A stretch of 64,000 nucleotides of DNA from Nannobrachium achirus. Taxonomy: Eukaryota; Chordata; Actinopteri; Myctophiformes; Myctophidae. The stretch spans positions 57,603,512-57,667,511 of the forward strand of contig OY997651.1 in the NCBI GenBank assembly GCA_963921795.1, given 5' to 3'. A model generated the notes under the pieces. That model did not search any database, was not told the origin of the DNA, and was given only the letters and a program-made list of their open reading frames with translations. Shown here piece after piece: positions 1-64,000 of this stretch (positions are counted from its first letter, which is position 1; each line of letters opens with the position of its first letter). The translations under genes were made by a program, and so were the position numbers.

Positions 1-156
1 GTATTAAAAAGAAACAAACAATGATGTCACTGGGTTTCTGAACTGCCCACAGCCCTCCTATGAGACACAGACCATTTTTTATTTTATCGAGAACATTAGT
101 GAGGGCCAATTCTATGAAGATTGAAGGTTAAAAAGTGGCAAAGCTGTCCTTTAAGG

Positions 157-296
157 CAGGGGTCTTTAACAGGGGGTCCAGGACCCGTAGGGGGTCCTCA
201 GAGTTACTAAAGGGGGTCCTCCAAATCTTCCAATCCTTTTTATATTAACAACTTGAACACTAGTGTCCATATTCTGAGAACTGTAGCCAAAATAGC
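157..296. mobile_element. hAT-type MITE fragment (CAGGGGTCTTTAACAGG end)
   Basis: One end of a MITE starting CAGGGGTCTTTAACAGG. The same end is at 13579, and a full relative with target duplications is at 38566-40864. Being in both protease copies, it predates the gene duplication. The hairpin found inside the other copies is reduced here to a few bases (AAAATAGCAG). Confidence 0.6.
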
Positions 297-531
297 AGGA
301 GTAGTTCACATCCAAAATGACTTCTTTTTTTTTTAACGATTTTAGTAAATGTACTCCCATTGATTCCGGATGGGGACCCAAATGCATTTGGGTCCCCATC
401 TGGAATCAATTTACTGTGATGACATTTTTGTCTTTTGAATGTGACTAAAACAAAAAGATATTATTGAACTCAAGTCTCCATGGCATGAGTAATCAATAGA
501 AAAAAGTCATTTGGGGGTGAACTACTCCTTT
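297..531. mobile_element. Short MITE with central hairpin
   Basis: The ends AGGAGTAGTTCAC and GTGAACTACTCCT are inverted repeats. At 357-408 there is a nearly perfect hairpin with 26-bp arms (ATTGATTCC...GGAATCAAT). The equivalent interval of the second copy (about 13985-14060) keeps only the right-hand part. Confidence 0.55.
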
Positions 532-901
532 AAGGGACAGATAGCTTCTTAAACATATTATACAAAAATCAAACCTCGGTTCGAAGTGAAGCGGTGAATT
601 TTCATTCTATGTGTTCTAGAGCTATGAAATCTGTGTTCTAGATCTATACATTCTATGTTCTAGATCTATACTTTCTATGTGCCTCAGTTCTATGTTTTTT
701 ATGAATTCTGAATGAATGAATGATTTTATCTGGAGGGCCAAATTGTCATGTGATTGTGAAGCTTGACCAATCCTCAATCCTGGACGCACGATACACACAA
801 AGCCACTCCTTGGAAGCGGCTTTCACCGCATCAAAAATACATCATAAAATAACAACACAATTAAATAAATACATGACATAAATGTCTGTTCCTTCCACCA
901 G

Positions 902-1258
902 GGAGACTCTGGTGCGCCGTTGGTGAAGCTGAGCCGACTGGGGAACGGCACGACCCGGTGGGTCCAATCTGGGATCGGGAGCTTCGGTAACGGCTGTGCC
1001 GAGCCCAAGTTCCCAGCAGTCTACACTCGCGTTTGTCACTTCCACAGCTGGATCAACAGCCACGTCACCACTGACCCACCGGGCTTCGTCACGGTGACCT
1101 CCCCCGGCTCCGACACCGATGAGGATTTCGAGTGTCCTCCGCCCGTCAAGCCATGTGAGAGTCTGTTCTGTGGCGGCCCGAACACCGTCCGTTTCTCATA
1201 CTTCACTTATGTCTCAACTGTTGCGCTGATGCTCTACAGCATGGCTGGTTTTGCATAA
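902..1258 (+). CDS. Trypsin-like serine protease gene 1, last exon
   Basis: The exon starts in phase 0 after CCACCAG and ends at TAA 1256-1258, giving 118 residues. It opens with GDSGAP, which carries the catalytic Ser195. PAVYTRV and [13 protein letters not shown] are typical of the end of an S1 domain. A Ser/Thr/Pro-rich spacer and a hydrophobic tail ([17 protein letters not shown]) follow, as in GPI-anchored proteases of the prostasin/testisin group. Unlike gene 2 it keeps the Cys of SFGNGCAEP (Cys220 position). Cys201 is Lys. Earlier exons lie outside the window, so His57 and Asp102 cannot be checked. Exact orthology is uncertain. Confidence 0.85.
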   Translation, partial: GDSGAPLVKLSRLGNGTTRWVQSGIGSFGNGCAEPKFPAVYTRVCHFHSWINSHVTTDPPGFVTVTSPGSDTDEDFECPPPVKPCESLFCGGPNTVRFSYFTYVSTVALMLYSMAGFA

Positions 1259-2211
1259 GGCCTTGTTCAAGGCATCAAGTTGCATTATGTTAAAGGGGGT
1301 AAGACGTAATTTCAACTCGGGCATACAAGCACCCAGTTGCTTGTTTCAGTATAAAGGATTTGTTTTTTTAGTGGGCTTTTATGCTAGTGCTTTATAGTTA
1401 GTCAGGGGCCTTAGGAGGATAGAATGGTAATTTTGCGCTAATCACTCTAAAAGCGCCAAATTTTGCACAGATGTAGCCCAGGGCATGCTCTAATGATTTA
1501 ACTAAGTACTAGTTTGACCCCTCACATCCTACTTAATTTTTTTCAGAGTATTTTCATCCTGTATAGAAAGTCGATGGGAGCCCAACTTGATTTGGCCGCT
1601 GTGCAAAATGTGCCACTTTTATACCGATTAGCGCGAGAAAATCCCTATAGCCTCCGACTACAGTGCACATGCTAATTCAACTCTACAGCTGTCAATCTAA
1701 CAGCTGAGTTCTCTCCCCATCTATGCTTACTTCTTAGTCTGTCAGAAAATCTGTATTTCTATGTTGCCCTTATCTTTAGTACATGTCCTTAAAAGGCCAT
1801 GTTTAGAATAGTATCTCTGTTAGAATGAGAGTATAAGAACTGTGTGAAAATGAGGAGGAGGAGGCTTGTGCCCCGAGAGGGCTGTGGCATTGGTCTGTCA
1901 TTGTTCCTACATCCCATTAGTCAGAATCTGGTGAATGTTAACCTGGTGAAAAATACTATGCCTAAACCTAAACATAACCCTAACTAAATTGGGACTAATG
2001 AGATTTCTGACTAATGAGATGTAGGACTAATGAGATTTCGGACTTATGGGCAGTCCCTGTCGGGACCAGGCCAGGAGGCCTGGCTCCATATGATCCGTAA
2101 TGCTGATACTCTGTTCAACTTTTTGACTTTTTGAATAAATCTTTGCCAATCCTTCAAATCCTTCATCCTTGTGGAAAATAATCTTTTCCATCATAATAGG
2201 ACAGCTATGCC
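1259..2211 (+). other. 3' flank of protease gene 1
   Basis: The first 80 bp match the 3' UTR of gene 2 (from 14833). Beyond that the copies diverge. A possible AATAAA lies at 2134-2139. Short repeats of GACTAATGAGATTTC occur at about 2010-2045. No gene was seen. Confidence 0.5.
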
Positions 2212-2450
2212 CTACAAAGGCAGAGTGCAGTAACTACGTATTAGAATTTCACAAAAAAAAAATGGGTTTAAAAGTGTTACAGCTTATCAGCCAAATGATA
2301 TAGAGGTACAAAAGTGATATTAAACTGATTATATATCTGTTCTTGAGCTAATTGTTCATCCCCCAGTATCATGAAGGCTAATTTGACCTTTGGGCGACAC
2401 AATTAAGTCGTTGTGTCCGAAAACGTAGTTACTGCACTCTGCCTTTGTAG
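2212..2450. mobile_element. 239-bp MITE
   Basis: Ends are inverted copies of CTACAAAGGCAGAGTGCAGT. No coding content. The target duplication is not clear. Confidence 0.65.
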
Positions 2451-2494
2451 AAAATGGGGAGAGAGATGGGCAGAGTGGCGTCAGTTCAGAAAAA

Positions 2495-2552
2495 GCTAAG
2501 GTATGGCAGCATGACTGGTGTCTTTACACCAGTCATGTTGCCATACCTTAGC
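2495..2552. repeat. Nearly perfect hairpin
   Basis: Arms of about 27 bp (GCTAAGGTATGGCAGCATGA and its complement) flank a 3-nt loop. Confidence 0.7.
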
Positions 2553-3754
2553 AACAGGCATGATACATTTATTTTAATAAGTACATTCTATTTTCCCCCT
2601 ATTTCTACGGTTTCGTGGGCTGGATATGGCAGCCTGGAATGGTTGTTCAAGTGCAGCTAAACTTGGCATGTTAGTAAACGTGCCACAATTAACAATAATG
2701 CATTGCACCTGTACAGCTGGCCAGCGGAACCTGGGAATATACCATTTTGTCAAGATGGGGGGAATATAATTATAATACCTTGTTAAAGTGACCATTTTGT
2801 AAGATTTTGCATTTGTAGTTATTTTACTGTAATTTAAAAACCAGCACAAATAGACAAAGAGACATTCATGGATTTATATTTAAAAGTAACTTTTATCTTC
2901 CCCCCTGGACCCAGGGTATGGCAGCTGCATATCACTGCCATACCCAATTGACACCCCTGGATGCATGGGCAGTGAAACCCAGCAACGGTCATCGGAATCG
3001 AGGCATCAGAGCCTACAATATGTGGTATGCGTCTGTATTAAGATATTTGATATTCATTTAACTATATTCCTATACAAACCAGTACCCATTTGCTGCTTGA
3101 TTCAGTATTTAGATATACTAACTTCAAACGTAACTTCAAAATAAAATACAAAAATAATAATGAAAGAAGAAAAAACACAGCTCCTCACGCATTAGAAGTA
3201 CATCAGTCGCCAACCAAGGACGGGTTTTTCAATGAATCTAACATGGGTAAAATGGAGTTTGTGAGTGGGTTTGTATAGGAAGTCTGTTAAAATCAATATC
3301 AAATATCTAAGCAACTTAAAAACAGCCTGGAGTGCTCTTTTATGCCCGAGTAGACTTTAAAATGACCCCAAACATGTTTGAAAGTGAAATATCCCATGAA
3401 CCTCTCTTTACTTTGCTTTCTGTGTGTGGTTAATGTTGCCGGGTTAGTATTTTGGTCACCACATTGTCTATAATCAAAATCATTCTCGTGTGTACAGTGT
3501 TTAGCTATGAATTACATTGGAGGGGTCAATATGGTTTAAACCCAAACAAATGGATACAAAATATGTTTCTATTGATTCTGGTAACCTCTACCTGGTTGTC
3601 TCTTCTTTAACCCGGAAATAAAAAATTCTATCTGCGATCATCCCTTCTTTAGTTAGGGTCCGTAGAAAAATATACACAAATATATCATGAGTCAAATGTA
3701 TTTGTTGAGCCTTTAATCACGGTTTCTGTCTCAAAGAGTTTTACAGGCCCACAT
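2553..3754. other. No gene recognised
   Basis: AT-rich intergenic sequence. A short inverted GTATGGCAG pair occurs near 2915-2935. No convincing coding frame, RNA gene or complete repeat was seen. Confidence 0.5.
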
Positions 3755-4150
3755 TTAAAGGACAACTTTGTTTTTTTTTGTTTTTTACAACAAGGGTTCG
3801 TATTTTAGATAGTCATTAGGGAAAAGAAAAGATGAGTGTTTAAATGTTTTCATCTACTTCTTTCTACCCTTTTAGTGATTTTAACGATTTTGATTTGCAT
3901 GCATGCCCCCAGGCTGGGGGCATGCATGCAAGTGGCTAAATATGTATTTTTAGATACAATAAGCCCATTCCCGAGATGCACCGCAATCTTTCATGGGCAG
4001 ATGTGACTGATGGGGGCAAAATACTAAAATCCCTAAAACAATAAAAAGCAGTAAATGAAAACATTTTAACGCTCATCTTTACTTTTCTCTAATTACAATC
4101 TAAAATATGAACCCTTGTTGTAAAAAAAAAAAAAAAAAAGTTGTCCTTTA
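3755..4150. mobile_element. MITE, TTAAAGGACAACTTT family, copy 1
   Basis: Inverted ends TTAAAGGACAACTTTG and AAGTTGTCCTTTAA. The same element is at 14987-15428 downstream of gene 2, so it predates the gene duplication. A perfect hairpin (TGCATGCATGCCCCCAG and complement) at about 3896-3930 is present only in this copy. Confidence 0.7.
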
Positions 4151-4380
4151 ACAAAGAAAAACACCCCAAAAGGCTGACCTTCAACTGCCAAAGAAGAAAA
4201 AACAAGAAATTCTGCATTGGGGTGTATGTACAACGTAAAGACTAGTTTGTTTACTCGCATCTTGCACCTTAACTAAGTTCTTGGCATATCATGCAGAGTA
4301 TATTTAGAACCAGGGATGTGCAGAGAATGTTAGAGAGGCAGGGGCTGAAATTTCTAAAAGGGCCTTTTGGTGAAAACCTT

Positions 4381-4440
4381 GAAATAGCAGACCTCCAAGC
4401 TCAGTGCGACACGTTGTGAGCTTGGAGGTCGGCTATTTTC
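4381..4440. repeat. Short hairpin family, copy
   Basis: Arms GAAATAGCAGACCTCCAAGC and GCTTGGAGGTCGGCTATTTTC. Here the stem reads CCTCCAAGCTCA where others read TCTACAAGCTCA, and the opposite arm changes to match. Confidence 0.8.
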
Positions 4441-4474
4441 GATGCTTGATTTCGACACATTTCTTGATTTCAAC

Positions 4475-4953
4475 TAAGGCTGGGCGATATAAGGAAAACA
4501 TATAAGGAAAAAATGTTCGATAAAGTTGTTGAATACCTCAATATCGATATTACTCACGATATTAGTAAAAACAATTGCATTATATAGTTTAATGTTTTTT
4601 CTGCTTTATGTCCACTGCCTGCATAACCCAGATAATGAATAGCATAATCCATGCATGCATGCACACTGCACAGTACACAAAAACCATTGTTGACCGTTGG
4701 GATTGAACAGGTTAAATGCCTTATTTCCATTTTCCAACAATGGTTTTATTGAAATAACCACACCTGTTACAGATGGACTGCTTTTTTGCATGACTGTCTG
4801 TGCTACGTGCATGCATAGTTTATCCATAGTTTATAGTGTGTCTGACTTTGACACATACACCAATGCCTAATTTTAAGCCGTCTTCGTCGATATGTATACC
4901 TTGCATGTTGATACCTCGATATCGATATATTTTCGATATATTGCCCAGCCTTA
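4475..4953. mobile_element. hAT MITE with 8-bp target duplication
   Basis: Inverted ends TAAGGCTGGGCGATAT and ATATTGCCCAGCCTTA lie between direct repeats ATTTCAAC (4467-4474 and 4954-4961). The 8-bp duplication fits hAT. Confidence 0.9.
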
Positions 4954-5942
4954 ATTTCAACTTAAGATGCTCATTCAAGTTCAGGAGAGTTTAGGGCACT
5001 ATGTGTGATCATTTGTTTGTTTCTCATTGACTGATCTTCTTCTTTCCTTTCTTTTTTATATGTAATTATAACGCAAAATCATGGAGCTTGCACAAAAATC
5101 GAATTTCACTACTGTTTTCCACCTGTAGGCCTATACCTTTGATGTGACAATCAAGTCGAATCCTATTCTGATTCTATGCTATTCTAGTACCTGTATTGAA
5201 TGAACTTGTTTTGTGAGGGATAAAAACGTTCACAGGGAAATGCATATATATTTTTACAAATGGACAAGCTGTGACATTTCTCATGGTAAACTGCGACCTT
5301 CGGTTGCAATTATTTTACAATTTGGCCGATGCTCGACCAGTTGTCATAATGTCAGTACGGCTCCCTCAGGTCACGTGAACCCGGTCTCAGGGACACACAA
5401 CTATCCCCCTCCAGGTGAAAGCCTTTTGTTTAGACCGGTAACATACTTCTCTATTTATAAAGCACTTACTAAAGTATGCATAAAGAGGTCTGAGGTTGCT
5501 CCATTTCAGTGTTTTAAGATGAGTAATGGTCGTGCGAACCGGTTTGTCGGCCATGGAGATGACCACATTCTTTAGCCAAATTCAAGTCACTTGAGGCTAA
5601 TAATGCATTCTGACTACGCAGCAGCACAGTATAATGCACTACCAGGCACGTGCACACATAGACATGAAAGGGGGCTTGAGCCCCTGCCCTTTTATCCGTC
5701 TGTAAAAAGTGCCCTCTCCAGACCATGAATGCAGTTGTTACTATGGTGAAAGAAACGCAAATGCCCTCTTTCCATGCCATACCTGAAGGCAGCATTTAAG
5801 AGAATTGCCTTGTCCAAACTCTGAACTTGAATGCAGCATCTTAATTTGAAAGAAGTGTCCTCTCTGTGTAGAAATCCATGCTGTGGTATCTCCAGCATTG
5901 CTTTTTCTTTTTTTATGCTTAGTTTAGTGTGGTATCAAGTAT

Positions 5943-5998
5943 GAAAATAGCCGACATTCAAGCTCACAACGTTGTGAGCTTGGAGGTCTGCTATTTTC
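5943..5998. repeat. Short hairpin family, copy
   Basis: GAAAATAGCCGACATTCAAG with GCTTGGAGGTCTGCTATTTTC; the inner part CTCACAACGTTGTGAG is a perfect palindrome. Confidence 0.8.
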
Positions 5999-6061
5999 AA
6001 TATTTTCACCAAAAGGCCCTTTGTCAGCCCCTGCCTCTCTAACATTCTCTGCACGTCCCTG

Positions 6062-6263
6062 AGCACACCAGGTCTGACATTGGTTTTAAATTCCCCATTA
6101 AAGTTTAAAGCTGACCTAAACCCACTCAACAGTCCGAGGGAGTGCCCAAACAAAATGGCCGAATAGAGGCGGAAGAATGCAAGGTGCAACCGTGTGGGCG
6201 GAGTTAAGCAGAAAGACAGAGTTATAATGGTGAGGGACCACCTGCAGCTGACACAAAGAAAAC
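6062..6263 (+). promoter_or_regulatory. Putative promoter and 5' UTR of protease gene 2
   Basis: About 200 bp between the end of the fold-back element and the gene 2 ATG. TTATAATGG near 6221 is the only TATA-like word. The start codon context (AAAACATGG) is good. Assignment is by position only. Confidence 0.35.
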
Positions 6264-6324
6264 ATGGCCCTCCATACTGGACCACTACAGGGACTATGGC
6301 TGTTGGTCGTCCTGCTGGTCAAAG
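6264..6324 (+). CDS. Protease gene 2 exon 1 (signal peptide)
   Basis: Starts at ATG in a good context and encodes [20 protein letters not shown], a typical signal peptide core. Donor GTAAAG; ends in phase 1. Confidence 0.8.
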
Positions 6325-6363
6325 GTAAAGATAAGCCAATTTTCTAACTTTTATTCCTCTGTC

Positions 6364-6449
<86 letters not shown>

Positions 6450-7607
6450 GTGCAGTGGCGGCTCCAGGGGGGGCTAGAGGGGGCTTTAACCCCCCCTGAT
6501 GAAGGCTTAGCACCCCCTAAGCCCCCCCACCCCACAAACCCAATACTGAGGGAAAACATTTAAGGAATAAATAAATAAAATGTATATGACTATGTGAAAG
6601 ACAATTGACTGACTTCTATGTAAACCATACTATAAAATCAAACTTGTTATGCTGGAAAGCATCTTCAGCCTCACAAAAACCCTATCTGTTCACCTACAGT
6701 GCTCAGATTTGGAGCTGGAAACTACCAATGATCTGCTCTGTTCCGTTATCCATACTCTAGAAGCGAGAGAATCTTGTTTGTAGTACTATTCATTATTGTG
6801 TGTTGCCAAAATTCATTAGCCCCCGCTCCAAAAAAGCCAGCTCCCCCATCGCCCCTCCAGTCACAATTCTCTGGAGCCGCCGCTGTTTGCGTGTGTGCGT
6901 TTGTGTTTGTGTGTACAAGATGTGTATACATTTGATTTGAGAACTTAATGGGACATGGGGCATGGGACATTCTGCATAATGAATACTTTCTACTTTTGAT
7001 ACTTTAAGTACATTTTGAAATCCAGACTTTTATTTGTGTATTTTTACATTGTTTTAGTCGTTTTTCCACCACTGAAATGCTCCATAATCAATCTGTGCTG
7101 TGTACTGAACGGTCTTCCGTCCTTACAAAATGTCTTTCTTTTCTTTGAATTTCAGGCTGTCACTCACAGAATATGCCGTCTATGCATGGTAAGCATACAT
7201 CTGTTTGTCTTTATTAAAGCAGCACTGTGTGCTGTAGTCAGTGGCCACTTGGGACTCAAATAATAATTTGACTTCATTACCCAAGAGTCTCTACAAGCAT
7301 TTCCGGCGAGAATCTTTTTGAGAATGACCCAAATAAGCAACTGTACAACTTTAGAAACAAAGGACAAAAGATTGCAACTTCCAATATTTACAAGCAACTT
7401 TAGCCTACAGAAAATCTAAAAATCTAAACTTTAATAATACTGCTACTGCTACCACAGCACTACTTAAAACCCTTCTGTTATCTATTGCCTTTAGTTGTAA
7501 ATAGCTCTCCTTTATAAAACGTTGTCTACTTTGTTCTGTATCAATGCATATTATGTGTTGATTTTTGAAAATGAGGTATACACAGTTTGATTTGATTTGA
7601 TTTGATT

Positions 7608-7643
<36 letters not shown>

Positions 7644-10600
7644 AACAAGTATTACTACTAAGAATAAGAATAAGAATAAGATTAATCATCATCATCATCA
7701 TCATCATCATGTAGAGGAATCTTGATGAGTGTGTTGTTTCATTTAGCGTGCGGTGAGGCGCCTCGCCAGCACACCAAAATCGTTGGCGGTCAAGACGCCA
7801 TCCCTGGGAGCTGGCCTTGGCAGGCCAGTCTACACCATGTTTCATTCGGCCATTTCTGTGGAGGCTCCCTCATCAACTGTGAATGGGTGCTGTCCGCAGC
7901 CGACTGCTTCCTAAGGTGAAACATGTGTTAGTTAGTATTGGTTGATCAAACTAATACATACAGATATCAAATTGATTATTAATAAAATGGCTATTCTCTG
8001 CATGTCCAAAGTGAAAATAGCTGATCTATACGCTCACAATTCGTTGCATCAAGACATGCCATGAAACTTGTAGAACAGAATACAGTACAACGTAATGCTT
8101 AAGTGGTTAATCGATTTGTTGATATATAAAACAAAGACATGCGTGCATGCCGGTGTGTGTGTATCCCAGTGTATATGTTTTCAAGTGATCAACGTTTTAG
8201 TGTTTAACACAATGGAAGCCCTTGGCTTAGGGCTTATTGTGTTATCCTTTTAGCATCATTGTATAATCGTACAACAGCAAATCAATCTATCAACATCCGC
8301 TCACTCTCTTTCAGTGGGGAGGAAGACGGGGTGACCGTTTTCTTGGGTCGCCACTCCCAGGGATTGCCCAACCCCAACGAGGTGAGCAGGACGGTCGCCC
8401 AGATCATCCGCCATCCCAACCACGATCGGCTAGCGTGGTTTGACAGCGACATCGTTCTGCTGAAGCTCTCCGGGCCCGTCAACTTCACCGATTACATTCG
8501 CCCGGTCTGTCTGGCGGCACCGGACAGCACCTTCCACGATGGAACCGTGAGCTGGGTGACTGGCTGGGGGACGGTACGCGATGGCTGGGAACTTGGTGAG
8601 TGTAAGACAGATCTGGAAGCAGCGTAAGACGTAAGCAGCAAAGCAAGATGACCAGAGATCTCTGCCTATAGCATTACAGTCTCAATTATTTTAAGCCTGA
8701 AACCAAGCCTGAATTCATGACTGTAAAACATTAGATTTTGTGACTACAATATATACGTCGCTAATCGCTATCCGACTGATGTGCCCATATTTGGAGATCT
8801 CTGTATCTGTCTCTCCTTGTCCCTTTTATGCCCATGTACGGTGATCACTGATTTCATCAAATGGGAACCTTTGCCTCCCTGCTTGGCACTCAGCATCAAG
8901 GCTTGGATTGGGGGAAAAGTCCCTGCGACATACTGTATAGTGTCATGTCTAGGAAGTGTACCCTATGGGCCTCATAGCTAGGCAATGCTTGCTTACTCCT
9001 TACTCTTCCACTGAGAAATGTTTAGTAGGACACAAGGTTATAATAGTTTTGGATTTTTCCATTAGTTTTTTATTTGTATTAGTTTTGAGGTTTTGTTTTC
9101 AATTACAGTTTAGTTTTAATTCCTTTTTTAAAGTGAGTTTGCTAGTTTCGTTTTGTTTTTAATATTTGAAAATGCTTAGTATTTGTTTAGTTTTTATTAG
9201 TTTTAGTGTTAGTTTTAGTCTTTTACGTAATATGGGGTATTTGTCAGAGGTGAGATTAAAAAGCTCCGGAAAAAGTATTAGAGTTCTCAACGGGCCTGAA
9301 AATTAAGGCCCGGCCCTAACTGAGCCCGACAGGGTCGGCCCGAGGCCCGGCCCGACCCTCACTAGTTTCATCATTTTAAGCCCGAAGCCCTAAAAAGCCC
9401 GAGTGAAGGAAAACGCCTCCAGGTGGCGCCACGCCGCCACCGCGGTGACCGTACCATGTGTTATTATAGCGAGTAGTAGGCTGAGAGAGTGAGATTAGCC
9501 TACCTTTCCACTTTTGGTTCGGCAATGTTAGCATGTTCTCTCATGAAGAAAAGTTTACTCCTTAATCCTCCTCATCTTGTTCACACGGTGCAACGCATGC
9601 ATCTGTCTGCTCTGCAGTCTGCATGTGCCGTCTCTGTCACTCAACTCTCAGTGAGTCTCTCCTCCACTTTCTTTCGTTTCGTTTCGGACAAATTCGACCT
9701 GTTGTAACCCCACCATCGTAAAGCTGCTGCTGTCGCTGATTTATGACCCTCCCTGGCCTGGAGAGAAGCACTGATCTGCAAGTGCTAAACAAGTCAGATC
9801 GTGATGCAAAGCAGACTTCAGTTGGTTTGTAGATTGAATGGTGTTGAGAACGTGTTGGTTTTGGTGCGCAACACCAGTCTGCTATTATTAGCAGCCTGCC
9901 AGCATCGCTGACCGCGGCTCTCTGTCTCTCATTCACTCTGCTCTGCCTCGTCTACTGCCACTGCCAGTGGTGTGGTGGTGCGTGCTCCGAGTGATCGTGC
10001 GGTCACATAGTAAATAAGCGAGTGAAACGCCAGTCAGCGCCATGTTCTTTATCTTTATTAAATATGAAAAAAAAATAATAATGAACTTTTTTTTTTTTTT
10101 TTTTTTTTTTTCCCTTTTTTTTTTTTTTTACTGAACCCGAGGCTCGGCCCGACCCGACTAATTAGCATACATTTTGAGCCCGGCCCGGCCCGAATATGTC
10201 GGGTCGGGTCGGGTAGGGTCGGGTTCGGGCAGAGTTTGAGAACTCTAAAAAGTATTGTCTAATAAAGAAAATCAACAAAAAATCATATTGTTGAGAGTGG
10301 CAGGAATGTTGAGACGTACAACTTCTCTCTTTGACCTCACCAACTGGAGTTACAAAAGACAAAAGACGAAAGCTAGGGAGATGTTCTCTATAATTTTATT
10401 TTATTTTATTTAGTTTTGTAAACACACAATACCGTTTCAGTTAGTTTATATTTTTATTTCAGTTAACTAAAATGTTTTTCCATTCTAGTTTTCGTTTTTT
10501 AGTTAGTTTTCATTTACTATAATAACCTTGGTAGGACACGTACCGTCTGAGTGCCAGGCACCATGAGTGCAAGCTTGCGATGATTCCTTGGCCTATAGTT

Positions 10601-13600
10601 GTCTTTCTTTGCATGAGACCCGGGTTTAAATTGCGGGCTGACTCATCCTTTTTGTATTGTCTTTCCCTTAGTTCCGCTGCCCTATCCCCAGATCCTTCAG
10701 GAAGTTGACGTGCCGGTCGTGGGAAACAACAAGTGTGGCTGCTCCTACGTTACGTACGACGATCACATCACAGAAAACATGCTTTGTGCTGGCGGAGGAG
10801 GGAGGGGCGCGTCTGAGGTGACAGATGCTACTCTTTCTCTGTCTATTACAGCAGCGTTATTATTGTCTTTCATACAGTGCATTTTAACCCTACGTGTTTT
10901 AACCATTAAAGGACGACTTCACCACTTTTCAACCTATCTTCATACGATTGGTCCTGACTAATGTTCATGATAACCAGTGTTGGGGAAGTTACTTTGAAAG
11001 CGCAACTTGTACAGTTACAAGTAACTCACCATGGCAGTAACTTGATCAGGTTAAAGAGGAAGACCATCCATTTTCAATATTGAACTGTGTCATTAATATA
11101 CCTTAGAGGAGTTGTGTGGAAATAGAAAAAAAGTTCCCCCCCTTCTTGATGACATCCCCCCCTTCTTGATGACATCACACATTGTACTTTACAATACAAA
11201 GCCCAACATCAATCCTCCAGTTCTAGGCAACACAGAAGGGGGGGGGGGGGGGGGAACAGTTTTTTCTATTTCCACACAACTTCAATATTGAAAATGGATG
11301 GTCTTCCCCTTTAAAGTGATAGTTCGCCTATTTTATAAACGCAGCTGTGTGGAGTACTCACCAGTAATGGACTTGTTCCAAGGGCATGAATTGGTCAGCG
11401 GAATCCCCTGGACAGAACTGTGGTCATTTTTGTGCTGAATTAAAAGTAGTTCCATTGAGTTGCTAGAACCTATTTTTTGTAATAAACTAATCCACAAAAC
11501 CGCCGTCATTATTATTGTTGACATATTTCTACTTCTACGAGTAATGCTCGTTCAACTTTGACCCCTCTGTAACATGGTACTATTTCTTCTCTCAGTAGAT
11601 CACTGCGCCGCACTATAACTCTATGGCGCCGCATCACTCACGGCGTATGCTCTCGCTCTGTGCTGCTGTGAGCTGCTGCTGCAGCAGCACACGCTGTTGT
11701 TTATTTGTTGTGTGGTTGCTGCTGATCGCTCCTACTAGCTAGCCTTGAATAGCAACTTGGCTAACCTTTATCTGCCATTGCTAACACAAGGGAGATATAT
11801 CCACGCATTTCTGGGTAACAGAAAAAAACTTCTTCACCGTTTCCCCAAGGATAAAGACAGCCAGCGAGTTTTCCCCTCTGGACCAGTATCTAACACTACG
11901 CTATGTCACTGGTGAGCACTTAGAGGAGTAGTGTTAGATACGGGACCAGAGGGGAAAACTCGCTGGCTGTCTTTATCCTTGGGGAAACGGTGAAGAAGTT
12001 TTTTTCTGTTACCCAGAAATGCGTGGATATATCTCCCTTGTGTTAGCAATGGCAGATAAAGGTTAGCCAAGTTGCTATTCAAGGCTAGCTAGTAGGAGCG
12101 ATCAGCAGCAACCACACAACAAATAAACAACAGCGTGTGCTGCTGCAGCAGCAGCTCACAGCAGCACAGAGCGAGAGCATACGCCGTGAGTGATGCGGCG
12201 CCATAGAGTTATAGTGCGGCGCAGTGATCTGCTGAGAGAAGAAATAGTACCATGTTACAGAGGGGTCAAAGTTGAACGAGCATTACTCGTAGAAGTAGAA
12301 ATATGTCAACAATAATAATGACGGCGGTTTTGTGGATTAGTTTATTACAAAAAATAGGTTCTAGCAACTCAATGGAACTACTTTTAATTCAGCACAAAAA
12401 TGACCACAGTTCTGTCCAGGGGATTCCGCTGACCAATTCATGCCCTTGGAACAAGTCCATTACTGGTGAGTACTCCACACAGCTGCGTTTATAAAATAGG
12501 CGAACTATCACTTTAAAGTTATACCCCTGGAGGGAGAAATGTAACTTATAAAGTTTCAAGTAAAAAAAAAGTAACTTGGGTAACTTGAGTTACTTTTTTT
12601 TTCAGCGTTAAATTGAGAATGTACATTTGGTGTAGGAAATGTCCTACAAAAAAAGTCACATGCCAGCAGAAATATGCCTCTCAACTGAGTTTTATATTTT
12701 ATTTCAAAAAGGTTGACATATTCTTTAGTAAACATCTGTGTTCCTAATATAAAGTTAACAAAAAGAAGAAAATTATGATCTGTTGAGGACATTTGATCGT
12801 CAATCTTTACAAAACTTAAATGTAAAATTATATCTTCGCTTGTAACTTCTTGTAACCCAAAAAGTGTCTCAATTACTTGACGAGTTACAGAAAATAGGAA
12901 TGTAACTCAGTTATCAGCAAGTTACAGCAAAATGTAACTTAGTTATGTAACTCTGTTACATGTAACTTTAACTTCCCCAACACTGATGATAACATAGTAC
13001 AAAAGAATCTCCTCTGTCTTTGTCTCATCGGAGGGCTGTGGGCAGTTCAGAAACCCACCTACCAGTGACATCAAACGGCAGGCTGTCCATTCCTGAATAG
13101 TTAATGGAGGGAGAAAAACGCCCGCACACTGTTCATATGCTCCAAAAACGAACTTTTATTATAGGCAACTGGCTGCAACTTTTTGCATGATGAAGACGTA
13201 AAGTCGAAACGTTGCAGCCAGTTGCCTATAATAAAAGTACGTTTTTGGAGCATATGAACAGTGTGCGGGCGTTTTTCTCCTTCCATTATCTGATACCTTG
13301 ATGTCCAGCACCTGGCCTGAATATAGGCTTGAGAAGATGTGCACACAATCTTGTCTATGAACCATTCCTGAATAGTTACCATGCTATAGGCTAATGGAAG
13401 CCATTGTTCTTGGGGAAAAAAAACTATTCTAAAGATTTTTCGAATAAACTTGTGTATTAAAAAGAAACAAACAATGATGTCACTGGGTTTCTGAACTGCC
13501 CTCCTAAGAGACACAGACGTTTTATTTTATTTCATCAAGAACATTATAGTGAGAGCCAAGGTTAAAAAGTGGCAAGGCAGGGGTCTTTAACAGGGGGTCC

Positions 13601-14832
13601 GGGACCCGTAGGGGGTCCTCAGAGTTACTACAGGGGGTCCTCCAAATCTTCCAATCCTTTTTATATTAACAACTTGAACCCTACCCTAGTGTCCACATTC
13701 TGAGAACTGTAGCCAAAAATAGCAGATCTACATGCTCACAACGCCTCACGCTGCGAGGCGTTGTGAGCTTGTAGATCGGCTATTTTCGGCAAAGAGGTTG
13801 GTGTAGAGGGAAAAAAGAGCAGACTGTACAGTAGAGTAAGACTGTACTGTACAGAGTAAATGTCAAGTGTATTAAGTATTGAGGGTTCAAGTGGTTAAGT
13901 ATCTGAAAACACAAATTGACATGAACCCAAAATACACTGATGATTGTGCTGTCAAACAATGAAACTATATGGAATCTATGGTAAAGGTTGAACTCAAGTC
14001 TCCATGGCATGAGTAGCCTAATCAATAGAAAAAAGTCATTTTTGGGGCAAACCACTCCTTTAAAGGACCAGGTCACCTCTGGGACAACCAGATCTTATTT
14101 TATTGTTGTGTGGGACACGATCAACACAATCCTGATTTTTTTTTTTTTTTTTTAATCTGTGTTTTTAGATATGTTAGTATTTCAGCATGCTACAACTGGT
14201 CATATGATGCATTTTGCATCATATGACCAGTTGTAGCATGCTGAAATCGGCTGAAATACTGAAATATCTAAAAACACAGATTGAACACAAAAAATAATTC
14301 AGGATTGTGTTCGTGTCCCACACAACAATACAATAAGATCTGGTAGTCCCAGAGGTGACCTGGTCCTTTAAGGGACAAATATCTTCTAAAACATATTATA
14401 CATATCATATCATAAAATAACAACACAATTAAATAAATACATACCATAAATGTCTGTTCCTTCCACCAGGGAGACTCTGGTGCGCCATTGGTGACGCTGA
14501 GCCGACTGGCGAACGGCACCACCCGGTGGGTCCAATCTGGCATCGCAAGCTTCGGTAATAGCTATGGCTATGCCGACCCTATGTTCCCAGGAGTCTACAC
14601 TCGCGTTTGTCACTTCCACAGCTGGATCAACAGCCACGTCACCACTGACCCACCAGGCTTCATCACAGTGACCTCCCCCGGCTCCGACACCGATGAGGAT
14701 TTCGAGTGTCCTCCGCCCGTCAAGCCGTGTGATAGTCTGTACTGTGGCGGCCCGAACGCCGTCCATTTCTGCTACTTCACTTATGTCTCAACTGTTGCGC
14801 TGATGCTCTACAGCATGGCTGGTTTTGCATAA
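6264..14832 (+). CDS. Trypsin-like serine protease gene 2 (five exons), probable pseudoenzyme
   Basis: Exons 6264-6324, 7747-7915, 8315-8595, 10672-10817 and 14470-14832 join in frame (1020 nt, 339 residues plus stop). The product has a signal peptide, a short propeptide with Cys, the activation site HTK/IVGG, an S1 domain and a hydrophobic C-terminus consistent with GPI anchoring. The prostasin/PRSS27/testisin-like group is the best fit. Asp102 (SDIVLLKL) and Ser195 (GDSGAP) are present, but the His57 motif reads SAADC instead of SAAHC. Position 189 is Gly rather than Asp. Cys136/Cys201 and Cys191/Cys220 are each lost as pairs. The frame is otherwise open and all junctions are consensus, so I read it as a possible pseudoenzyme rather than a decaying gene. 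Gene 1 upstream is its tandem relative. Confidence 0.85.
6367..6444. repeat. (TG)n microsatellite
   Basis: About 39 uninterrupted TG units in intron 1 of protease gene 2. Confidence 0.97.
6453..6885. mobile_element. hAT MITE with 8-bp target duplication
   Basis: Inverted ends CAGTGGCGGCTCCAG and CTGGAGCCGCCGCTG lie between TTTGCGTG repeats (6445-6452 and 6886-6893). It split the edge of the TG array. Confidence 0.9.
7608..7710. repeat. Compound CTA / AAGAAT / TCA microsatellite
   Basis: CTA units, then AAGAAT units, then TCA units, about 35 bp before exon 2 of protease gene 2. Confidence 0.9.
7747..7915 (+). CDS. Protease gene 2 exon 2 (activation site, His57 region)
   Basis: Acceptor ATTTAG, donor GTGAAA. 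Encodes the pro-region Cys, [18 protein letters not shown], the CGGSLI motif and VLSAADCFL. The codon at the catalytic His is GAC (Asp). Confidence 0.88.
8315..8595 (+). CDS. Protease gene 2 exon 3 (Asp102 region)
   Basis: Acceptor TTTCAG, donor GTGAGT. Encodes [29 protein letters not shown] with Asp102, RPVCLAAP with Cys122, and SWVTGWGTV. The usual Cys136 before WVTGWG is Ser. Confidence 0.88.
9034..10531. mobile_element. hAT MITE, outer element in intron 3
   Basis: Ends AAGGTTATAATAG and CTATAATAACCTTGG lie between TAGGACAC repeats (9026-9033 and 10532-10539). The length is inflated by the nested insertion at 9279-10247. Confidence 0.9.
9279..10247. mobile_element. hAT MITE nested inside the 9034-10531 element
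   Basis: Ends TAGAGTTCTCAACGGGCC and TTTGAGAACTCTA lie between AAAAGTAT repeats (9271-9278 and 10248-10255). Subterminal arrays of GGCCCGACCC and GGGTCGGGTC are characteristic. Long T runs near 10088-10129 are internal. Confidence 0.9.
10672..10817 (+). CDS. Protease gene 2 exon 4 (Cys168-Cys182 loop)
   Basis: Acceptor CCCTTAG, donor GTGACA, ends in phase 0. Encodes [14 protein letters not shown] and [15 protein letters not shown]. The family usually ends here with KDSCQ, so the Asp189 and Cys191 positions are Gly and Ser. Confidence 0.85.
11051..11314. mobile_element. 264-bp fold-back MITE
   Basis: TTAAAGAGGAAGACCATCCA at the left and its inverted copy at the right, extending into TTTTCAATATTGAA. 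A CCCCCCTTCTTGATGACATC unit is repeated near 11136-11175 and a run of 18 or so G is at about 11238. Confidence 0.75.
11310..12518. mobile_element. Nearly perfect 1.2-kb palindrome
   Basis: Ends TTTAAAGTGATAGTTCGCC and its complement. Two arms of about 585 bp (11314-11899 and 11930-12514) are almost identical in inverted orientation around a 30-bp spacer; I saw one difference where I compared base by base. Each arm carries a short frame with [12 protein letters not shown], faintly THAP-like. No transposase. Confidence 0.85.
13104..13286. mobile_element. Hairpin element with 75-bp arms
   Basis: AACGCCCGCACACTGTTCAT at the left recurs inverted at the right, with about 75-bp arms. The loop has TGATGAAGAC and AGTCGAAACG, which resembles a hammerhead core. 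Confidence 0.7.
13579..13985. mobile_element. hAT-type MITE (CAGGGGTCTTTAACAGG end), gene 2 copy
   Basis: Same family as 157-296 and 38566-40864, with the short hairpin at 13715-13787. The right portion matches the left end of the 38.6-kb copy inverted; its terminal bases are missing. Confidence 0.65.
13715..13787. repeat. Short hairpin family, copy
   Basis: AAAATAGCAGATCTACATGC pairs with GCTTGTAGATCGGCTATTTT. The inner stem is ACGCCTC with GAGGCGT. Confidence 0.85.
14063..14368. mobile_element. Palindromic MITE with TA target duplication, copy 1
   Basis: Ends AAGGACCAGGTCACCTC and its complement, flanked by TA (14061-14062 and 14369-14370). The whole element folds on itself. Gene 1 has the empty site (CTCCTTTAAGGGAC near 525-537). 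A sister copy is at 48707-49023. Confidence 0.85.
14470..14832 (+). CDS. Protease gene 2 exon 5 (Ser195 and C-terminal tail)
   Basis: Starts GGA GAC TCT GGT (GDSG) after CCACCAG. 120 residues and TAA. The Cys220 position is lost ([11 protein letters not shown]). The Pro/Asp-rich spacer and hydrophobic tail are very like gene 1. Confidence 0.88.
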
Positions 14833-14986
14833 GGCCTTATTCAAGGCACCAAGTTGCATTATGTTAAAGGGGGGAAGACGTAATTTCAACTCGGGCATAC
14901 AAGCACCCAGTTGCTTGTTTCAGCATTAAAGATTATTATTATTTATTTGTTTTTACATGGTTTTTCAGAGTTTTACTGGCCCACAT
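14833..14986 (+). terminator. 3' UTR and poly(A) signal of protease gene 2
   Basis: ATTAAA at 14925-14930, about 95 bp after the stop. The region matches gene 1 up to here. Confidence 0.6.
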
Positions 14987-15428
14987 TTAAAGGACAACTT
15001 TTTTTTTTTTTACAACAAGGGATCATATTTTAGATAGTCATTAGGGAAAAGAAAAGATGAGATGTTAAGATGTTAAAATGTTTTCATTTACTTCTTTCTA
15101 CCCTTTTAGTGATTTTAACGATTTTGATTTGGTGGCTAAACATGTATTTTTAGATTTTTAGATCCCATTCTTGAGATGCACTGCAATTTTTCATGGGCAG
15201 ATGTGACTTATGGGGGCTGGTGTAAATAGTAACAAAGAAATTGCCGGCCTTATTGTGTCTAAAAAGACATATTTAGACAATTGTACGCATGCCCCCACCC
15301 ACTGAAATCAAAATACTAAAATCCCTATAACAATAGAAAGCTGTAAATGAAAACATTTTAATGCTCATCTTTTCTTTTTCTCTAATTACTATCTAAAATA
15401 TGATCCCTTGTTGTAAAGTTGTCCTTGA
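14987..15428. mobile_element. MITE, TTAAAGGACAACTTT family, copy 2
   Basis: Paralogous to 3755-4150. It contains a segment missing from copy 1 (around 15215-15300) and lacks the copy 1 hairpin. Confidence 0.7.
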
Positions 15429-15658
15429 ACAAAGAAAAACACCCCAGAACGCTGACCTTCAACTGACAATGAAAAAAAAAAAAAGAAATTCTGCCTTACG
15501 GGTGTATGTTTTTACTCGCATCTTGCACCTTAACTAAGATCTTAGCATATCATCGTTGTCGGGTGGAAACCTTGTATGTCCAAGACCGCTCGGGGGGTGG
15601 GACTGAGTTACTAGGACCCAAGGTGGAGGGGCCTTAATAATTTTTTACTTTAGCTATT

Positions 15659-15730
15659 GAAAAATAGCAGATATACAAGCTCAGAGCGTGGCACCGGCAC
15701 CCGGCGCAAGCTTGTAGATCTGCTATTTTT
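15659..15730. repeat. Short hairpin family, copy
   Basis: AAAAATAGCAGATATACAAG pairs with CTTGTAGATCTGCTATTTTT; the inner part is GC-rich (GGCACCGGCACCCGGCGC). A run of about 22 C follows at 15740. Confidence 0.8.
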
Positions 15731-15823
15731 GAAATCTCTCCCCCCCCCCCCCCCCCCCCCCCACCCCCCTCTCCCCACGGGCTCAACAGGGCCCATATAC
15801 ACCCCCCAGGATAGGATAACCAC

Positions 15824-17398
15824 TCAGTCCTCCATGTCATTTGCCTCGTTAAAATCAATTAGTTTCCGCCAGATTCTCTCAAAGTCTTCTGGTTTTTCTT
15901 TAAGATTGTACATTATTCGTTCACTGGGAATACAGGAAGTTAGTTCCCTGAACCACAGAGAAATTTGTGGTGGGGTCTCGTCCTTCCATTTAAGAGCAAT
16001 ACATTTATTGGCTGTTGCCAGCGCTATTTTTACAAGTCTCAATATGTGGTTTGTACATCTTGGCATCAATGACGTGTCTCCTAAGAGAGTGAGCCTAGGA
16101 TCATATGGAATGGTTATTCTTATTATCCTGGACAGTGCTCCCAGAACCCCCTTCCAATACCCAGACAGTTTCGAGCATGACCAGAACATATGGACCAAAG
16201 AGCCTATCTCCACTTTGCACCTTGGACAGTATTGAGATCTAGTACAATCAATCCTATGCATTCTTTCGGGGGTGAAGTATATTCTGTGTAAGAGATTAAA
16301 TTGAGTCAAAATGTGTTTATTGCTAAAGGAGAAATGTTGTACTTTTTCACACAGATCGGCCCACTTCTCTGAGTCAAAGCAATAGTTTAAGTCTGTTTCC
16401 CATTTGTTCTTTACCCTCAGCTCCTCCTTTTCAGAGAGGTTGTTAATACCTGTGTATATATGTGATACTAACCCTTTAGCAGCCATTTTCTTTCTCAATA
16501 TACTGTCCAGGGGTAGCTGTCTAATAGGTAGAAGGTTTCCCCCCTGCTCTGTTATAATATAATTCCTGATTTGAAAGAATTTAAAGAAATGTCTGTTATC
16601 TAGATCATATTTTTCTTTAAGATCTGCAAACGATTTTAAAACTCCTCCACTATATAAATCTCCAAATGTTTTTATGCCTTTCCTAAACCATGCTTGAGTT
16701 ATTCCATCTCGTAAGGCTTCGGGCACCAGAGGATTCGTATGAAAGGGAGTTAGGTCATAAATTGGTTGTATATTTTTTGTCTTTTTACGTATTTCAAACC
16801 ATAGTTTATATGTGTGTTTTACAAAGGGGTTCTCGGTTAATATTTGTAGTTGTCTAAATGAAGGTATATATGGAACAGAGGCAAGGGGTATGGATACAAT
16901 GTCTTGTTGTTCCATTTGTAACCAAACAGGGGGCTGCTGCAGGTGTACCTGCCAGGCCCATACTGCTCTCGATTGCGCTGCCCAGTAATAAGATTGTAGG
17001 TTGGGGAGCTTTAGACCCCCTTCCCGGGGTTGGCCCTGAAGGACTCTCAACTTTATTCTAGGTGTTTTTTTCTTCCAAATAAATCTGGACATGCATGAGT
17101 TTAAATGTTTAAAAAATATCTTTGGTATCCCTATTGGTAACATCTGGAATAAGTATAGCAGTCTAGGAAGTATAGTCATCTTGATGCAGTTAATTCTACC
17201 TATTAAAGACAGTGGGAGACCCATCCACCTGTTGAGTTCCTCTTCAATCTTTCTTAGTAGTGGGGTGTAGTTTAAGGAAAACACTTTAGCACGATTATTG
17301 GGTATCTGGAGACCTAGATATGTTATCACTGTGTCCCATTTAAAGGGGATAATGCTTCTTGGGATGTTTTCCCCTGCTACATTCAATGGCATCACCAC
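15824..17398 (-). pseudogene. LINE ORF2 C-terminal region
   Basis: 524 residues with YLGLQIP, GRINCIKMTILPRLLYLFQ, WKKKTPRIK and the late Cys cluster, as in L1-clade ORF2. No poly(A) tail follows. Confidence 0.9.
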
Positions 17399-17541
17399 GC
17401 TTTTAGTGAGATTTATCTTATATCCTGATACAGCACCATATTATTTTAGTGTTTCTAATAATGCAGGGATTGATACCACAGGATCAGTCAGGTAAAGTAG
17501 AACATCGTCCGCATACAGTGAAATTGTGTGAGTGGCCCCAC

Positions 17542-18213
17542 CTATTTGCATTCCTTTAGGGGGTGTGTTCTAATGGCCACTGCTAATGGTTCTATAGCTA
17601 GCGCGAACAGCAGAGGAGAAAGTCCGCATCCCTGCCTAGTTGAACGCGACAAGAGTATCCGAGAGGATATGTCCTTATTTGTTTGAATTTGGGCCATAGG
17701 GTGCCTATACAATAGTTCTACTAGTTTGCGATAAGTGGGGCCAAAATTCATCCTGTTCATTACCTCAAAGAGGAAAGGCCATTCCACGCGATCGAAGGCT
17801 TTTTCCGCGTCCAGCGACACGGAAATAGTCGGAGTATTGTTTATTTCGGCTGCAAAAAAAACATTAAAAAGTCTTCTAATATTGTCGTATGAAGCGCGAT
17901 TCTGGATAAACCCTGTTTGATCCAAGTGGATCAAATCAGAAGCATGAGTTTCTAATCTGGTTGCTAATATTTTGGAGAGTATTTTATAGTGTGTGGATAG
18001 AATTGAAATAGGTCTGTAGGAGCTACATAATTTAAGGTCTTTTCCTGGTTTTGGTAGTACTGTTATCAGTGCCAGTTCTAATGATTCTGGTAATTTACCT
18101 GTCTCTAACGCGTGGCTATACATTTTCAGTAGAGGTTTAATCAGTTTGGGTAAGAAAGCCTTAAAAAATTCTACTGGGAGGCCATCCAAACCAGGGGATT
18201 TACCTGGGGTCAT
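17542..18213 (-). pseudogene. LINE reverse transcriptase core, N-terminal part
   Basis: Carries GKSPGLDGLPVEFFK, SYRPISIL, DQTGFIQNR, SLDAEKAFDRVEW and TRQGCGLSPLLF. The YADD box lies just beyond the present stop, in another frame. Confidence 0.92.
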
Positions 18214-18472
18214 TTTAGATATAGCTGTTAATATTTCGTTTTCTGTTATACTTCCTTCCAGGCTTCCCCTAGCTGTTTCGCTTAATTTATTTAGATCATA
18301 TTTGTCAAAAAAAAACGTTTAAGTTTTTCTGGAAATTTACCCTGCGATGTATAAAGATCTTTGTAGTAATTTTTGAAAGTGTTATTTATTTATTTCGAAT
18401 CTGTAATAGTATTAGGACCAGATTTTAGTACATGTATTTCTCTACTAGCTTCTTCTCTGCGAGTCTGCCATG

Positions 18473-19603
18473 CTAGGAGTTTCCGGGCTTATCGCCCTGT
18501 TCATAAAATCTATGCCTCATCCTTCTTATTGCATTTTCTGTCTGCTGAGTAGTTATAGTATTATATTCTAATTGTTTTGATCTAATTTTTTGTTGAGTTT
18601 CTCTATTTTGAGTTATTAAGTATTCGCTTTCCAATTGTTTAATTTCTTTTTCTAATTGTTCTATTTTGAGTCTTTGTTTTTTGCGTTTGTTTGACATAAA
18701 GGATATTATTTGGCCTCTGATATAGGCTTTTAGTGATTCCCAAATAATATCTGGGGTTGCTGAGTTGTCATTCATTTCCAAAAATATATCCAAATGATTG
18801 TTGATAAACGTAATAAATTCACCATCGTTAAGTAATTCAGAGTTAAATCTCCACCTTTTGGGGGGGGAAATGGGTTCGGTTACAGGGATCTTCATTAGTA
18901 GCCCTGAATGGTCAGATATTGTTTTTGCCAAGTATTCACATGGCGGAATCATATGTGCTTTAGAGAAAGGGACTAAAAACAAATCTATCCGTGAAAAACT
19001 ATTGTGGACAGGGCTATAGAAGGAATATTCTCGCTTTGATGGGTTCTGAAAACGCCATATATCACAGAGACCATAAGTTTGCATTTCACTTTTCAGTATT
19101 TTGGCAGCTTGTGTTGGGTTGATCTGTTTATCTGATGACCTATCTAACGAGGGGACCAATGCTAGATTCATGTCTCCTCCTATATAGGTCTCTCCTGGTG
19201 GGCTTGCTAAATTAAAAAAGATATTGGAGAAAAATTGGGGATCGTCAACATTTGGTGCGTATATATTTACCAAAGTAATAGGTAGAGAACCTATCTTACC
19301 CTGGATAATCACATATCTCCCTCCTATGTCTTTAAAAGTAGATGTTAATTTAAAAGGAGTATTTTTACCAATTAATATAGCCACCCCTCTCGCCCGGGAG
19401 GAAAAGGAGGAGAAGAACACTTGATTATAGCCCCCTTGTCTCAATTTCTCATGCTCCTTATCTGTTAAATGAGTCTCCTGTAATAAAGCTATGTCAATTT
19501 GGTGCTGTTTCAGATAGTTAATAATACGTTTCCTCTTAACATGGTGATTGATGCCATTAACGTTCAGAGTCAAGCATCTATATTGCATGGTTGTACTGAC
19601 CAT
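18473..19603 (-). pseudogene. LINE endonuclease domain
   Basis: 376 residues from MVSTTMQYRCLTLNVNGIN. Hallmarks are LQETHL, GGRYVIIQG, VNIYAPN, GGDMNL and SDHSGL, all of the APE/EEP fold. A lysine-rich coiled region follows (KQRLKIEQLEKEIKQLESEY). Confidence 0.92.
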
Positions 19604-20128
19604 TTTTAAATGTTTTCATTATACACGTCCAACTGACCAAACCAGTATTGAGCCTGACTGCTGCTTGTGAAGGCTGAAGCCCTGTCACCCAAGAGAGAGG
19701 TGGGGCGGGAGTTGGGAGAGGAGAGCAGAGAGAACCTTTTGTGTGGAACTACAGAAAATAAAAAATACTGAAAAAAATAAATAAAAATAAAGTAAACCCA
19801 GTAAAAATTAAACCCCTTTAACCTTGACCTCTTCCCCATTGAGGTCTCCTTACCTACACTAAAGTTGCCACCTAATAGTGGCATTACAATACAAGCATGA
19901 ATGTACTGCCCTCGGTCTGTCCGATGTTATAAGTAAATATTAACATGTTTTGTATACATTTTTTTTTTTTTTTTTTTTTTTTTTATTAATGAGTGATCCC
20001 TATAGCTCAATCTTCTAATAAGCAGAACTATTAAGAAAAATAGTGCATGGGGTGTTAACATTGATTAAACATTTTTTTTTTTTTGGTCTTGAACTACGGC
20101 AACTCTATAGGGCCAAAACGCTCTTGGA
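19604..20128. other. LINE 5' flank and A/T tracts
   Basis: Probable non-coding 5' remainder of the LINE to about 19940, then a run of some 30 T and a second shorter one near 20072. No gene seen. Confidence 0.4.
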
Positions 20129-20380
20129 ACGCCCAGACACATTATTCTCCTCACTTACTCCCTCTAGTGGGTCAGGTCTAGAATCGCCAGAATGTTGAAG
20201 GCAAAGGAAGGACTTGCCACTAAATTATTAAAATTGGGGTTGTCTCACATTGTCTCACAAAAATATAATAGCCCTATTGGTTAAATGTAGCTCTCTGTAA
20301 ACAACACTATAGCAGATAACAGGTTAAAAAGGCTGTTATTTAATCTGACAGGCAAAGTGATGTTTTTTTATTGGCTGGCT

Positions 20381-20861
20381 CTGTGGAAAAAGTACTCACA
20401 TTTTTTACTTGAGTAAAAGTATCAATACTGCAATGTAGAAATACTCCGTTGCAAGTAAAAATCCTGAATTCAAAATGTACTTGAGTAAAAGTACAAAAGT
20501 ATTGGCATCAAAATGTACTTAAAGTACCAAAAGTAAAAGTACAAAATGTTTGAAAATAGCAGAGCTACAAGCTCACATTGAGCTTGTAGATCGGCTATTC
20601 TAAAATAGCAGAGGTATAAATTAGGGCTAAAGTTGTTAATGTATGTTTTATAATATTATAATTTAGATCTGCAAAGTAACTAGTAACTAAAGTTTTCAAA
20701 TAAATGTAGTGGAGTAAAAGTACAATATTTGGATCCGAGATGTAGATGTAGTAAGTAAAAGTATTGGAAATTGGAATAACTCAAGTAAAGTACAAATAAT
20801 TCAAAAGTGTACTTTTAAGTACAGTACTTAAGTAAATGTACTTAGTTACTTTACACCACTG
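20381..20861. mobile_element. hAT MITE inside the left TIR
   Basis: Ends CTGTGGAAAAAGTACTCA and its near complement (CAGTGGTGTAAAGTAACT) lie between GGCTGGCT repeats (20373-20380 and 20862-20869). The right TIR shows the empty site. A copy of the short hairpin lies at 20552-20600. Confidence 0.93.
20552..20600. repeat. Short hairpin family, copy
   Basis: GAAAATAGCAGAGCTACAAG with CTTGTAGATCGGCTATTC; the loop is almost absent. Confidence 0.8.
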
Positions 20862-21035
20862 GGCTGGCTTTATTATTATATTAGTGTTCTACAGTCATTT
20901 CTGATGCAACCCTCCTCTCTTGACTCTTTGTATTTTTTTTACAATTTCTGTGCTGGGGACTGCATGCGCCAAATGACCAAATATCAAATAAAAGATAACG
21001 CATGGTATTTTATTTACTAGACTGTCGTCACGTCG

Positions 21036-21070
21036 TCACGTGACTAGACTGTCGTCACGTCCTCACGTGA
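21036..21070. promoter_or_regulatory. Paired E-box elements in the left TIR
   Basis: TCACGTGA at 21036-21043 and 21063-21070, within a duplicated GACTGTCGTCACG unit. The right TIR has TCACGTGA at 57126-57133 and the CRE-like TGACGTCA at 57142-57149. The position just before the transposase suggests promoter function (inference). Confidence 0.4.
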
Positions 21071-21076
21071 CTACCA

Positions 21077-21221
21077 GACCGGAAAAACAACCCAAAACGA
21101 CTACAGGACTATGCTACAGCAGCACCCTACAGCACAGCACAGAGCACGGAGCACAGCTCATTCAGGAGAAGAGAAATATAACAAGTTCATTTTACCACAA
21201 ACAACATCGCTTGGTCGTAAG
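21077..21221 (+). other. Probable 5' non-coding exon of the transposase
   Basis: Ends in the strong donor CGTAAG/GTAAGA at 21221. The next coding ATG follows an acceptor (TTTATAG) at 22446. The transcription start is not determined. Confidence 0.4.
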
Positions 21222-21315
21222 GTAAGACATAGTCTGCGATTGTAATCCAATGCATTTTTGTGAATGTCCGCTAATCCGTGCAACACCAGGGCTAGGCGTT
21301 AGCTACCATAGTTCT

Positions 21316-21769
21316 CAGTGGTTCTCAACCTTTTCAGGCCGGGACCCCCAAAATAATAATATTTTAACTGGGAACCCCCCCCCCCCCCCCCCCCCCCCCA
21401 CCCTGACGAGCACTAGCCGCAAATTGCAACACTAGATTTAAAAAAAATCTAGTGTTGCAATTTGCGGCTAGACGAGCACTACGAATTGAGCAATTACATC
21501 TTGTACAACACGGTTCTATTGTGAACATAGCAGATCTACATGCTCACAGTGCGAGCATGTATTTATATGAAATTAAACATTTTAGCTATTTTCACAATTT
21601 ATGCGTTGTGCGTTGTGAGCGTGTAGTTCTGCTATTTTCACAATAGAACCGTGTTAAACAAAATGTAATGCCTCAACTCGTCAGGGTGGGGGGGGGGGGG
21701 GGGGGGGGGGTCCCCAGTTAAAATATGATTATTTTGGGGGTCGTGGCCTGAAAAGGTTGAGAACCACTG
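21316..21769. mobile_element. MITE, CAGTGGTTCTCAACC family
   Basis: Ends CAGTGGTTCTCAACCTTTTC and its complement. Subterminal poly-C (21377) and poly-G (21688) tracts mirror each other. It holds a perfect hairpin at 21413-21471 (CTAGCCGCAAATTGCAACAC arms) and the short hairpin family at 21521-21640. No clear target duplication. Confidence 0.8.
21521..21640. repeat. Short hairpin family, expanded copy
   Basis: Outer arms GTGAACATAGCAGATCTACA and AGTTCTGCTATTTTCAC with about 50 extra bases between, including a second partial arm (TTTTAGCTATTTTCAC). Confidence 0.65.
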
Positions 21770-22238
21770 AGTTAGGCTGCAATACATTTTTTAAATAATG
21801 TATTATTATTATAATATGATTGTCTACATCACAAAATATTCTAAAGTGTCAAATCCTATGCACTTTTTGTTGTTGCTGCTACCATACTTTACATAAGTAC
21901 TGGACATAGTTGCAACACACTTTGGGCAGGGGGATTTTTTTAATAATTTTTAGTTTTTACTTTAACATAATGAATGAAAGTCCCTGCGACATACTAGCGT
22001 CATGTCCAGGTGTGTACTTATACATCAGACTGCCTCACTCTACTGAAACAGGAGATAATGCTCTTGGCAAGGCTTACTTAATGCTTGATGTTGGATAAAT
22101 AAGCCATACAGTCAGTCTTTCTGTCAATCTGATAGGGATTTAAGGTTTGAATGGCTTGCGTCAGTGGATCGTGTTGCAACTCTAATGCCAGCAAATAATG
22201 TGCGATAGAGTTGATATTTGAGGCTAGGCCACAGTGGT

Positions 22239-22345
22239 TATGATATCTTTATGTTTGCTATTATATGTCCTCTAATTGCCGTTTTGAACAAGGATAGCTT
22301 TTCAATTGCTTTAATGTCCGTAGAAAGAGCATTCCACTTTTTTTA
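22239..22345 (-). mobile_element. LINE 3' fragment
   Basis: On the - strand it reads WNALSTDIKAIEKLSLFKTA, then IRGHII: the WNxL...FK pattern at the C-terminus of many non-LTR reverse transcriptases. Too short to assign a clade. Confidence 0.45.
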
Positions 22346-22447
22346 AATTAATCTTCAAAATAGTCTGGTATGTTTACATTTTCGCAAGCAAGTTTATTAA
22401 CCATACATTCACCACCCTGTTTTTTCTTCTTTCTTTTTTTTTATAGT

Positions 22448-22533
22448 ATGAATGCAAACGATTTGGCTATCCTTGATGACCTGGATAGTATTGTTGCAGA
22501 GCTAGCACCTCCAGCAGGATCACTGTCAGTGAG
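22448..22533 (+). CDS. KDZ exon 1
   Basis: Starts MNANDLAILDDLDSIVAEL; donor GTCAGT. Similar in sequence to exon 2, and so is the start of the following intron. Confidence 0.65.
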
Positions 22534-22622
22534 GTCAGTAGAGAGAGACGAGAATGGACATCATAGCCAAGAGGCCAGCAAGCTAATTTACCATATATTT
22601 CTTCCATTCTGTTTGTTTTCAG

Positions 22623-22813
22623 TTTTAATGCTCAGGATCAGGCCATCCTCGATGAGTTGGACGAGCTTGTGCAAGAACCTCCACCAGCAACCAAAAAGAA
22701 AGCCTGTCCCCGTCCTGCACTACCTCGGAAAGTGAGGTGGATAGAGAGAGATGATGAGGATGGACATGTTGTAGTCAAGAGGCCAGCAATTGCTCGGAGA
22801 AAATCTGGACAGG
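22623..22813 (+). CDS. KDZ exon 2
   Basis: FNAQDQAILDELDELVQEP, then a basic stretch (KKKACPRPALPRK) and an acidic one. Acceptor TTTTCAG, donor GTTAGT. Confidence 0.7.
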
Positions 22814-23815
22814 GTTAGTATTCAGTTGCCAGCCAATATGTGCTGTACTCGGATTCTGCTCATAATAATAATTATAATAATCTTTTTTTCAGAACATAAA
22901 TGCTACCTTACGGTCGTTTATCCCCCGATTAGGGAGTCTTACTGGTAATAATAATAATAACAACAACCAGTAAGACTTTAGGGTGAGGTCACACACATGT
23001 GCGTTTGCAATGTATGTAGCTTCTTGCCTCCTAGGTTGAGCAGATCGCCACCCCGCTACCCCTTCCTCCCTGCACTACGCACACATGAACACAGTCATGG
23101 AACGAAAACACCACGCTCACGGGTGCTTCTTGCCTCTGAAAAAAATTATTAACTGCTAAAATATTGCAATTTTGCTATTTTTATGCAATTAGGCTACAGA
23201 GCACATTTGTTCATGATGTCTATGATTGTGCTAGATTGTTTTGGCTATATAGGCTCTGATATTCGCTACAGAGTATTTTTCGCGTTATACAGAGCGCATT
23301 TGTGAGCGCATTTGTGCATGTTGTCTATTGTGCTTATATTGTCTCTAATATTCACCTATATATTTCTATTTATCTTTGAAGAAAATAGAGAGATATTGTA
23401 ATTTTCATTAATTAATCATACACTTGGTGTGATTCTTATAAAGTTACATTCTTCTTCATATTGTTCCAATGAGAAACGGGGAGATGGGGGTAGCGGCACG
23501 CGTTTGCAATAGGTCATGATCCAGTCATCTCTATGGCTATCCAAGGTTTGATGAGATCAGTGTTGTGATATTCATATATGGATAATGGAGATCCAGGTGA
23601 TGATAGTCTGCATATATGAAGAGACATAGAGGCCCCATTTAGACTGCAGTCAAATCCAGCCTAAATCTGATTTATTGCTCAAATTTCTCACCTTTTGGCC
23701 CAACTGTCCACACTGCATTTGTAAGTGACCAGATCCGATGTCATTAGGTCGATCACCCTTTGGATCGACCACCAAAACCTAACCATAACCCTAACCTCAG
23801 TAAAACTATGCCTAA

Positions 23816-24050
23816 AGGCCCATTCCCACTGGGCCAGATAACAGATATCTGGAGATATTTCTCCAGATATTTCTCCATGCAAAGTGGATGGTAGATACAG
23901 ATAAAAAAATGTTTTGCCACAGATAAAAGTATCTGTGGCAAATATCTGTGGTAGATATTTTTTATCTGTATCTACCATCCACTTTGAATGGAAAAATATC
24001 TGGAGAAATATCTCCAGATATCTGTTAACTGGCCCAGTGGGAATGGGCCT
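23816..24050. mobile_element. 235-bp palindromic MITE, copy 1
   Basis: Folds fully: ends AGGCCCATTCCCACTGGGCC and its complement, flanked by TAA (23813-23815 and 24051-24053), as in PIF/Harbinger. Practically identical to 42197-42431. Confidence 0.88.
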
Positions 24051-24450
24051 TAAACCTAACCCTAACCTCAGTAACCGTGACGCGGGTGATTATCTAACCT
24101 GCTGACGCTGTTCGACCCAACAGGAGTTCGACCTATGGGGAAGTCCCCGTGATCTGTGTGTTCAGACTGATTTTAACAAACGTCAACCCAAAGTGCCCTG
24201 TGGCAACATATCTGTTTTGGTTACCGTGGTGATATTGCAGATAGCGTAAGACCTTTTTCTGCCATGTCGTGAGATAGGTCTTTATATATTGCCTTGCTTG
24301 TTCCTGTACACTTCTCATGTAGGCATAGGAACCCCCCAATCTTCTAGTCCACTGTCCACTGAATGCTGCTCGCAATCTCTTGTGTAGCACTTCTTTTGCT
24401 GAAATATTGTTTTATTTTCATTACACCCCTTGCACTCTCAAAGTCAAAAT

Positions 24451-24507
24451 GCAATCACCACTGATCATTACAAAGAGGGTGACTCTTTGTAATGATCAGT
24501 GGTGATT
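24451..24507. repeat. Perfect hairpin, 26-bp arms
   Basis: CAATCACCACTGATCATTAC and its full complement around a GGTGA loop, in a KDZ intron. Confidence 0.85.
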
Positions 24508-24759
24508 GGGTCACGTTGCTAGTGACGTTTTGGACCGCTTCATATGTTACTTGGGTCGTTAGATCAGGTTACTGCGTTCAGAGTCAGACTGAGACACATC
24601 TTTAGAAATCAGGTCTGAAACCACCTCTGGATGTGTCTCAAGTCACATTGAAATAATCGCGAGTCTGCATTTTGACTTATTTAAACAAATCCAATTCTAC
24701 TCTGGATGTGACTCAAATCTGAGTCAGGTTAGATTCAGCCTGCCAGTGTAAATTGAGCC

Positions 24760-25219
24760 ATAGATGGGCAGGGACCTCTAAATATGTCCATATATGGAAG
24801 GTGTTGATAGTCATCTCCATATATGGAGAGACACAGATGGGCACGGATCTCCAAATATGTCTATATAACGGCATTGCCCATATTAAGATGGTGTCGAGTC
24901 ATTGTCACTCCATTTGTAGATCTAGGTGATGGTCCAGTCATCTCCATGTATGTCTGGCCATGATTTGATGAGGTCAGTGTCGTGATCTTCATATATGGAG
25001 ATCCAGGAGATGATAGTCAGATCCCTGCTCACATGGGCAGGGATCTCCAAAAAGTCCTGACATCACAATGTCATGATGTCACATCATCAACAAAACTGTT
25101 GACCTGACAACAGGTTTCGTTGGTTCTGACATCACGTTGAGGGACAGGTGTATGACGGACAGACAGACGGACATACAGAATCTACATGTTTTCATGTAAA
25201 CTGTGACCTTCCGTTGCAA
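24760..25219 (-). repeat. CATATATGG-rich repeat headed by a short hairpin
   Basis: Repeated words CCATATATGGAG and GGGCAGGGATCTCC; ends at the small palindrome TGTGACCTTCCGTTGCAA (25202-25219). Related on the other strand to 34732-35286. Confidence 0.5.
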
Positions 25220-26024
25220 TAATAAATTGATTAGTTTGAGTTGGTTGTTTTGTTGGTTTCAGTTGGTTTTAGTTAAGTGTAAAATGTCTACATATTGTTG
25301 GAGTGGTCATAACAGTTGTCTCCTAGTCTTTTAGGTTTGCAGGTTATGACAACCAATTGATCCAATCGAATCATGCAGGATGCAGGATCAGTGATGACTC
25401 AAAGAAATTATGAAAATAAAATAAACTGGAACACTATAGTGGGAAAACTAGATGGCAGCACATCTGCTGAACACGTATTTTCTTTTTCTTAAAGACCTGT
25501 AGAGAGATGAGGTTATTGGAGACTATAATTAATAATAGAATATAATAAGTATTGTATTGATTTAATGTTTGGGGCCCTGCTCCTTGAATGACAACACACG
25601 CATGTCACTTAACACCTACACTACTAGCAGACCATCGATATGCATCCAGGCTTGTTCTATGTTAATGTCCAATGGTGTGATACTACAGCTTTTGTAAATA
25701 TTGTTGATGTGTAGACTTAAGGATTTTGTTTGTTTACATTGATGCATGTGCGTGCACATGCTCCTGAACAAGATTTGGGACGGAGTCTACCCATGTGACA
25801 ACCTATACAATACTGAATATAACTACCATATTATGTGGGCTCTAACACATTGAAAAGTTCCACAAATCCTTATTCACACTCTATACTCAGTGTGTTATCT
25901 ATCGACGATCTATCTATCGATCCATCTAATGATATATATAGTCATGTGACATGAGATATTTTTTGATACCGGTGGTCTGATTTAGTTGTAAAGGGCCATT
26001 AAAATTCTTTCTTTCTTTGTACAG
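25220..26024. other. KDZ intron, nothing recognised
   Basis: AT-rich intron between the repeat and exon 3. TCTATCTATCGA words near 25905-25925 only. Confidence 0.4.
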
Positions 26025-26105
26025 ATAAACCATGCCGTCCCAAGTCTACACACCCTATTGCGGAAGCATGGATTGATCCAGAGACAGCTTCAGAGACCGT
26101 ACCTG
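26025..26105 (+). CDS. KDZ exon 3
   Basis: DKPCRPKSTHPIAEAWIDPE; phase 1 at both ends; acceptor TGTACAG, donor GTAGGT. Confidence 0.65.
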
Positions 26106-26319
26106 GTAGGTCATTCAATATGTACTGTGTACAATGTTGTTTATATTTAATCAGCAGAGTGGCCCTGTTTTTTTACCTATTGGATAATTGTTTGCAAGCA
26201 TCATTCACTATGTTATCTAACACATTTTCTTTTGTATAAAAAGGTTCAAACGCTAGACAAAACAATATTTGGCCTCATATGTAGTACTAGTGCATGTCTT
26301 TCTTTTACAATTCCTATAG

Positions 26320-26706
26320 ACTGTCTTCTGCAAGACCTGCTGGAGTACCAGATGAGCTCTGATGAGGAACCAGAAGAGGTACTGGAAAGAGCTCCACTGG
26401 CAAAGGAGGATTGGACCACTCGAAATGCCATTTTTGCTGAAACTTGGAAGGCGCTGAGACCGGGACTGGTTAACAGCATGCTGGCTCAGGAGAAAGTTAC
26501 AACTTTCATCTGCAGCCAGTGTCGTACCAACGCAGCAGCAGTCAGGTGCAGAGACTGTCTCCCATGTCAGTTCCTCTGCACTGAATGTGACGACATCAGG
26601 CACAACCGGAACAACGTTCTCCACAACCGGGATGGCATGAGCGAGGGTTTTTTCAGGCCATTACCTCCAACTAGTTATATAGTGGATACCGCTATTAGAC
26701 ACTGTG
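26320..26706 (+). CDS. KDZ exon 4 (CxC zinc module)
   Basis: 129 codons. Acidic lead (SSDEEPEEV), then FICSQCRTNAAAVRCRDC, CQFLCTECDDIRH and NVLHNRDG. The spaced Cys and His residues match the cysteine clusters that accompany KDZ transposases. Confidence 0.9.
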
Positions 26707-26807
26707 GTAAGTTACATTTGAGTCACATGAGTATAGGTCACATGAGTAAATCTATTGTTTCAACACATGTAAGCAACTAAGCATCCAACTTAGCATCTGT
26801 CTAAATA

Positions 26808-26850
26808 AATGGTAAATGGTATTTATATAGCGCTTTTATCCAAGGCGCTT
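26808..26850 (-). mobile_element. SINE 3' tail fragment
   Basis: On the - strand: AAAAGCGCTATATAAATACC, then ATTTACCATTT, the same tail as the SINE at 45487. Confidence 0.6.
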
Positions 26851-27527
26851 AAACCTAACGAAAAGATTTCTCAGTCGTAATAAAATCGAGGCGAGTCGCG
26901 GCGCGCTCCCGTGATTCAGTCGTTACTCAATTGTTAAATGTGAGGTAGTGACTCGATTTTTACCCCGACTTGAGCGTGAGACCCCGATTCTGTTCCGAAA
27001 ATCGGGGGTGAGTCTGAATGAATACAATGAGGTAACAACAAAAACAGAACGCTTTGAGCCAAAACAAAAGCCATTCATTCTCCAAGACGCTGAGCTGCCA
27101 GCCTGGTCGACTCGCCACTAGTAGCTGTTGATGCGGCTACAAGTCCGACAGCCCTTTATTTCACCGCATATCATAATAGTAGCCTACATTATTCCAAACA
27201 TAAGAGGTTGACAATAATTTGATAGGATCAATCTGCGCCGGCTATGGAGAGAAGAGGAGAGAGAGAGAGGGCTGAGGGAGGAGGGCGGAGCTCGGTGTGT
27301 GTGTGCATGCAGACACAGTGATGGAAAAAGTACTCACATGTAACTTAAAGGAGCTATAGTAAACTTTTTCTTGAAAAACGGATGCTAAAATAAAAATAAT
27401 TAGAAAGTTTAAAGCATTACTTAAAATACAATAGTTAATTGAATGATATAACACAGATAACTAGTAAAGGGACCTTCGACTGCTATGTGATTTTCCTAAT
27501 AATTAATTAATTGTAACTCTCTTTTAG
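26851..27527. other. KDZ intron, unassigned
   Basis: A GC-richer stretch to about 27310 with no open frame of note, then a remnant CAGTGATGGAAAAAGTACTC (27316) like the end of the MITE at 20381. Confidence 0.4.
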
Positions 27528-27629
27528 TGCGATTCCTGCCCATTGAGATCCCAGCCCAAATTTGTGGTTGTCCACAAGAGCGTTTGAAGGTGCTCAAAGG
27601 GAAGGACGTTACTTTTGTCTCAATAAATG
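27528..27629 (+). CDS. KDZ exon 5
   Basis: VRFLPIEIPAQICGCPQERL; acceptor CTTTTAG, donor GTAATT. Confidence 0.8.
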
Positions 27630-27733
27630 GTAATTACTTTACATAAAGCATTTCATCTTCTCTACTTGGTCAACCGTCATTAGTGATGTAATTTCTATGG
27701 TAGTTGGAACATTACAGTGTCTGTTATTTGCAG

Positions 27734-27967
27734 GACGGTATCATCTCAGCATGCCACTGCTGATGTGTGAGGGATGCCAGAACACCTGGGAAGCAGGAGT
27801 GGAGGAGCTTGTGAGAAACGGCTACTGGCCCGCTACACACAAATTTGCAACAATTTATGCTGCAGACTTGTTTACCACGTTCGAGGACCTGAAGATGGCG
27901 TCACCAGGGCTGTCCGTTGAAAGCATTTTTAAAAATGCTTGACAAAAGGACTGAGCACTTTGGCCGT
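27734..27967 (+). pseudogene. KDZ exon 6, frameshifted
   Basis: GRYHLSMPLLMCEGCQNTW ... SVESIF, then the frame is lost in TTTTTAAAAA and meets TGA at 27940-27942. The next frame reads MLDKRTEHFGR up to the donor GTAAGT, the expected continuation. Confidence 0.85.
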
Positions 27968-28082
27968 GTAAGTACTAATTTCTTTGCTCTGCACTTCAAG
28001 TATTGTGAAAAGATTAGTATTTGGATATGAACGTTTCTGTTAAACCATTGTTTTTATTTCTGCTCTGCTGTTGTTTTTCTAG

Positions 28083-28261
28083 ACTGGGAAAATTTCATGC
28101 GACAGCTTCCATAAAAGCTTCTTTGAATGGGCTGCTGTTCGTTTTGAAATCGATACCCTCTGTAAAGAGGAACCATATTGCTGCCCAGCCTGCACTCCAT
28201 CCATGCTTGCGGTCTCTGTCGATGGAAACCGCAAGCATTACCGGTTTAGAAATACAGCAAG
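28083..28261 (+). CDS. KDZ exon 7 (first catalytic Asp region)
   Basis: ISCDSFHKSFFEWAAVRFEI, CCPACTPSMLAVSVDGNRKH. The VDGN motif carries the probable first catalytic Asp. Confidence 0.9.
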
Positions 28262-28366
28262 GTATAGTACAAATCCACACTGTTGATATCAAGGAAAGGC
28301 AAAAAACATCATGTATTTTCCACAGTGGCATTGTGTACAACATCTTAAATTTAACTTTTCTTTTAG

Positions 28367-28460
28367 ATCCAAGGAGCAAGGCATCTTCAATGGTTTATTC
28401 ATCGCCAGTGTGGATGATGTGGCCGGATTTGTCCAAAATATACACAGCAAAGTCAAACAT
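28367..28460 (+). CDS. KDZ exon 8
   Basis: SKEQGIFNGLFIASVDDVAG, continuing to KVKH; acceptor CTTTTAG, donor GTAATT. Confidence 0.85.
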
Positions 28461-28794
28461 GTAATTTCCGATTTGCTCTTCTCTCTGATTAAGTAAATCA
28501 TTTGCATTGTCAATTTAACCACTTAAATTCCCATTCGATATTTAGTGTAGTCCCTTAGGGCTACACTAGTCAGGGCTACACTAGTCCCTAGTCTTTGCCC
28601 TGAGTTTGACGATTTACTGCCTTCAGCAAAACTTTGCCCAGATTACAGATCCTTGGAGTCAAGTGGTTAAGTAGTGACAAGTATTTTTGTGACATCTACC
28701 TGCTTTAAAAATAACTTGCACTAATCTTGTTTGTTATATATTATGTCTGTTATTATTTTCTTTATTTTTATTTATTTGATTTTATTCCATGTAG

Positions 28795-29142
28795 GTCCCT
28801 GGCAAGGCTGTTTGTGGTGGGGAGTGGACTGCAGGCAGAGAAACAGCGGAACGGTCCAGGAGTAAATTGGACGAGGAGGGGCTTGAACTGGCTGTCTGCA
28901 GACACGGTGTCTTACTGGCGGCCTTAAGCATGTTTAGGGGCGAAATCTATGCATACCCCATGTTTCTTCAGAAACAACTGGCTGCCAAGCATGACATTGA
29001 ATTCTTTTATATGGATGTGGTCTGTAAATACTGGCCATACCTCAAAAAGGTGTCTGCAGAGTGTCCAGAGCTCCAGCCCCTTCTGACCATGAAGCCATGT
29101 TTAAGCACGCTACATGCTAAAGGGCATAATTATAAATGTGAG
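28795..29142 (+). CDS. KDZ exon 9 (transposase core)
   Basis: 116 codons with SKLDEEGLELAVCRHGVLL, MFRGEIYAYPMFLQKQL, FFYMDVVCKYWPYLKK, LLTMKPCLSTLHAKGHN. The most diagnostic KDZ exon; the Asp in MDVVC is a probable catalytic residue. Confidence 0.93.
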
Positions 29143-29307
29143 GTAAACAATACATTATTATAAGATAATGGTCCATCCTATAAATGATCTGACAATCACG
29201 TACCAGTGTGTGAAAACAGAGGAGCGATCTGAGTAATCAAAAAAGTAAATGAGGAGAGGGCGGGTGTATAATCAGTGCCAGTGGTTCGAAACATGTTGGC
29301 TTGTAAT

Positions 29308-29700
29308 TGCGACTGTCAGGTCGCACTTACTATCAAAACCTCCACCGCCTGTCTGTCAGTCAGTCCGTCCGTCTGTCACGTCATGTCACGTCACGTCACA
29401 CTTTTGCCCTGCTCATATCTCCGCAACCGTTGCCCCGATCCATGCCAAATTTTGCACACACACTCCTTGCCTGCCAAACCACACCCTCCACCAATTCTCA
29501 CATGGCCCTCTTCTAGCGCCACCATGAGGCCGATTCTTGCAAAACACATTTTTGGACACTGCTCCTACAATTTTTGCCCTAAAATCACGCAAATCGGTAC
29601 ACAGTATGTCTACACTCATCTCATCAACATGGATCTGTCCCTTCACCTACCTTACGCTTTTTAACTCAACTTGTACCGCCACTGAACTAACTATAATATG
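29308..29700 (+). repeat. GCGACC/GGTCGC hairpin-headed repeat, copy
   Basis: Begins with the palindrome TTGCGACTGTCAGGTCGC, then GTCTGTCTGTCAGTC-like words and TTTTTGGACACTGCTCCTAC. Further copies at 38283 (split), 43985 (- strand) and 50085. Confidence 0.65.
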
Positions 29701-29830
29701 GTTTCCTCTGCCATCGGCATATGAATGTGTGTGAAATAACAATACGATGGGAATGATGCACAAAAATGAATTTCTCCTACTTCCAAACTTTTGTAAATCT
29801 CTAATGTGAACAAATTTATTGTGAATTCAG

Positions 29831-29948
29831 GTGAAATGGAGCGGTGCATATCAGGATGGCACAGGATCCACGCTGGGAGAAGAAGTGGAACAAACAAACG
29901 CATTTCTCTCCAGGATAGCTGTAACGACTAAGCACATGTCAAAAGAAG
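29831..29948 (+). CDS. KDZ exon 10 (Glu region)
   Basis: KWSGAYQDGTGSTLGEEVEQ, TNAFLSRIAVTTKHMSKE. GEEVEQ holds the probable catalytic Glu. Donor GTGCAG. Confidence 0.9.
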
Positions 29949-30034
29949 GTGCAGTGTACTTGTACATTTGGATATAGTCGAGTGACATTATGATAATGAG
30001 AATTTTTCTAGAACTCCTCTATGTGTACTTGCAG

Positions 30035-30126
30035 GTCGCAGTGACATGCTGACCCTTTTGTCCATGAGATGGAACCGAAATAAATTTGACAACATGGCCA
30101 ATGCTCTCTCCCAAAGATACCACAAG
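30035..30126 (+). CDS. KDZ exon 11
   Basis: RSDMLTLLSMRWNRNKFDNM; acceptor TTGCAG, donor GTAGAA. Confidence 0.88.
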
Positions 30127-30250
30127 GTAGAAACTGTTGTTTCATGTAGTCATGCTGTGTACTTTGCATGATGTAAAACAATCATATGATGACTTGAGTT
30201 TCTGTCATAAAATACACATTGGAAGGACTTTGTTTTGCTTGTAATTTCAG

Positions 30251-30365
30251 ACTTTGAGAGCATTAAAAAACACCCTGGCAGACCTTGACAACATGAAAGC
30301 ACGGCTTCAACTCCGAGAGGAGAATATTGAAGACTATGTGAAAGACATAAAGGATTGGGCAGCTG
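30251..30365 (+). CDS. KDZ exon 12
   Basis: TLRALKNTLADLDNMKARLQ, a coiled-coil-like stretch; donor GTAAGA. Confidence 0.85.
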
Positions 30366-30807
30366 GTAAGAACATGATAAACATGATGATAAACTAGACT
30401 GCACTCTGTTGAGGTGCCAACTTGCACAATGTGCACTCGTAGCCATGTATGGCCTATTTTTAGCTAGCAGAGCACACAAGTACATGGAGGACAACAACAC
30501 ACAGCGAATGACACATTGCAGAGCTTGTAGCTTGTGTTGTTTGTTATGTTGTTAAGTGTGATATTACTCTGTCGAGGTGCCAACGTGCGCTTTGTAATTT
30601 ATATATATCAGGACAAACTTGTTGTTGGTGATGTCAACAAGAATGCTAGACCCTCATTGGCTGTTGATGGGAACGTTGTCTGGAATGCTGGTCCGTATTT
30701 GGCTACAGGCATACACAGACACCGAATTCAGTTATGCTGGCGCAAGTAAATATGAATATTTTATTCCTTTTTTCAATTAAATTGACTCCGTTCTTAATGT
30801 TTTTAAG

Positions 30808-30898
30808 GAGAGTCTGAACATCCTCCAGGCACACTGCAGGCTTTGTCCCAAAAGATTGAGGCCCTCACTAGCAGCATCAAGACCAGGAAGGGCCGAAT
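30808..30898 (+). pseudogene. KDZ exon 13, left part (interrupted)
   Basis: GESEHPPGTLQALSQKIEAL through IKTRKGR, then cut by the 30899-32968 insertion. Confidence 0.85.
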
Positions 30899-32968
30899 TA
30901 GGGTGGATCTTAAATTACCTTTTTTTGATTTTCTTGAGTCTCACCCCCCAATTGTGTTCCAATGTACAAAAAATGCTTTGGTTAAAATTTGGTTGAATTT
31001 CAAGCATATTTAGAGGTAGCTCAATCAAGTCAAAGATTGTACATTTTATTGGTCAAAATCGAATTGCACTGCAGGCACATTTAAGTTATACATTACACAT
31101 TATTCTTATACTAAGCACAGAAATTATATTTTTTAAGCTTACAAATCTAAACACAAATCTGATTACATGTTTGTCATATGTCAAACCAGAATTAATGTAT
31201 TGTAGGAAATAGCAAAGCAAAGAATGACAATTTGCAATTTTTCATTTAACGTGCACAATGACATGTCTTTATTGCACACTCTTCAATCATACTCTTCAAC
31301 ACACAACAAGCACACAGCCCCACTTCCTTGTTTACCCCCAAAACCCCTGAAAGTCACTGCAGTATAGTAATTCAGTAGTTACAGTACAGATCAATTAAAG
31401 TTTGTTTACGGCTATCGGGATACTTGTGCCGATAGTCCTGCACAATTTGCAGCAAGTATTGGAGTTGGGACTCATCTTTAGTAATGAGACCACAATATTC
31501 TTGTATTAGGTCAACCCCACGCTCTGCATGATCATTGACAACATGCATCGCCTTCACTACAGCCAGAGCTTCTTGGTAGTCCTCCCTGGGCTCCCACTCA
31601 AAGCACCTTGGAAAAAATCTTCAATGTTCTTCCTTGCAATTGTTCCAAGGTCAACAGTAATTCTCTTCATATGCCCCTGTTCACCATAAGTGATTGGAAA
31701 ACCTTTGAGAAGCAGCTTTAGACACCTCAGCATTTATTGATGAACCGGATACCTCGCTGCTCGAGGTATCCGGTTCAGAGCTCCAGGAGCTACCCATCAT
31801 GCCCGTTGGATGGCAAAGGTTATTTATTGTATGAAGATCTGGATGTTTCATGGCCAATTCAAACTGACCTTCAGGGAAGAAAAAGCATGCATGGATTTGT
31901 GCATTTTTGCAGTTTACAATTATGTGAAGGCATCATAGGCATGGATGATGGCACCTGTTGCTGTCAGCGCTCCACTAAATGACTTGGCAGCTGTTAAAAT
32001 TGTTGCTGGAATATTCATCAATAAATGCTGAGGTGTCTAAAGCTGCTTCTCAAAAGTTTTCCAATCACTTATGGTATTTGGCTCCAGAGATCGTCGGACT
32101 TGCATTGTTTGACAGTCAAGTGAGCGTGCAAACGAAGAGGCTGATGGTGAGAGCCATGAAAGATGGAAATGAAGATCATGAACAGGGGCATATGAAGATA
32201 ATTACTGTTGACCTTGGAACAATTGCAAGGAAGAACATTGAAGTGCTTTTCAAAATGATGGATCTCCCAGGTGACTTCCTTGACGTTGAGCCCGATGAGT
32301 GGGAGCCCAGGGTGGACTACCAAGAAGCTCTGGCTGTAGTGAAGGCGATGAATGTTGTCAATGATCATGCAGAGCGTGGGGTTGCCCTAATACAAGAATA
32401 TTGTGGTCTCATTACTAAAGATGAGTCCCAACTCCAATACGTGCTGCAAATTGTGCAGAACCATCGGCACAAGTATCCCGATAGCCGTAAACAAACTTTA
32501 ATTGATCAGTAACTACTGAATTACTATACTGCAGTGACTTTCGTTTTTTTTTTGGGGTAATCAAGGAAGTGGGGCTGTGTGCTTGTTGTGAGTATGATTG
32601 AAGAGTGTGCAATAAAGACATGTCATTGTGCACGTTAAATGAAAATGTAATTCTTTGCTTTGCTATTTCCTACAATACATTAATTCTGGTTTGACATATG
32701 ACAAACATGTAATCAGATTTGTGTTTAGATTTGTAAGCTTAAAAAATATAATTTCTGTGCTTAGTATAAGAATAATGTGTAATGTATAACACATTAAAAA
32801 AATTCGATTTTGACCAATAAAATGTACAATCTTTGACTTGATTGAGCTACCTCTAAATATGCTTGAAATTCAACCAAATTTTAACCAAAGCATTTTTTTG
32901 TACATTGGAACATAATTGGGGGGTGAGACTCAAGAAAATCAAAAAAAGGTCATTTAAGATCCACCCTA
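30899..32968. mobile_element. 2.07-kb fold-back DNA transposon with unknown protein, inserted in KDZ exon 13
   Basis: Ends TAGGGTGGATCTTAAAT and its complement lie between GGCCGAAT (30891-30898) and GGCCGCAT (32969-32976), an 8-bp target duplication with one difference. Two long arms (30899-31739 and about 32010-32968) are inverted copies. The right arm carries a 177-codon frame; the left arm is an internally deleted copy of it. The central 270 bp include a perfect hairpin (TGAACCGGATACCTCG) at 31738-31776. Confidence 0.88.
31979..32512 (+). CDS. Unknown transposon-associated protein, C-terminal part
   Basis: 177 residues with HLWYLAPEIVGLALFDSQVS, KRLMVRAMK, VVNDHAERGVALIQEYCGLI and TKDESQLQYVLQIVQ. 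I do not recognise a named domain. The pattern looks like a conserved family end, since the inverted left arm keeps the VNDHAERGV and TKDESQLQY segments with few changes. The start is doubtful: upstream another frame (NDLAAVKIVAGIFINKC) reads better, so a frameshift near 32030 is likely. Probably the 3' end of the element's own gene (inference). Confidence 0.6.
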   Translation: MTWQLLKLLLEYSSINAEVSKAASQKFSNHLWYLAPEIVGLALFDSQVSVQTKRLMVRAMKDGNEDHEQGHMKIITVDLGTIARKNIEVLFKMMDLPGDFLDVEPDEWEPRVDYQEALAVVKAMNVVNDHAERGVALIQEYCGLITKDESQLQYVLQIVQNHRHKYPDSRKQTLIDQ

Positions 32969-32990
32969 GGCCGCATCTATGAAGAACATG
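32969..32990 (+). pseudogene. KDZ exon 13, right part
   Basis: GGCCGCAT is the second copy of the target duplication; the exon then runs IYEEH to the donor GTATAT. Confidence 0.8.
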
Positions 32991-33261
32991 GTATATTAAC
33001 ATTTTAGATCTATTCTGACAACAGTCCCAAACATTTCTATTGCTATTACAATGTACATATAGTAGCATAAAGTACTGCTGTTTACAAACATGGAAGTGCT
33101 GAAAATGCACAGAAAATTAGCACACACACTAGGGCATAAATGATTTTTTGTTTTTTAAACTGCAACTTCTGAGGCAGAGTTACTGCCTCCTAACATAAGA
33201 CGTGCAACAGAGTTACACCAGGTTCATAGACCTCTTGTATTAGGCTGGGTTCACACCTACA

Positions 33262-33440
33262 TTAGATTATGTCCATGTCTATGTTTTTTGTAATGGTTTT
33301 CAATTGGAATGAAGTGGGTTTCAAGTCACGGGTAGCAGCTGTCTGAAGGTGATTTTTCATACCAATTTTGAAGGAGGCTATGGATTTGCTCTCCTTTAGG
33401 GCTTGTGGAAGGGCGTTCCACATGTTGATGGTATAGCAGG
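33262..33440 (-). mobile_element. LINE 3' fragment in a KDZ intron
   Basis: The - strand reads MWNALPQALKESKSIASFK, then IGMKNHLQ, the usual C-terminal end of a non-LTR reverse transcriptase. Confidence 0.6.
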
Positions 33441-33526
33441 AGAACGACACCCAAAGACACCCATAGCCATAACCAAGTGTCTGCGTGAACACAGCCATAA
33501 AATGTTTTTTATTATTTTTTTTTCAG

Positions 33527-33694
33527 ACAGCAACAAAGGACGGCACAGGATCCGCCGTAAACTAGAACAAGACAAAAAGGCTTTGATGGTCATGGTGGAG
33601 AAGTACAATGACCTGGTTCCGGAAAGAAAACTCTGCTTGGATGATATCCTGGGGTCCAACCACAAACCCTGGCCGTGGCAAATTCCAGAAAGTG
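33527..33694 (+). CDS. KDZ exon 14
   Basis: KGRHRIRRKLEQDKKALMVM, VEKYNDLVPERKLCLDDIL. Basic coiled region; acceptor TTTTCAG, donor GTATGC. Confidence 0.88.
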
Positions 33695-33948
33695 GTATGC
33701 ATTTAGCCACGTCTTAAACCTCTGACACATTGTGGATTGTAGTAGATAGATCTGCTTTATTTGTTTAACATTTGGTGTTTAATCCATTGGCTCTGTAAGT
33801 CCTGTTCAGAACACATTCCCCTGGTGAGATAAGAAACACAAGGTCTAAATGGGTCTAAATGTATTCTTCCCTATTGTTGTTATAGTGTACCGTATATCTA
33901 CAATCTTTGCACAGTGATCTCAACCTTCCATCTCTGTATGTTTCACAG

Positions 33949-34110
33949 GGTCTGTTGATTACAATACCAAGAGAGAAGTCTTCACAAAGTACATGGCAGT
34001 TCGTAGGCTTAAAGAAGAGAAGTCCATCCTTCTGAGAGAGATGAGACAGCACTGGGATGTCTTCCAGGCCCGAGCCAGTGTTTTGTCAGATGTTTCTCTC
34101 CAGGCTGAAG
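33949..34110 (+). CDS. KDZ exon 15
   Basis: KREVFTKYMAVRRLKEEKSI, MRQHWDVFQARASVLSD. The donor is GCATGT (GC-AG type) if spliced, but the frame also stays open through the 90-nt intron. Confidence 0.8.
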
Positions 34111-34200
34111 GCATGTGTCGATGTAAATGTACACTTCCTGCTTATGATTATGGTGTTTCTTCTGTAGTTTCTATAGTGACACATTGTTCCTTTTTTTTAG

Positions 34201-34421
34201 GACATCTACCGGAGGACGCAAAGAGGGGTCTCACGTGCCTCATCCGCAGAAGAGAGAGGGACCTGAGAGATCTCAAGGGGCGTGTGAGGAAACTGTACAT
34301 TGATGTTATGTCAACAACGACGGATGACTTGGTGGACCCAGTGGACAATTGGGATGAACTGGAGTACTTTAGTTCTGAGTCCGAAGGTTCAGACTCTGAT
34401 TTTGAAGTGTGTGGTGAGTGA
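34201..34421 (+). CDS. KDZ exon 16 (C-terminus)
   Basis: EDAKRGLTCLIRRRERDLRD, then an acidic Ser-rich end (SSESEGSDSDFEVCGE) and TGA. Confidence 0.85.
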
Positions 34422-34731
34422 CTCCACACCCAAAAGACTACAAGAGACTGGCCCGTGAATGCCTTGGAATACCCCCAGAGGGAGTGGATGAAGTTGCTCA
34501 CGATATGGAACTCTGTTGGAACTGTTACCTTTGCGAGCCGATTCCAGATAAGCATTTGAAGATGGATGGATGACTCTTTCAAACTCATTCAGGCTGACTG
34601 TCTGCGGAATTTAGTCCAAAGCACAAACTGTAGTCAGCCAAAAGAACATATGTTTTGCGCTGTTTTGTGTGCGTCAGTGTGTTGCCAGATCTACTCATAA
34701 GCGACATCAGCTCTTCCTGTGAAGTGGCTTA

Positions 34732-35286
34732 TTGCGACCGTAGGTCGCAGATTAGTATGTGAACGGTCACAGCTTGTCCGTATGTGTGTGTATCTGTCTG
34801 TCACGCCTGACACTGTGGTTCAATGGGTTTGTCGCTCTGACATCATGCTCTGATGTCACTGATGTGAGGGGAACCAAATTACAGAATGGGTTTTTGACAT
34901 CACACTCTGGCTTAACTGTGCTGTCACTAACATAATCCCCTTTATGCCCATATATGGAGTTCCCTCAATACTAAGCCCATATCTAACAGGACTTCATATG
35001 GGTATGCCCATATTTGACATACCACACTGACAGAATCCATATATGGCCAAGACAGAAGGCCAAAACAGCCCATATCTGTGTGGCTGTTTTTACAGACGGG
35101 GATCTTCATTTATGGACATGTAAGTGTATGTGTAACTGAGTAAGCATGTTTGGGCTCTCACAGCATATCTCCATCCATATATAGTACATTGATCTCCATA
35201 CATGGTAGGTGTCTCCATATATGGGTAACTGGTCCAATATGGCCAAGAATTGGCGCAATAGGGCATGTTGCCCTGAGTCATCTAGT
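34732..35286 (+). mobile_element. Hairpin-headed repeat, possibly Helitron-like
   Basis: Starts with the palindrome TTGCGACCGTAGGTCGCA and ends GGGCATGTTGCCC, 8 nt, CTAGT: a hairpin shortly before a CTRR-T terminus is the Helitron 3' signature. Interior rich in CCATATATGG words. No Rep/helicase frame, so non-autonomous at most. Confidence 0.4.
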
Positions 35287-35827
35287 ATTCATATTGTGGG
35301 TTGCTTTAGTTTTGTTTTGCCTTATTTTCCCAAATTTTAGCACTATCTTTGCTTTTGAGATGATCGCTTGGTATAGGAATCGAGAGTTGAGATCGAGAAT
35401 ATGGTATTTAGTTCAAATGTGCAACACGAAAATGTCTGGCTTATTTAGGCTTGGTTCTGCAGCAGCAAACTAAACGTCTACTCTACAGGTGTATCTACCC
35501 TCCTAGCAAAAGATTGTACAGTACAAATAATTGTATACTACCATCATCAAATACAGTGTCAGCAGGCCTTCAGCTTACAGTCAGGGTAGCATATGTGAAG
35601 TGTGTTTCATGTCTATTAGCCAGATAGAAGGAAGGTTAGGCTAGATCTGATTTATTTCTCAAACCCTATCTTTTGCCTTGACTGTTCACTGTTCAAGTGA
35701 CCAGATTGGATCTGTGTGTTCAGAGTGTCAACCCAAACTCTGATCACACTAAGACAAATCAGATCTGAAAACGCCTTTATGTGGCTCAGTTCACATTTGT
35801 AAAAATCACATTCCATGTGACCAGTTC

Positions 35828-36226
35828 AGAGGGTTGGGTATCGTCAGCGATACTTTTAATGGTATCGATTCACTGACGTTGATACTATCTAGTATCGGTT
35901 CACGTAAAAACGAACGATACCTTGTTTCGATACTTTTGAATGCACCCCTTGCCGGTCGCATTTGTAACAGTTGGGCTACTGAAAGTTTAATGACTGCTTT
36001 AGTAGGCTCCACTCGTTACTGTGAAAATGGCAGAGAATAGCCTATAATGTTTATTATCATTATAATGATCCAACGTCTATAAAATAGGCCATAGAAAAAG
36101 GCAAATAATAATAATAATAATAATAAATAAAAAATATCGAAAATTCAAAAAATCAAAAAAGGCATCGTATCGATTCCCTGGAATGAAAAAGGTATATCGA
36201 TAAAAAGGTGAACGATACCCATCCCT
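35828..36226. mobile_element. hAT MITE
   Basis: Ends AGGGTTGGGTATCGT and ACGATACCCATCCCT lie between ACCAGTTC (35820-35827) and ACCAGTTT (36227-36234). Internal GTATCGA words are typical of this fish family. Confidence 0.8.
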
Positions 36227-36234
36227 ACCAGTTT

Positions 36235-37719
36235 ACATTTAGAATTTGCTATTAAACTAATTGGATTCCAACCTTGATGTGGCACAAGATCTGATTGAGG
36301 CCGGATTTAGCTTCCTGTGTAAATGGGTTCTAAATGTGCATACACACACTAACCACGTAATCACAATTATGCTTCAAGATCTATAAGTGCATGTGCAGAA
36401 AAATACTGTGTGCCAGGCTACATCTCCTGTATAAAATGTAAATCTCATTGAAGTTTGAAATGAGGATTGGGAGTCACACCATTTGATGGCATATGGGTGG
36501 TGATTGGAAATTAAGTAAACATTTCTCTTGATCTGCTTCTCTATGTTGAATAAATTCTTATTGCAAACAAGGTTTTGTCCAAGATTTACATTCCAAGGGG
36601 ACACCACATTAATCTTCATTCTCTAGATGTAAATGTTTTTGAAAGGCTAAAATCAAAATGGATAAGAACACTAAATAAACATTGTATACAAATACAATAG
36701 ATTATCAAACTATTGCCTATGAATACAGTACAACAATGTCTGTATGATGATACATGCAGGCAACCATCAGCAATATGAGAATTTATGTATGTACAGTGTC
36801 AGCAGGCCTTCAACTAACTAGCAGGGTAAGCATATATGTACAGTGCCAACATAACTATAGGAATGAATATATGTAGTCAGTAACAACATATATTTTCAGG
36901 ATTAGATGTTTCTAAATCTAAGACTCAAAACATTTTAGTGTATAACTACTATCCAGATCTTACCTTTATGTACATTAGTTAGTTATATACAGTTATAAGT
37001 ACAGTAACACTGGTTCTCAACCAGTGAGTCAGGGTAAGGGCCCAGGGTACCCAAATGATTCTGGTGAGGTGCCAAATTATTTGCTTAATGTGCAACATTG
37101 TTTTCTCAATAAAGAAACCAACACACAGCCAGTGTCGGGCGGTAATATTGTTTGTATATATATATGTAATAATTACTTTTTCTACTGCAACCTATTACTA
37201 TTGCCAAAACCTTATTAGTATTGCATATTGATTTGACCAAGACAATGCGTTATTACTGCATTATTACTGCATTACAATGAACAGTATTCATTTTAGACCA
37301 AGGTGTGTTTTATGCATGATTTGTCTATGAGCCCTCCATCTCTCCTGCTGTGTAGAGGACCCCAGTCCCAGTGTGAAGCACCATGGTATGTAGGCACAAT
37401 GGAAAATGGGGGGGGGAAACAGATCCACAAGATAACATGTTAATATGCAGTGTTTTGATAGCTTTTAGATAAGTATTACTCAATGCTAAGTCAAATGTAT
37501 AATATATTATAATTATTATTGCTTTTGTAAAGGAGTAATAACATTAACTTAGTACTCTCCCTGGATAATATTCCCAACAATGAACATACATTGTAAGCGT
37601 GTAGAGGGCATCTGCATTTTGTAGTTCGATGTCTTTCAAGTCCTTCCTATCACATCTATAATGAAAATGGATAAAACAAATCCAATCTGATTATTTTTGT
37701 TCTCACTTCCAAATCGTCA
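36235..37719. other. Non-coding interval of the giant element
   Basis: AT-rich. A CAGTGTCAGCAGGCCTTCA segment at 36797 repeats 35560. Pieces of a CAGTGGTTCTCAACC-type MITE occur at 37009-37135 and about 37540-37615. No convincing gene. Confidence 0.4.
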
Positions 37720-38085
37720 GATCCCCTCATATGCCTGTCGCTTGTCTGCACCCAAAGGTCAGGGGAACAAGAGGGACAGTTGATGGCATCAATTTTTTGT
37801 CATTCCATGAATTGTGTACACACTCGTTACCTGGGTGGACACTCCTTAGTGATTGTGAGAATTTCCTCTGGTGAAATTCCCTGGCCATATGTAGGCCAAC
37901 AACAGTCATGGTACTGCACACTATGACATGGAGGTAAGATCACTGAATAGCGACAAACCAGTCACACCAGACTCTTTCATGACTGTGACATTTGGTCATC
38001 GTGAACCTGATGTCATCTATGAAAAGAACAAGGAGGCAATGGTGGACCTGCCAAATTCAGCGGGGACTGCCCCCAAGTCCGAAAG
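37720..38085 (+). pseudogene. Coding relic, possibly OTU-like
   Basis: Two adjacent readings look protein-like: FCHSMNCVHTRYLGGHSLV (about 37797-37855) and SDKPVTPDSFMTVTFGHREP (about 37950-38010), the latter open to 38088. GDG-x-FF-HS followed by HSLV recalls an OTU protease N-terminal motif, but frame breaks prevent a firm call. It could be an exon of a lost third gene. Confidence 0.25.
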
Positions 38086-38282
38086 CTAGCGTTAGGGTTA
38101 GGTTTAGGGTTAGAGTTAGGATTAGGTTTAGGGTTAGAATTCAGTAGGTTAGCATTCACCAGTTTCGGATTAATGAGCTGTAGGACCCATATCCGGCCTT
38201 CTCTGGTGAATGCCATTGAGCTGCATTGTGTTGGGCATAAGCTAGCACAGATCCAAATACCATCTTCAACTAATCTGTTTCA

Positions 38283-38565
38283 TTGCGACCACCAGGTCGC
38301 AAGTTACACTGGCTGTCTGTCTGTTTGTCAGTCTGTCTGTCTGTCTGTGTCTGTCTGTCTGTCGTCACGTCATGTCACGCCACGCCACGTCACACATTTG
38401 GCGCTACTATCATCTCCAGAACCGTTGCCCCTATCGATGCCAAACTTGGATGGCAACTCACAATCACCATGAGGCAGATTTTTGCAAATCACATTTTTGG
38501 ACACTGCTCCTAAAGATATTGGCCTATGATCATGCAAAGCGGTACACAGTAGCCTATCTCTAAAG
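38283..38565 (+). repeat. GCGACC/GGTCGC hairpin-headed repeat, split copy (left part)
   Basis: Head TTGCGACCACCAGGTCGCAA, CTGTCTGTCTG words, then TTTTTGGACACTGCTCCTA. Interrupted by the 38566-40864 insertion; it resumes at 40865 and fades about 40960. Confidence 0.75.
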
Positions 38566-39083
38566 CAGGGGTCTTCACCGTTTTCAGGCCAAGGACCCCT
38601 TAGTGGAGAGAGAGATGAAGCAGGGACCCCCACATCCTTTTCATAGATTCCATATCATTTCATCGTTTGACAGCACAATAATCAGTGTATTTTGGATTCA
38701 TGTCAATTCATGTGTGGATTCATGTGTGTTTTTTTAACCACTTGAACCGTCAATACTTAACTCATTCCCCGTCTCCCCCGATAGTCCCGAGAAAATCCCA
38801 ATGTCGTTCCCCGCCAGGCCCGATAGTCCCGAGAATTTGCTTTTATATAATGTAATGTTTAATTACACTCTTCCCCAGCCCGTGACAAATTTTGAGCCTT
38901 GGGAACCAAAAATATCACACATCAAAGTAAGTGTGTTTGAAAAAAAGACTGTAATAATGTATAAATTGCAATACAAATGTATAAATCTCCCCATAACGCA
39001 CAGTGAACTGGCAAAGTGACGCATTTGAGTACACAAGGCTGGCAGCCGGGAAAAAAAAGAGAAGAAAAAAAGTGTTAGAACAG

Positions 39084-39185
<102 letters not shown>

Positions 39186-39284
39186 ATCTCTTAGCTGGCT
39201 GATCCACGGACCACTGTGTCTGTTTCAGTGGTCCCCCTGATCAGCACACAGTCCCATAAAGAAATAGTGCTATCAGAGATCTGC

Positions 39285-39286
<2 letters not shown>

Positions 39287-39333
<47 letters not shown>
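39287..39333. repeat. (CT)n microsatellite
   Basis: About 23 pure CT units. Confidence 0.97.
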
Positions 39334-39336
<3 letters not shown>

Positions 39337-39918
39337 ACACAAAAAAAATATCGCCAATTCGCCATATAAATGCTTCTAAAACATACCTGAGAATGATGAT
39401 GGTTGATTAGAATCCACACCAAGGTTTATAATCCATATATCCAGGCTATAATATATTTTTTTGTAATGGTATGTTAGTCCACAAGCAGTCCTTTGCAAAG
39501 GGGGGTCCCTGGTCGCCTTTCTAACGGAACCAATAGGGGGTCCGCGGGCCCAACGCTTCACTCCGCAGAGGCAGAGCAGTGGGAACACGATAATCAACTG
39601 TTACATGAGTTATAAAATCAATCGATCATTTGTTACATAAATTCACACGACATCCAGTTGTCAGAGACAAATGAAGTGGTCCCTGGCGATCACGAAGGGG
39701 GTCCCCGTCCTCTCACTACCCTGGTCTCCAGCCAACACTTCTCAGGGAACCAGCCGGTCCCACGCTCCCCCCAAAAAACAAACAACTACTGTCGATGAAG
39801 CCTCAAAAGACGCAACAGAGATCAACTACTTGCCTCGTTAGCAAAGACGTTTAGCAGGGCAGTGCAGAGGATTTTTTAGGGGCAGGGGGGACATTTTTCT
39901 AACTATGTCCTAGAATGT

Positions 39919-40007
39919 GAAAATAGCAGATCTACAAGCTCTACAAGCTCTCAATGTGTCACAGAGCGATGTGTTGAGCTTGTAGAGCTTGTAGATCTGC
40001 TATTTTC
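39919..40007. repeat. Short hairpin family, copy with symmetric duplication
   Basis: The left arm has CTACAAGCTCTACAAGCTC and the right arm GAGCTTGTAGAGCTTGTAG: the same 9-bp unit is doubled in both arms. Outer stem GAAAATAGCAGAT and ATCTGCTATTTTC. Confidence 0.9.
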
Positions 40008-40668
40008 AAAAAAATATATGTTAGAAAAAAGACTCATGCCCCCTTTGATGTCTATTTGTGTGTGTGCACCTGTACAGATCAAAAACCATCCGAGACACAT
40101 AGAGACAGAGAGAAAGCGCCCCCAAGTGGGGGCTCACATAAATACTCACATTATACTGCAATATAGTATGTGAAATTGCTGAGTGTATGGTCAGACATAG
40201 CCAATAAAAATATGTTTCTCTGCATTTTTCTAAACAGAAAATTCAAAAAAAAAAAAGAAATCCTATTACATAATTACATTAGTACACTTATCTGATAATC
40301 CACTTGAAAAGTGATCGATCACAAAAAGGTCAATATCTCCAGTTTTTTCAATTATAGCTGGATTTTGGTCAAAAATGGCTATTTTGAGATGGCTGCAACT
40401 ATAGAAAAAAAAGCTTTTTATTTATTTATTTTATTTTTTGGTGAGACTAGAGGTTGTCCTGTTTCATTTCAGGTACTGTATGACATTGTCGAAAAAATAC
40501 AGAATTTAGGAAAATTGTCAATATAAAAAGAATATATAATTTTTTTTATTAAACAAAATGGCAGGAGAGCCATACAGTCAATGTTAAAATGGCGGCCAAT
40601 GTGTTAATAAACTTGACCTTTCACTATGTATGTCTGCTCTTTTTCCCCTCTACATCAAACCTCTTTGC

Positions 40669-40730
40669 CAAAAATAGCCGATCTAAGCTCACAACGCCTC
40701 GCAGCGCGAGGCTTGTAGATTGGCTATTTT
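40669..40730. repeat. Short hairpin family, copy
   Basis: CAAAAATAGCCGATCTAAGC with GCTTGTAGATTGGCTATTTTT; inner CCTCGC pairs with GCGAGG. Confidence 0.8.
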
Positions 40731-41434
40731 TTTGCCAAAAGTTCTCAGAATATGGACACTAGGGTTCAAGTGCTTAATAGTTCTATCACACAAAGATTTG
40801 GAGGATCCCCTGGAGTAACTCTAAGGACCCCTGTGGGTCCCGGACCCCCTGTTGAAGACCCCTGCTCTAAAGTCATCTCATCAACATGCATCTGTCCCAT
40901 TGATTGGCTAAGATTGCCTTCTAAAGTTTGTGTATGCGCCACCTCTACTAATATGAAATGAGTACAAATGAAATGAAATGATATTGTAAATCAAAATGAA
41001 AAATGACCAAAATAAACTATCTATCTATCAAGGCTGTGGCCCAGTGGCCGTTGATTCTCAGGGGCCCTTGGGGAAAACTGGGTCACAAGGCCATCGACAA
41101 TTTGTTCAGTATTTATATCAGAGGTTCTCAAACATTCAATGTATTTTGCAAAAAAATGATTTCGGGGAGCTGTAGTTGACTAGTGTGGCCCCCTGACATT
41201 TGTAATTGCGGCCCACCTATATGACTATTGCCTTTGCTTTCCAATATGACCCACCTGGTGTCACTTCAATTTTCAAAGATGTAGTTGCATTTGATGCAAA
41301 AAAAAAAAAAAATCATAAGTAGAAGCCACATTGTGTTGGTTTCTTTATTGTCACCAATACCAATAGTAGGCCTATACAGTAAATTAATAGGTTTACTTTA
41401 ATTAGGCCTATGTTAGATACAAAACATTGCGCGT

Positions 41435-41435
<1 letters not shown>

Positions 41436-41476
<41 letters not shown>

Positions 41477-41491
41477 GCGCGCGCGTGCGCG

Positions 41492-41541
<50 letters not shown>
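41436..41541. repeat. Alternating CA/GC tract
   Basis: CA units, a central GCGCGCGCGTGCGCGCGT, more CA units and then GA units. Strictly alternating purine-pyrimidine, so Z-DNA-prone. Confidence 0.9.
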
Positions 41542-41550
<9 letters not shown>

Positions 41551-42196
41551 CGTTCACAGGGCCAATTGACTTATCAGCCAATTGGGAACTGAGTAGAGGA
41601 GGTCACATGACGATCAGACACAAGTTGCTCATCACGCAGAGTGTGAATATCACCTGGTAGTCTATTTTTGCTGTTTTGTAGAAGGTAAGATGATATTTTT
41701 GCATGTTCTTGAAATAAACACGGCTAATTCCGACAAACATGTGTTTTTTGGGCTATATTAGTGTTTAATCACTTTAATGTGCTCATTGTGATGGACCCAG
41801 TCCACATAAACAACAAGCAACACGTTCAACACAGTTTTCGTTGGTGTGGTGGAGAACATCCATTGGATCCAATCTACTGTCTGTTAAGGTTTAAGATCCT
41901 GAATATTGTTGAAGTTTGGAGATTTCTAAACTAACACTTTCTAGTTAATTTTCAATTGAAGATTATCTCAGTTTTACATGCGTTGTCTGTGTTTGAGATC
42001 TTCTGCTTTTTCTGCCTTGCTTTAGCTTTCTTTAGTATCTGTAATACTATCTGTAATATGTAATTGGGGCTACAGTATATAGTATATATAGTACAGTAGC
42101 CTATATCAAACAGTGAATCTCAGCCAGGGTAGCAGGAAAGGTCGACCTAAAACAAAGTCGACCCAACCTCGTTTCACAACGGGTCTGTGGCCTTAA

Positions 42197-42431
42197 AGGC
42201 CCATTCCCACTGGGCCAGATAACAGATATCTGGAGATATTTCTCCAGATATTTCTCCATGCAAAGTGGATGGTAGATACAGATAAAAAAATGTTTTGCCA
42301 CAGATAAAAGTATCTGTGGCAAATATCTGTGGTAGATATTTTTTATCTGTATCTACCATCCACTTTGAATGGAAAAATATCTGGAGAAATATCTCCAGAT
42401 ATCTGTTATCTGGCCCAGTGGGAATGGGCCT
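42197..42431. mobile_element. 235-bp palindromic MITE, copy 2
   Basis: Same as 23816-24050 apart from about one base; flanked by TAA (42194-42196 and 42432-42434). Confidence 0.88.
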
Positions 42432-42502
42432 TAAGCTAGATGCAGAATTGACCAAAATCTGGTTGGTGCCTGGAACAAAATATTTTGCGATGGGGGTCCT
42501 AT

Positions 42503-42832
42503 CAGAGGTTTTCAACCTTTTTCATAATGGGGGGGACCCCCACACAACATAACATTTGAACTGGGTACCCCCTCACCCAAACTAATCATAGCTGAACTGG
42601 GGAACGCCCACCCAAGCTAATAATATTTTAAACTTGTGACCCCCGCCCCCCCTCTCCAACACCACCATCATCTTAAAAAGCACTTGTTATTGGATGAGCC
42701 GAAGCGTTCAGCTCAGTTTGACTCAGTTACACAGATTACTAGTGAATATGGCAGATATATAAGCTTGTGAGTTGTCATCATTGGGGGACTCACCTGGGGG
42801 TCCCCCAGGTGTTCCCCAAATGAGACCCACTG
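42503..42832. mobile_element. Diverged CAGAGGTTTTCAACC MITE
   Basis: Ends CAGAGGTTTTCAACC and GAGACCCACTG; contains a worn half of the short hairpin (GGCAGATATATAAGCTTGTG). Confidence 0.5.
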
Positions 42833-43160
42833 CTCCAGATGTGTCTGCCAAGTTGCATCTAGCTTGCACTTTACTGATATGGGTCACCTTTCATCTCCCC
42901 AAAATTCCTGGACCCAGAGAGGGAGATAAGGCCTGAATGTGGTTGTTCTGACATAAACTAAAGGCAGCTAGCCTCCAACCTCAAATTCTCTTGTGAACAT
43001 TTCATGTTAGTGTCTTAAGGGTAAAAGGCTTTTCCAGTCTTGGTGAAATTGCTCTTTTGAATATATGCACTTTTTCTATGCAACCCCATCATACAATGAG
43101 TATGAATTAAGCACAGCTTGTTTTACTTATGCATCAAACTCTTATTTTTCTCCCTAAGCC

Positions 43161-43355
43161 ATGACAAAGCCCATCTTCAAGCCCTGCCCGCAATGCGGAG
43201 CTCTGAACCAGGCCAAGATGCGAACCTGTCAGACTTGCTACTGCGTTTTCATGACGCCAAAAGAACAACAGAAGGGAGCTCCATTGCAGGCCAACTATGG
43301 ACCAAACACCAACAAACACAGAAACAATAGCCGTGTGCTAAAAAATGCTTGTCAG
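43161..43355 (+). CDS. Chromodomain gene exon A (zinc ribbon)
   Basis: 65 codons: KPIFKPCPQCGALNQAK, RTCQTCYC, then a polar tail. Donor GTGGGC after CQ, phase 0. Confidence 0.7.
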
Positions 43356-44412
43356 GTGGGCCTATTTTATTTATTTCATTTTGAAAGGAAATAATGTGTT
43401 TCATTTAGTTGATTGGTAGTCTGTATTGATGAACAAACATGCGAAGTGAGCCATTGTTCGCATTTAGATGACAGTCTAAAACAAGGTTATAAAACTGAAC
43501 TTTTTTTTTTGGCTAAGCTCAGCCGAGTCTTTGAAACATTATTTAAACGGCTATATATAGACAGTGTGTGGATATATAGAGGCTTAAAAAACTGCCATCC
43601 GAAAACTTCAACTTTGTGACCAGTTATAACACAAGGTTCAGGGTTCAAGGTAGACTTTATTGTTACATCTTGTGTACAGGTACAGAAGAGTAAAACTTAA
43701 TTTGTTTTGACAGTGCAGCAGTATACTGTTAGTAGAAATCTGCAATTCTGCATTGACTGAGAGGACCTGAAGAGTGCAAAACAAAGCAGCCATACGTGGC
43801 GCTATCTTGGATCGTTGGTCACACGTTTTTAGTATAGCCGTTAACACTTAATTGTTACATCTAATAACCCGAAAAATGGCAGCACTATGATCAGTGTTGT
43901 GTGACTGTTTGTATCACACTTATTTGGCTCTTTTGCCTCTGTTCACCCTCCTTGTTTGTGAGTAGTTTAGACAAAAGATTAAATGCTTGAAGGAAGGTAA
44001 TTACCTGTAAAGTGCAACCAGTAAGACTCCCTAATTGGGAGATAAGCGAAGGCAATTTTAGAAGGCAATGGTAGCCAATCAGGAAGGAATATGGGAAATG
44101 CCATCCATGTTTATGACATGACTGTAGAGATACTGTGTACCGCTTTGCGTGATTTTAGGCCAAAATCTGTAGGAGCAGCAGTGTCCAAAAATGTGTCTGC
44201 AAAAAAATGTCCGTGATGGTGGCGCTAGAAGAGGGCCATGTGAGAAATGAGCAGTGGAGGTTGTGATTTGCCATCCAAGGATAGGGCCAATGGTGGCGGA
44301 GAAGAGTAGTGCAAAAGTGTGATGTGACAGACTGACAGCCAGTGGAGCTTTTCAATCAATGACAAGACAAGTGTAGTTTGTATTCATTATATTATCACTG
44401 CCTGTCAATGTT

Positions 44413-44477
<65 letters not shown>

Positions 44478-47400
44478 TGTGTGTGTAGCATCTTCAAAAG
44501 CTTGAAGAAATTGGATACCAGCCGGTTTTGTTTATTGCGAAACCCGTCAAAGGCAAACTTGTTTGCGATGTGATCACCAGCCTGGGCCGTGGAGCAGGGA
44601 ATCCAATGAAGGGCTACATAAATAGGATGAAGAATGCCTATACCCACATGATTACACGTAAGGCTAATTGCGTTTTAGGAATTGATATTTTGGAGTATGC
44701 CGTCATATGGTCAAATGTTATAGCAAAATCTACCATACAAGTATAATGGGCAACAATTGAGTGTGGAAGTTTGGCCTGGAATGTTTTGTCAAATTTGTTC
44801 CGTCAGGCAAAAATAGTAGATTTAGCAGATACAAGTTATTGTTGTCAGAGTTTGTAGAAGATTGTCTATTTTTTGCTGTACAGCATGTTCACTGAGCCTT
44901 CTACACTAAGGTCTCATTGGCACTCGCCCGCCGAGCAAGTGCAGGTCATTTTTCAACCTGCTCGAAGGTCATGTGCACTTTCACGAAAAGTAAATCGTCC
45001 ACTAAATTATGTTCAATCTTTTGTGTGGTAAAGAAAATGTCGTACCTCATTTTTAGTATGCCAAATAACCTATACCTACATAGCTATGACTATGGATTGG
45101 ACAGTTATTTAATTTTTACGTTGTAGTTTTAAGTTTAGCAACAGTAAAAATGGCACTTTGTTCTACAGTGCTCTTATTTTACATTCCACAGACCAGAAGA
45201 CGGGGCGCTCTGGTGTTTATTTGGTGTTGTGTTTAGCGTCCCCTCTCAAATCTGCACTTGCCCAGTCTGGCAACCTGAATGCAAACTCCTCCTGCCTGAA
45301 TTTATTGTTTTTCCTGCCAAGGGAAGATGGGCAACCCTTAGTGTCAACCTCTGCCTTCAAAATAATGATGAAATGTTCATTCACCCACATTTCAGGTCTA
45401 AACATTTATCCTACAAGGCAACAAAGCCATGGCAATTCACTACATTCAAGACAAGATTAATTGCGGCATAGCTCAATTAATCTTGTGGGGCAGCATAGCT
45501 CAGGGGTAGAGAAACTGGTATTAGAGCACGAAGGGTATAAATCCCGAAGGGTTCCCAGTTCGAATCTGGGCTCCCCCTGAGTTAATGTCGAAGGGTCCTT
45601 GGGCAAGACTCTGAACCCCACATTGCTCCTGGTGAGCTGGTTGGTGCCTTGCATGGTTTCCTCCGCCACCGGTGTATGAATATGTGTGTGAATGGGTGAA
45701 TGTAATGCACAATCTATGTAAAGCGCTTTGGATTAAAAGCGCTATATAAATACACCATTTACCATTTTGCTATCCACCCTCTCCTGGACACCTATATGAG
45801 TTAATGCTGACCAAGCCATCTCTAAAAGCCTGAACAACAATTCACACACTGTCCCAAATTGTGGAGTAACTGGCATGTTCAAACTTAACCTCACCCCCTA
45901 GCTATTCCTCGTATTATGTTCACATGCATGTATGTTTTTTTTACCACGTTAATGAATGTTTAGAGAAATTAACAGTTAATTATCTGTTTTTATTTATGAC
46001 ACTATTTACTTAACAGACTTCATGCATGTTTATTCCAGTCTTGCACTCACTCTTCATGAATCATCTACTAAAAAGTTTAATCGTACATTACATATACTCT
46101 TGATATACGTTTCAGATTATGATAGGATACTTGGAGATCCCTCCCCTCCTCCAAATTCAGACGCCACAGTGCCCAGCTCAGTGCCAGCAGACGCAGAGCT
46201 CCCTGGACCCTCTTCTCAACCTCCTCAATCTACCCTGCCATGTCCTACCACTGAAGTTGCAGAGCTCACTGGACCCTCTTCTCCAAGTATGTATCATCTT
46301 TTTTTTTTCTGCATCGCCAGGTCAATAAGAACTAAAATTGTGGAGTCTTAAGGGCGGATTCACACTGCAGTCTTGGGGTGCATTCTCGCGGCTGCTAGGT
46401 AGATGTTTGGATAGTGTGAAGCATGCATACTATCAGAAACGCCAGCCCCGAGAACACCTCCGTAGGTAGTCTAGAGTCTGCATGATGCGTCCTTGAGAAT
46501 GGTGCGCTGCAATGTGAAGCTACCGTTCTATAAACCCAAAGGAAGTTAAAATATAAGGAAGGGAAACACGTGACCATTGGGACCGGCCATGACGCTCCCA
46601 TGGGTGCCAGAATGATGGAGCCGGCTAGATCAGCTCATGAACAAACCTGGAAGAAACACTATTTATGAACAACTGAGATCTTTCTGATCAGGAATATAAA
46701 AGAAAATATATCAAAGGTATTTTTACAATCACTTGCTTTTCGATGTGCATAAATAATAATAACAGTTAATAATAATCGTTTCTTTCTCCTAAGTATCGCG
46801 AGATTTGGTTCACAGACAGGAAACGGTGGATGGTCTCGCGATACTGGCACCCATGGTGAGCTTTATGGCTGGACATGGTGTATCCCTGTTGTCACGTGAT
46901 GTCCCTACCTCATATTTACCTTGTATAAACCCAAGGTAAATAAAGAGGTAAAGACAGCCACGCCCCTTTCGCTATCTCACAGTTCCAACCGGCAGATTCG
47001 TTGCACCATGGGTGCCAAACTGCAGCCGGAAGTCCGGTGGAAGACAGTGGAGCAGCCTCCCAGCAGCTCATGAAGTTGATGAACTAACACTATTTATGAA
47101 AAAGTGAGACCTTTATAACATACTCGGCTCAGGAAAATAAAAGAAGGCATGTCACACACTTTTTTTGTGCTGTGTGGATTTTCGATGTGTGCACTGTCAT
47201 TTTATAGCAGTATCTAAAGAGCAAAAAGTATGTTTCTAAACGTGCCAGGTATTGCAAGACTATCCACCGTTTCCTGTCTGTGAACCAAATCTTGCGATGC
47301 TTTGGAGACAAACAATTATTATTTACTGTTATTATTATTTCTTTATGTATTGTGCACATCGAAAAGCAAGTGATTGTAAAAATACCTTTGGTATGTTTTC

Positions 47401-49553
47401 TTTTATATTCCTGAACAGATTATATGACAAAGGTCTCAGTAGTTCATAATAATCATAAATACTTTTTGTTCCAGGTTTGTTCATGAGCTGATCTAGCCGG
47501 CTCAATCATTCTGGCACCCATGGGAGCGTCATGGCCGGTCCCAGTGGTCACGTGTTTCCCTTCCTTATATTTTAACTTCCTTGTATAAACCAAGAAGTGG
47601 TGATGGTTCAGCTAGGATGAAATTAACAAGGATTGGTCCACAACGTCACTAATATGATATACCAAGGATGTGCCAGTGACGTTACTGTAATGCGATAACA
47701 GACAGTGTTACATACATTGTGATGTTTCAAAGACAGTCAGCACACACTACTTTGGTTGTGTATTGTTGTTCTGTTGTCACAACTCAAGATAATGTCAGGA
47801 ACACAGTAAAACTTCAAGATTCGCTCAAAATTCTGACATGATACTCTTCTGTAACATGTTTTATAACTCCCACAGCCCCCATAGTCAACAGCGCCCCCGG
47901 GAGGTACACAAATACAATTACAGTTGAATGAAGTGAGTCCAGGGCTATTTAAGCCATGACATCATTTTGTAGTCAGACCTCCAAGCAGATTTATTGTCAA
48001 TATCTGTCTCTCGCTATTTCAACAGATCCGAGACAAAAAATAATGACTCAAGTATAATTCTACCACTTTCCTTTCAACAACAAAGAGAATGAAAAATTAG
48101 TAAATAATAAAAAGATTGGGGCCTGGTGCCTTTTGGCCCCAAAAGTTCTCCTCTGACTACAAAATGTCAGACTTAACAGCCCCATTGAAGACAGAGTGTG
48201 TGTAGTTAATTTTGAGATGTTTCACAGACACAAATTGTCGTGTGTAATCTGCCAACAACGAGGTGATGAGATGCAAAACTCCCTTTCAGAGTTAACTAAA
48301 AGTTAAAACACATTATCCAAAGCCATTTGTCCTGTACATCAACTTGTGCATCGCTGTTTATTACTCGAGAAAGTTGCACATTTGGAAAGGGGAAAAGGCC
48401 AAGTCTCCTACCCCACCAACATTAGGAGCACGTTTAGCCTAGGTTATTGTGTGATGTAAAATGTACATAATATATGCCTCTGATTTTCTGTGTGTAACTC
48501 GGTTACAGGCATGTCTACGGAACAGCTGGCTGGAGGAAAGAAGAGAAAGAACGGTATGTTGAGGATACATTAGTCTTTTACCTGTTAAAAATAAATACTT
48601 GAATTTAAGCCTAACCCTAAATTAAACGTCTGTCACAGGTCCAAAACATGAAACCTCCGGACAACAAAAAAAACGGGTGAAGAAAGGTATGTTGGACTCG
48701 TTTTTAAAGGGCCACTTCACCCCTGGGACAACCCTATCTTATTTTATTGTTCTTTGGGACACGATCAACACAATCCTGAGTTATTTTTTGTGTTCAGTCT
48801 GTTTTTTGAGATATTTTAGTATTCAGCATGTGCTAGTGATGCATTTTGCATCATATGATGCAAAACGCATCACTGGATGATGCAAAACGCATCACCAGTA
48901 CATGCTGAATTCTAAAATATCTAAAAAAACAGACTGAACACAAAAAATAACTCAGGATTGTGTTGGTCGTGTCCCAACAACAATACAATAAGATAGGGTT
49001 GTCCCAGAGGTGAAGTGGCCCTTTAATAATAGAATAATAGAATTCGCCCTTCGCTATGCCCCTCCCCGTCCCGTCCTTGTCTTATCCCACGTTGGCAACA
49101 GGCACAGACATAAAAAGGTAGACGCCTCTTCCGGCTCTCTGGTACCCGTCTCGCCTTGGTGGGCCTTTTTGATTGACAGGCTTGGAATTCTTCTGTGTCA
49201 CGGAAGGTCGGTAGGCAAATCAGAGGCAGGTGGGGTCTTTTCCTACGCAGCTAGCTCTAGTCCCGGAAAAGACGCGTTGTGATTGGCCAGTAGTTTTTTG
49301 AGTGGCAGCCTGCCCTCGACACTTCCTCTTTTGAGCTCACCAAGGCAAGACTGTCGCTCCAATCAACTGCAGCGGGTGGACGAGGTATCTAGCTTTTTAT
49401 ATCTGTGGGCAACAGGTTACAAAGGGAGGCAATATGGCACGCTCCTATGGCACGAGCCACACTTTTTTTTCTCCTTTGCGAGGTCAATAAGGACTAAAAC
49501 TTGTAGTCTAATTGAAGACAAACGGAGTGCCTGTAGTTCATTTTGAGTTTTTT

Positions 49554-49640
<87 letters not shown>

Positions 49641-52600
49641 ACTCTCTCACACTCGTTTAGTCTGCCTGCAATGAATAGAAACGGTTAAAAAGGCCAAATC
49701 AGGAAAAGCAAACCTAAGTTAATTAATTTGAATATGCAGAAAGCAATTTCCCACAACATTAACTAACCTTTGTTACAGGTGTGACCACACAGACTGCTGC
49801 AAAATCCCCTCTCCTCGACCTCCAAAAATACTTAAACGACCCTAATTCATACATGCCTCACACCTCACCACCTGCGCAGCAGGAAGTGAAGAGTAAGTAT
49901 TAATTTCCCACATCTTACAAAAAACTTAAAATCAGGGTTTTGTTTTCAAATAGCCTGGTTATTGTGTGATGTGAAATGTACATAATATATGGCTCTGGTG
50001 ATTTTTTTTTCTGTTACATGTATGTCTCCAGAACAGCAGCCAGGAGGAAAAAAGAGAGGGAATGGTATGTTTGCGACCGCCAGACCCATGCAAAACAGAT
50101 TTTTGGACACTGCTCCTACAGATTTTGCCCTAAAATCACACAAAGCGGTACACAGTATCTCTAAAGTCATGTCATCAACATGGATCTGTCCCTTTTCCCA
50201 TATTCCCTCCTGATTGGCTACCATTGACTTCCTTCTAAAGTTTGTGTCGCGTGGCAACCTGATGGTAGCTTATCTCCAGATTAGGGAGTCTTACTTTTTT
50301 TTCGAGATTTTAAGTGATTATCGAGCTTGACAAACTGAGTGAGGTCTTATAAGTTATGGCACAGTGTTCCTCAAAGTTATCCAGGTGCTCAAAATGTTAT
50401 TTGAGCTGGGGACACACCAAACATTGAAGTGGGGGCCCATCCCACCCTGCATAGAGTTGTATTACACTTTGTTTTACTTCTTTCCACAGTTAATGTTGAA
50501 AGTAGTTCATCGACAATATGGTAACACCTCACTTAACAAGGAGTGGTTGGCCTCTCTCTTAACGCTGTGACAGACACTCACTCAGACAGACAGACACTCA
50601 CTCACTCAGACAGACATTCGGAAAATTATGTTTGATGTAACATTAAGGTGCCCAGACTTATCCTGTGACCACTATAAATAGAATAAATCAGGTGATATGT
50701 TTATCAACACATCCATGGCTTCTGAAAATGCTTGCATCACACTGACCTTGAAGAGGCGTGACAGTGTACATAATTCTGATTGTCACCTTTTTATGTATTT
50801 TTATTGAATATTTCATTTGCTAGTTAGACTTGTTTGATAAGGGTGTAATGGTATAGTGAAAAGAGAAGTAATAATAATTGAAATAACGTAAAACAGAACG
50901 CGAAACAGAAGGACCATTGTCTTTTGCTTTGTATACTGACACACTGTACGGCAACCAATAATCATTACAATAGGTACTAACACTTGGCCACTCTCTGGGA
51001 TTGATGAACTGTTGTGTCTGTTGGGATGTTGTTTCTTTTGGGCCAGAAACATTATCTCCATAGTTTATTTAAATGTTACACAAAAGTAGTGAAGAATAAG
51101 CCCACAGTGCAATATGGACTTGATCCACTTGTATCAAAGGTTTTGAACTGTTTTTTGATGTGTGTAAAACATAGGCAACTGGAATTTAAGTTTGTAAAAC
51201 GTCTGTTACAGATCCAAAACCTGAACCTCCCCACAAAGAAGCAGAGCTCCCTGGACCCGCTGCTTCTCATCCTCCGCCATCTACCCAGCCATGTCCTACC
51301 ACTGAAGGGCCAGCAGAAGCAGAGCTCACTGGACCCTCGTCTCCAAGTACGGATCATCTTTTAGATTTTTTTTCCTGCATCGCCAGGTCAATAAGAACTA
51401 AAATTGTGGAGTCTAATTGAAGACAGAGAGTGTGTAGTTAATTTTGAGATGTTTTACAGACACAAATTGTCTTTTGTGTAATCTGACAACATACAGTTTG
51501 AAAGAAATGATGAGATTAGGGTTGGGGACGGTAACCGCCGTACCGCGGCCGTTGCGAGTTTTAAAACGGCGGGGGAGAAGCGAGGTCCGCATGCGCTCCA
51601 TGCCACTGTTCTGGACTGCGTACCACATGTTTGGAAGCTCGGGCCGTTCGGAGACAGACCTGCACTGCACACAGTTGGTTCAGCCTCTCTGAGCAGCGTT
51701 AAACTTTCTCTAGACTATAATCCACACAACACGTATACATACCTTGTGGCAGTTTCTTTTTTATTCAAACGGGCAGAGCGCGAGCCAAGGACTAAAGCAA
51801 GGACTAAAACCGAAAATGAAACAAGCCTTTACTTTCTCCACCACGCCGCTGAATCCAGTTGCAGGAGCACTTTGTGCGGTAATTCCGTTGTGCCACGTCG
51901 GCGATTTTACAAACTTTTCTGTCAAGTCTTGTAACTAAAACCTGTCTATATGTTTATCAAATTCAATCCATGCGATTTGAGACTCACGTCTCAAATCGCA
52001 TTGATTGAAGGGTGATATAAATCACTGTACACAGTACTCAATCTACCCGTCTCTCATCTGGTTGTTGTTCACACACCGCAAAATGTGTCTGAAAAGCCCC
52101 AGTAGCCTACGTTACTATAGTAACCCGAGTGCACAGATCTACAAGCTCAGAACACGTCGCGGATGCGACGTGTTGTGAGCTTGTAGATCTGCTCCTTTCA
52201 AAGGCAGACCCGCTGTGCTGTACAGGGATGTATAATTCGGGCAGTGCATTTGTGCATCGCTGTTTATTACTCGAGAAAGTTGCACATTTGGAAAAGGGAA
52301 AAGGCCAAGTCTCCTACCCCACCAACATTAGGAGCACGTTTAGCCTTATTATTGTGTGATGTAAAATGTACATAATATATGCCTCTGATTTTCTGTGTGT
52401 AACTCGGTTACAGGCATGTCTACGGAACAGCTGGCTGGAGGAAAGAAGAGAAAGAACGGTATGTTGAGGATACATTAGTCTTTTACCTGTTAAAAATAAA
52501 TACTTGAATTTAAGCCTAACCCTAAATTAAACGTCTGTCACAGGTCCAAAACATGAAACCTCCGGACACCAGAAGAAACAGGTGAAGAAAGGTATGTCGG

Positions 52601-55574
52601 ACTCGTTTTTTAATAATAGAATAATAGAATTCGCCCGTCACTATGCCCCTCCCCGACCCGTCTTTGTCTTATCCCACGTTGGCAACAGGTTACTAAGGGA
52701 GGCACAAGCCACACTGTCATTGGTGTGTGTTATGTTAGAGTTGGTTACTGTGAAAGATATCTCCAAGGATATCATTGAACATTTCTGGGTTTGGTAAAGG
52801 GGAAAAATGCAACACCACCTTTTAAACGCTCTGGATATCGTTTGTCTGCGTCACACATAAACGCACCGCTTTGGTATTTTGTTAGACTGTAGCTCTGTAG
52901 AATGTTTTTCTTTTCTGGCCAAAACGTTTTATGCGTGTGGTGGGGTGCTGGCAGTCAGGGGCGTCATTTGGGCCTCCAGGGTGTTGCCCTGGCAACACCC
53001 TAGCATTTCTGAGCTTTTAGAAAAAAAAAGTAAGTCTCTAGCCCATTCCTGTCAAAAGTTATGATTTTGGAAAGAATTAACCAACTGCTCACTAGGTTTT
53101 ACACAGAGCTAGACCAGGTGGCGACAATTGAGTTGATTGATTGGAATGTTAAGTGGTCAGCTCTCTCTCTCTTGTCTCTCTCTGGTTGTCTGGCTATGAA
53201 TATACCTGTACATACCTGCAATATCCGAACTGTACTCAAAGATTACTTATATTAGGCTTGAAAATTAATGATGTTATTTTTTTCAAAATGTTGAAAAATA
53301 ATAATTAAAAAATATACATTTTAGGTATTAGGCTATTCACTGATATTCCCTTAATGTTATTGAAATAATTATTGTCCTGCATCAAACAAAATGTTTTGTA
53401 GCCATTTAGAAATTATAGCAGAGATTATCAAATGGTTTATTGTTATTGGCACTTCTTAAACAAATATCTCTCGTACTAAATTTCTTGCTGTAACTGTGTT
53501 ACCAATAATGAAAGGGCAAATGTCATACTAAGCCTATGGGAGTATTACAAAATAATATAAAAACTGTGTGTTTGCTGCATGCCAAATAGTAACTATACAG
53601 CTATCTGTATCTCCTTGTTAGACTGTTGTGTGGGAAATAAACACCCGAAACTGAAATAAAAAACACCCAAAACCGGATAAAACCTGACATTTTTCACGCT
53701 CGTGGACAAACTACATTCCTTGCAACACCCTAGATATTGGTAAAATTACGCCTCTGCTGGCAGTGCTCCCCACAGACACCTTTGTTTTTGTGAGTAGTGA
53801 AACAGTTTTTTTATATTTTTACTACAGATGAAAGGGAGCGCAGCCTTTCCCTCTGGTGCAACGGGGCTACAGTGACATAGTGTTAAGGAGAACTCCTAAC
53901 GCTATGGATCAGACTCAGAGCTAGGTAGACTGGTAGTGTGCCATAGCTTCACTCTGTGCTGTCGCCTCGTGCAGCTGCCACCATTTACCCTGTGATTGGC
54001 TGTGAACAAATTTTTGGACACAACTTGTGCTTTCTAATAAAGCATTTTACAGGATTTAAGTTTCAGAAGGAGGCAGCTTAACATACACTGCACAATTACT
54101 CTGTGCATGTTGGTGGCACAGTCACAATCTAGATTTGAAGATGTAGATCAGCATTTGAAGTATTTAAAAATGTTTTTCAAAATAGTGAAAAAAAAAGTAA
54201 AGAAGTTAAGGCATAAGGCATAAGACCTGGTTCAAAATAGGGCCCAGATTCAGTGTCTTGCTCAAAGACTCTTCAAAACTAATTCTGGGGGAGCCTGGGA
54301 TGGAACTGGTAAACGCTCCTGGTGTTCTCTGGCTGCAACTCTACCCCTGAGATTCTTCTATCACATATCACACTCTTAACATCCCACAGGTATTGTGGGC
54401 TTTGACCCGCAAGTTGAAGCATAGCTGTTTTATGAAATTGGTCACCCCTTAAGTGTCTGAGGCTCTGTCACACAAGTTGTCAAATACAAACTCTGGTCAT
54501 TTCAGTCCGTTGTCTAATTTTCATTTTAATCTCTAGGCTGCAAAACATGTTCAAAGAGCAGACAGACCTGGCCCATGGACAAGATTTTGGACAGAAAAAT
54601 AACAGCTGTAAGTCATGCAAGATGTTTTATATGTTGTCAGGTGGAAACTCCCATGTCCGGAACTGTTCCTTTTTATTATAATTTCCTTTTTAATTATTTC
54701 TTGAAATAATTTTAAGTGAAAATAAAAAATCTACAAGCTCACAACTCAATTACACTACTTTAGAGACACTCTTGTATGATGAAGTACTGCATTAATTTAC
54801 TAAAAGTTGTCATACAAAGTTGAAATATGGAGATCAGAGGTTTTTGCCCGAGAGCTCATCCTTGTAAAAGAGACTTGGCTCTTTTTATATATTGTTTCTG
54901 TCTGGCAGAAATCTATATGCAGATTTCTTTTTAGGTCTCGTCTTCATAAATTAATGTTCTACTTTATCTTACTCAGACTGTCACACTAAAGAACTGAACA
55001 CAAGCTCACAATGCCTCAGTTTCCGAGTCGTGAGCTTTGATCATTTGAACAATCTCTACAAAAGAACATTCTCAAACGGGTGCATCTCCATTCTGACATG
55101 TCTCCTTTCCGACAGACACTAAACCTATCTCTTACCCTAATCCTAACCTTAAACTCTATGGAAGTGTGGCCACTCCGACAATAAGCAGTCACTGTCGGAG
55201 TGGCGACATATCAGAATGGAGAGAGCCCCCCAACATATCGAACTATTCCACTTGACAGAAAAGAGATACAGATACAAATCTTTTGAAAGTGTGAACTAAA
55301 GATTTTCCAATGGTTGCTAAAATGACTGACAGTTTTTTGTTTTTTTTCTGTAGGGAGGAGAACTGGTCAAGGTTAAGTGGCAGCCTTGCCATACATGGTG
55401 AGAACTCTGCTATTGAGTCATCTAAGGCTATTGTAAAAAGTATTTTTTTGTATGAAAAATACATACCTTACTATTAACAGCTATTTGTATTAACAGCTAT
55501 TTGTATTCGTGGTGTTTTTCAGTGGGAGGACATGGGACGACACATGGGAGCCACAGGAAAATGTACAGGACTAG
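43161..55574 (+). CDS. Zinc-ribbon / Pro-rich / chromodomain gene carried by the giant element
   Basis: Exons with good junctions: 43161-43355, 44489-44657, 46116-46286, 48509-48553, 48639-48686, 49779-49892, (50040-50064 decayed), 51212-51346, 52414-52458, 52544-52591, 54537-54607, 55354-55397 and 55523-55574. Joined, they stay in frame to TAG at 55572-55574, about 370-380 residues. The N-terminus has C9, C12, C23 and C26 of a C4 zinc ribbon. The middle consists of Pro-rich (AELPGPSSQPPQST) and Lys-rich (QLAGGKKRKN) cassettes, all phase 1-1. The C-terminus, WPMDKILDRKIT, GGELVKVKWQPCHTCGRT and WDDTWEPQENVQD, is a chromodomain (compare the family pattern KILD...YLVKWKG...TWEP.EN). AATAAA at 55704. 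Known chromodomains bind methylated histone tails; a role in directing the transposase to chromatin is inference. The start codon may be preceded by unseen exons (CCCTAAG acceptor just upstream). Confidence 0.75.
43985..44345 (-). repeat. Hairpin-headed repeat, - strand copy
   Basis: On the - strand it carries TTTTTGGACACTGC and ends ATTAGGGAGTCTTACTGG; that end recurs at 22932 and 50283. Confidence 0.65.
44417..44488. repeat. (GT)n microsatellite abutting exon B
   Basis: The array runs into the acceptor GTGTAG of exon B of the chromodomain gene. Confidence 0.95.
44489..44657 (+). CDS. Chromodomain gene exon B
   Basis: HLQKLEEIGYQPVLFIAK, GKLVCDVITSLGRGAG, MKGYINRMKNAYTHMIT. Acceptor TGTGTAG sits at the very end of a GT microsatellite; donor GTAAGG. 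Looks like a compact alpha/beta domain I do not recognise. Confidence 0.7.
45487..45767 (+). mobile_element. tRNA-derived SINE
   Basis: A box TAGCTCAGGGG near 45496 and B box GTTCGAATC at 45558-45566, then a body and the tail TGTAAAGCGCTTTGGATTA ... GCGCTATATAAAT. A 20-nt duplication-like insertion disturbs the tRNA head. Confidence 0.85.
46116..46286 (+). CDS. Chromodomain gene exon C (Pro-rich cassette 1)
   Basis: YDRILGDPSPPPNSDATVPS, AELPGPSSQPPQST, CPTTEVAELTGPSSPS. Paralogous to exon G (51212). Phase 1-1. Confidence 0.7.
46528..47592. mobile_element. 1.07-kb fold-back element
   Basis: TCTATAAACCC... through GGGACCGGCCATGACGCTCC at the left recurs inverted at 47265-47592. Arms about 300 bp; the middle holds a partial second copy of the same words. 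Contains CACGTGA and TCTCGCGA boxes. Lies in the intron between exons C and D1. Confidence 0.75.
47593..48340. other. Intron, partly repeated
   Basis: No exon seen. GTGTGTAGTTAATTTTGAGA at about 48197 recurs near 51430, part of the amplified exon-intron module. Confidence 0.45.
48509..48553 (+). CDS. Chromodomain gene exon D1
   Basis: MSTEQLAGGKKRKN; 45 nt, phase 1-1; identical in sequence to D3 at 52414-52458. Confidence 0.65.
48639..48686 (+). CDS. Chromodomain gene exon E1
   Basis: GPKHETSGQQKKRVKK; 48 nt; duplicate of E3 at 52544-52591 with few changes. Confidence 0.65.
48707..49023. mobile_element. Palindromic MITE with TA target duplication, copy 2
   Basis: Same family as 14063-14368 (AAGGGCCACTTCACCCCTGG end). 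The duplicated segment near 52608 is the empty site. Confidence 0.85.
49102..49407. mobile_element. hAT MITE present in one of two duplicated segments
   Basis: Ends GCACAGACATAAAAAGG and CTTTTTATATCTGTG lie between GGCAACAG repeats (49094-49101 and 49408-49415). At about 52679-52690 the paralogous segment runs through uninterrupted. Confidence 0.85.
49555..49638. repeat. (CA)n microsatellite
   Basis: About 42 pure CA units. Confidence 0.97.
49779..49892 (+). CDS. Chromodomain gene exon F
   Basis: GVTTQTAAKSPLLDLQKYL, NDPNSYMPHTSPPAQQEVK; acceptor TGTTACAG, donor GTAAGT, phase 1-1. Confidence 0.65.
50040..50064 (+). pseudogene. Chromodomain gene exon D2, decayed
   Basis: SPEQQPGGKKRGN is a D-type exon, but the acceptor reads ACATGT instead of ACAGGC, so normal splicing at the paralogous site is lost. 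CTCCAG just inside might serve. Confidence 0.5.
50085..50300 (+). repeat. Hairpin-headed repeat, headless copy
   Basis: TTTTTGGACACTGCTCCTAC onward to ATTAGGGAGTCTTACT; it begins just after exon D2. Confidence 0.65.
51212..51346 (+). CDS. Chromodomain gene exon G (Pro-rich cassette 2)
   Basis: DPKPEPPHKEAELPGPAAS, CPTTEGPAEAELTGPSSPS; same phase and motifs as exon C. Confidence 0.7.
51965..52009. repeat. Hairpin, 20-bp arms
   Basis: TCAATCCATGCGATTTGAGA and near complement. It follows a stretch (from 51510) that begins like a hAT end, GGGTTGGGGACGGTAACCG, whose other end was not found. Confidence 0.6.
52134..52192. repeat. Short hairpin family, copy
   Basis: GCAGATCTACAAGCTCA type arm; here the inner stem is ACACGTCGC with GCGACGTGT, unlike the GCCTC type elsewhere. 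Confidence 0.85.
52414..52458 (+). CDS. Chromodomain gene exon D3
   Basis: MSTEQLAGGKKRKN again; same flanking intron as D1. Confidence 0.65.
52544..52591 (+). CDS. Chromodomain gene exon E3
   Basis: GPKHETSGHQKKQVKK; ends in phase 1 and joins in frame to the chromodomain exon. Confidence 0.65.
52956..53756. mobile_element. hAT MITE
   Basis: Ends CAGGGGCGTCATTTGGGCC and AAATTACGCCTCTG lie between CTGGCAGT repeats (52948-52955 and 53757-53764). Confidence 0.88.
54200..54365 (-). mobile_element. Worn SINE fragment
   Basis: On the - strand it resembles the 45487 SINE head and body: AGGGGTAGAG, then TCCCCCAGAATTAG and GAGCAAGACACTGAATC. Confidence 0.5.
54537..54607 (+). CDS. Chromodomain exon 1 of 3
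   Basis: CKTCSKSRQTWPMDKILDRK, ITA. A CxxC pair precedes the first chromodomain strand. Acceptor CTCTAG, donor GTAAGT, phase 0. Confidence 0.75.
55354..55397 (+). CDS. Chromodomain exon 2 of 3
   Basis: GGELVKVKWQPCHT; the VKVKW aromatic is the chromodomain KW position. Acceptor CTGTAG, donor GTGAGA. Confidence 0.8.
55523..55574 (+). CDS. Chromodomain exon 3 of 3
   Basis: CGRTWDDTWEPQENVQD then TAG. TWEPQEN is the classical chromodomain signature. Confidence 0.82.
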
Positions 55575-55703
55575 GGAGGAAGTGATGACGCTGTTGGCGT
55601 GGAAACCATTACCATGCATCTCCATTTTGTTTATTTTTGTGTTGTTGTTGTCTTGTTTGAGTGACAAAAGAGAAGTTTGAAAAAATGGGTTACAAATTTG
55701 TGA

Positions 55704-55709
55704 AATAAA
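55704..55709 (+). terminator. Poly(A) signal of the chromodomain gene
   Basis: AATAAA 130 bp after the stop, followed by TGTCCTGTGTTTTGTC, a GU-rich downstream element. Confidence 0.65.
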
Positions 55710-55738
55710 AAGACTTTCTGTCCTGTGTTTTGTCTCTT

Positions 55739-55760
55739 CCCCCCCCCCCCCCCCCCCCCT
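55739..55760. repeat. Poly-C tract
   Basis: About 20 C shortly after the chromodomain gene poly(A) signal. Confidence 0.9.
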
Positions 55761-55779
55761 TTCAAACATCTTTGCCCAA

Positions 55780-57117
55780 AAAATGGCAGCTCTAATTAGT
55801 GAATATTTTGTGCTGTGCGCTTATATTAATTGAATACAGTTCCACCCTGGGTATGACCGTTAAACGATAAAATCTGATTTTATTATGATTCCTTATAATT
55901 GACTTAATTGTTTTCTTCATACATTGGTCTCCTTAGTGTTGCATATAAGTCATGCTAGGCCTGTGCTTTATTTTTCCATAGGCATTAGAACCATTGACCA
56001 CAATTTGATGAGTTTTAGGCTCAAACAGGCTCTCAAACTAAGCCTACAATATTTTATTGATAGGTAAGATTCTGTCCCAATTCAATGTGGTGGAGCGGAC
56101 GTCAAAGGTTGATCAAAATAAGTCTACGTACTCTTGTGTTGGATTATGTTCTTGAGTGAATATATTGTACTCTGAATTTATACTCTTGGGTTGTGTTCAT
56201 TTAGGTCTGCACTATACACTTACTGTAGCTGGGGCCCACCTAAAACGTATCTACTGAATAGACTAATCCACAGTGCAACTCTGATCAATGGTGCATTTAT
56301 AGTTTATGACTGTTGTTTACGGCAACCACATTGTGCATTTTGACACCTTAGCAATGACAAGCTGTAGTAGTGGCATGCCTTACTGGCAAAGCAAATGACA
56401 GTAAAACATGTATCTATAGATTACCCAGGACAAATATGCATTATGCAATACACCTTGTTTTAAAGTGATTGAACTGGATTAATACATAGATATTGATAAC
56501 TATTCTGATAACATGAACAAATTAACTCAAAGTAATCACATGTGGAATGGTTTGAAGACTTGAAGAAGATTGAAGACTTTATTAGAAGTTTCAGGTTTGC
56601 ATAGGAAAAGGTACAGTTTCATGACGGTACAGTTCACTGGTACAAGGTCCACTAAGTGCTTTATTCAAATATTTCAGTTTGGTCTGTCATGAACAACCTT
56701 TTAAATCAGAGCTGAATTAATTCTTAAAATAAATAATGCTTATTTTTCTATAGCTCTACACTCAGAAGTACACACAGTCAAATGTAATTGTGGTAAACAT
56801 CTAAATATTTTACTGGATAGTAAGATAAAAGCCTTGTGTTGTGATTAATTTCTAAAGCAGCAGCAACCTCAACAATAATGAATTGGTGGTTGTTTTTGAA
56901 GGAGGGGAGCGTCCTTAGCAACCACCATAGTAACAACCCACACAGCACCATGTCACTCATGTCGTCGTATACGATCACTAACTCAAGTTTATGATAATGG
57001 AATACCCAGGTCTTTATAGAATTGATCAGGTTCTTTGCTTTACTGAAACCGTCTAAAAATGTTTACTTTATGCAGTGAACACTAGAGTTATAAGTAGGAA
57101 CACTACCGGTAGTTTTG
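55780..57117. other. No gene recognised
   Basis: AT-rich sequence between the chromodomain gene and the right inverted repeat; no frame or repeat with clear ends. Confidence 0.5.
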
Positions 57118-57527
57118 ACAGGTAGTCACGTGACGTCCCAGTGACGTCAGTCTAGTAAATAAAATACTTTATATTTTATATATTTTGGCATTTGGCGCAT
57201 GCAGTCCCCAGCACAGAAAGTGTAAAAAACGTTTTTTTTTTTTTCTTTTTTTTTTTTAAAGAGTCAAGAGAGGAGGGTTGCATCAGAAATGACTGTAGAA
57301 CAACACATTTATATTATATAAAGCCAGCCAATAACCTGTTATCTGCTATAGTGTTGTTTACTGAGAGCTACATTTAACCAATAGGGCTATTATATTTTTG
57401 TGAGACAATGTGAGACAACCCCAATTTTAATAATTTAGTGGCAAGTCGTTCCTTTGCCTTCAACATTCTGGCGATTCTAGACCTGACCGCCAGAGGGAGC
57501 AAGTGAGGAGAATAATGTGTCTGGGCG
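57118..57527 (-). repeat. Right terminal inverted repeat of the giant element
   Basis: The complement matches 20129-21076 without the hAT MITE. It contains CCGCCAGAGGGAGC (57488-57501), close to the CTCF core; the left repeat has the related CCACTAGAGGGAGT on the - strand at about 20157-20170. Confidence 0.85.
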
Positions 57528-57744
57528 TTTGGGGCTGCATACCCAAAGCATCACCCACTTGAAGCAGTAGGCATTCCCTTGGCTTCACCCACGTGAAGCA
57601 GTAGGGTACTTGCCATCGCGTCAGGCCTCTGACACTTTGGGGATGAGAATGTGTTGGCTATTCTAGTAAGTGTATTGAATGAACCTGTTTTGTGAGGGAT
57701 AACAACGTTCACAGGGAAATGCATGTATATATTTTTTTAGCAAG
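57528..57744. other. Right flank of the giant element
   Basis: Direct repeats of ACTTGAAGCAGTAGG / ACGTGAAGCAGTAGG near 57550-57605. TGTGAGGGATAACAACGTTC (57698) repeats 5213 with one change. No gene. Confidence 0.4.
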
Positions 57745-58131
57745 CTTTTCAGGCCGCAACCCCCAAAATAATCATATTTTTACTGGGGACCCACCACCCC
57801 CCCACCCTGAGGAGCTCTAAGATTTGAGGCATTACATTTTGTATAGCACAGTTCTATTGTGAAAATAGCTGATCTACATGCTCACAACGCCTCGCATTGC
57901 GGCTATTTTCACTATTTCTGCCTCTAATATTTGACAATTCGGCCAATGTTTAATGTGTCATTTTAGAGGTATTAAAAGGTTCTTAAATTGTCACTTTAGA
58001 AATGTGCAGACACCCTCCTATACACTTAAACTGTATGTTGGTTTGTTTACTGTTGAGTGAGAAAACAATGTTGCACTTTGCAATTTGGGGACCCCCTTGT
58101 GGGTCCCGACCCACAGGTTGAGAACCAGTGA
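57745..58131. mobile_element. MITE, CAGTGGTTCTCAACC family, left end lost
   Basis: Right end GGTTGAGAACCAGTG; contains poly-C, the short hairpin at 57859-57912 and the CAACATTGTTTTC inner end. Confidence 0.75.
57859..57912. repeat. Short hairpin family, copy
   Basis: GTGAAAATAGCTGATCTACA ... GCGGCTATTTTCAC; the right arm is shortened. Confidence 0.75.
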
Positions 58132-58698
58132 TGTAGAGTACAAGCAAACATGTCACTTTATGAAAAAAAGGAAAAAAAAGAAATACAGAGAGGACCCGTC
58201 CTAATAAGTGAGCTTGTCACACATGTCACGGATGGCAGTGAGTGATGAGATATGTGACCTAAATTTCTCATACCAGGGTGTGTTCAAACTATGCTGCTCA
58301 ACGGGCATGAGGGGGCACATGGGCCATACACTAATTGCAGAATTGATGGCTGAAACCTCTAAAAAAAAAAAAAATGTTCGTTCCCAGTGAAACGAAAGCT
58401 TGAAATGTGGACTGCGGCGGGATGGTCCCGATCGCTACTCCAAATTCAACTTTCCCTGTTCACGTGTTCGCTAATTCTCTGTTTGAGTTGCCTCTATATG
58501 TGTTGCCTATATAGGCCAGACCAAAGGGACAGCGTAATACTGCAAGGCAGTGGTTCTCAACCTGTGGGTCGGGACCCCCAGGGGGGTCGCCAAATTATTT
58601 TGGGGGGTCCCCAGATGATTAACTTAATGTGCAACATTGTTTTCTCTCTCAACTGTAAACAAACCAACATACAGTGTAAGTGTATAGAGGGTATCTGC

Positions 58699-61600
58699 CA
58701 GGGCTTAATTTGTGCCGGAGCTGGGCGGAGCTCAGCTCCGGAAGGTGTCAATTGCACTCCGTTTAAGATAGAGGGCGCTCCCCCATTGTAGAGCGAGCTC
58801 CGCGACCTCCACAATGCACCTACAAATACGTTTTTTCATCAGTCTAACTTGTTCCTGCTGTGAGTGTGACCCATAATGAGGAAACAAACAAACAACTTAA
58901 AAGCGCGACAATATTCTCTAGAACTCAGCTTAAGTGAAGTCAGTCACGGGCTACAGAATGTCTAAAAGACAGTAATATTTTAAATTACTTCGGATCCACG
59001 ACAAAGCAGAGCAGAAATGAGCCCCAGGCAGAGCCTGATTCACCCTCACCACCACAGCCGGCTCCACCACCACCACCGCCGGCAGATGAGAGTGAGGATG
59101 ATATGGAGAACGTAAATGTTAATAGTGACTCTGACTCAGCAGAAGATGATGATGATCGTGTGGATAAGGGATCTGAAAAGTCCGGCCCATCCACCATTTG
59201 GACAAAGGAGCAATTCAATGCCCACAAAACAAAGCACCCATGGTTAATCAGAAAAGGAGCGAATTTTGGCTGCACAACATGTGGTCAGGTAGGATCCCTT
59301 GGTCCCGAGAAGACAGGCTTGGGAGTGGGCGTCAAACTGGCTAAACAGTGGGTGTCAGGCACCGTAACCTCTATTGCACCAGATGTAAAGAGACGGGAAA
59401 GGGCCATGAGAAAAAAAATAGTGGAACATGAACAAACCAAGGCGCACAAGGCTGCGAGTCAGATTGTTGAGAAAGCGAGTGAGAACACTTTGGAGCAAGT
59501 TGTTGTTAATTCCCAGGCTCAACAAATAGCCACAACAGCCAGTGTTTTTCGCACTGCATACAAAGAGGCAAAAAGGCACAGGCCAGCATATGGATTCGAG
59601 CATGAGATTGATTGCCAAAAGATGAACGGTGTTAACATGGGGAGAATTCTGCATTCTAATGTTGCGTGTTCAAACATTCAGCAGCATATAGCCTCTGAAA
59701 TGAAGAAAAAAATAATCACCATCATGACACAGTGCTCACCCAAAATCTGCCTTATTTTAGATGAGGCTACTGGTCTGAACAAGCATCCTGCACTGATTGT
59801 GTATGCAAGATTCCAGCTAGATGCGATGAAGACGCCCGCAAATGTGTTCCTAGATTTAATTCAATTGTCTGATTTAAGTGCTGGGGGTATTGTGCAAAGT
59901 CTACTGTCTGCATTGGCAAAGGCCAATTTAAACGAGGAATTCCTCGCCAGATGCCTTGTTGGCGTGACATGCGATGGCACATCGGTGATGTTCGGTCGCA
60001 AAAGTGGAGTGGTGATGCGACTGAGAGAATTGTTTCCCAACATCATAGCATGGCATTGCTGCGCACACCGACTGGAGCTCGCTGTCAATGATGTGGTTAA
60101 AGAGATGGGAGCGATCAATCACTTCAAATCACTGCTTGACAGCCTCTATACACTCTACAGCACGTCAGGAAAGAATCGTATGGAGTTGAAAGAATCCGCA
60201 GACACACTTGATCTCCAGCTGTGTAAAATCGGCCGTATCCTTGATACACGATGGGTGGCCTCTAGCTTTCGCACTGTTGATGCGGTATGGAAAGCATATC
60301 CAGCTTTGTATAAGCACTTCACATCTGCAGCTGCTGATGAGAAAAGAGACGGCACATCCCGCGCGAGCTATACAGGACTGGCCAAGCGTTTGTCCTCCCA
60401 TGCCTTTGTCAATAACCTGGGTCTGATGTGGGACGCTTTGCAGGAACTATCAGAATTATCAGTTGAACTACAAAAGCGGGACATAAACATCGTTTCTGCT
60501 CATAGGGCTATTTACAGGGAGGTTAAAGTGTTAGAGGCAATGGCAGAGCAGACTGGCACTGGCCGACACACACAGCTGACCCAGGCGGCTATCGAAGAAA
60601 ATGAGTTCAAAGGAGTCACATTACACGCAGGGAAACTAACTGATAGGAAGCTCTCACAGAGAGACTTTTTCCTCAGTTTAGCCAAAAACCTGGCTGCTCG
60701 CATGTTGTCATCTGGAGGAAACCAAGCGGCCAGCAGCGCAGCAGGATACAACATCTTGATTGAAGAATTAAAAGTTATTCACGCAGAATATTGGCCTGAT
60801 GACCCAGAGCCACTGTATGGCCAAACACAAGTGGAGTCTCTCTGCACACGCTTTGACATCACCAATGTCGTGCCCACAGTCAGAGCATTCAGATGCTTCG
60901 TTGAGAGCAAAGGAAAAGACATACAAAAAGAGATGAATGATCTGTTGATGGCTGTGAACACAATTGCAATATCAAGCGCAGAATGCGAACACGGATTCTC
61001 TCAGATGAACTTGATTTGCACTGCAACCCGAGCCTCTCTCAATGTTTCCACCGTTTCATCACTGCTCTTGCTCAGCCTTGTTGGACCACCACTAAATAAG
61101 TTCAACCCAGTGCCCTATGTCAGATCATGGATTGCCCAGGGGCATCGATGTGCCACAGACACACAGTGTAAAGCTAGAAGCCAGGACCAGACTGAGGAAG
61201 GAAGCATAGCTGTGCTTTGGGAGCTTATGGACAAATAAATCCAGTCTAAATGGGTAAGTCAAATGGATTTATTATGTTATAAAATATTTAAAATGCGTAG
61301 TCTAATGTTACAATAACGAAATATTAATTTAAATGTAGCACAGAAAAGTAGGTCAAGAACTTGATTGGTCTACTTTTCTATACAGTGCATTTAAAATCAT
61401 ATTTCGTTTTTTGAATATTGTACTTAGTATTTGTTTCACATTGAATTAATACTGTCAATCTTTTCTGAATTATTATTCGTTGTATTACTTAAAAGAAACA
61501 CTAGATAAGGCTACTATGAATCCAAAGTTAGTTGGACAAATATTTATACAATATTAAGCACTTTGAAAGGCTTGATATAATGGTAAAATAACGAAATCAG

Positions 61601-62416
61601 ACATTTGAAAGGCAAATAGTAAAATAACTAAATCTTATTTCCCCGCATGCTTTCAATAGGCCTGGCTATTAAGGCTGAATATTTGCTTCAGGACAAGCGC
61701 TGGTTCTCGGGTGTTACGGTGTTTCCCTGCCCACTGTAAACCCTTCAATAGGTAAGAAGACAGGCAAATAGAGCGCACCAATGTTCAATTATTTGCCTGC
61801 TTGGTGTTAAATAGAATTAGTCCCTAATTTCATCCCCATTCCTCTCTGTAGCAATCTTCATGTGATGCGATCTGAGAGAAACGACAGAAGTGGGTGAGAG
61901 AGAGGAGAGGAGAGGAGAGAAGAGAAGAGAAGAGAGGGGGGGAGAGAGAGCGCGTCTGGCGTCTGCTCTCTGCTATATGCCTGCACTTGGCTTCCCTCAC
62001 CTAATAGATTAATAATTTGCCATAACACAAGGCCATTCACAAGTTCAAAATAATGATGGTTGTTTTTGCATTATTTCTGCAGTGCTTCATTCTTAGCCTA
62101 TATATGTGCCTGCTTTCTTTCATTAATGACAGTGATGTATAATACTGTACACAACCTTTTGCATTTCAATATAAATATACCACTTTAATGTGAGTTATTT
62201 TTCCACCACTGATTATGTGATTAATAAATGCACTATTGAAGGAAACTTAAGGCTTGTCCCTGTTGTTTAATTACCGAAATAACCGTTTTTAACTGATATT
62301 TAATGGGAAAATAACTGGAAATACAGCGCGCGCGGACCTCGTGCACGCGCACGCGCCTCGCGCGCGCGCGTGATTTGGTGAGCTCCGGTACCTGTTCTGT
62401 TACAAATTAAGCACTG
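58699..62416 (+). mobile_element. Nearly complete hAT transposon, 3718 bp
   Basis: Ends CAGGGCTTAATTTGTGCCGG and its near complement (AAATTAAGCACTG) lie between perfect GTATCTGC repeats (58691-58698 and 62417-62424). It carries one long transposase frame. Sequence 62319-62375 is a CG/CA alternating, Z-DNA-prone tract. Confidence 0.93.
59103..61238 (+). CDS. hAT transposase, KIAA1586-like
   Basis: 711 codons without introns. An acidic N-terminus leads to a zinc-finger-like region (WTKEQFNAHKTKHPWLI, FGCTTCGQVG). The RNase H-like core has LDEATGLNKHPALIV, VGVTCDGTSVMFG and WHCCAHRLELAV. The C-terminal hAT dimerisation region has SSAECEHGFSQMNLI, RASLNV and SSLLLLSLVGPPLN. The nearest host relative I recall is KIAA1586, a hAT-derived protein. 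The natural start seems to be ATG 58958 (MSKRQ), but the frame breaks at once: CAGTAAT stands where CAGAGTAAT would link to SNILNYFGSTTKQS, which is in frame with the 711 codons. Only the internal ATG at 59103 is usable as the sequence stands. Confidence 0.9.
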   Translation: MENVNVNSDSDSAEDDDDRVDKGSEKSGPSTIWTKEQFNAHKTKHPWLIRKGANFGCTTCGQVGSLGPEKTGLGVGVKLAKQWVSGTVTSIAPDVKRRERAMRKKIVEHEQTKAHKAASQIVEKASENTLEQVVVNSQAQQIATTASVFRTAYKEAKRHRPAYGFEHEIDCQKMNGVNMGRILHSNVACSNIQQHIASEMKKKIITIMTQCSPKICLILDEATGLNKHPALIVYARFQLDAMKTPANVFLDLIQLSDLSAGGIVQSLLSALAKANLNEEFLARCLVGVTCDGTSVMFGRKSGVVMRLRELFPNIIAWHCCAHRLELAVNDVVKEMGAINHFKSLLDSLYTLYSTSGKNRMELKESADTLDLQLCKIGRILDTRWVASSFRTVDAVWKAYPALYKHFTSAAADEKRDGTSRASYTGLAKRLSSHAFVNNLGLMWDALQELSELSVELQKRDINIVSAHRAIYREVKVLEAMAEQTGTGRHTQLTQAAIEENEFKGVTLHAGKLTDRKLSQRDFFLSLAKNLAARMLSSGGNQAASSAAGYNILIEELKVIHAEYWPDDPEPLYGQTQVESLCTRFDITNVVPTVRAFRCFVESKGKDIQKEMNDLLMAVNTIAISSAECEHGFSQMNLICTATRASLNVSTVSSLLLLSLVGPPLNKFNPVPYVRSWIAQGHRCATDTQCKARSQDQTEEGSIAVLWELMDK

Positions 62417-62718
62417 GTATCTGCACACTTCTAAAGTGACAATTTAAGGACTTTTTAATGCCTCTAAATTGACAAATTAAACATTGGCCAGATTGTCAAA
62501 TATTAGAGGCAGAAATTGTGAAAATAGCCGATCTAAATGCTCACAACGCCTCGCAATAGAAATGTGTTATACAAAATGTAATGCCTCAACTACGCGTCAG
62601 GGTGGGGGTGGGGGGGGGGGGGGGGGGTCCCCAGTTAAAATTTGATTATTTTGGGGGTTGCGGCCTGAGAATGTTGAGAATCACTGCTGTGAAGTACACA
62701 AGATACACAGGTAATAAT

Positions 62719-63085
62719 TAAGGCTGGGACTTTAACTGATTAATTGCGATTAACTAATTACCGAAAATTACGCATTTTAATCACTCTTAGTTTTTGCACC
62801 ACAGAACCAGGACCGATCTTCAACCAAGAAGAGACAACAAACGCAAAGGGAGAAGTAGCCGATCAGAGCGCTTTGCTTGGCCCAGTGGATGCGAAATTTA
62901 GATTTAAAAAACTCACTTGTTGATTCACTCGTACAACAAAATGTCTTTTACTTGAAAAAAATTACAAATAAAAAAGCTTCTCAGGTCAAATATCGATGTG
63001 CGATTAAAATGTGATTAATCGCGATTAATTAATTACAGAGCCTGTAATTAATTAGATTACAATTTTTAATCGCATCCCAGCCCTA
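62719..63085. mobile_element. hAT MITE
   Basis: Ends TAAGGCTGGGACTTTAACTG and GCATCCCAGCCCTA lie between perfect GTAATAAT repeats (62711-62718 and 63086-63093). ATTAATTGCGATTAA words inside. Confidence 0.9.
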
Positions 63086-63230
63086 GTAATAATGGATCTT
63101 AAACTGTTTACCAGCGTGCAGATGATAAAAAAAAGGGGAAAAAAAGAAAAATCCCTTTGGGAGGGGAGCCAGGAGGGTCTGCATCCCATGGGCAGCAGGG
63201 CTGCAGGATTGAATAACAGCACGCACCAAA

Positions 63231-63665
63231 TCAGTGGTTCTCAACCTTTCAGGCCGTGACCCCCAAAATAATCATATTTGATCTGGGGGACCCCCACCCT
63301 GCACAAGCACTTGGAATTGTAGGAGTTGGCATTACATTTAGTTTGACTAAATCTATTCCATTGTGAAAAAAAAACCACAATCCCACAATCGAGATGTGTC
63401 TAAGGGAGCTGGGAGGTGTGTTGCACTTGGAAAGATGACGATTTACCCTGTTAAATAAGGAGCCCCTATTCTTGAAAATTTGGTCGCCCATCTTAAAATT
63501 GCTTGATGAGTTACAATGATCCAGCTCAATATCGTGCAGTCCCTGGGTAACTGTTATGCTTGCCAAAATTGTTGCAACTTTCTTCTCTCTGTGGAGTGAC
63601 GGTCTGAGATGCTGTTTTTATGGCTTTTTTTTTTTTTTTGCGTCTGGTTTTGTATGCTTTTATAA

Positions 63666-63722
<57 letters not shown>

Positions 63723-64000
63723 CTGTATTGTTGTTATTGTCCTTGTCCACTTTTATTTGGAGGGTGATGTTTGAATATATCTGATGTTTTAATATATCTG
63801 TATATTTTGTAAATTCTGGACTTCAGATATGCCTGTTCATATAGGCCTATTAAAAAAATGAAAACTGCAATAAACAGATGTTTAAAAAAAAAAAGAAATG
63901 TGCAGATACCCTGTATACAGTTATACTGTATGTTGGTCTGTTGACTGTTGAGTGAGAAAATAATGTTAACATTTAGCTAAACATCTGGGGACCCCCTCAA
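63231..64000. mobile_element. MITE, CAGTGGTTCTCAACC family, cut by the window end
   Basis: Starts CAGTGGTTCTCAACCTTTC and ends in GGGGACCCCCTCAA, just short of the expected right terminus. It contains a (TA)n array at 63668-63717. Confidence 0.75.

Follow-up and report, generated by a model that had tools for sequence, protein, structure and literature searches.

The window, a stretch of 64 000 nucleotides of the Nannobrachium achirus genome, lies at C14:57603512-57667511 of the sequence that was searched (1.66 Gb, 564 contigs). It contains a block in which a KDZ transposase gene and a second multi-exon gene, both on the + strand, are enclosed by two inverted arms (Table 1). An initial sequence-only reading had described these two genes, the surrounding inverted repeat and an insert splitting the left repeat only, and each was recovered; the repeat at about 20372-20860 is absent from the right arm. 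The core of the arms (20170-20326 and 57332-57488) consists of 157 nt that are 99% complementary and 37 kb apart, among the 25 longest of 311 inverted pairs. When extended, the alignment covers 20128-20326 and 57332-57529 (199 nt, 97%), and inner blocks matching at 85-90% reach 21053 on the left and 57117 on the right. The terminal inverted repeat (TIR) of the window copy is about 540 bp long. This inverted repeat is far above chance expectation. Genome-wide, only three close matches to the arm were found, two of them inside the window.

Table 1. Positions of the features of the block and its surroundings in the window.
Feature	Position	Strand	Basis or remark
LINE (endonuclease + reverse transcriptase; PF03372, PF00078)	15824..20084	-	5' end 44 bp away from the damaged left edge of the block
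Left TIR, outer part	20128..20326	+	97% inverted match to 57332-57529; outermost ~129 bp missing
Dispersed repeat interrupting the left arm	~20372..20860	.	Right arm without it; relatives on C1, C7, C16, C22
Left TIR, inner part	20861..21053	+	85-90% inverted match down to 57117
KDZ transposase, multi-exon	22630..34418	+	PF18758 + PF18804; exon translations matched back to DNA; homologous exons elsewhere in the genome
KDZ exons, first part (approximate)	22630-22813, 26322-26705, 27527-27637, 27734-27968 (frame broken), 28083-28463 (two exons)	+	
KDZ exons, second part (approximate)	28795-29145, 29825-29950, 30034-30129, 30248-30364, 33526-33696, 33945-34418 (intron within)	+	
Inverted-repeat element nested in the KDZ gene	30899..32968	.	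Arms 30899-31600 / 32296-32968, 92%; carries ORF 31979-32512
Second gene, eight exons	43161..51346	+	Open frame, AG/GT borders; homologues beside KDZ genes
Second-gene exons	43161-43355 (zinc-ribbon-like), 44489-44657, 46116-46286, 48509-48553, 48639-48686, 49779-49892, 50032-50064, 51212-51346	+	
Extra copies of two second-gene tail exons	52416-52599		Exon translations matched back
Right TIR, complete to terminus GTGTTG at 57656	57117..57656	-	End common to C1:74.77 Mb, then flanks diverge; terminus type as in complete relatives
GCTATTC, expected right copy of the 7-bp target duplication (left copy lost)	57657..57663	.	

The KDZ domain (PF18758) was matched at 28795-29160 with an E value of 2.3e-15 (57.4 bits, cut-off 26.6). 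A second PF18758 match at 29825-29974 (E 4e-4) was below the cut-off. The cysteine cluster CxC3 (PF18804) was matched at 27634-27939 with an E value of 9.2e-9 (35.5 bits, cut-off 26.6). The KDZ exons encode the stretches SVDGN, YMDVVCKY and GEEVEQ, which are candidates for holding the conserved acidic catalytic residues. The reading frame breaks in exon 27734-27968, and the same exon is open in relatives on C15 and C22. The full transposase is therefore probably not made by the window copy, which was probably inactivated through this frameshift and the loss of one end. The ORF of the nested element within the gene gave no Pfam match at E <= 0.01. Several nested repeats are present in the interior of the block, so that its 37.5 kb is an inflated size figure; complete two-gene relatives measure 24.9-29.1 kb.

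For the second gene, 8 open combinations of nearby splice sites were available and the one giving the smoothest exon joins was chosen. Its first exon encodes a CPxC...CxxC motif followed by K..N..R, and 10 of its 67 columns are invariant across six relatives. Zinc-ribbon matches obtained with Pfam were weak, and below the cut-off for the window protein. A chromodomain had been assigned to this gene at the outset. The assignment was abandoned: no chromodomain was returned by Pfam on the selected exons and nothing convincing by a simple six-frame motif scan. None of 160 candidates from the protein database was a homologue at E <= 0.01.

Ends of the window copy

The block had been delimited at 20129 and 57527, and both edges were revised. 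On the right, the arm sequence extends beyond 57527 to ...GAGAATGTGTTG at 57656, i.e. 129 bp further out; on the left, the outer ~129 bp are lacking. A close relative at C1:74.77 Mb matches the right-end stretch to its last base (98.5%) and the flanks differ beyond. The last ~120 bp of the right end are also present in small dispersed elements, which have CA(A/G)CCC...GTGTTG ends and a 7-bp duplication in 5 of the 19 scored. Among the rest of these 19, a sixth (L042) was doubtful and 13 had no recognisable partner. No match was obtained for dispersed element L025. Position 57656 is taken as the true right terminus, on the grounds of the last base shared with the C1:74.77 Mb copy and of the GTGTTG ends and duplications of the dispersed elements.

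A tRNA-like box and a shared tail had suggested that the ~120 bp adjoining the right repeat on its outer side, together with the outermost 60 bp of the repeat itself, were a SINE. This reading was dropped once 7-bp duplications and CA..GTGTTG ends were seen in the dispersed copies, and on the same evidence a retrotransposed origin was dropped for the copy at C1:74.77 Mb.

The resemblance of the outer end to small dispersed elements at many sites is what could be expected if the arms were unrelated dispersed repeats that merely happened to flank a host gene and a KDZ gene. However, the arm itself has only the three close genomic matches given above, CA..GTGTTG ends with 7-bp duplications are seen in five of the 19 scored dispersed elements, and the second gene is tied to KDZ genes elsewhere (10 of 14 loci, see below). 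A chance arrangement is very unlikely.

On the left, homology of the arm stops at 20128, and no remnant of the outer ~129 bp of the TIR was found anywhere in the window. The 5' end of the LINE lies at 20084 and two other LINE copies end at the identical base. A fragment of a different repeat, 35-40 bp long, separates this end from the left arm. Judged from its position only, the LINE may have caused the loss of the left terminus. With this terminus lost, the target duplication is unreadable at the window copy. Between positions 8000 and 22000, exact matches to GCTATTC were found at 12074 and at 20594, neither followed by a CAACAC-like start, and the one at 20594 falls inside the inserted repeat of the left arm. 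A match with one mismatch at 17777, followed by CACGCG, is within the LINE. The window TIR has the terminal motif alone in common with those of the complete relatives.

Two-gene KDZ blocks moved as units

Ends of related elements were searched with the DNA adjoining the second gene of the C22 copy as query, and the best 40 of 22,745 candidates were scored. Complete two-gene elements of 24.9, 25.0, 25.4 and 29.1 kb were found, with CAACAC...GTGTTG ends, TIRs and perfect 7-bp duplications. The copies on C22, C24 and C6 are recent and ~99% alike, contain both KDZ and the second gene, and have edges reading CAACACAGTCTCAC...GTGAGACTGTGTTG; their duplications are ATGTCAC (C22), CCGTGGC (C24) and GACTCAC (C6). 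In the C24 and C6 copies, the corresponding end matches the first 3365 bases of the query at ~99%. Starting near base 105, the query recurs inverted at the opposite end of all three copies, which gives TIRs of ~3.26 kb. The more diverged 29.1-kb element (C1:68768059-68797144) also contains KDZ and the second gene and has CGTTAGC on both sides; there is a stop within its KDZ exon. Since the C22, C24 and C6 copies are nearly identical and have different duplications, the 25-kb two-gene unit was inserted whole. Two-gene KDZ blocks of 24.9-29.1 kb have moved as units in this genome.

Other matching end pairs were found on C8 (TGCACGT, 15.0 kb), C10 (CCTTATT, 2.35 kb), C6:66.67 Mb (GATTGGA, 15.2 kb) and C4 (CACTAAA, 45.1 kb). 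All eight end pairs that were read, chosen from the matches listed, have a perfect 7-bp duplication and CAACAC...GTGTTG ends; both genes are established in the C22, C24, C6 and C1 elements. A target duplication of 8 or 9 bp had been predicted, and 7 bp takes its place. Single ends without a partner were read at C14:57911302 and C1:86938317. No KDZ match was found inside the 45.1-kb C4 pair, which may have grown after insertion.

The proposal of a TIR-bounded two-gene KDZ element moving as one unit is sustained by these four relatives. For the window copy, movement as a 37-kb unit cannot be shown, given its unreadable duplication, its nested repeats and its partial close relatives. In the 60 kb read at C1:74.77 Mb, a single end of that relative is present. 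At C9:66.17 Mb, the second gene is 89% and the inner DNA 92-97% identical, and no TIR match was found. The other copies anticipated in the same genome exist as complete relatives with the gene pair and duplications, but no second complete copy of the window's own family was found in the genome.

The association of the two genes was then counted. The KDZ catalytic exon has 43 genomic matches (60 of 60 candidates scored), with sets of equal score at 82% identity to the window (C4/C15/C433), 69% (C6/C22/C24), 66% (C3/C3/C5) and 65% (C6/C13). For the count, 25 KDZ loci were kept; rows for a second exon were pooled, and KDZ rows covering a short part of the query (residues 2-40 of 112, at C6:8.5-11.4 Mb) were excluded. 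The second gene was found at 8 loci with the window exon as query and at 14 with a relative's exon. Ten of these 14 have a KDZ exon less than 25 kb away (distance 8-22 kb), in five KDZ groups, a grouping made by equal identity to the query and not by a tree. Near-identical copies are non-independent in this count, their near-identity being confirmed on DNA for C22/C24/C6 only, and a binomial estimate based on it would misstate the odds. The two genes are on the same strand in the window and on C4 and C15, and convergent on C6, C22, C24, C1, C3 (twice) and C5. No KDZ exon is near the second gene at C9, C8, C14:23.49 Mb and C1:67.77 Mb. Conversely, KDZ loci without a second-gene match within 25 kb include C433, C6:1.56 Mb, C13, C1:74.47 Mb and several partial loci.

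These counts bear on the origin of the second gene, which had been presented as a passenger that would make the block a counterpart of giant cargo transposons. Capture of a host gene as cargo, as in fungal Starships, would agree with its being a separate multi-exon gene and with the four loci lacking a nearby KDZ exon. However, the same gene stands beside KDZ genes of five groups, and this in two gene orders, the first exon of the window being 34-51% identical to those of copies outside its own family. Capture is very unlikely on this evidence. As the same gene recurs in this way, it looks like an old standard component of KDZ elements rather than variable cargo, and the passenger description was given up.

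The arms could also be the ends of two different KDZ insertions, in which case the block would be a composite and the second gene would never have stood between the ends of one element here. The target duplication is not readable at the window, and the partial relatives on C1 and C9 have different limits. Nevertheless, the two arms agree at 97% over 199 nt, with additional matches inward of this stretch, and gene order and strand are the same as in the KDZ/second-gene pairs on C4 and C15. We consider a composite improbable. The window block is best explained, with a probability of about 85%, as an old and degraded copy of a large KDZ class having CAACAC...GTGTTG ends, long TIRs, a KDZ transposase with cysteine clusters and a conserved zinc-ribbon-like gene.

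Classification and proposed mechanism

Zisupton was reportedly first described in fish, by Bohne in 2012. The KDZ superfamily features found in the window are PF18758 and CxC3 PF18804, both above their cut-offs. According to a published account, fungal Kyakuja elements of the KDZ superfamily have 7-bp target duplications and 5'-CA..TG-3' termini, lack TIRs and include multi-gene elements with a TET/JBP gene (PMC12730594). The elements described here resemble them in their KDZ transposase, 7-bp duplications (8 of 8 relative pairs), CA..TG termini and several genes. Unlike the Kyakuja of that account, said to be TIR-less, they have TIRs of ~540 bp (window) or ~3.26 kb (C22, C24, C6), and their second gene is zinc-ribbon-like, with no TET/JBP gene noticed. 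A KDZ transposase, a multi-exon gene and TIRs are shared with Zisupton as described (PMC12730594, PMC9297572), but the duplications given there for Zisupton are of 8 bp (PMC12730594) and those of all eight relative pairs here are of 7 bp. For nematode KDZ elements, TIRs are reported and duplications are not (PMC9297572). By its domains the element is assigned to the KDZ superfamily; on the features compared here it is filed as KDZ with Kyakuja-like ends and not as a proven Kyakuja.

Among giant elements, Teratorn of medaka is described as a piggyBac-type transposase joined to a herpesvirus genome, ~180 kb long with ~90 other genes (PMC6431247). It is likewise a giant TIR-bounded DNA transposon of teleosts, whereas a KDZ transposase and two genes are seen here. 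Fungal Starships, according to published abstracts, use a tyrosine recombinase and have variable cargo. Both systems are large mobile units holding more than a transposition gene; in those described here the transposase is of the KDZ type and the second gene stays the same from element to element, a comparison that covers the second gene only. No tyrosine recombinase match was returned by Pfam among the selected ORFs of the window. Because the second gene does not vary, the element is not regarded as a Starship counterpart.

During transposition, the KDZ transposase would pair the two ends, cut both and join them to the target, where the cuts would be staggered by 7 bp. For the zinc-ribbon-like protein, a role as helper or regulator of transposition is predicted at about even odds. 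Such a helper would be comparable to the second protein that Harbinger or CACTA elements encode. In the C22 copy the TIR begins ~105 bp before coding exon 1 of the second gene, so the long TIRs may supply both inward-facing genes with a shared promoter. After its insertion, the window copy would have gained nested repeats, acquired the frameshift in its transposase and lost its left terminus where the LINE now sits.

No two-gene KDZ element of fish was found among the published titles and abstract beginnings listed. As judged from its sequence features, the class is a variant within the KDZ superfamily, with Kyakuja-like ends, long TIRs and a conserved partner gene. We lean slightly towards a wider view in which it is a KDZ lineage apart from Zisupton, defined by a two-gene module (KDZ and its zinc-ribbon partner), 7-bp duplications and TIRs of up to 3.3 kb doubling as promoters. 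With 25-29 kb units moved and one 45-kb TIR pair with an intact duplication, it would then rank among the largest vertebrate DNA transposons of the non-viral, cut-and-paste kind.

A guess made from one damaged copy has thus become a testable class: a non-viral animal DNA transposon that moved ~25 kb as a single piece, whose ends and duplications are defined and which has a partner gene with a putative helper role. The defined ends would help annotators to tell such elements from host genes that resemble them. Should the partner prove necessary for moving DNA of this length, the two genes together could be tried for large-capacity gene delivery.

Sequences flanking and within the element

Features on either side of the two-gene KDZ element are collected in the table. 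Both of the serine-protease exons that were scanned matched Pfam Trypsin and the third was assigned from likeness alone; the exons are apparently tandem gene copies. Copies of the short fragment bordering the damaged left TIR are carried by several other sites in the genome. The open frame gave no Pfam match at E <= 0.01; it is reminiscent of hAT transposases. Within the element, gene 2 (the second multi-exon gene, with a zinc-ribbon-like product) contains an internal duplication 362 bp long, in which two of its tail exons are repeated (window 48344-48705 vs 52250-52610, 97.5%).

Features of the window outside the element
Feature	Window position	Location	Details
Serine-protease exons	869-1258, 8208-8627, 14437-14832	left of element	
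Palindrome, near-perfect	11309-12518	left of element	two 591-nt arms with 99% complementarity, separated by 28 nt
Fragment	20084-20123	between LINE 5' end and damaged TIR	35-40 bp
Open frame	58938-61238	immediately right of element	766 aa

Related loci elsewhere in the genome

Another TIR of the C22-type family (to which complete two-gene KDZ relatives belong) was observed on the window's own contig, some 244 kb beyond its right edge (G000:C14:57911302-57913637), accompanied by KDZ exons at C14:57919189 and 57920129. The cysteine-cluster exon encoding the KDZ N-terminus was repeated on contig C11, with at least nine copies within G000:C11:55564849-56005239, many of them spaced by about 17-20 kb. 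The genome search with the KDZ catalytic exon gave no match anywhere on C11. These N-terminal exon copies may belong to a KDZ-derived gene that is arrayed locally.

Small and very large elements

Five small dispersed elements sharing the last ~120 bp of the element's right end (L023, L024, L031, L040 and L041) had a SINE-like appearance at first sight. They contain a tRNA-like B box, and have CA(A/G)CCC...GTGTTG ends and 7-bp duplications. On contig C4, two TIRs were found 45.1 kb apart (G000:C4:58328549-58373660), flanked by CACTAAA as a perfect 7-bp duplication; the search with the KDZ catalytic exon gave no match between them. This pair represents a non-autonomous element of very large size or else an element enlarged via nested insertions.
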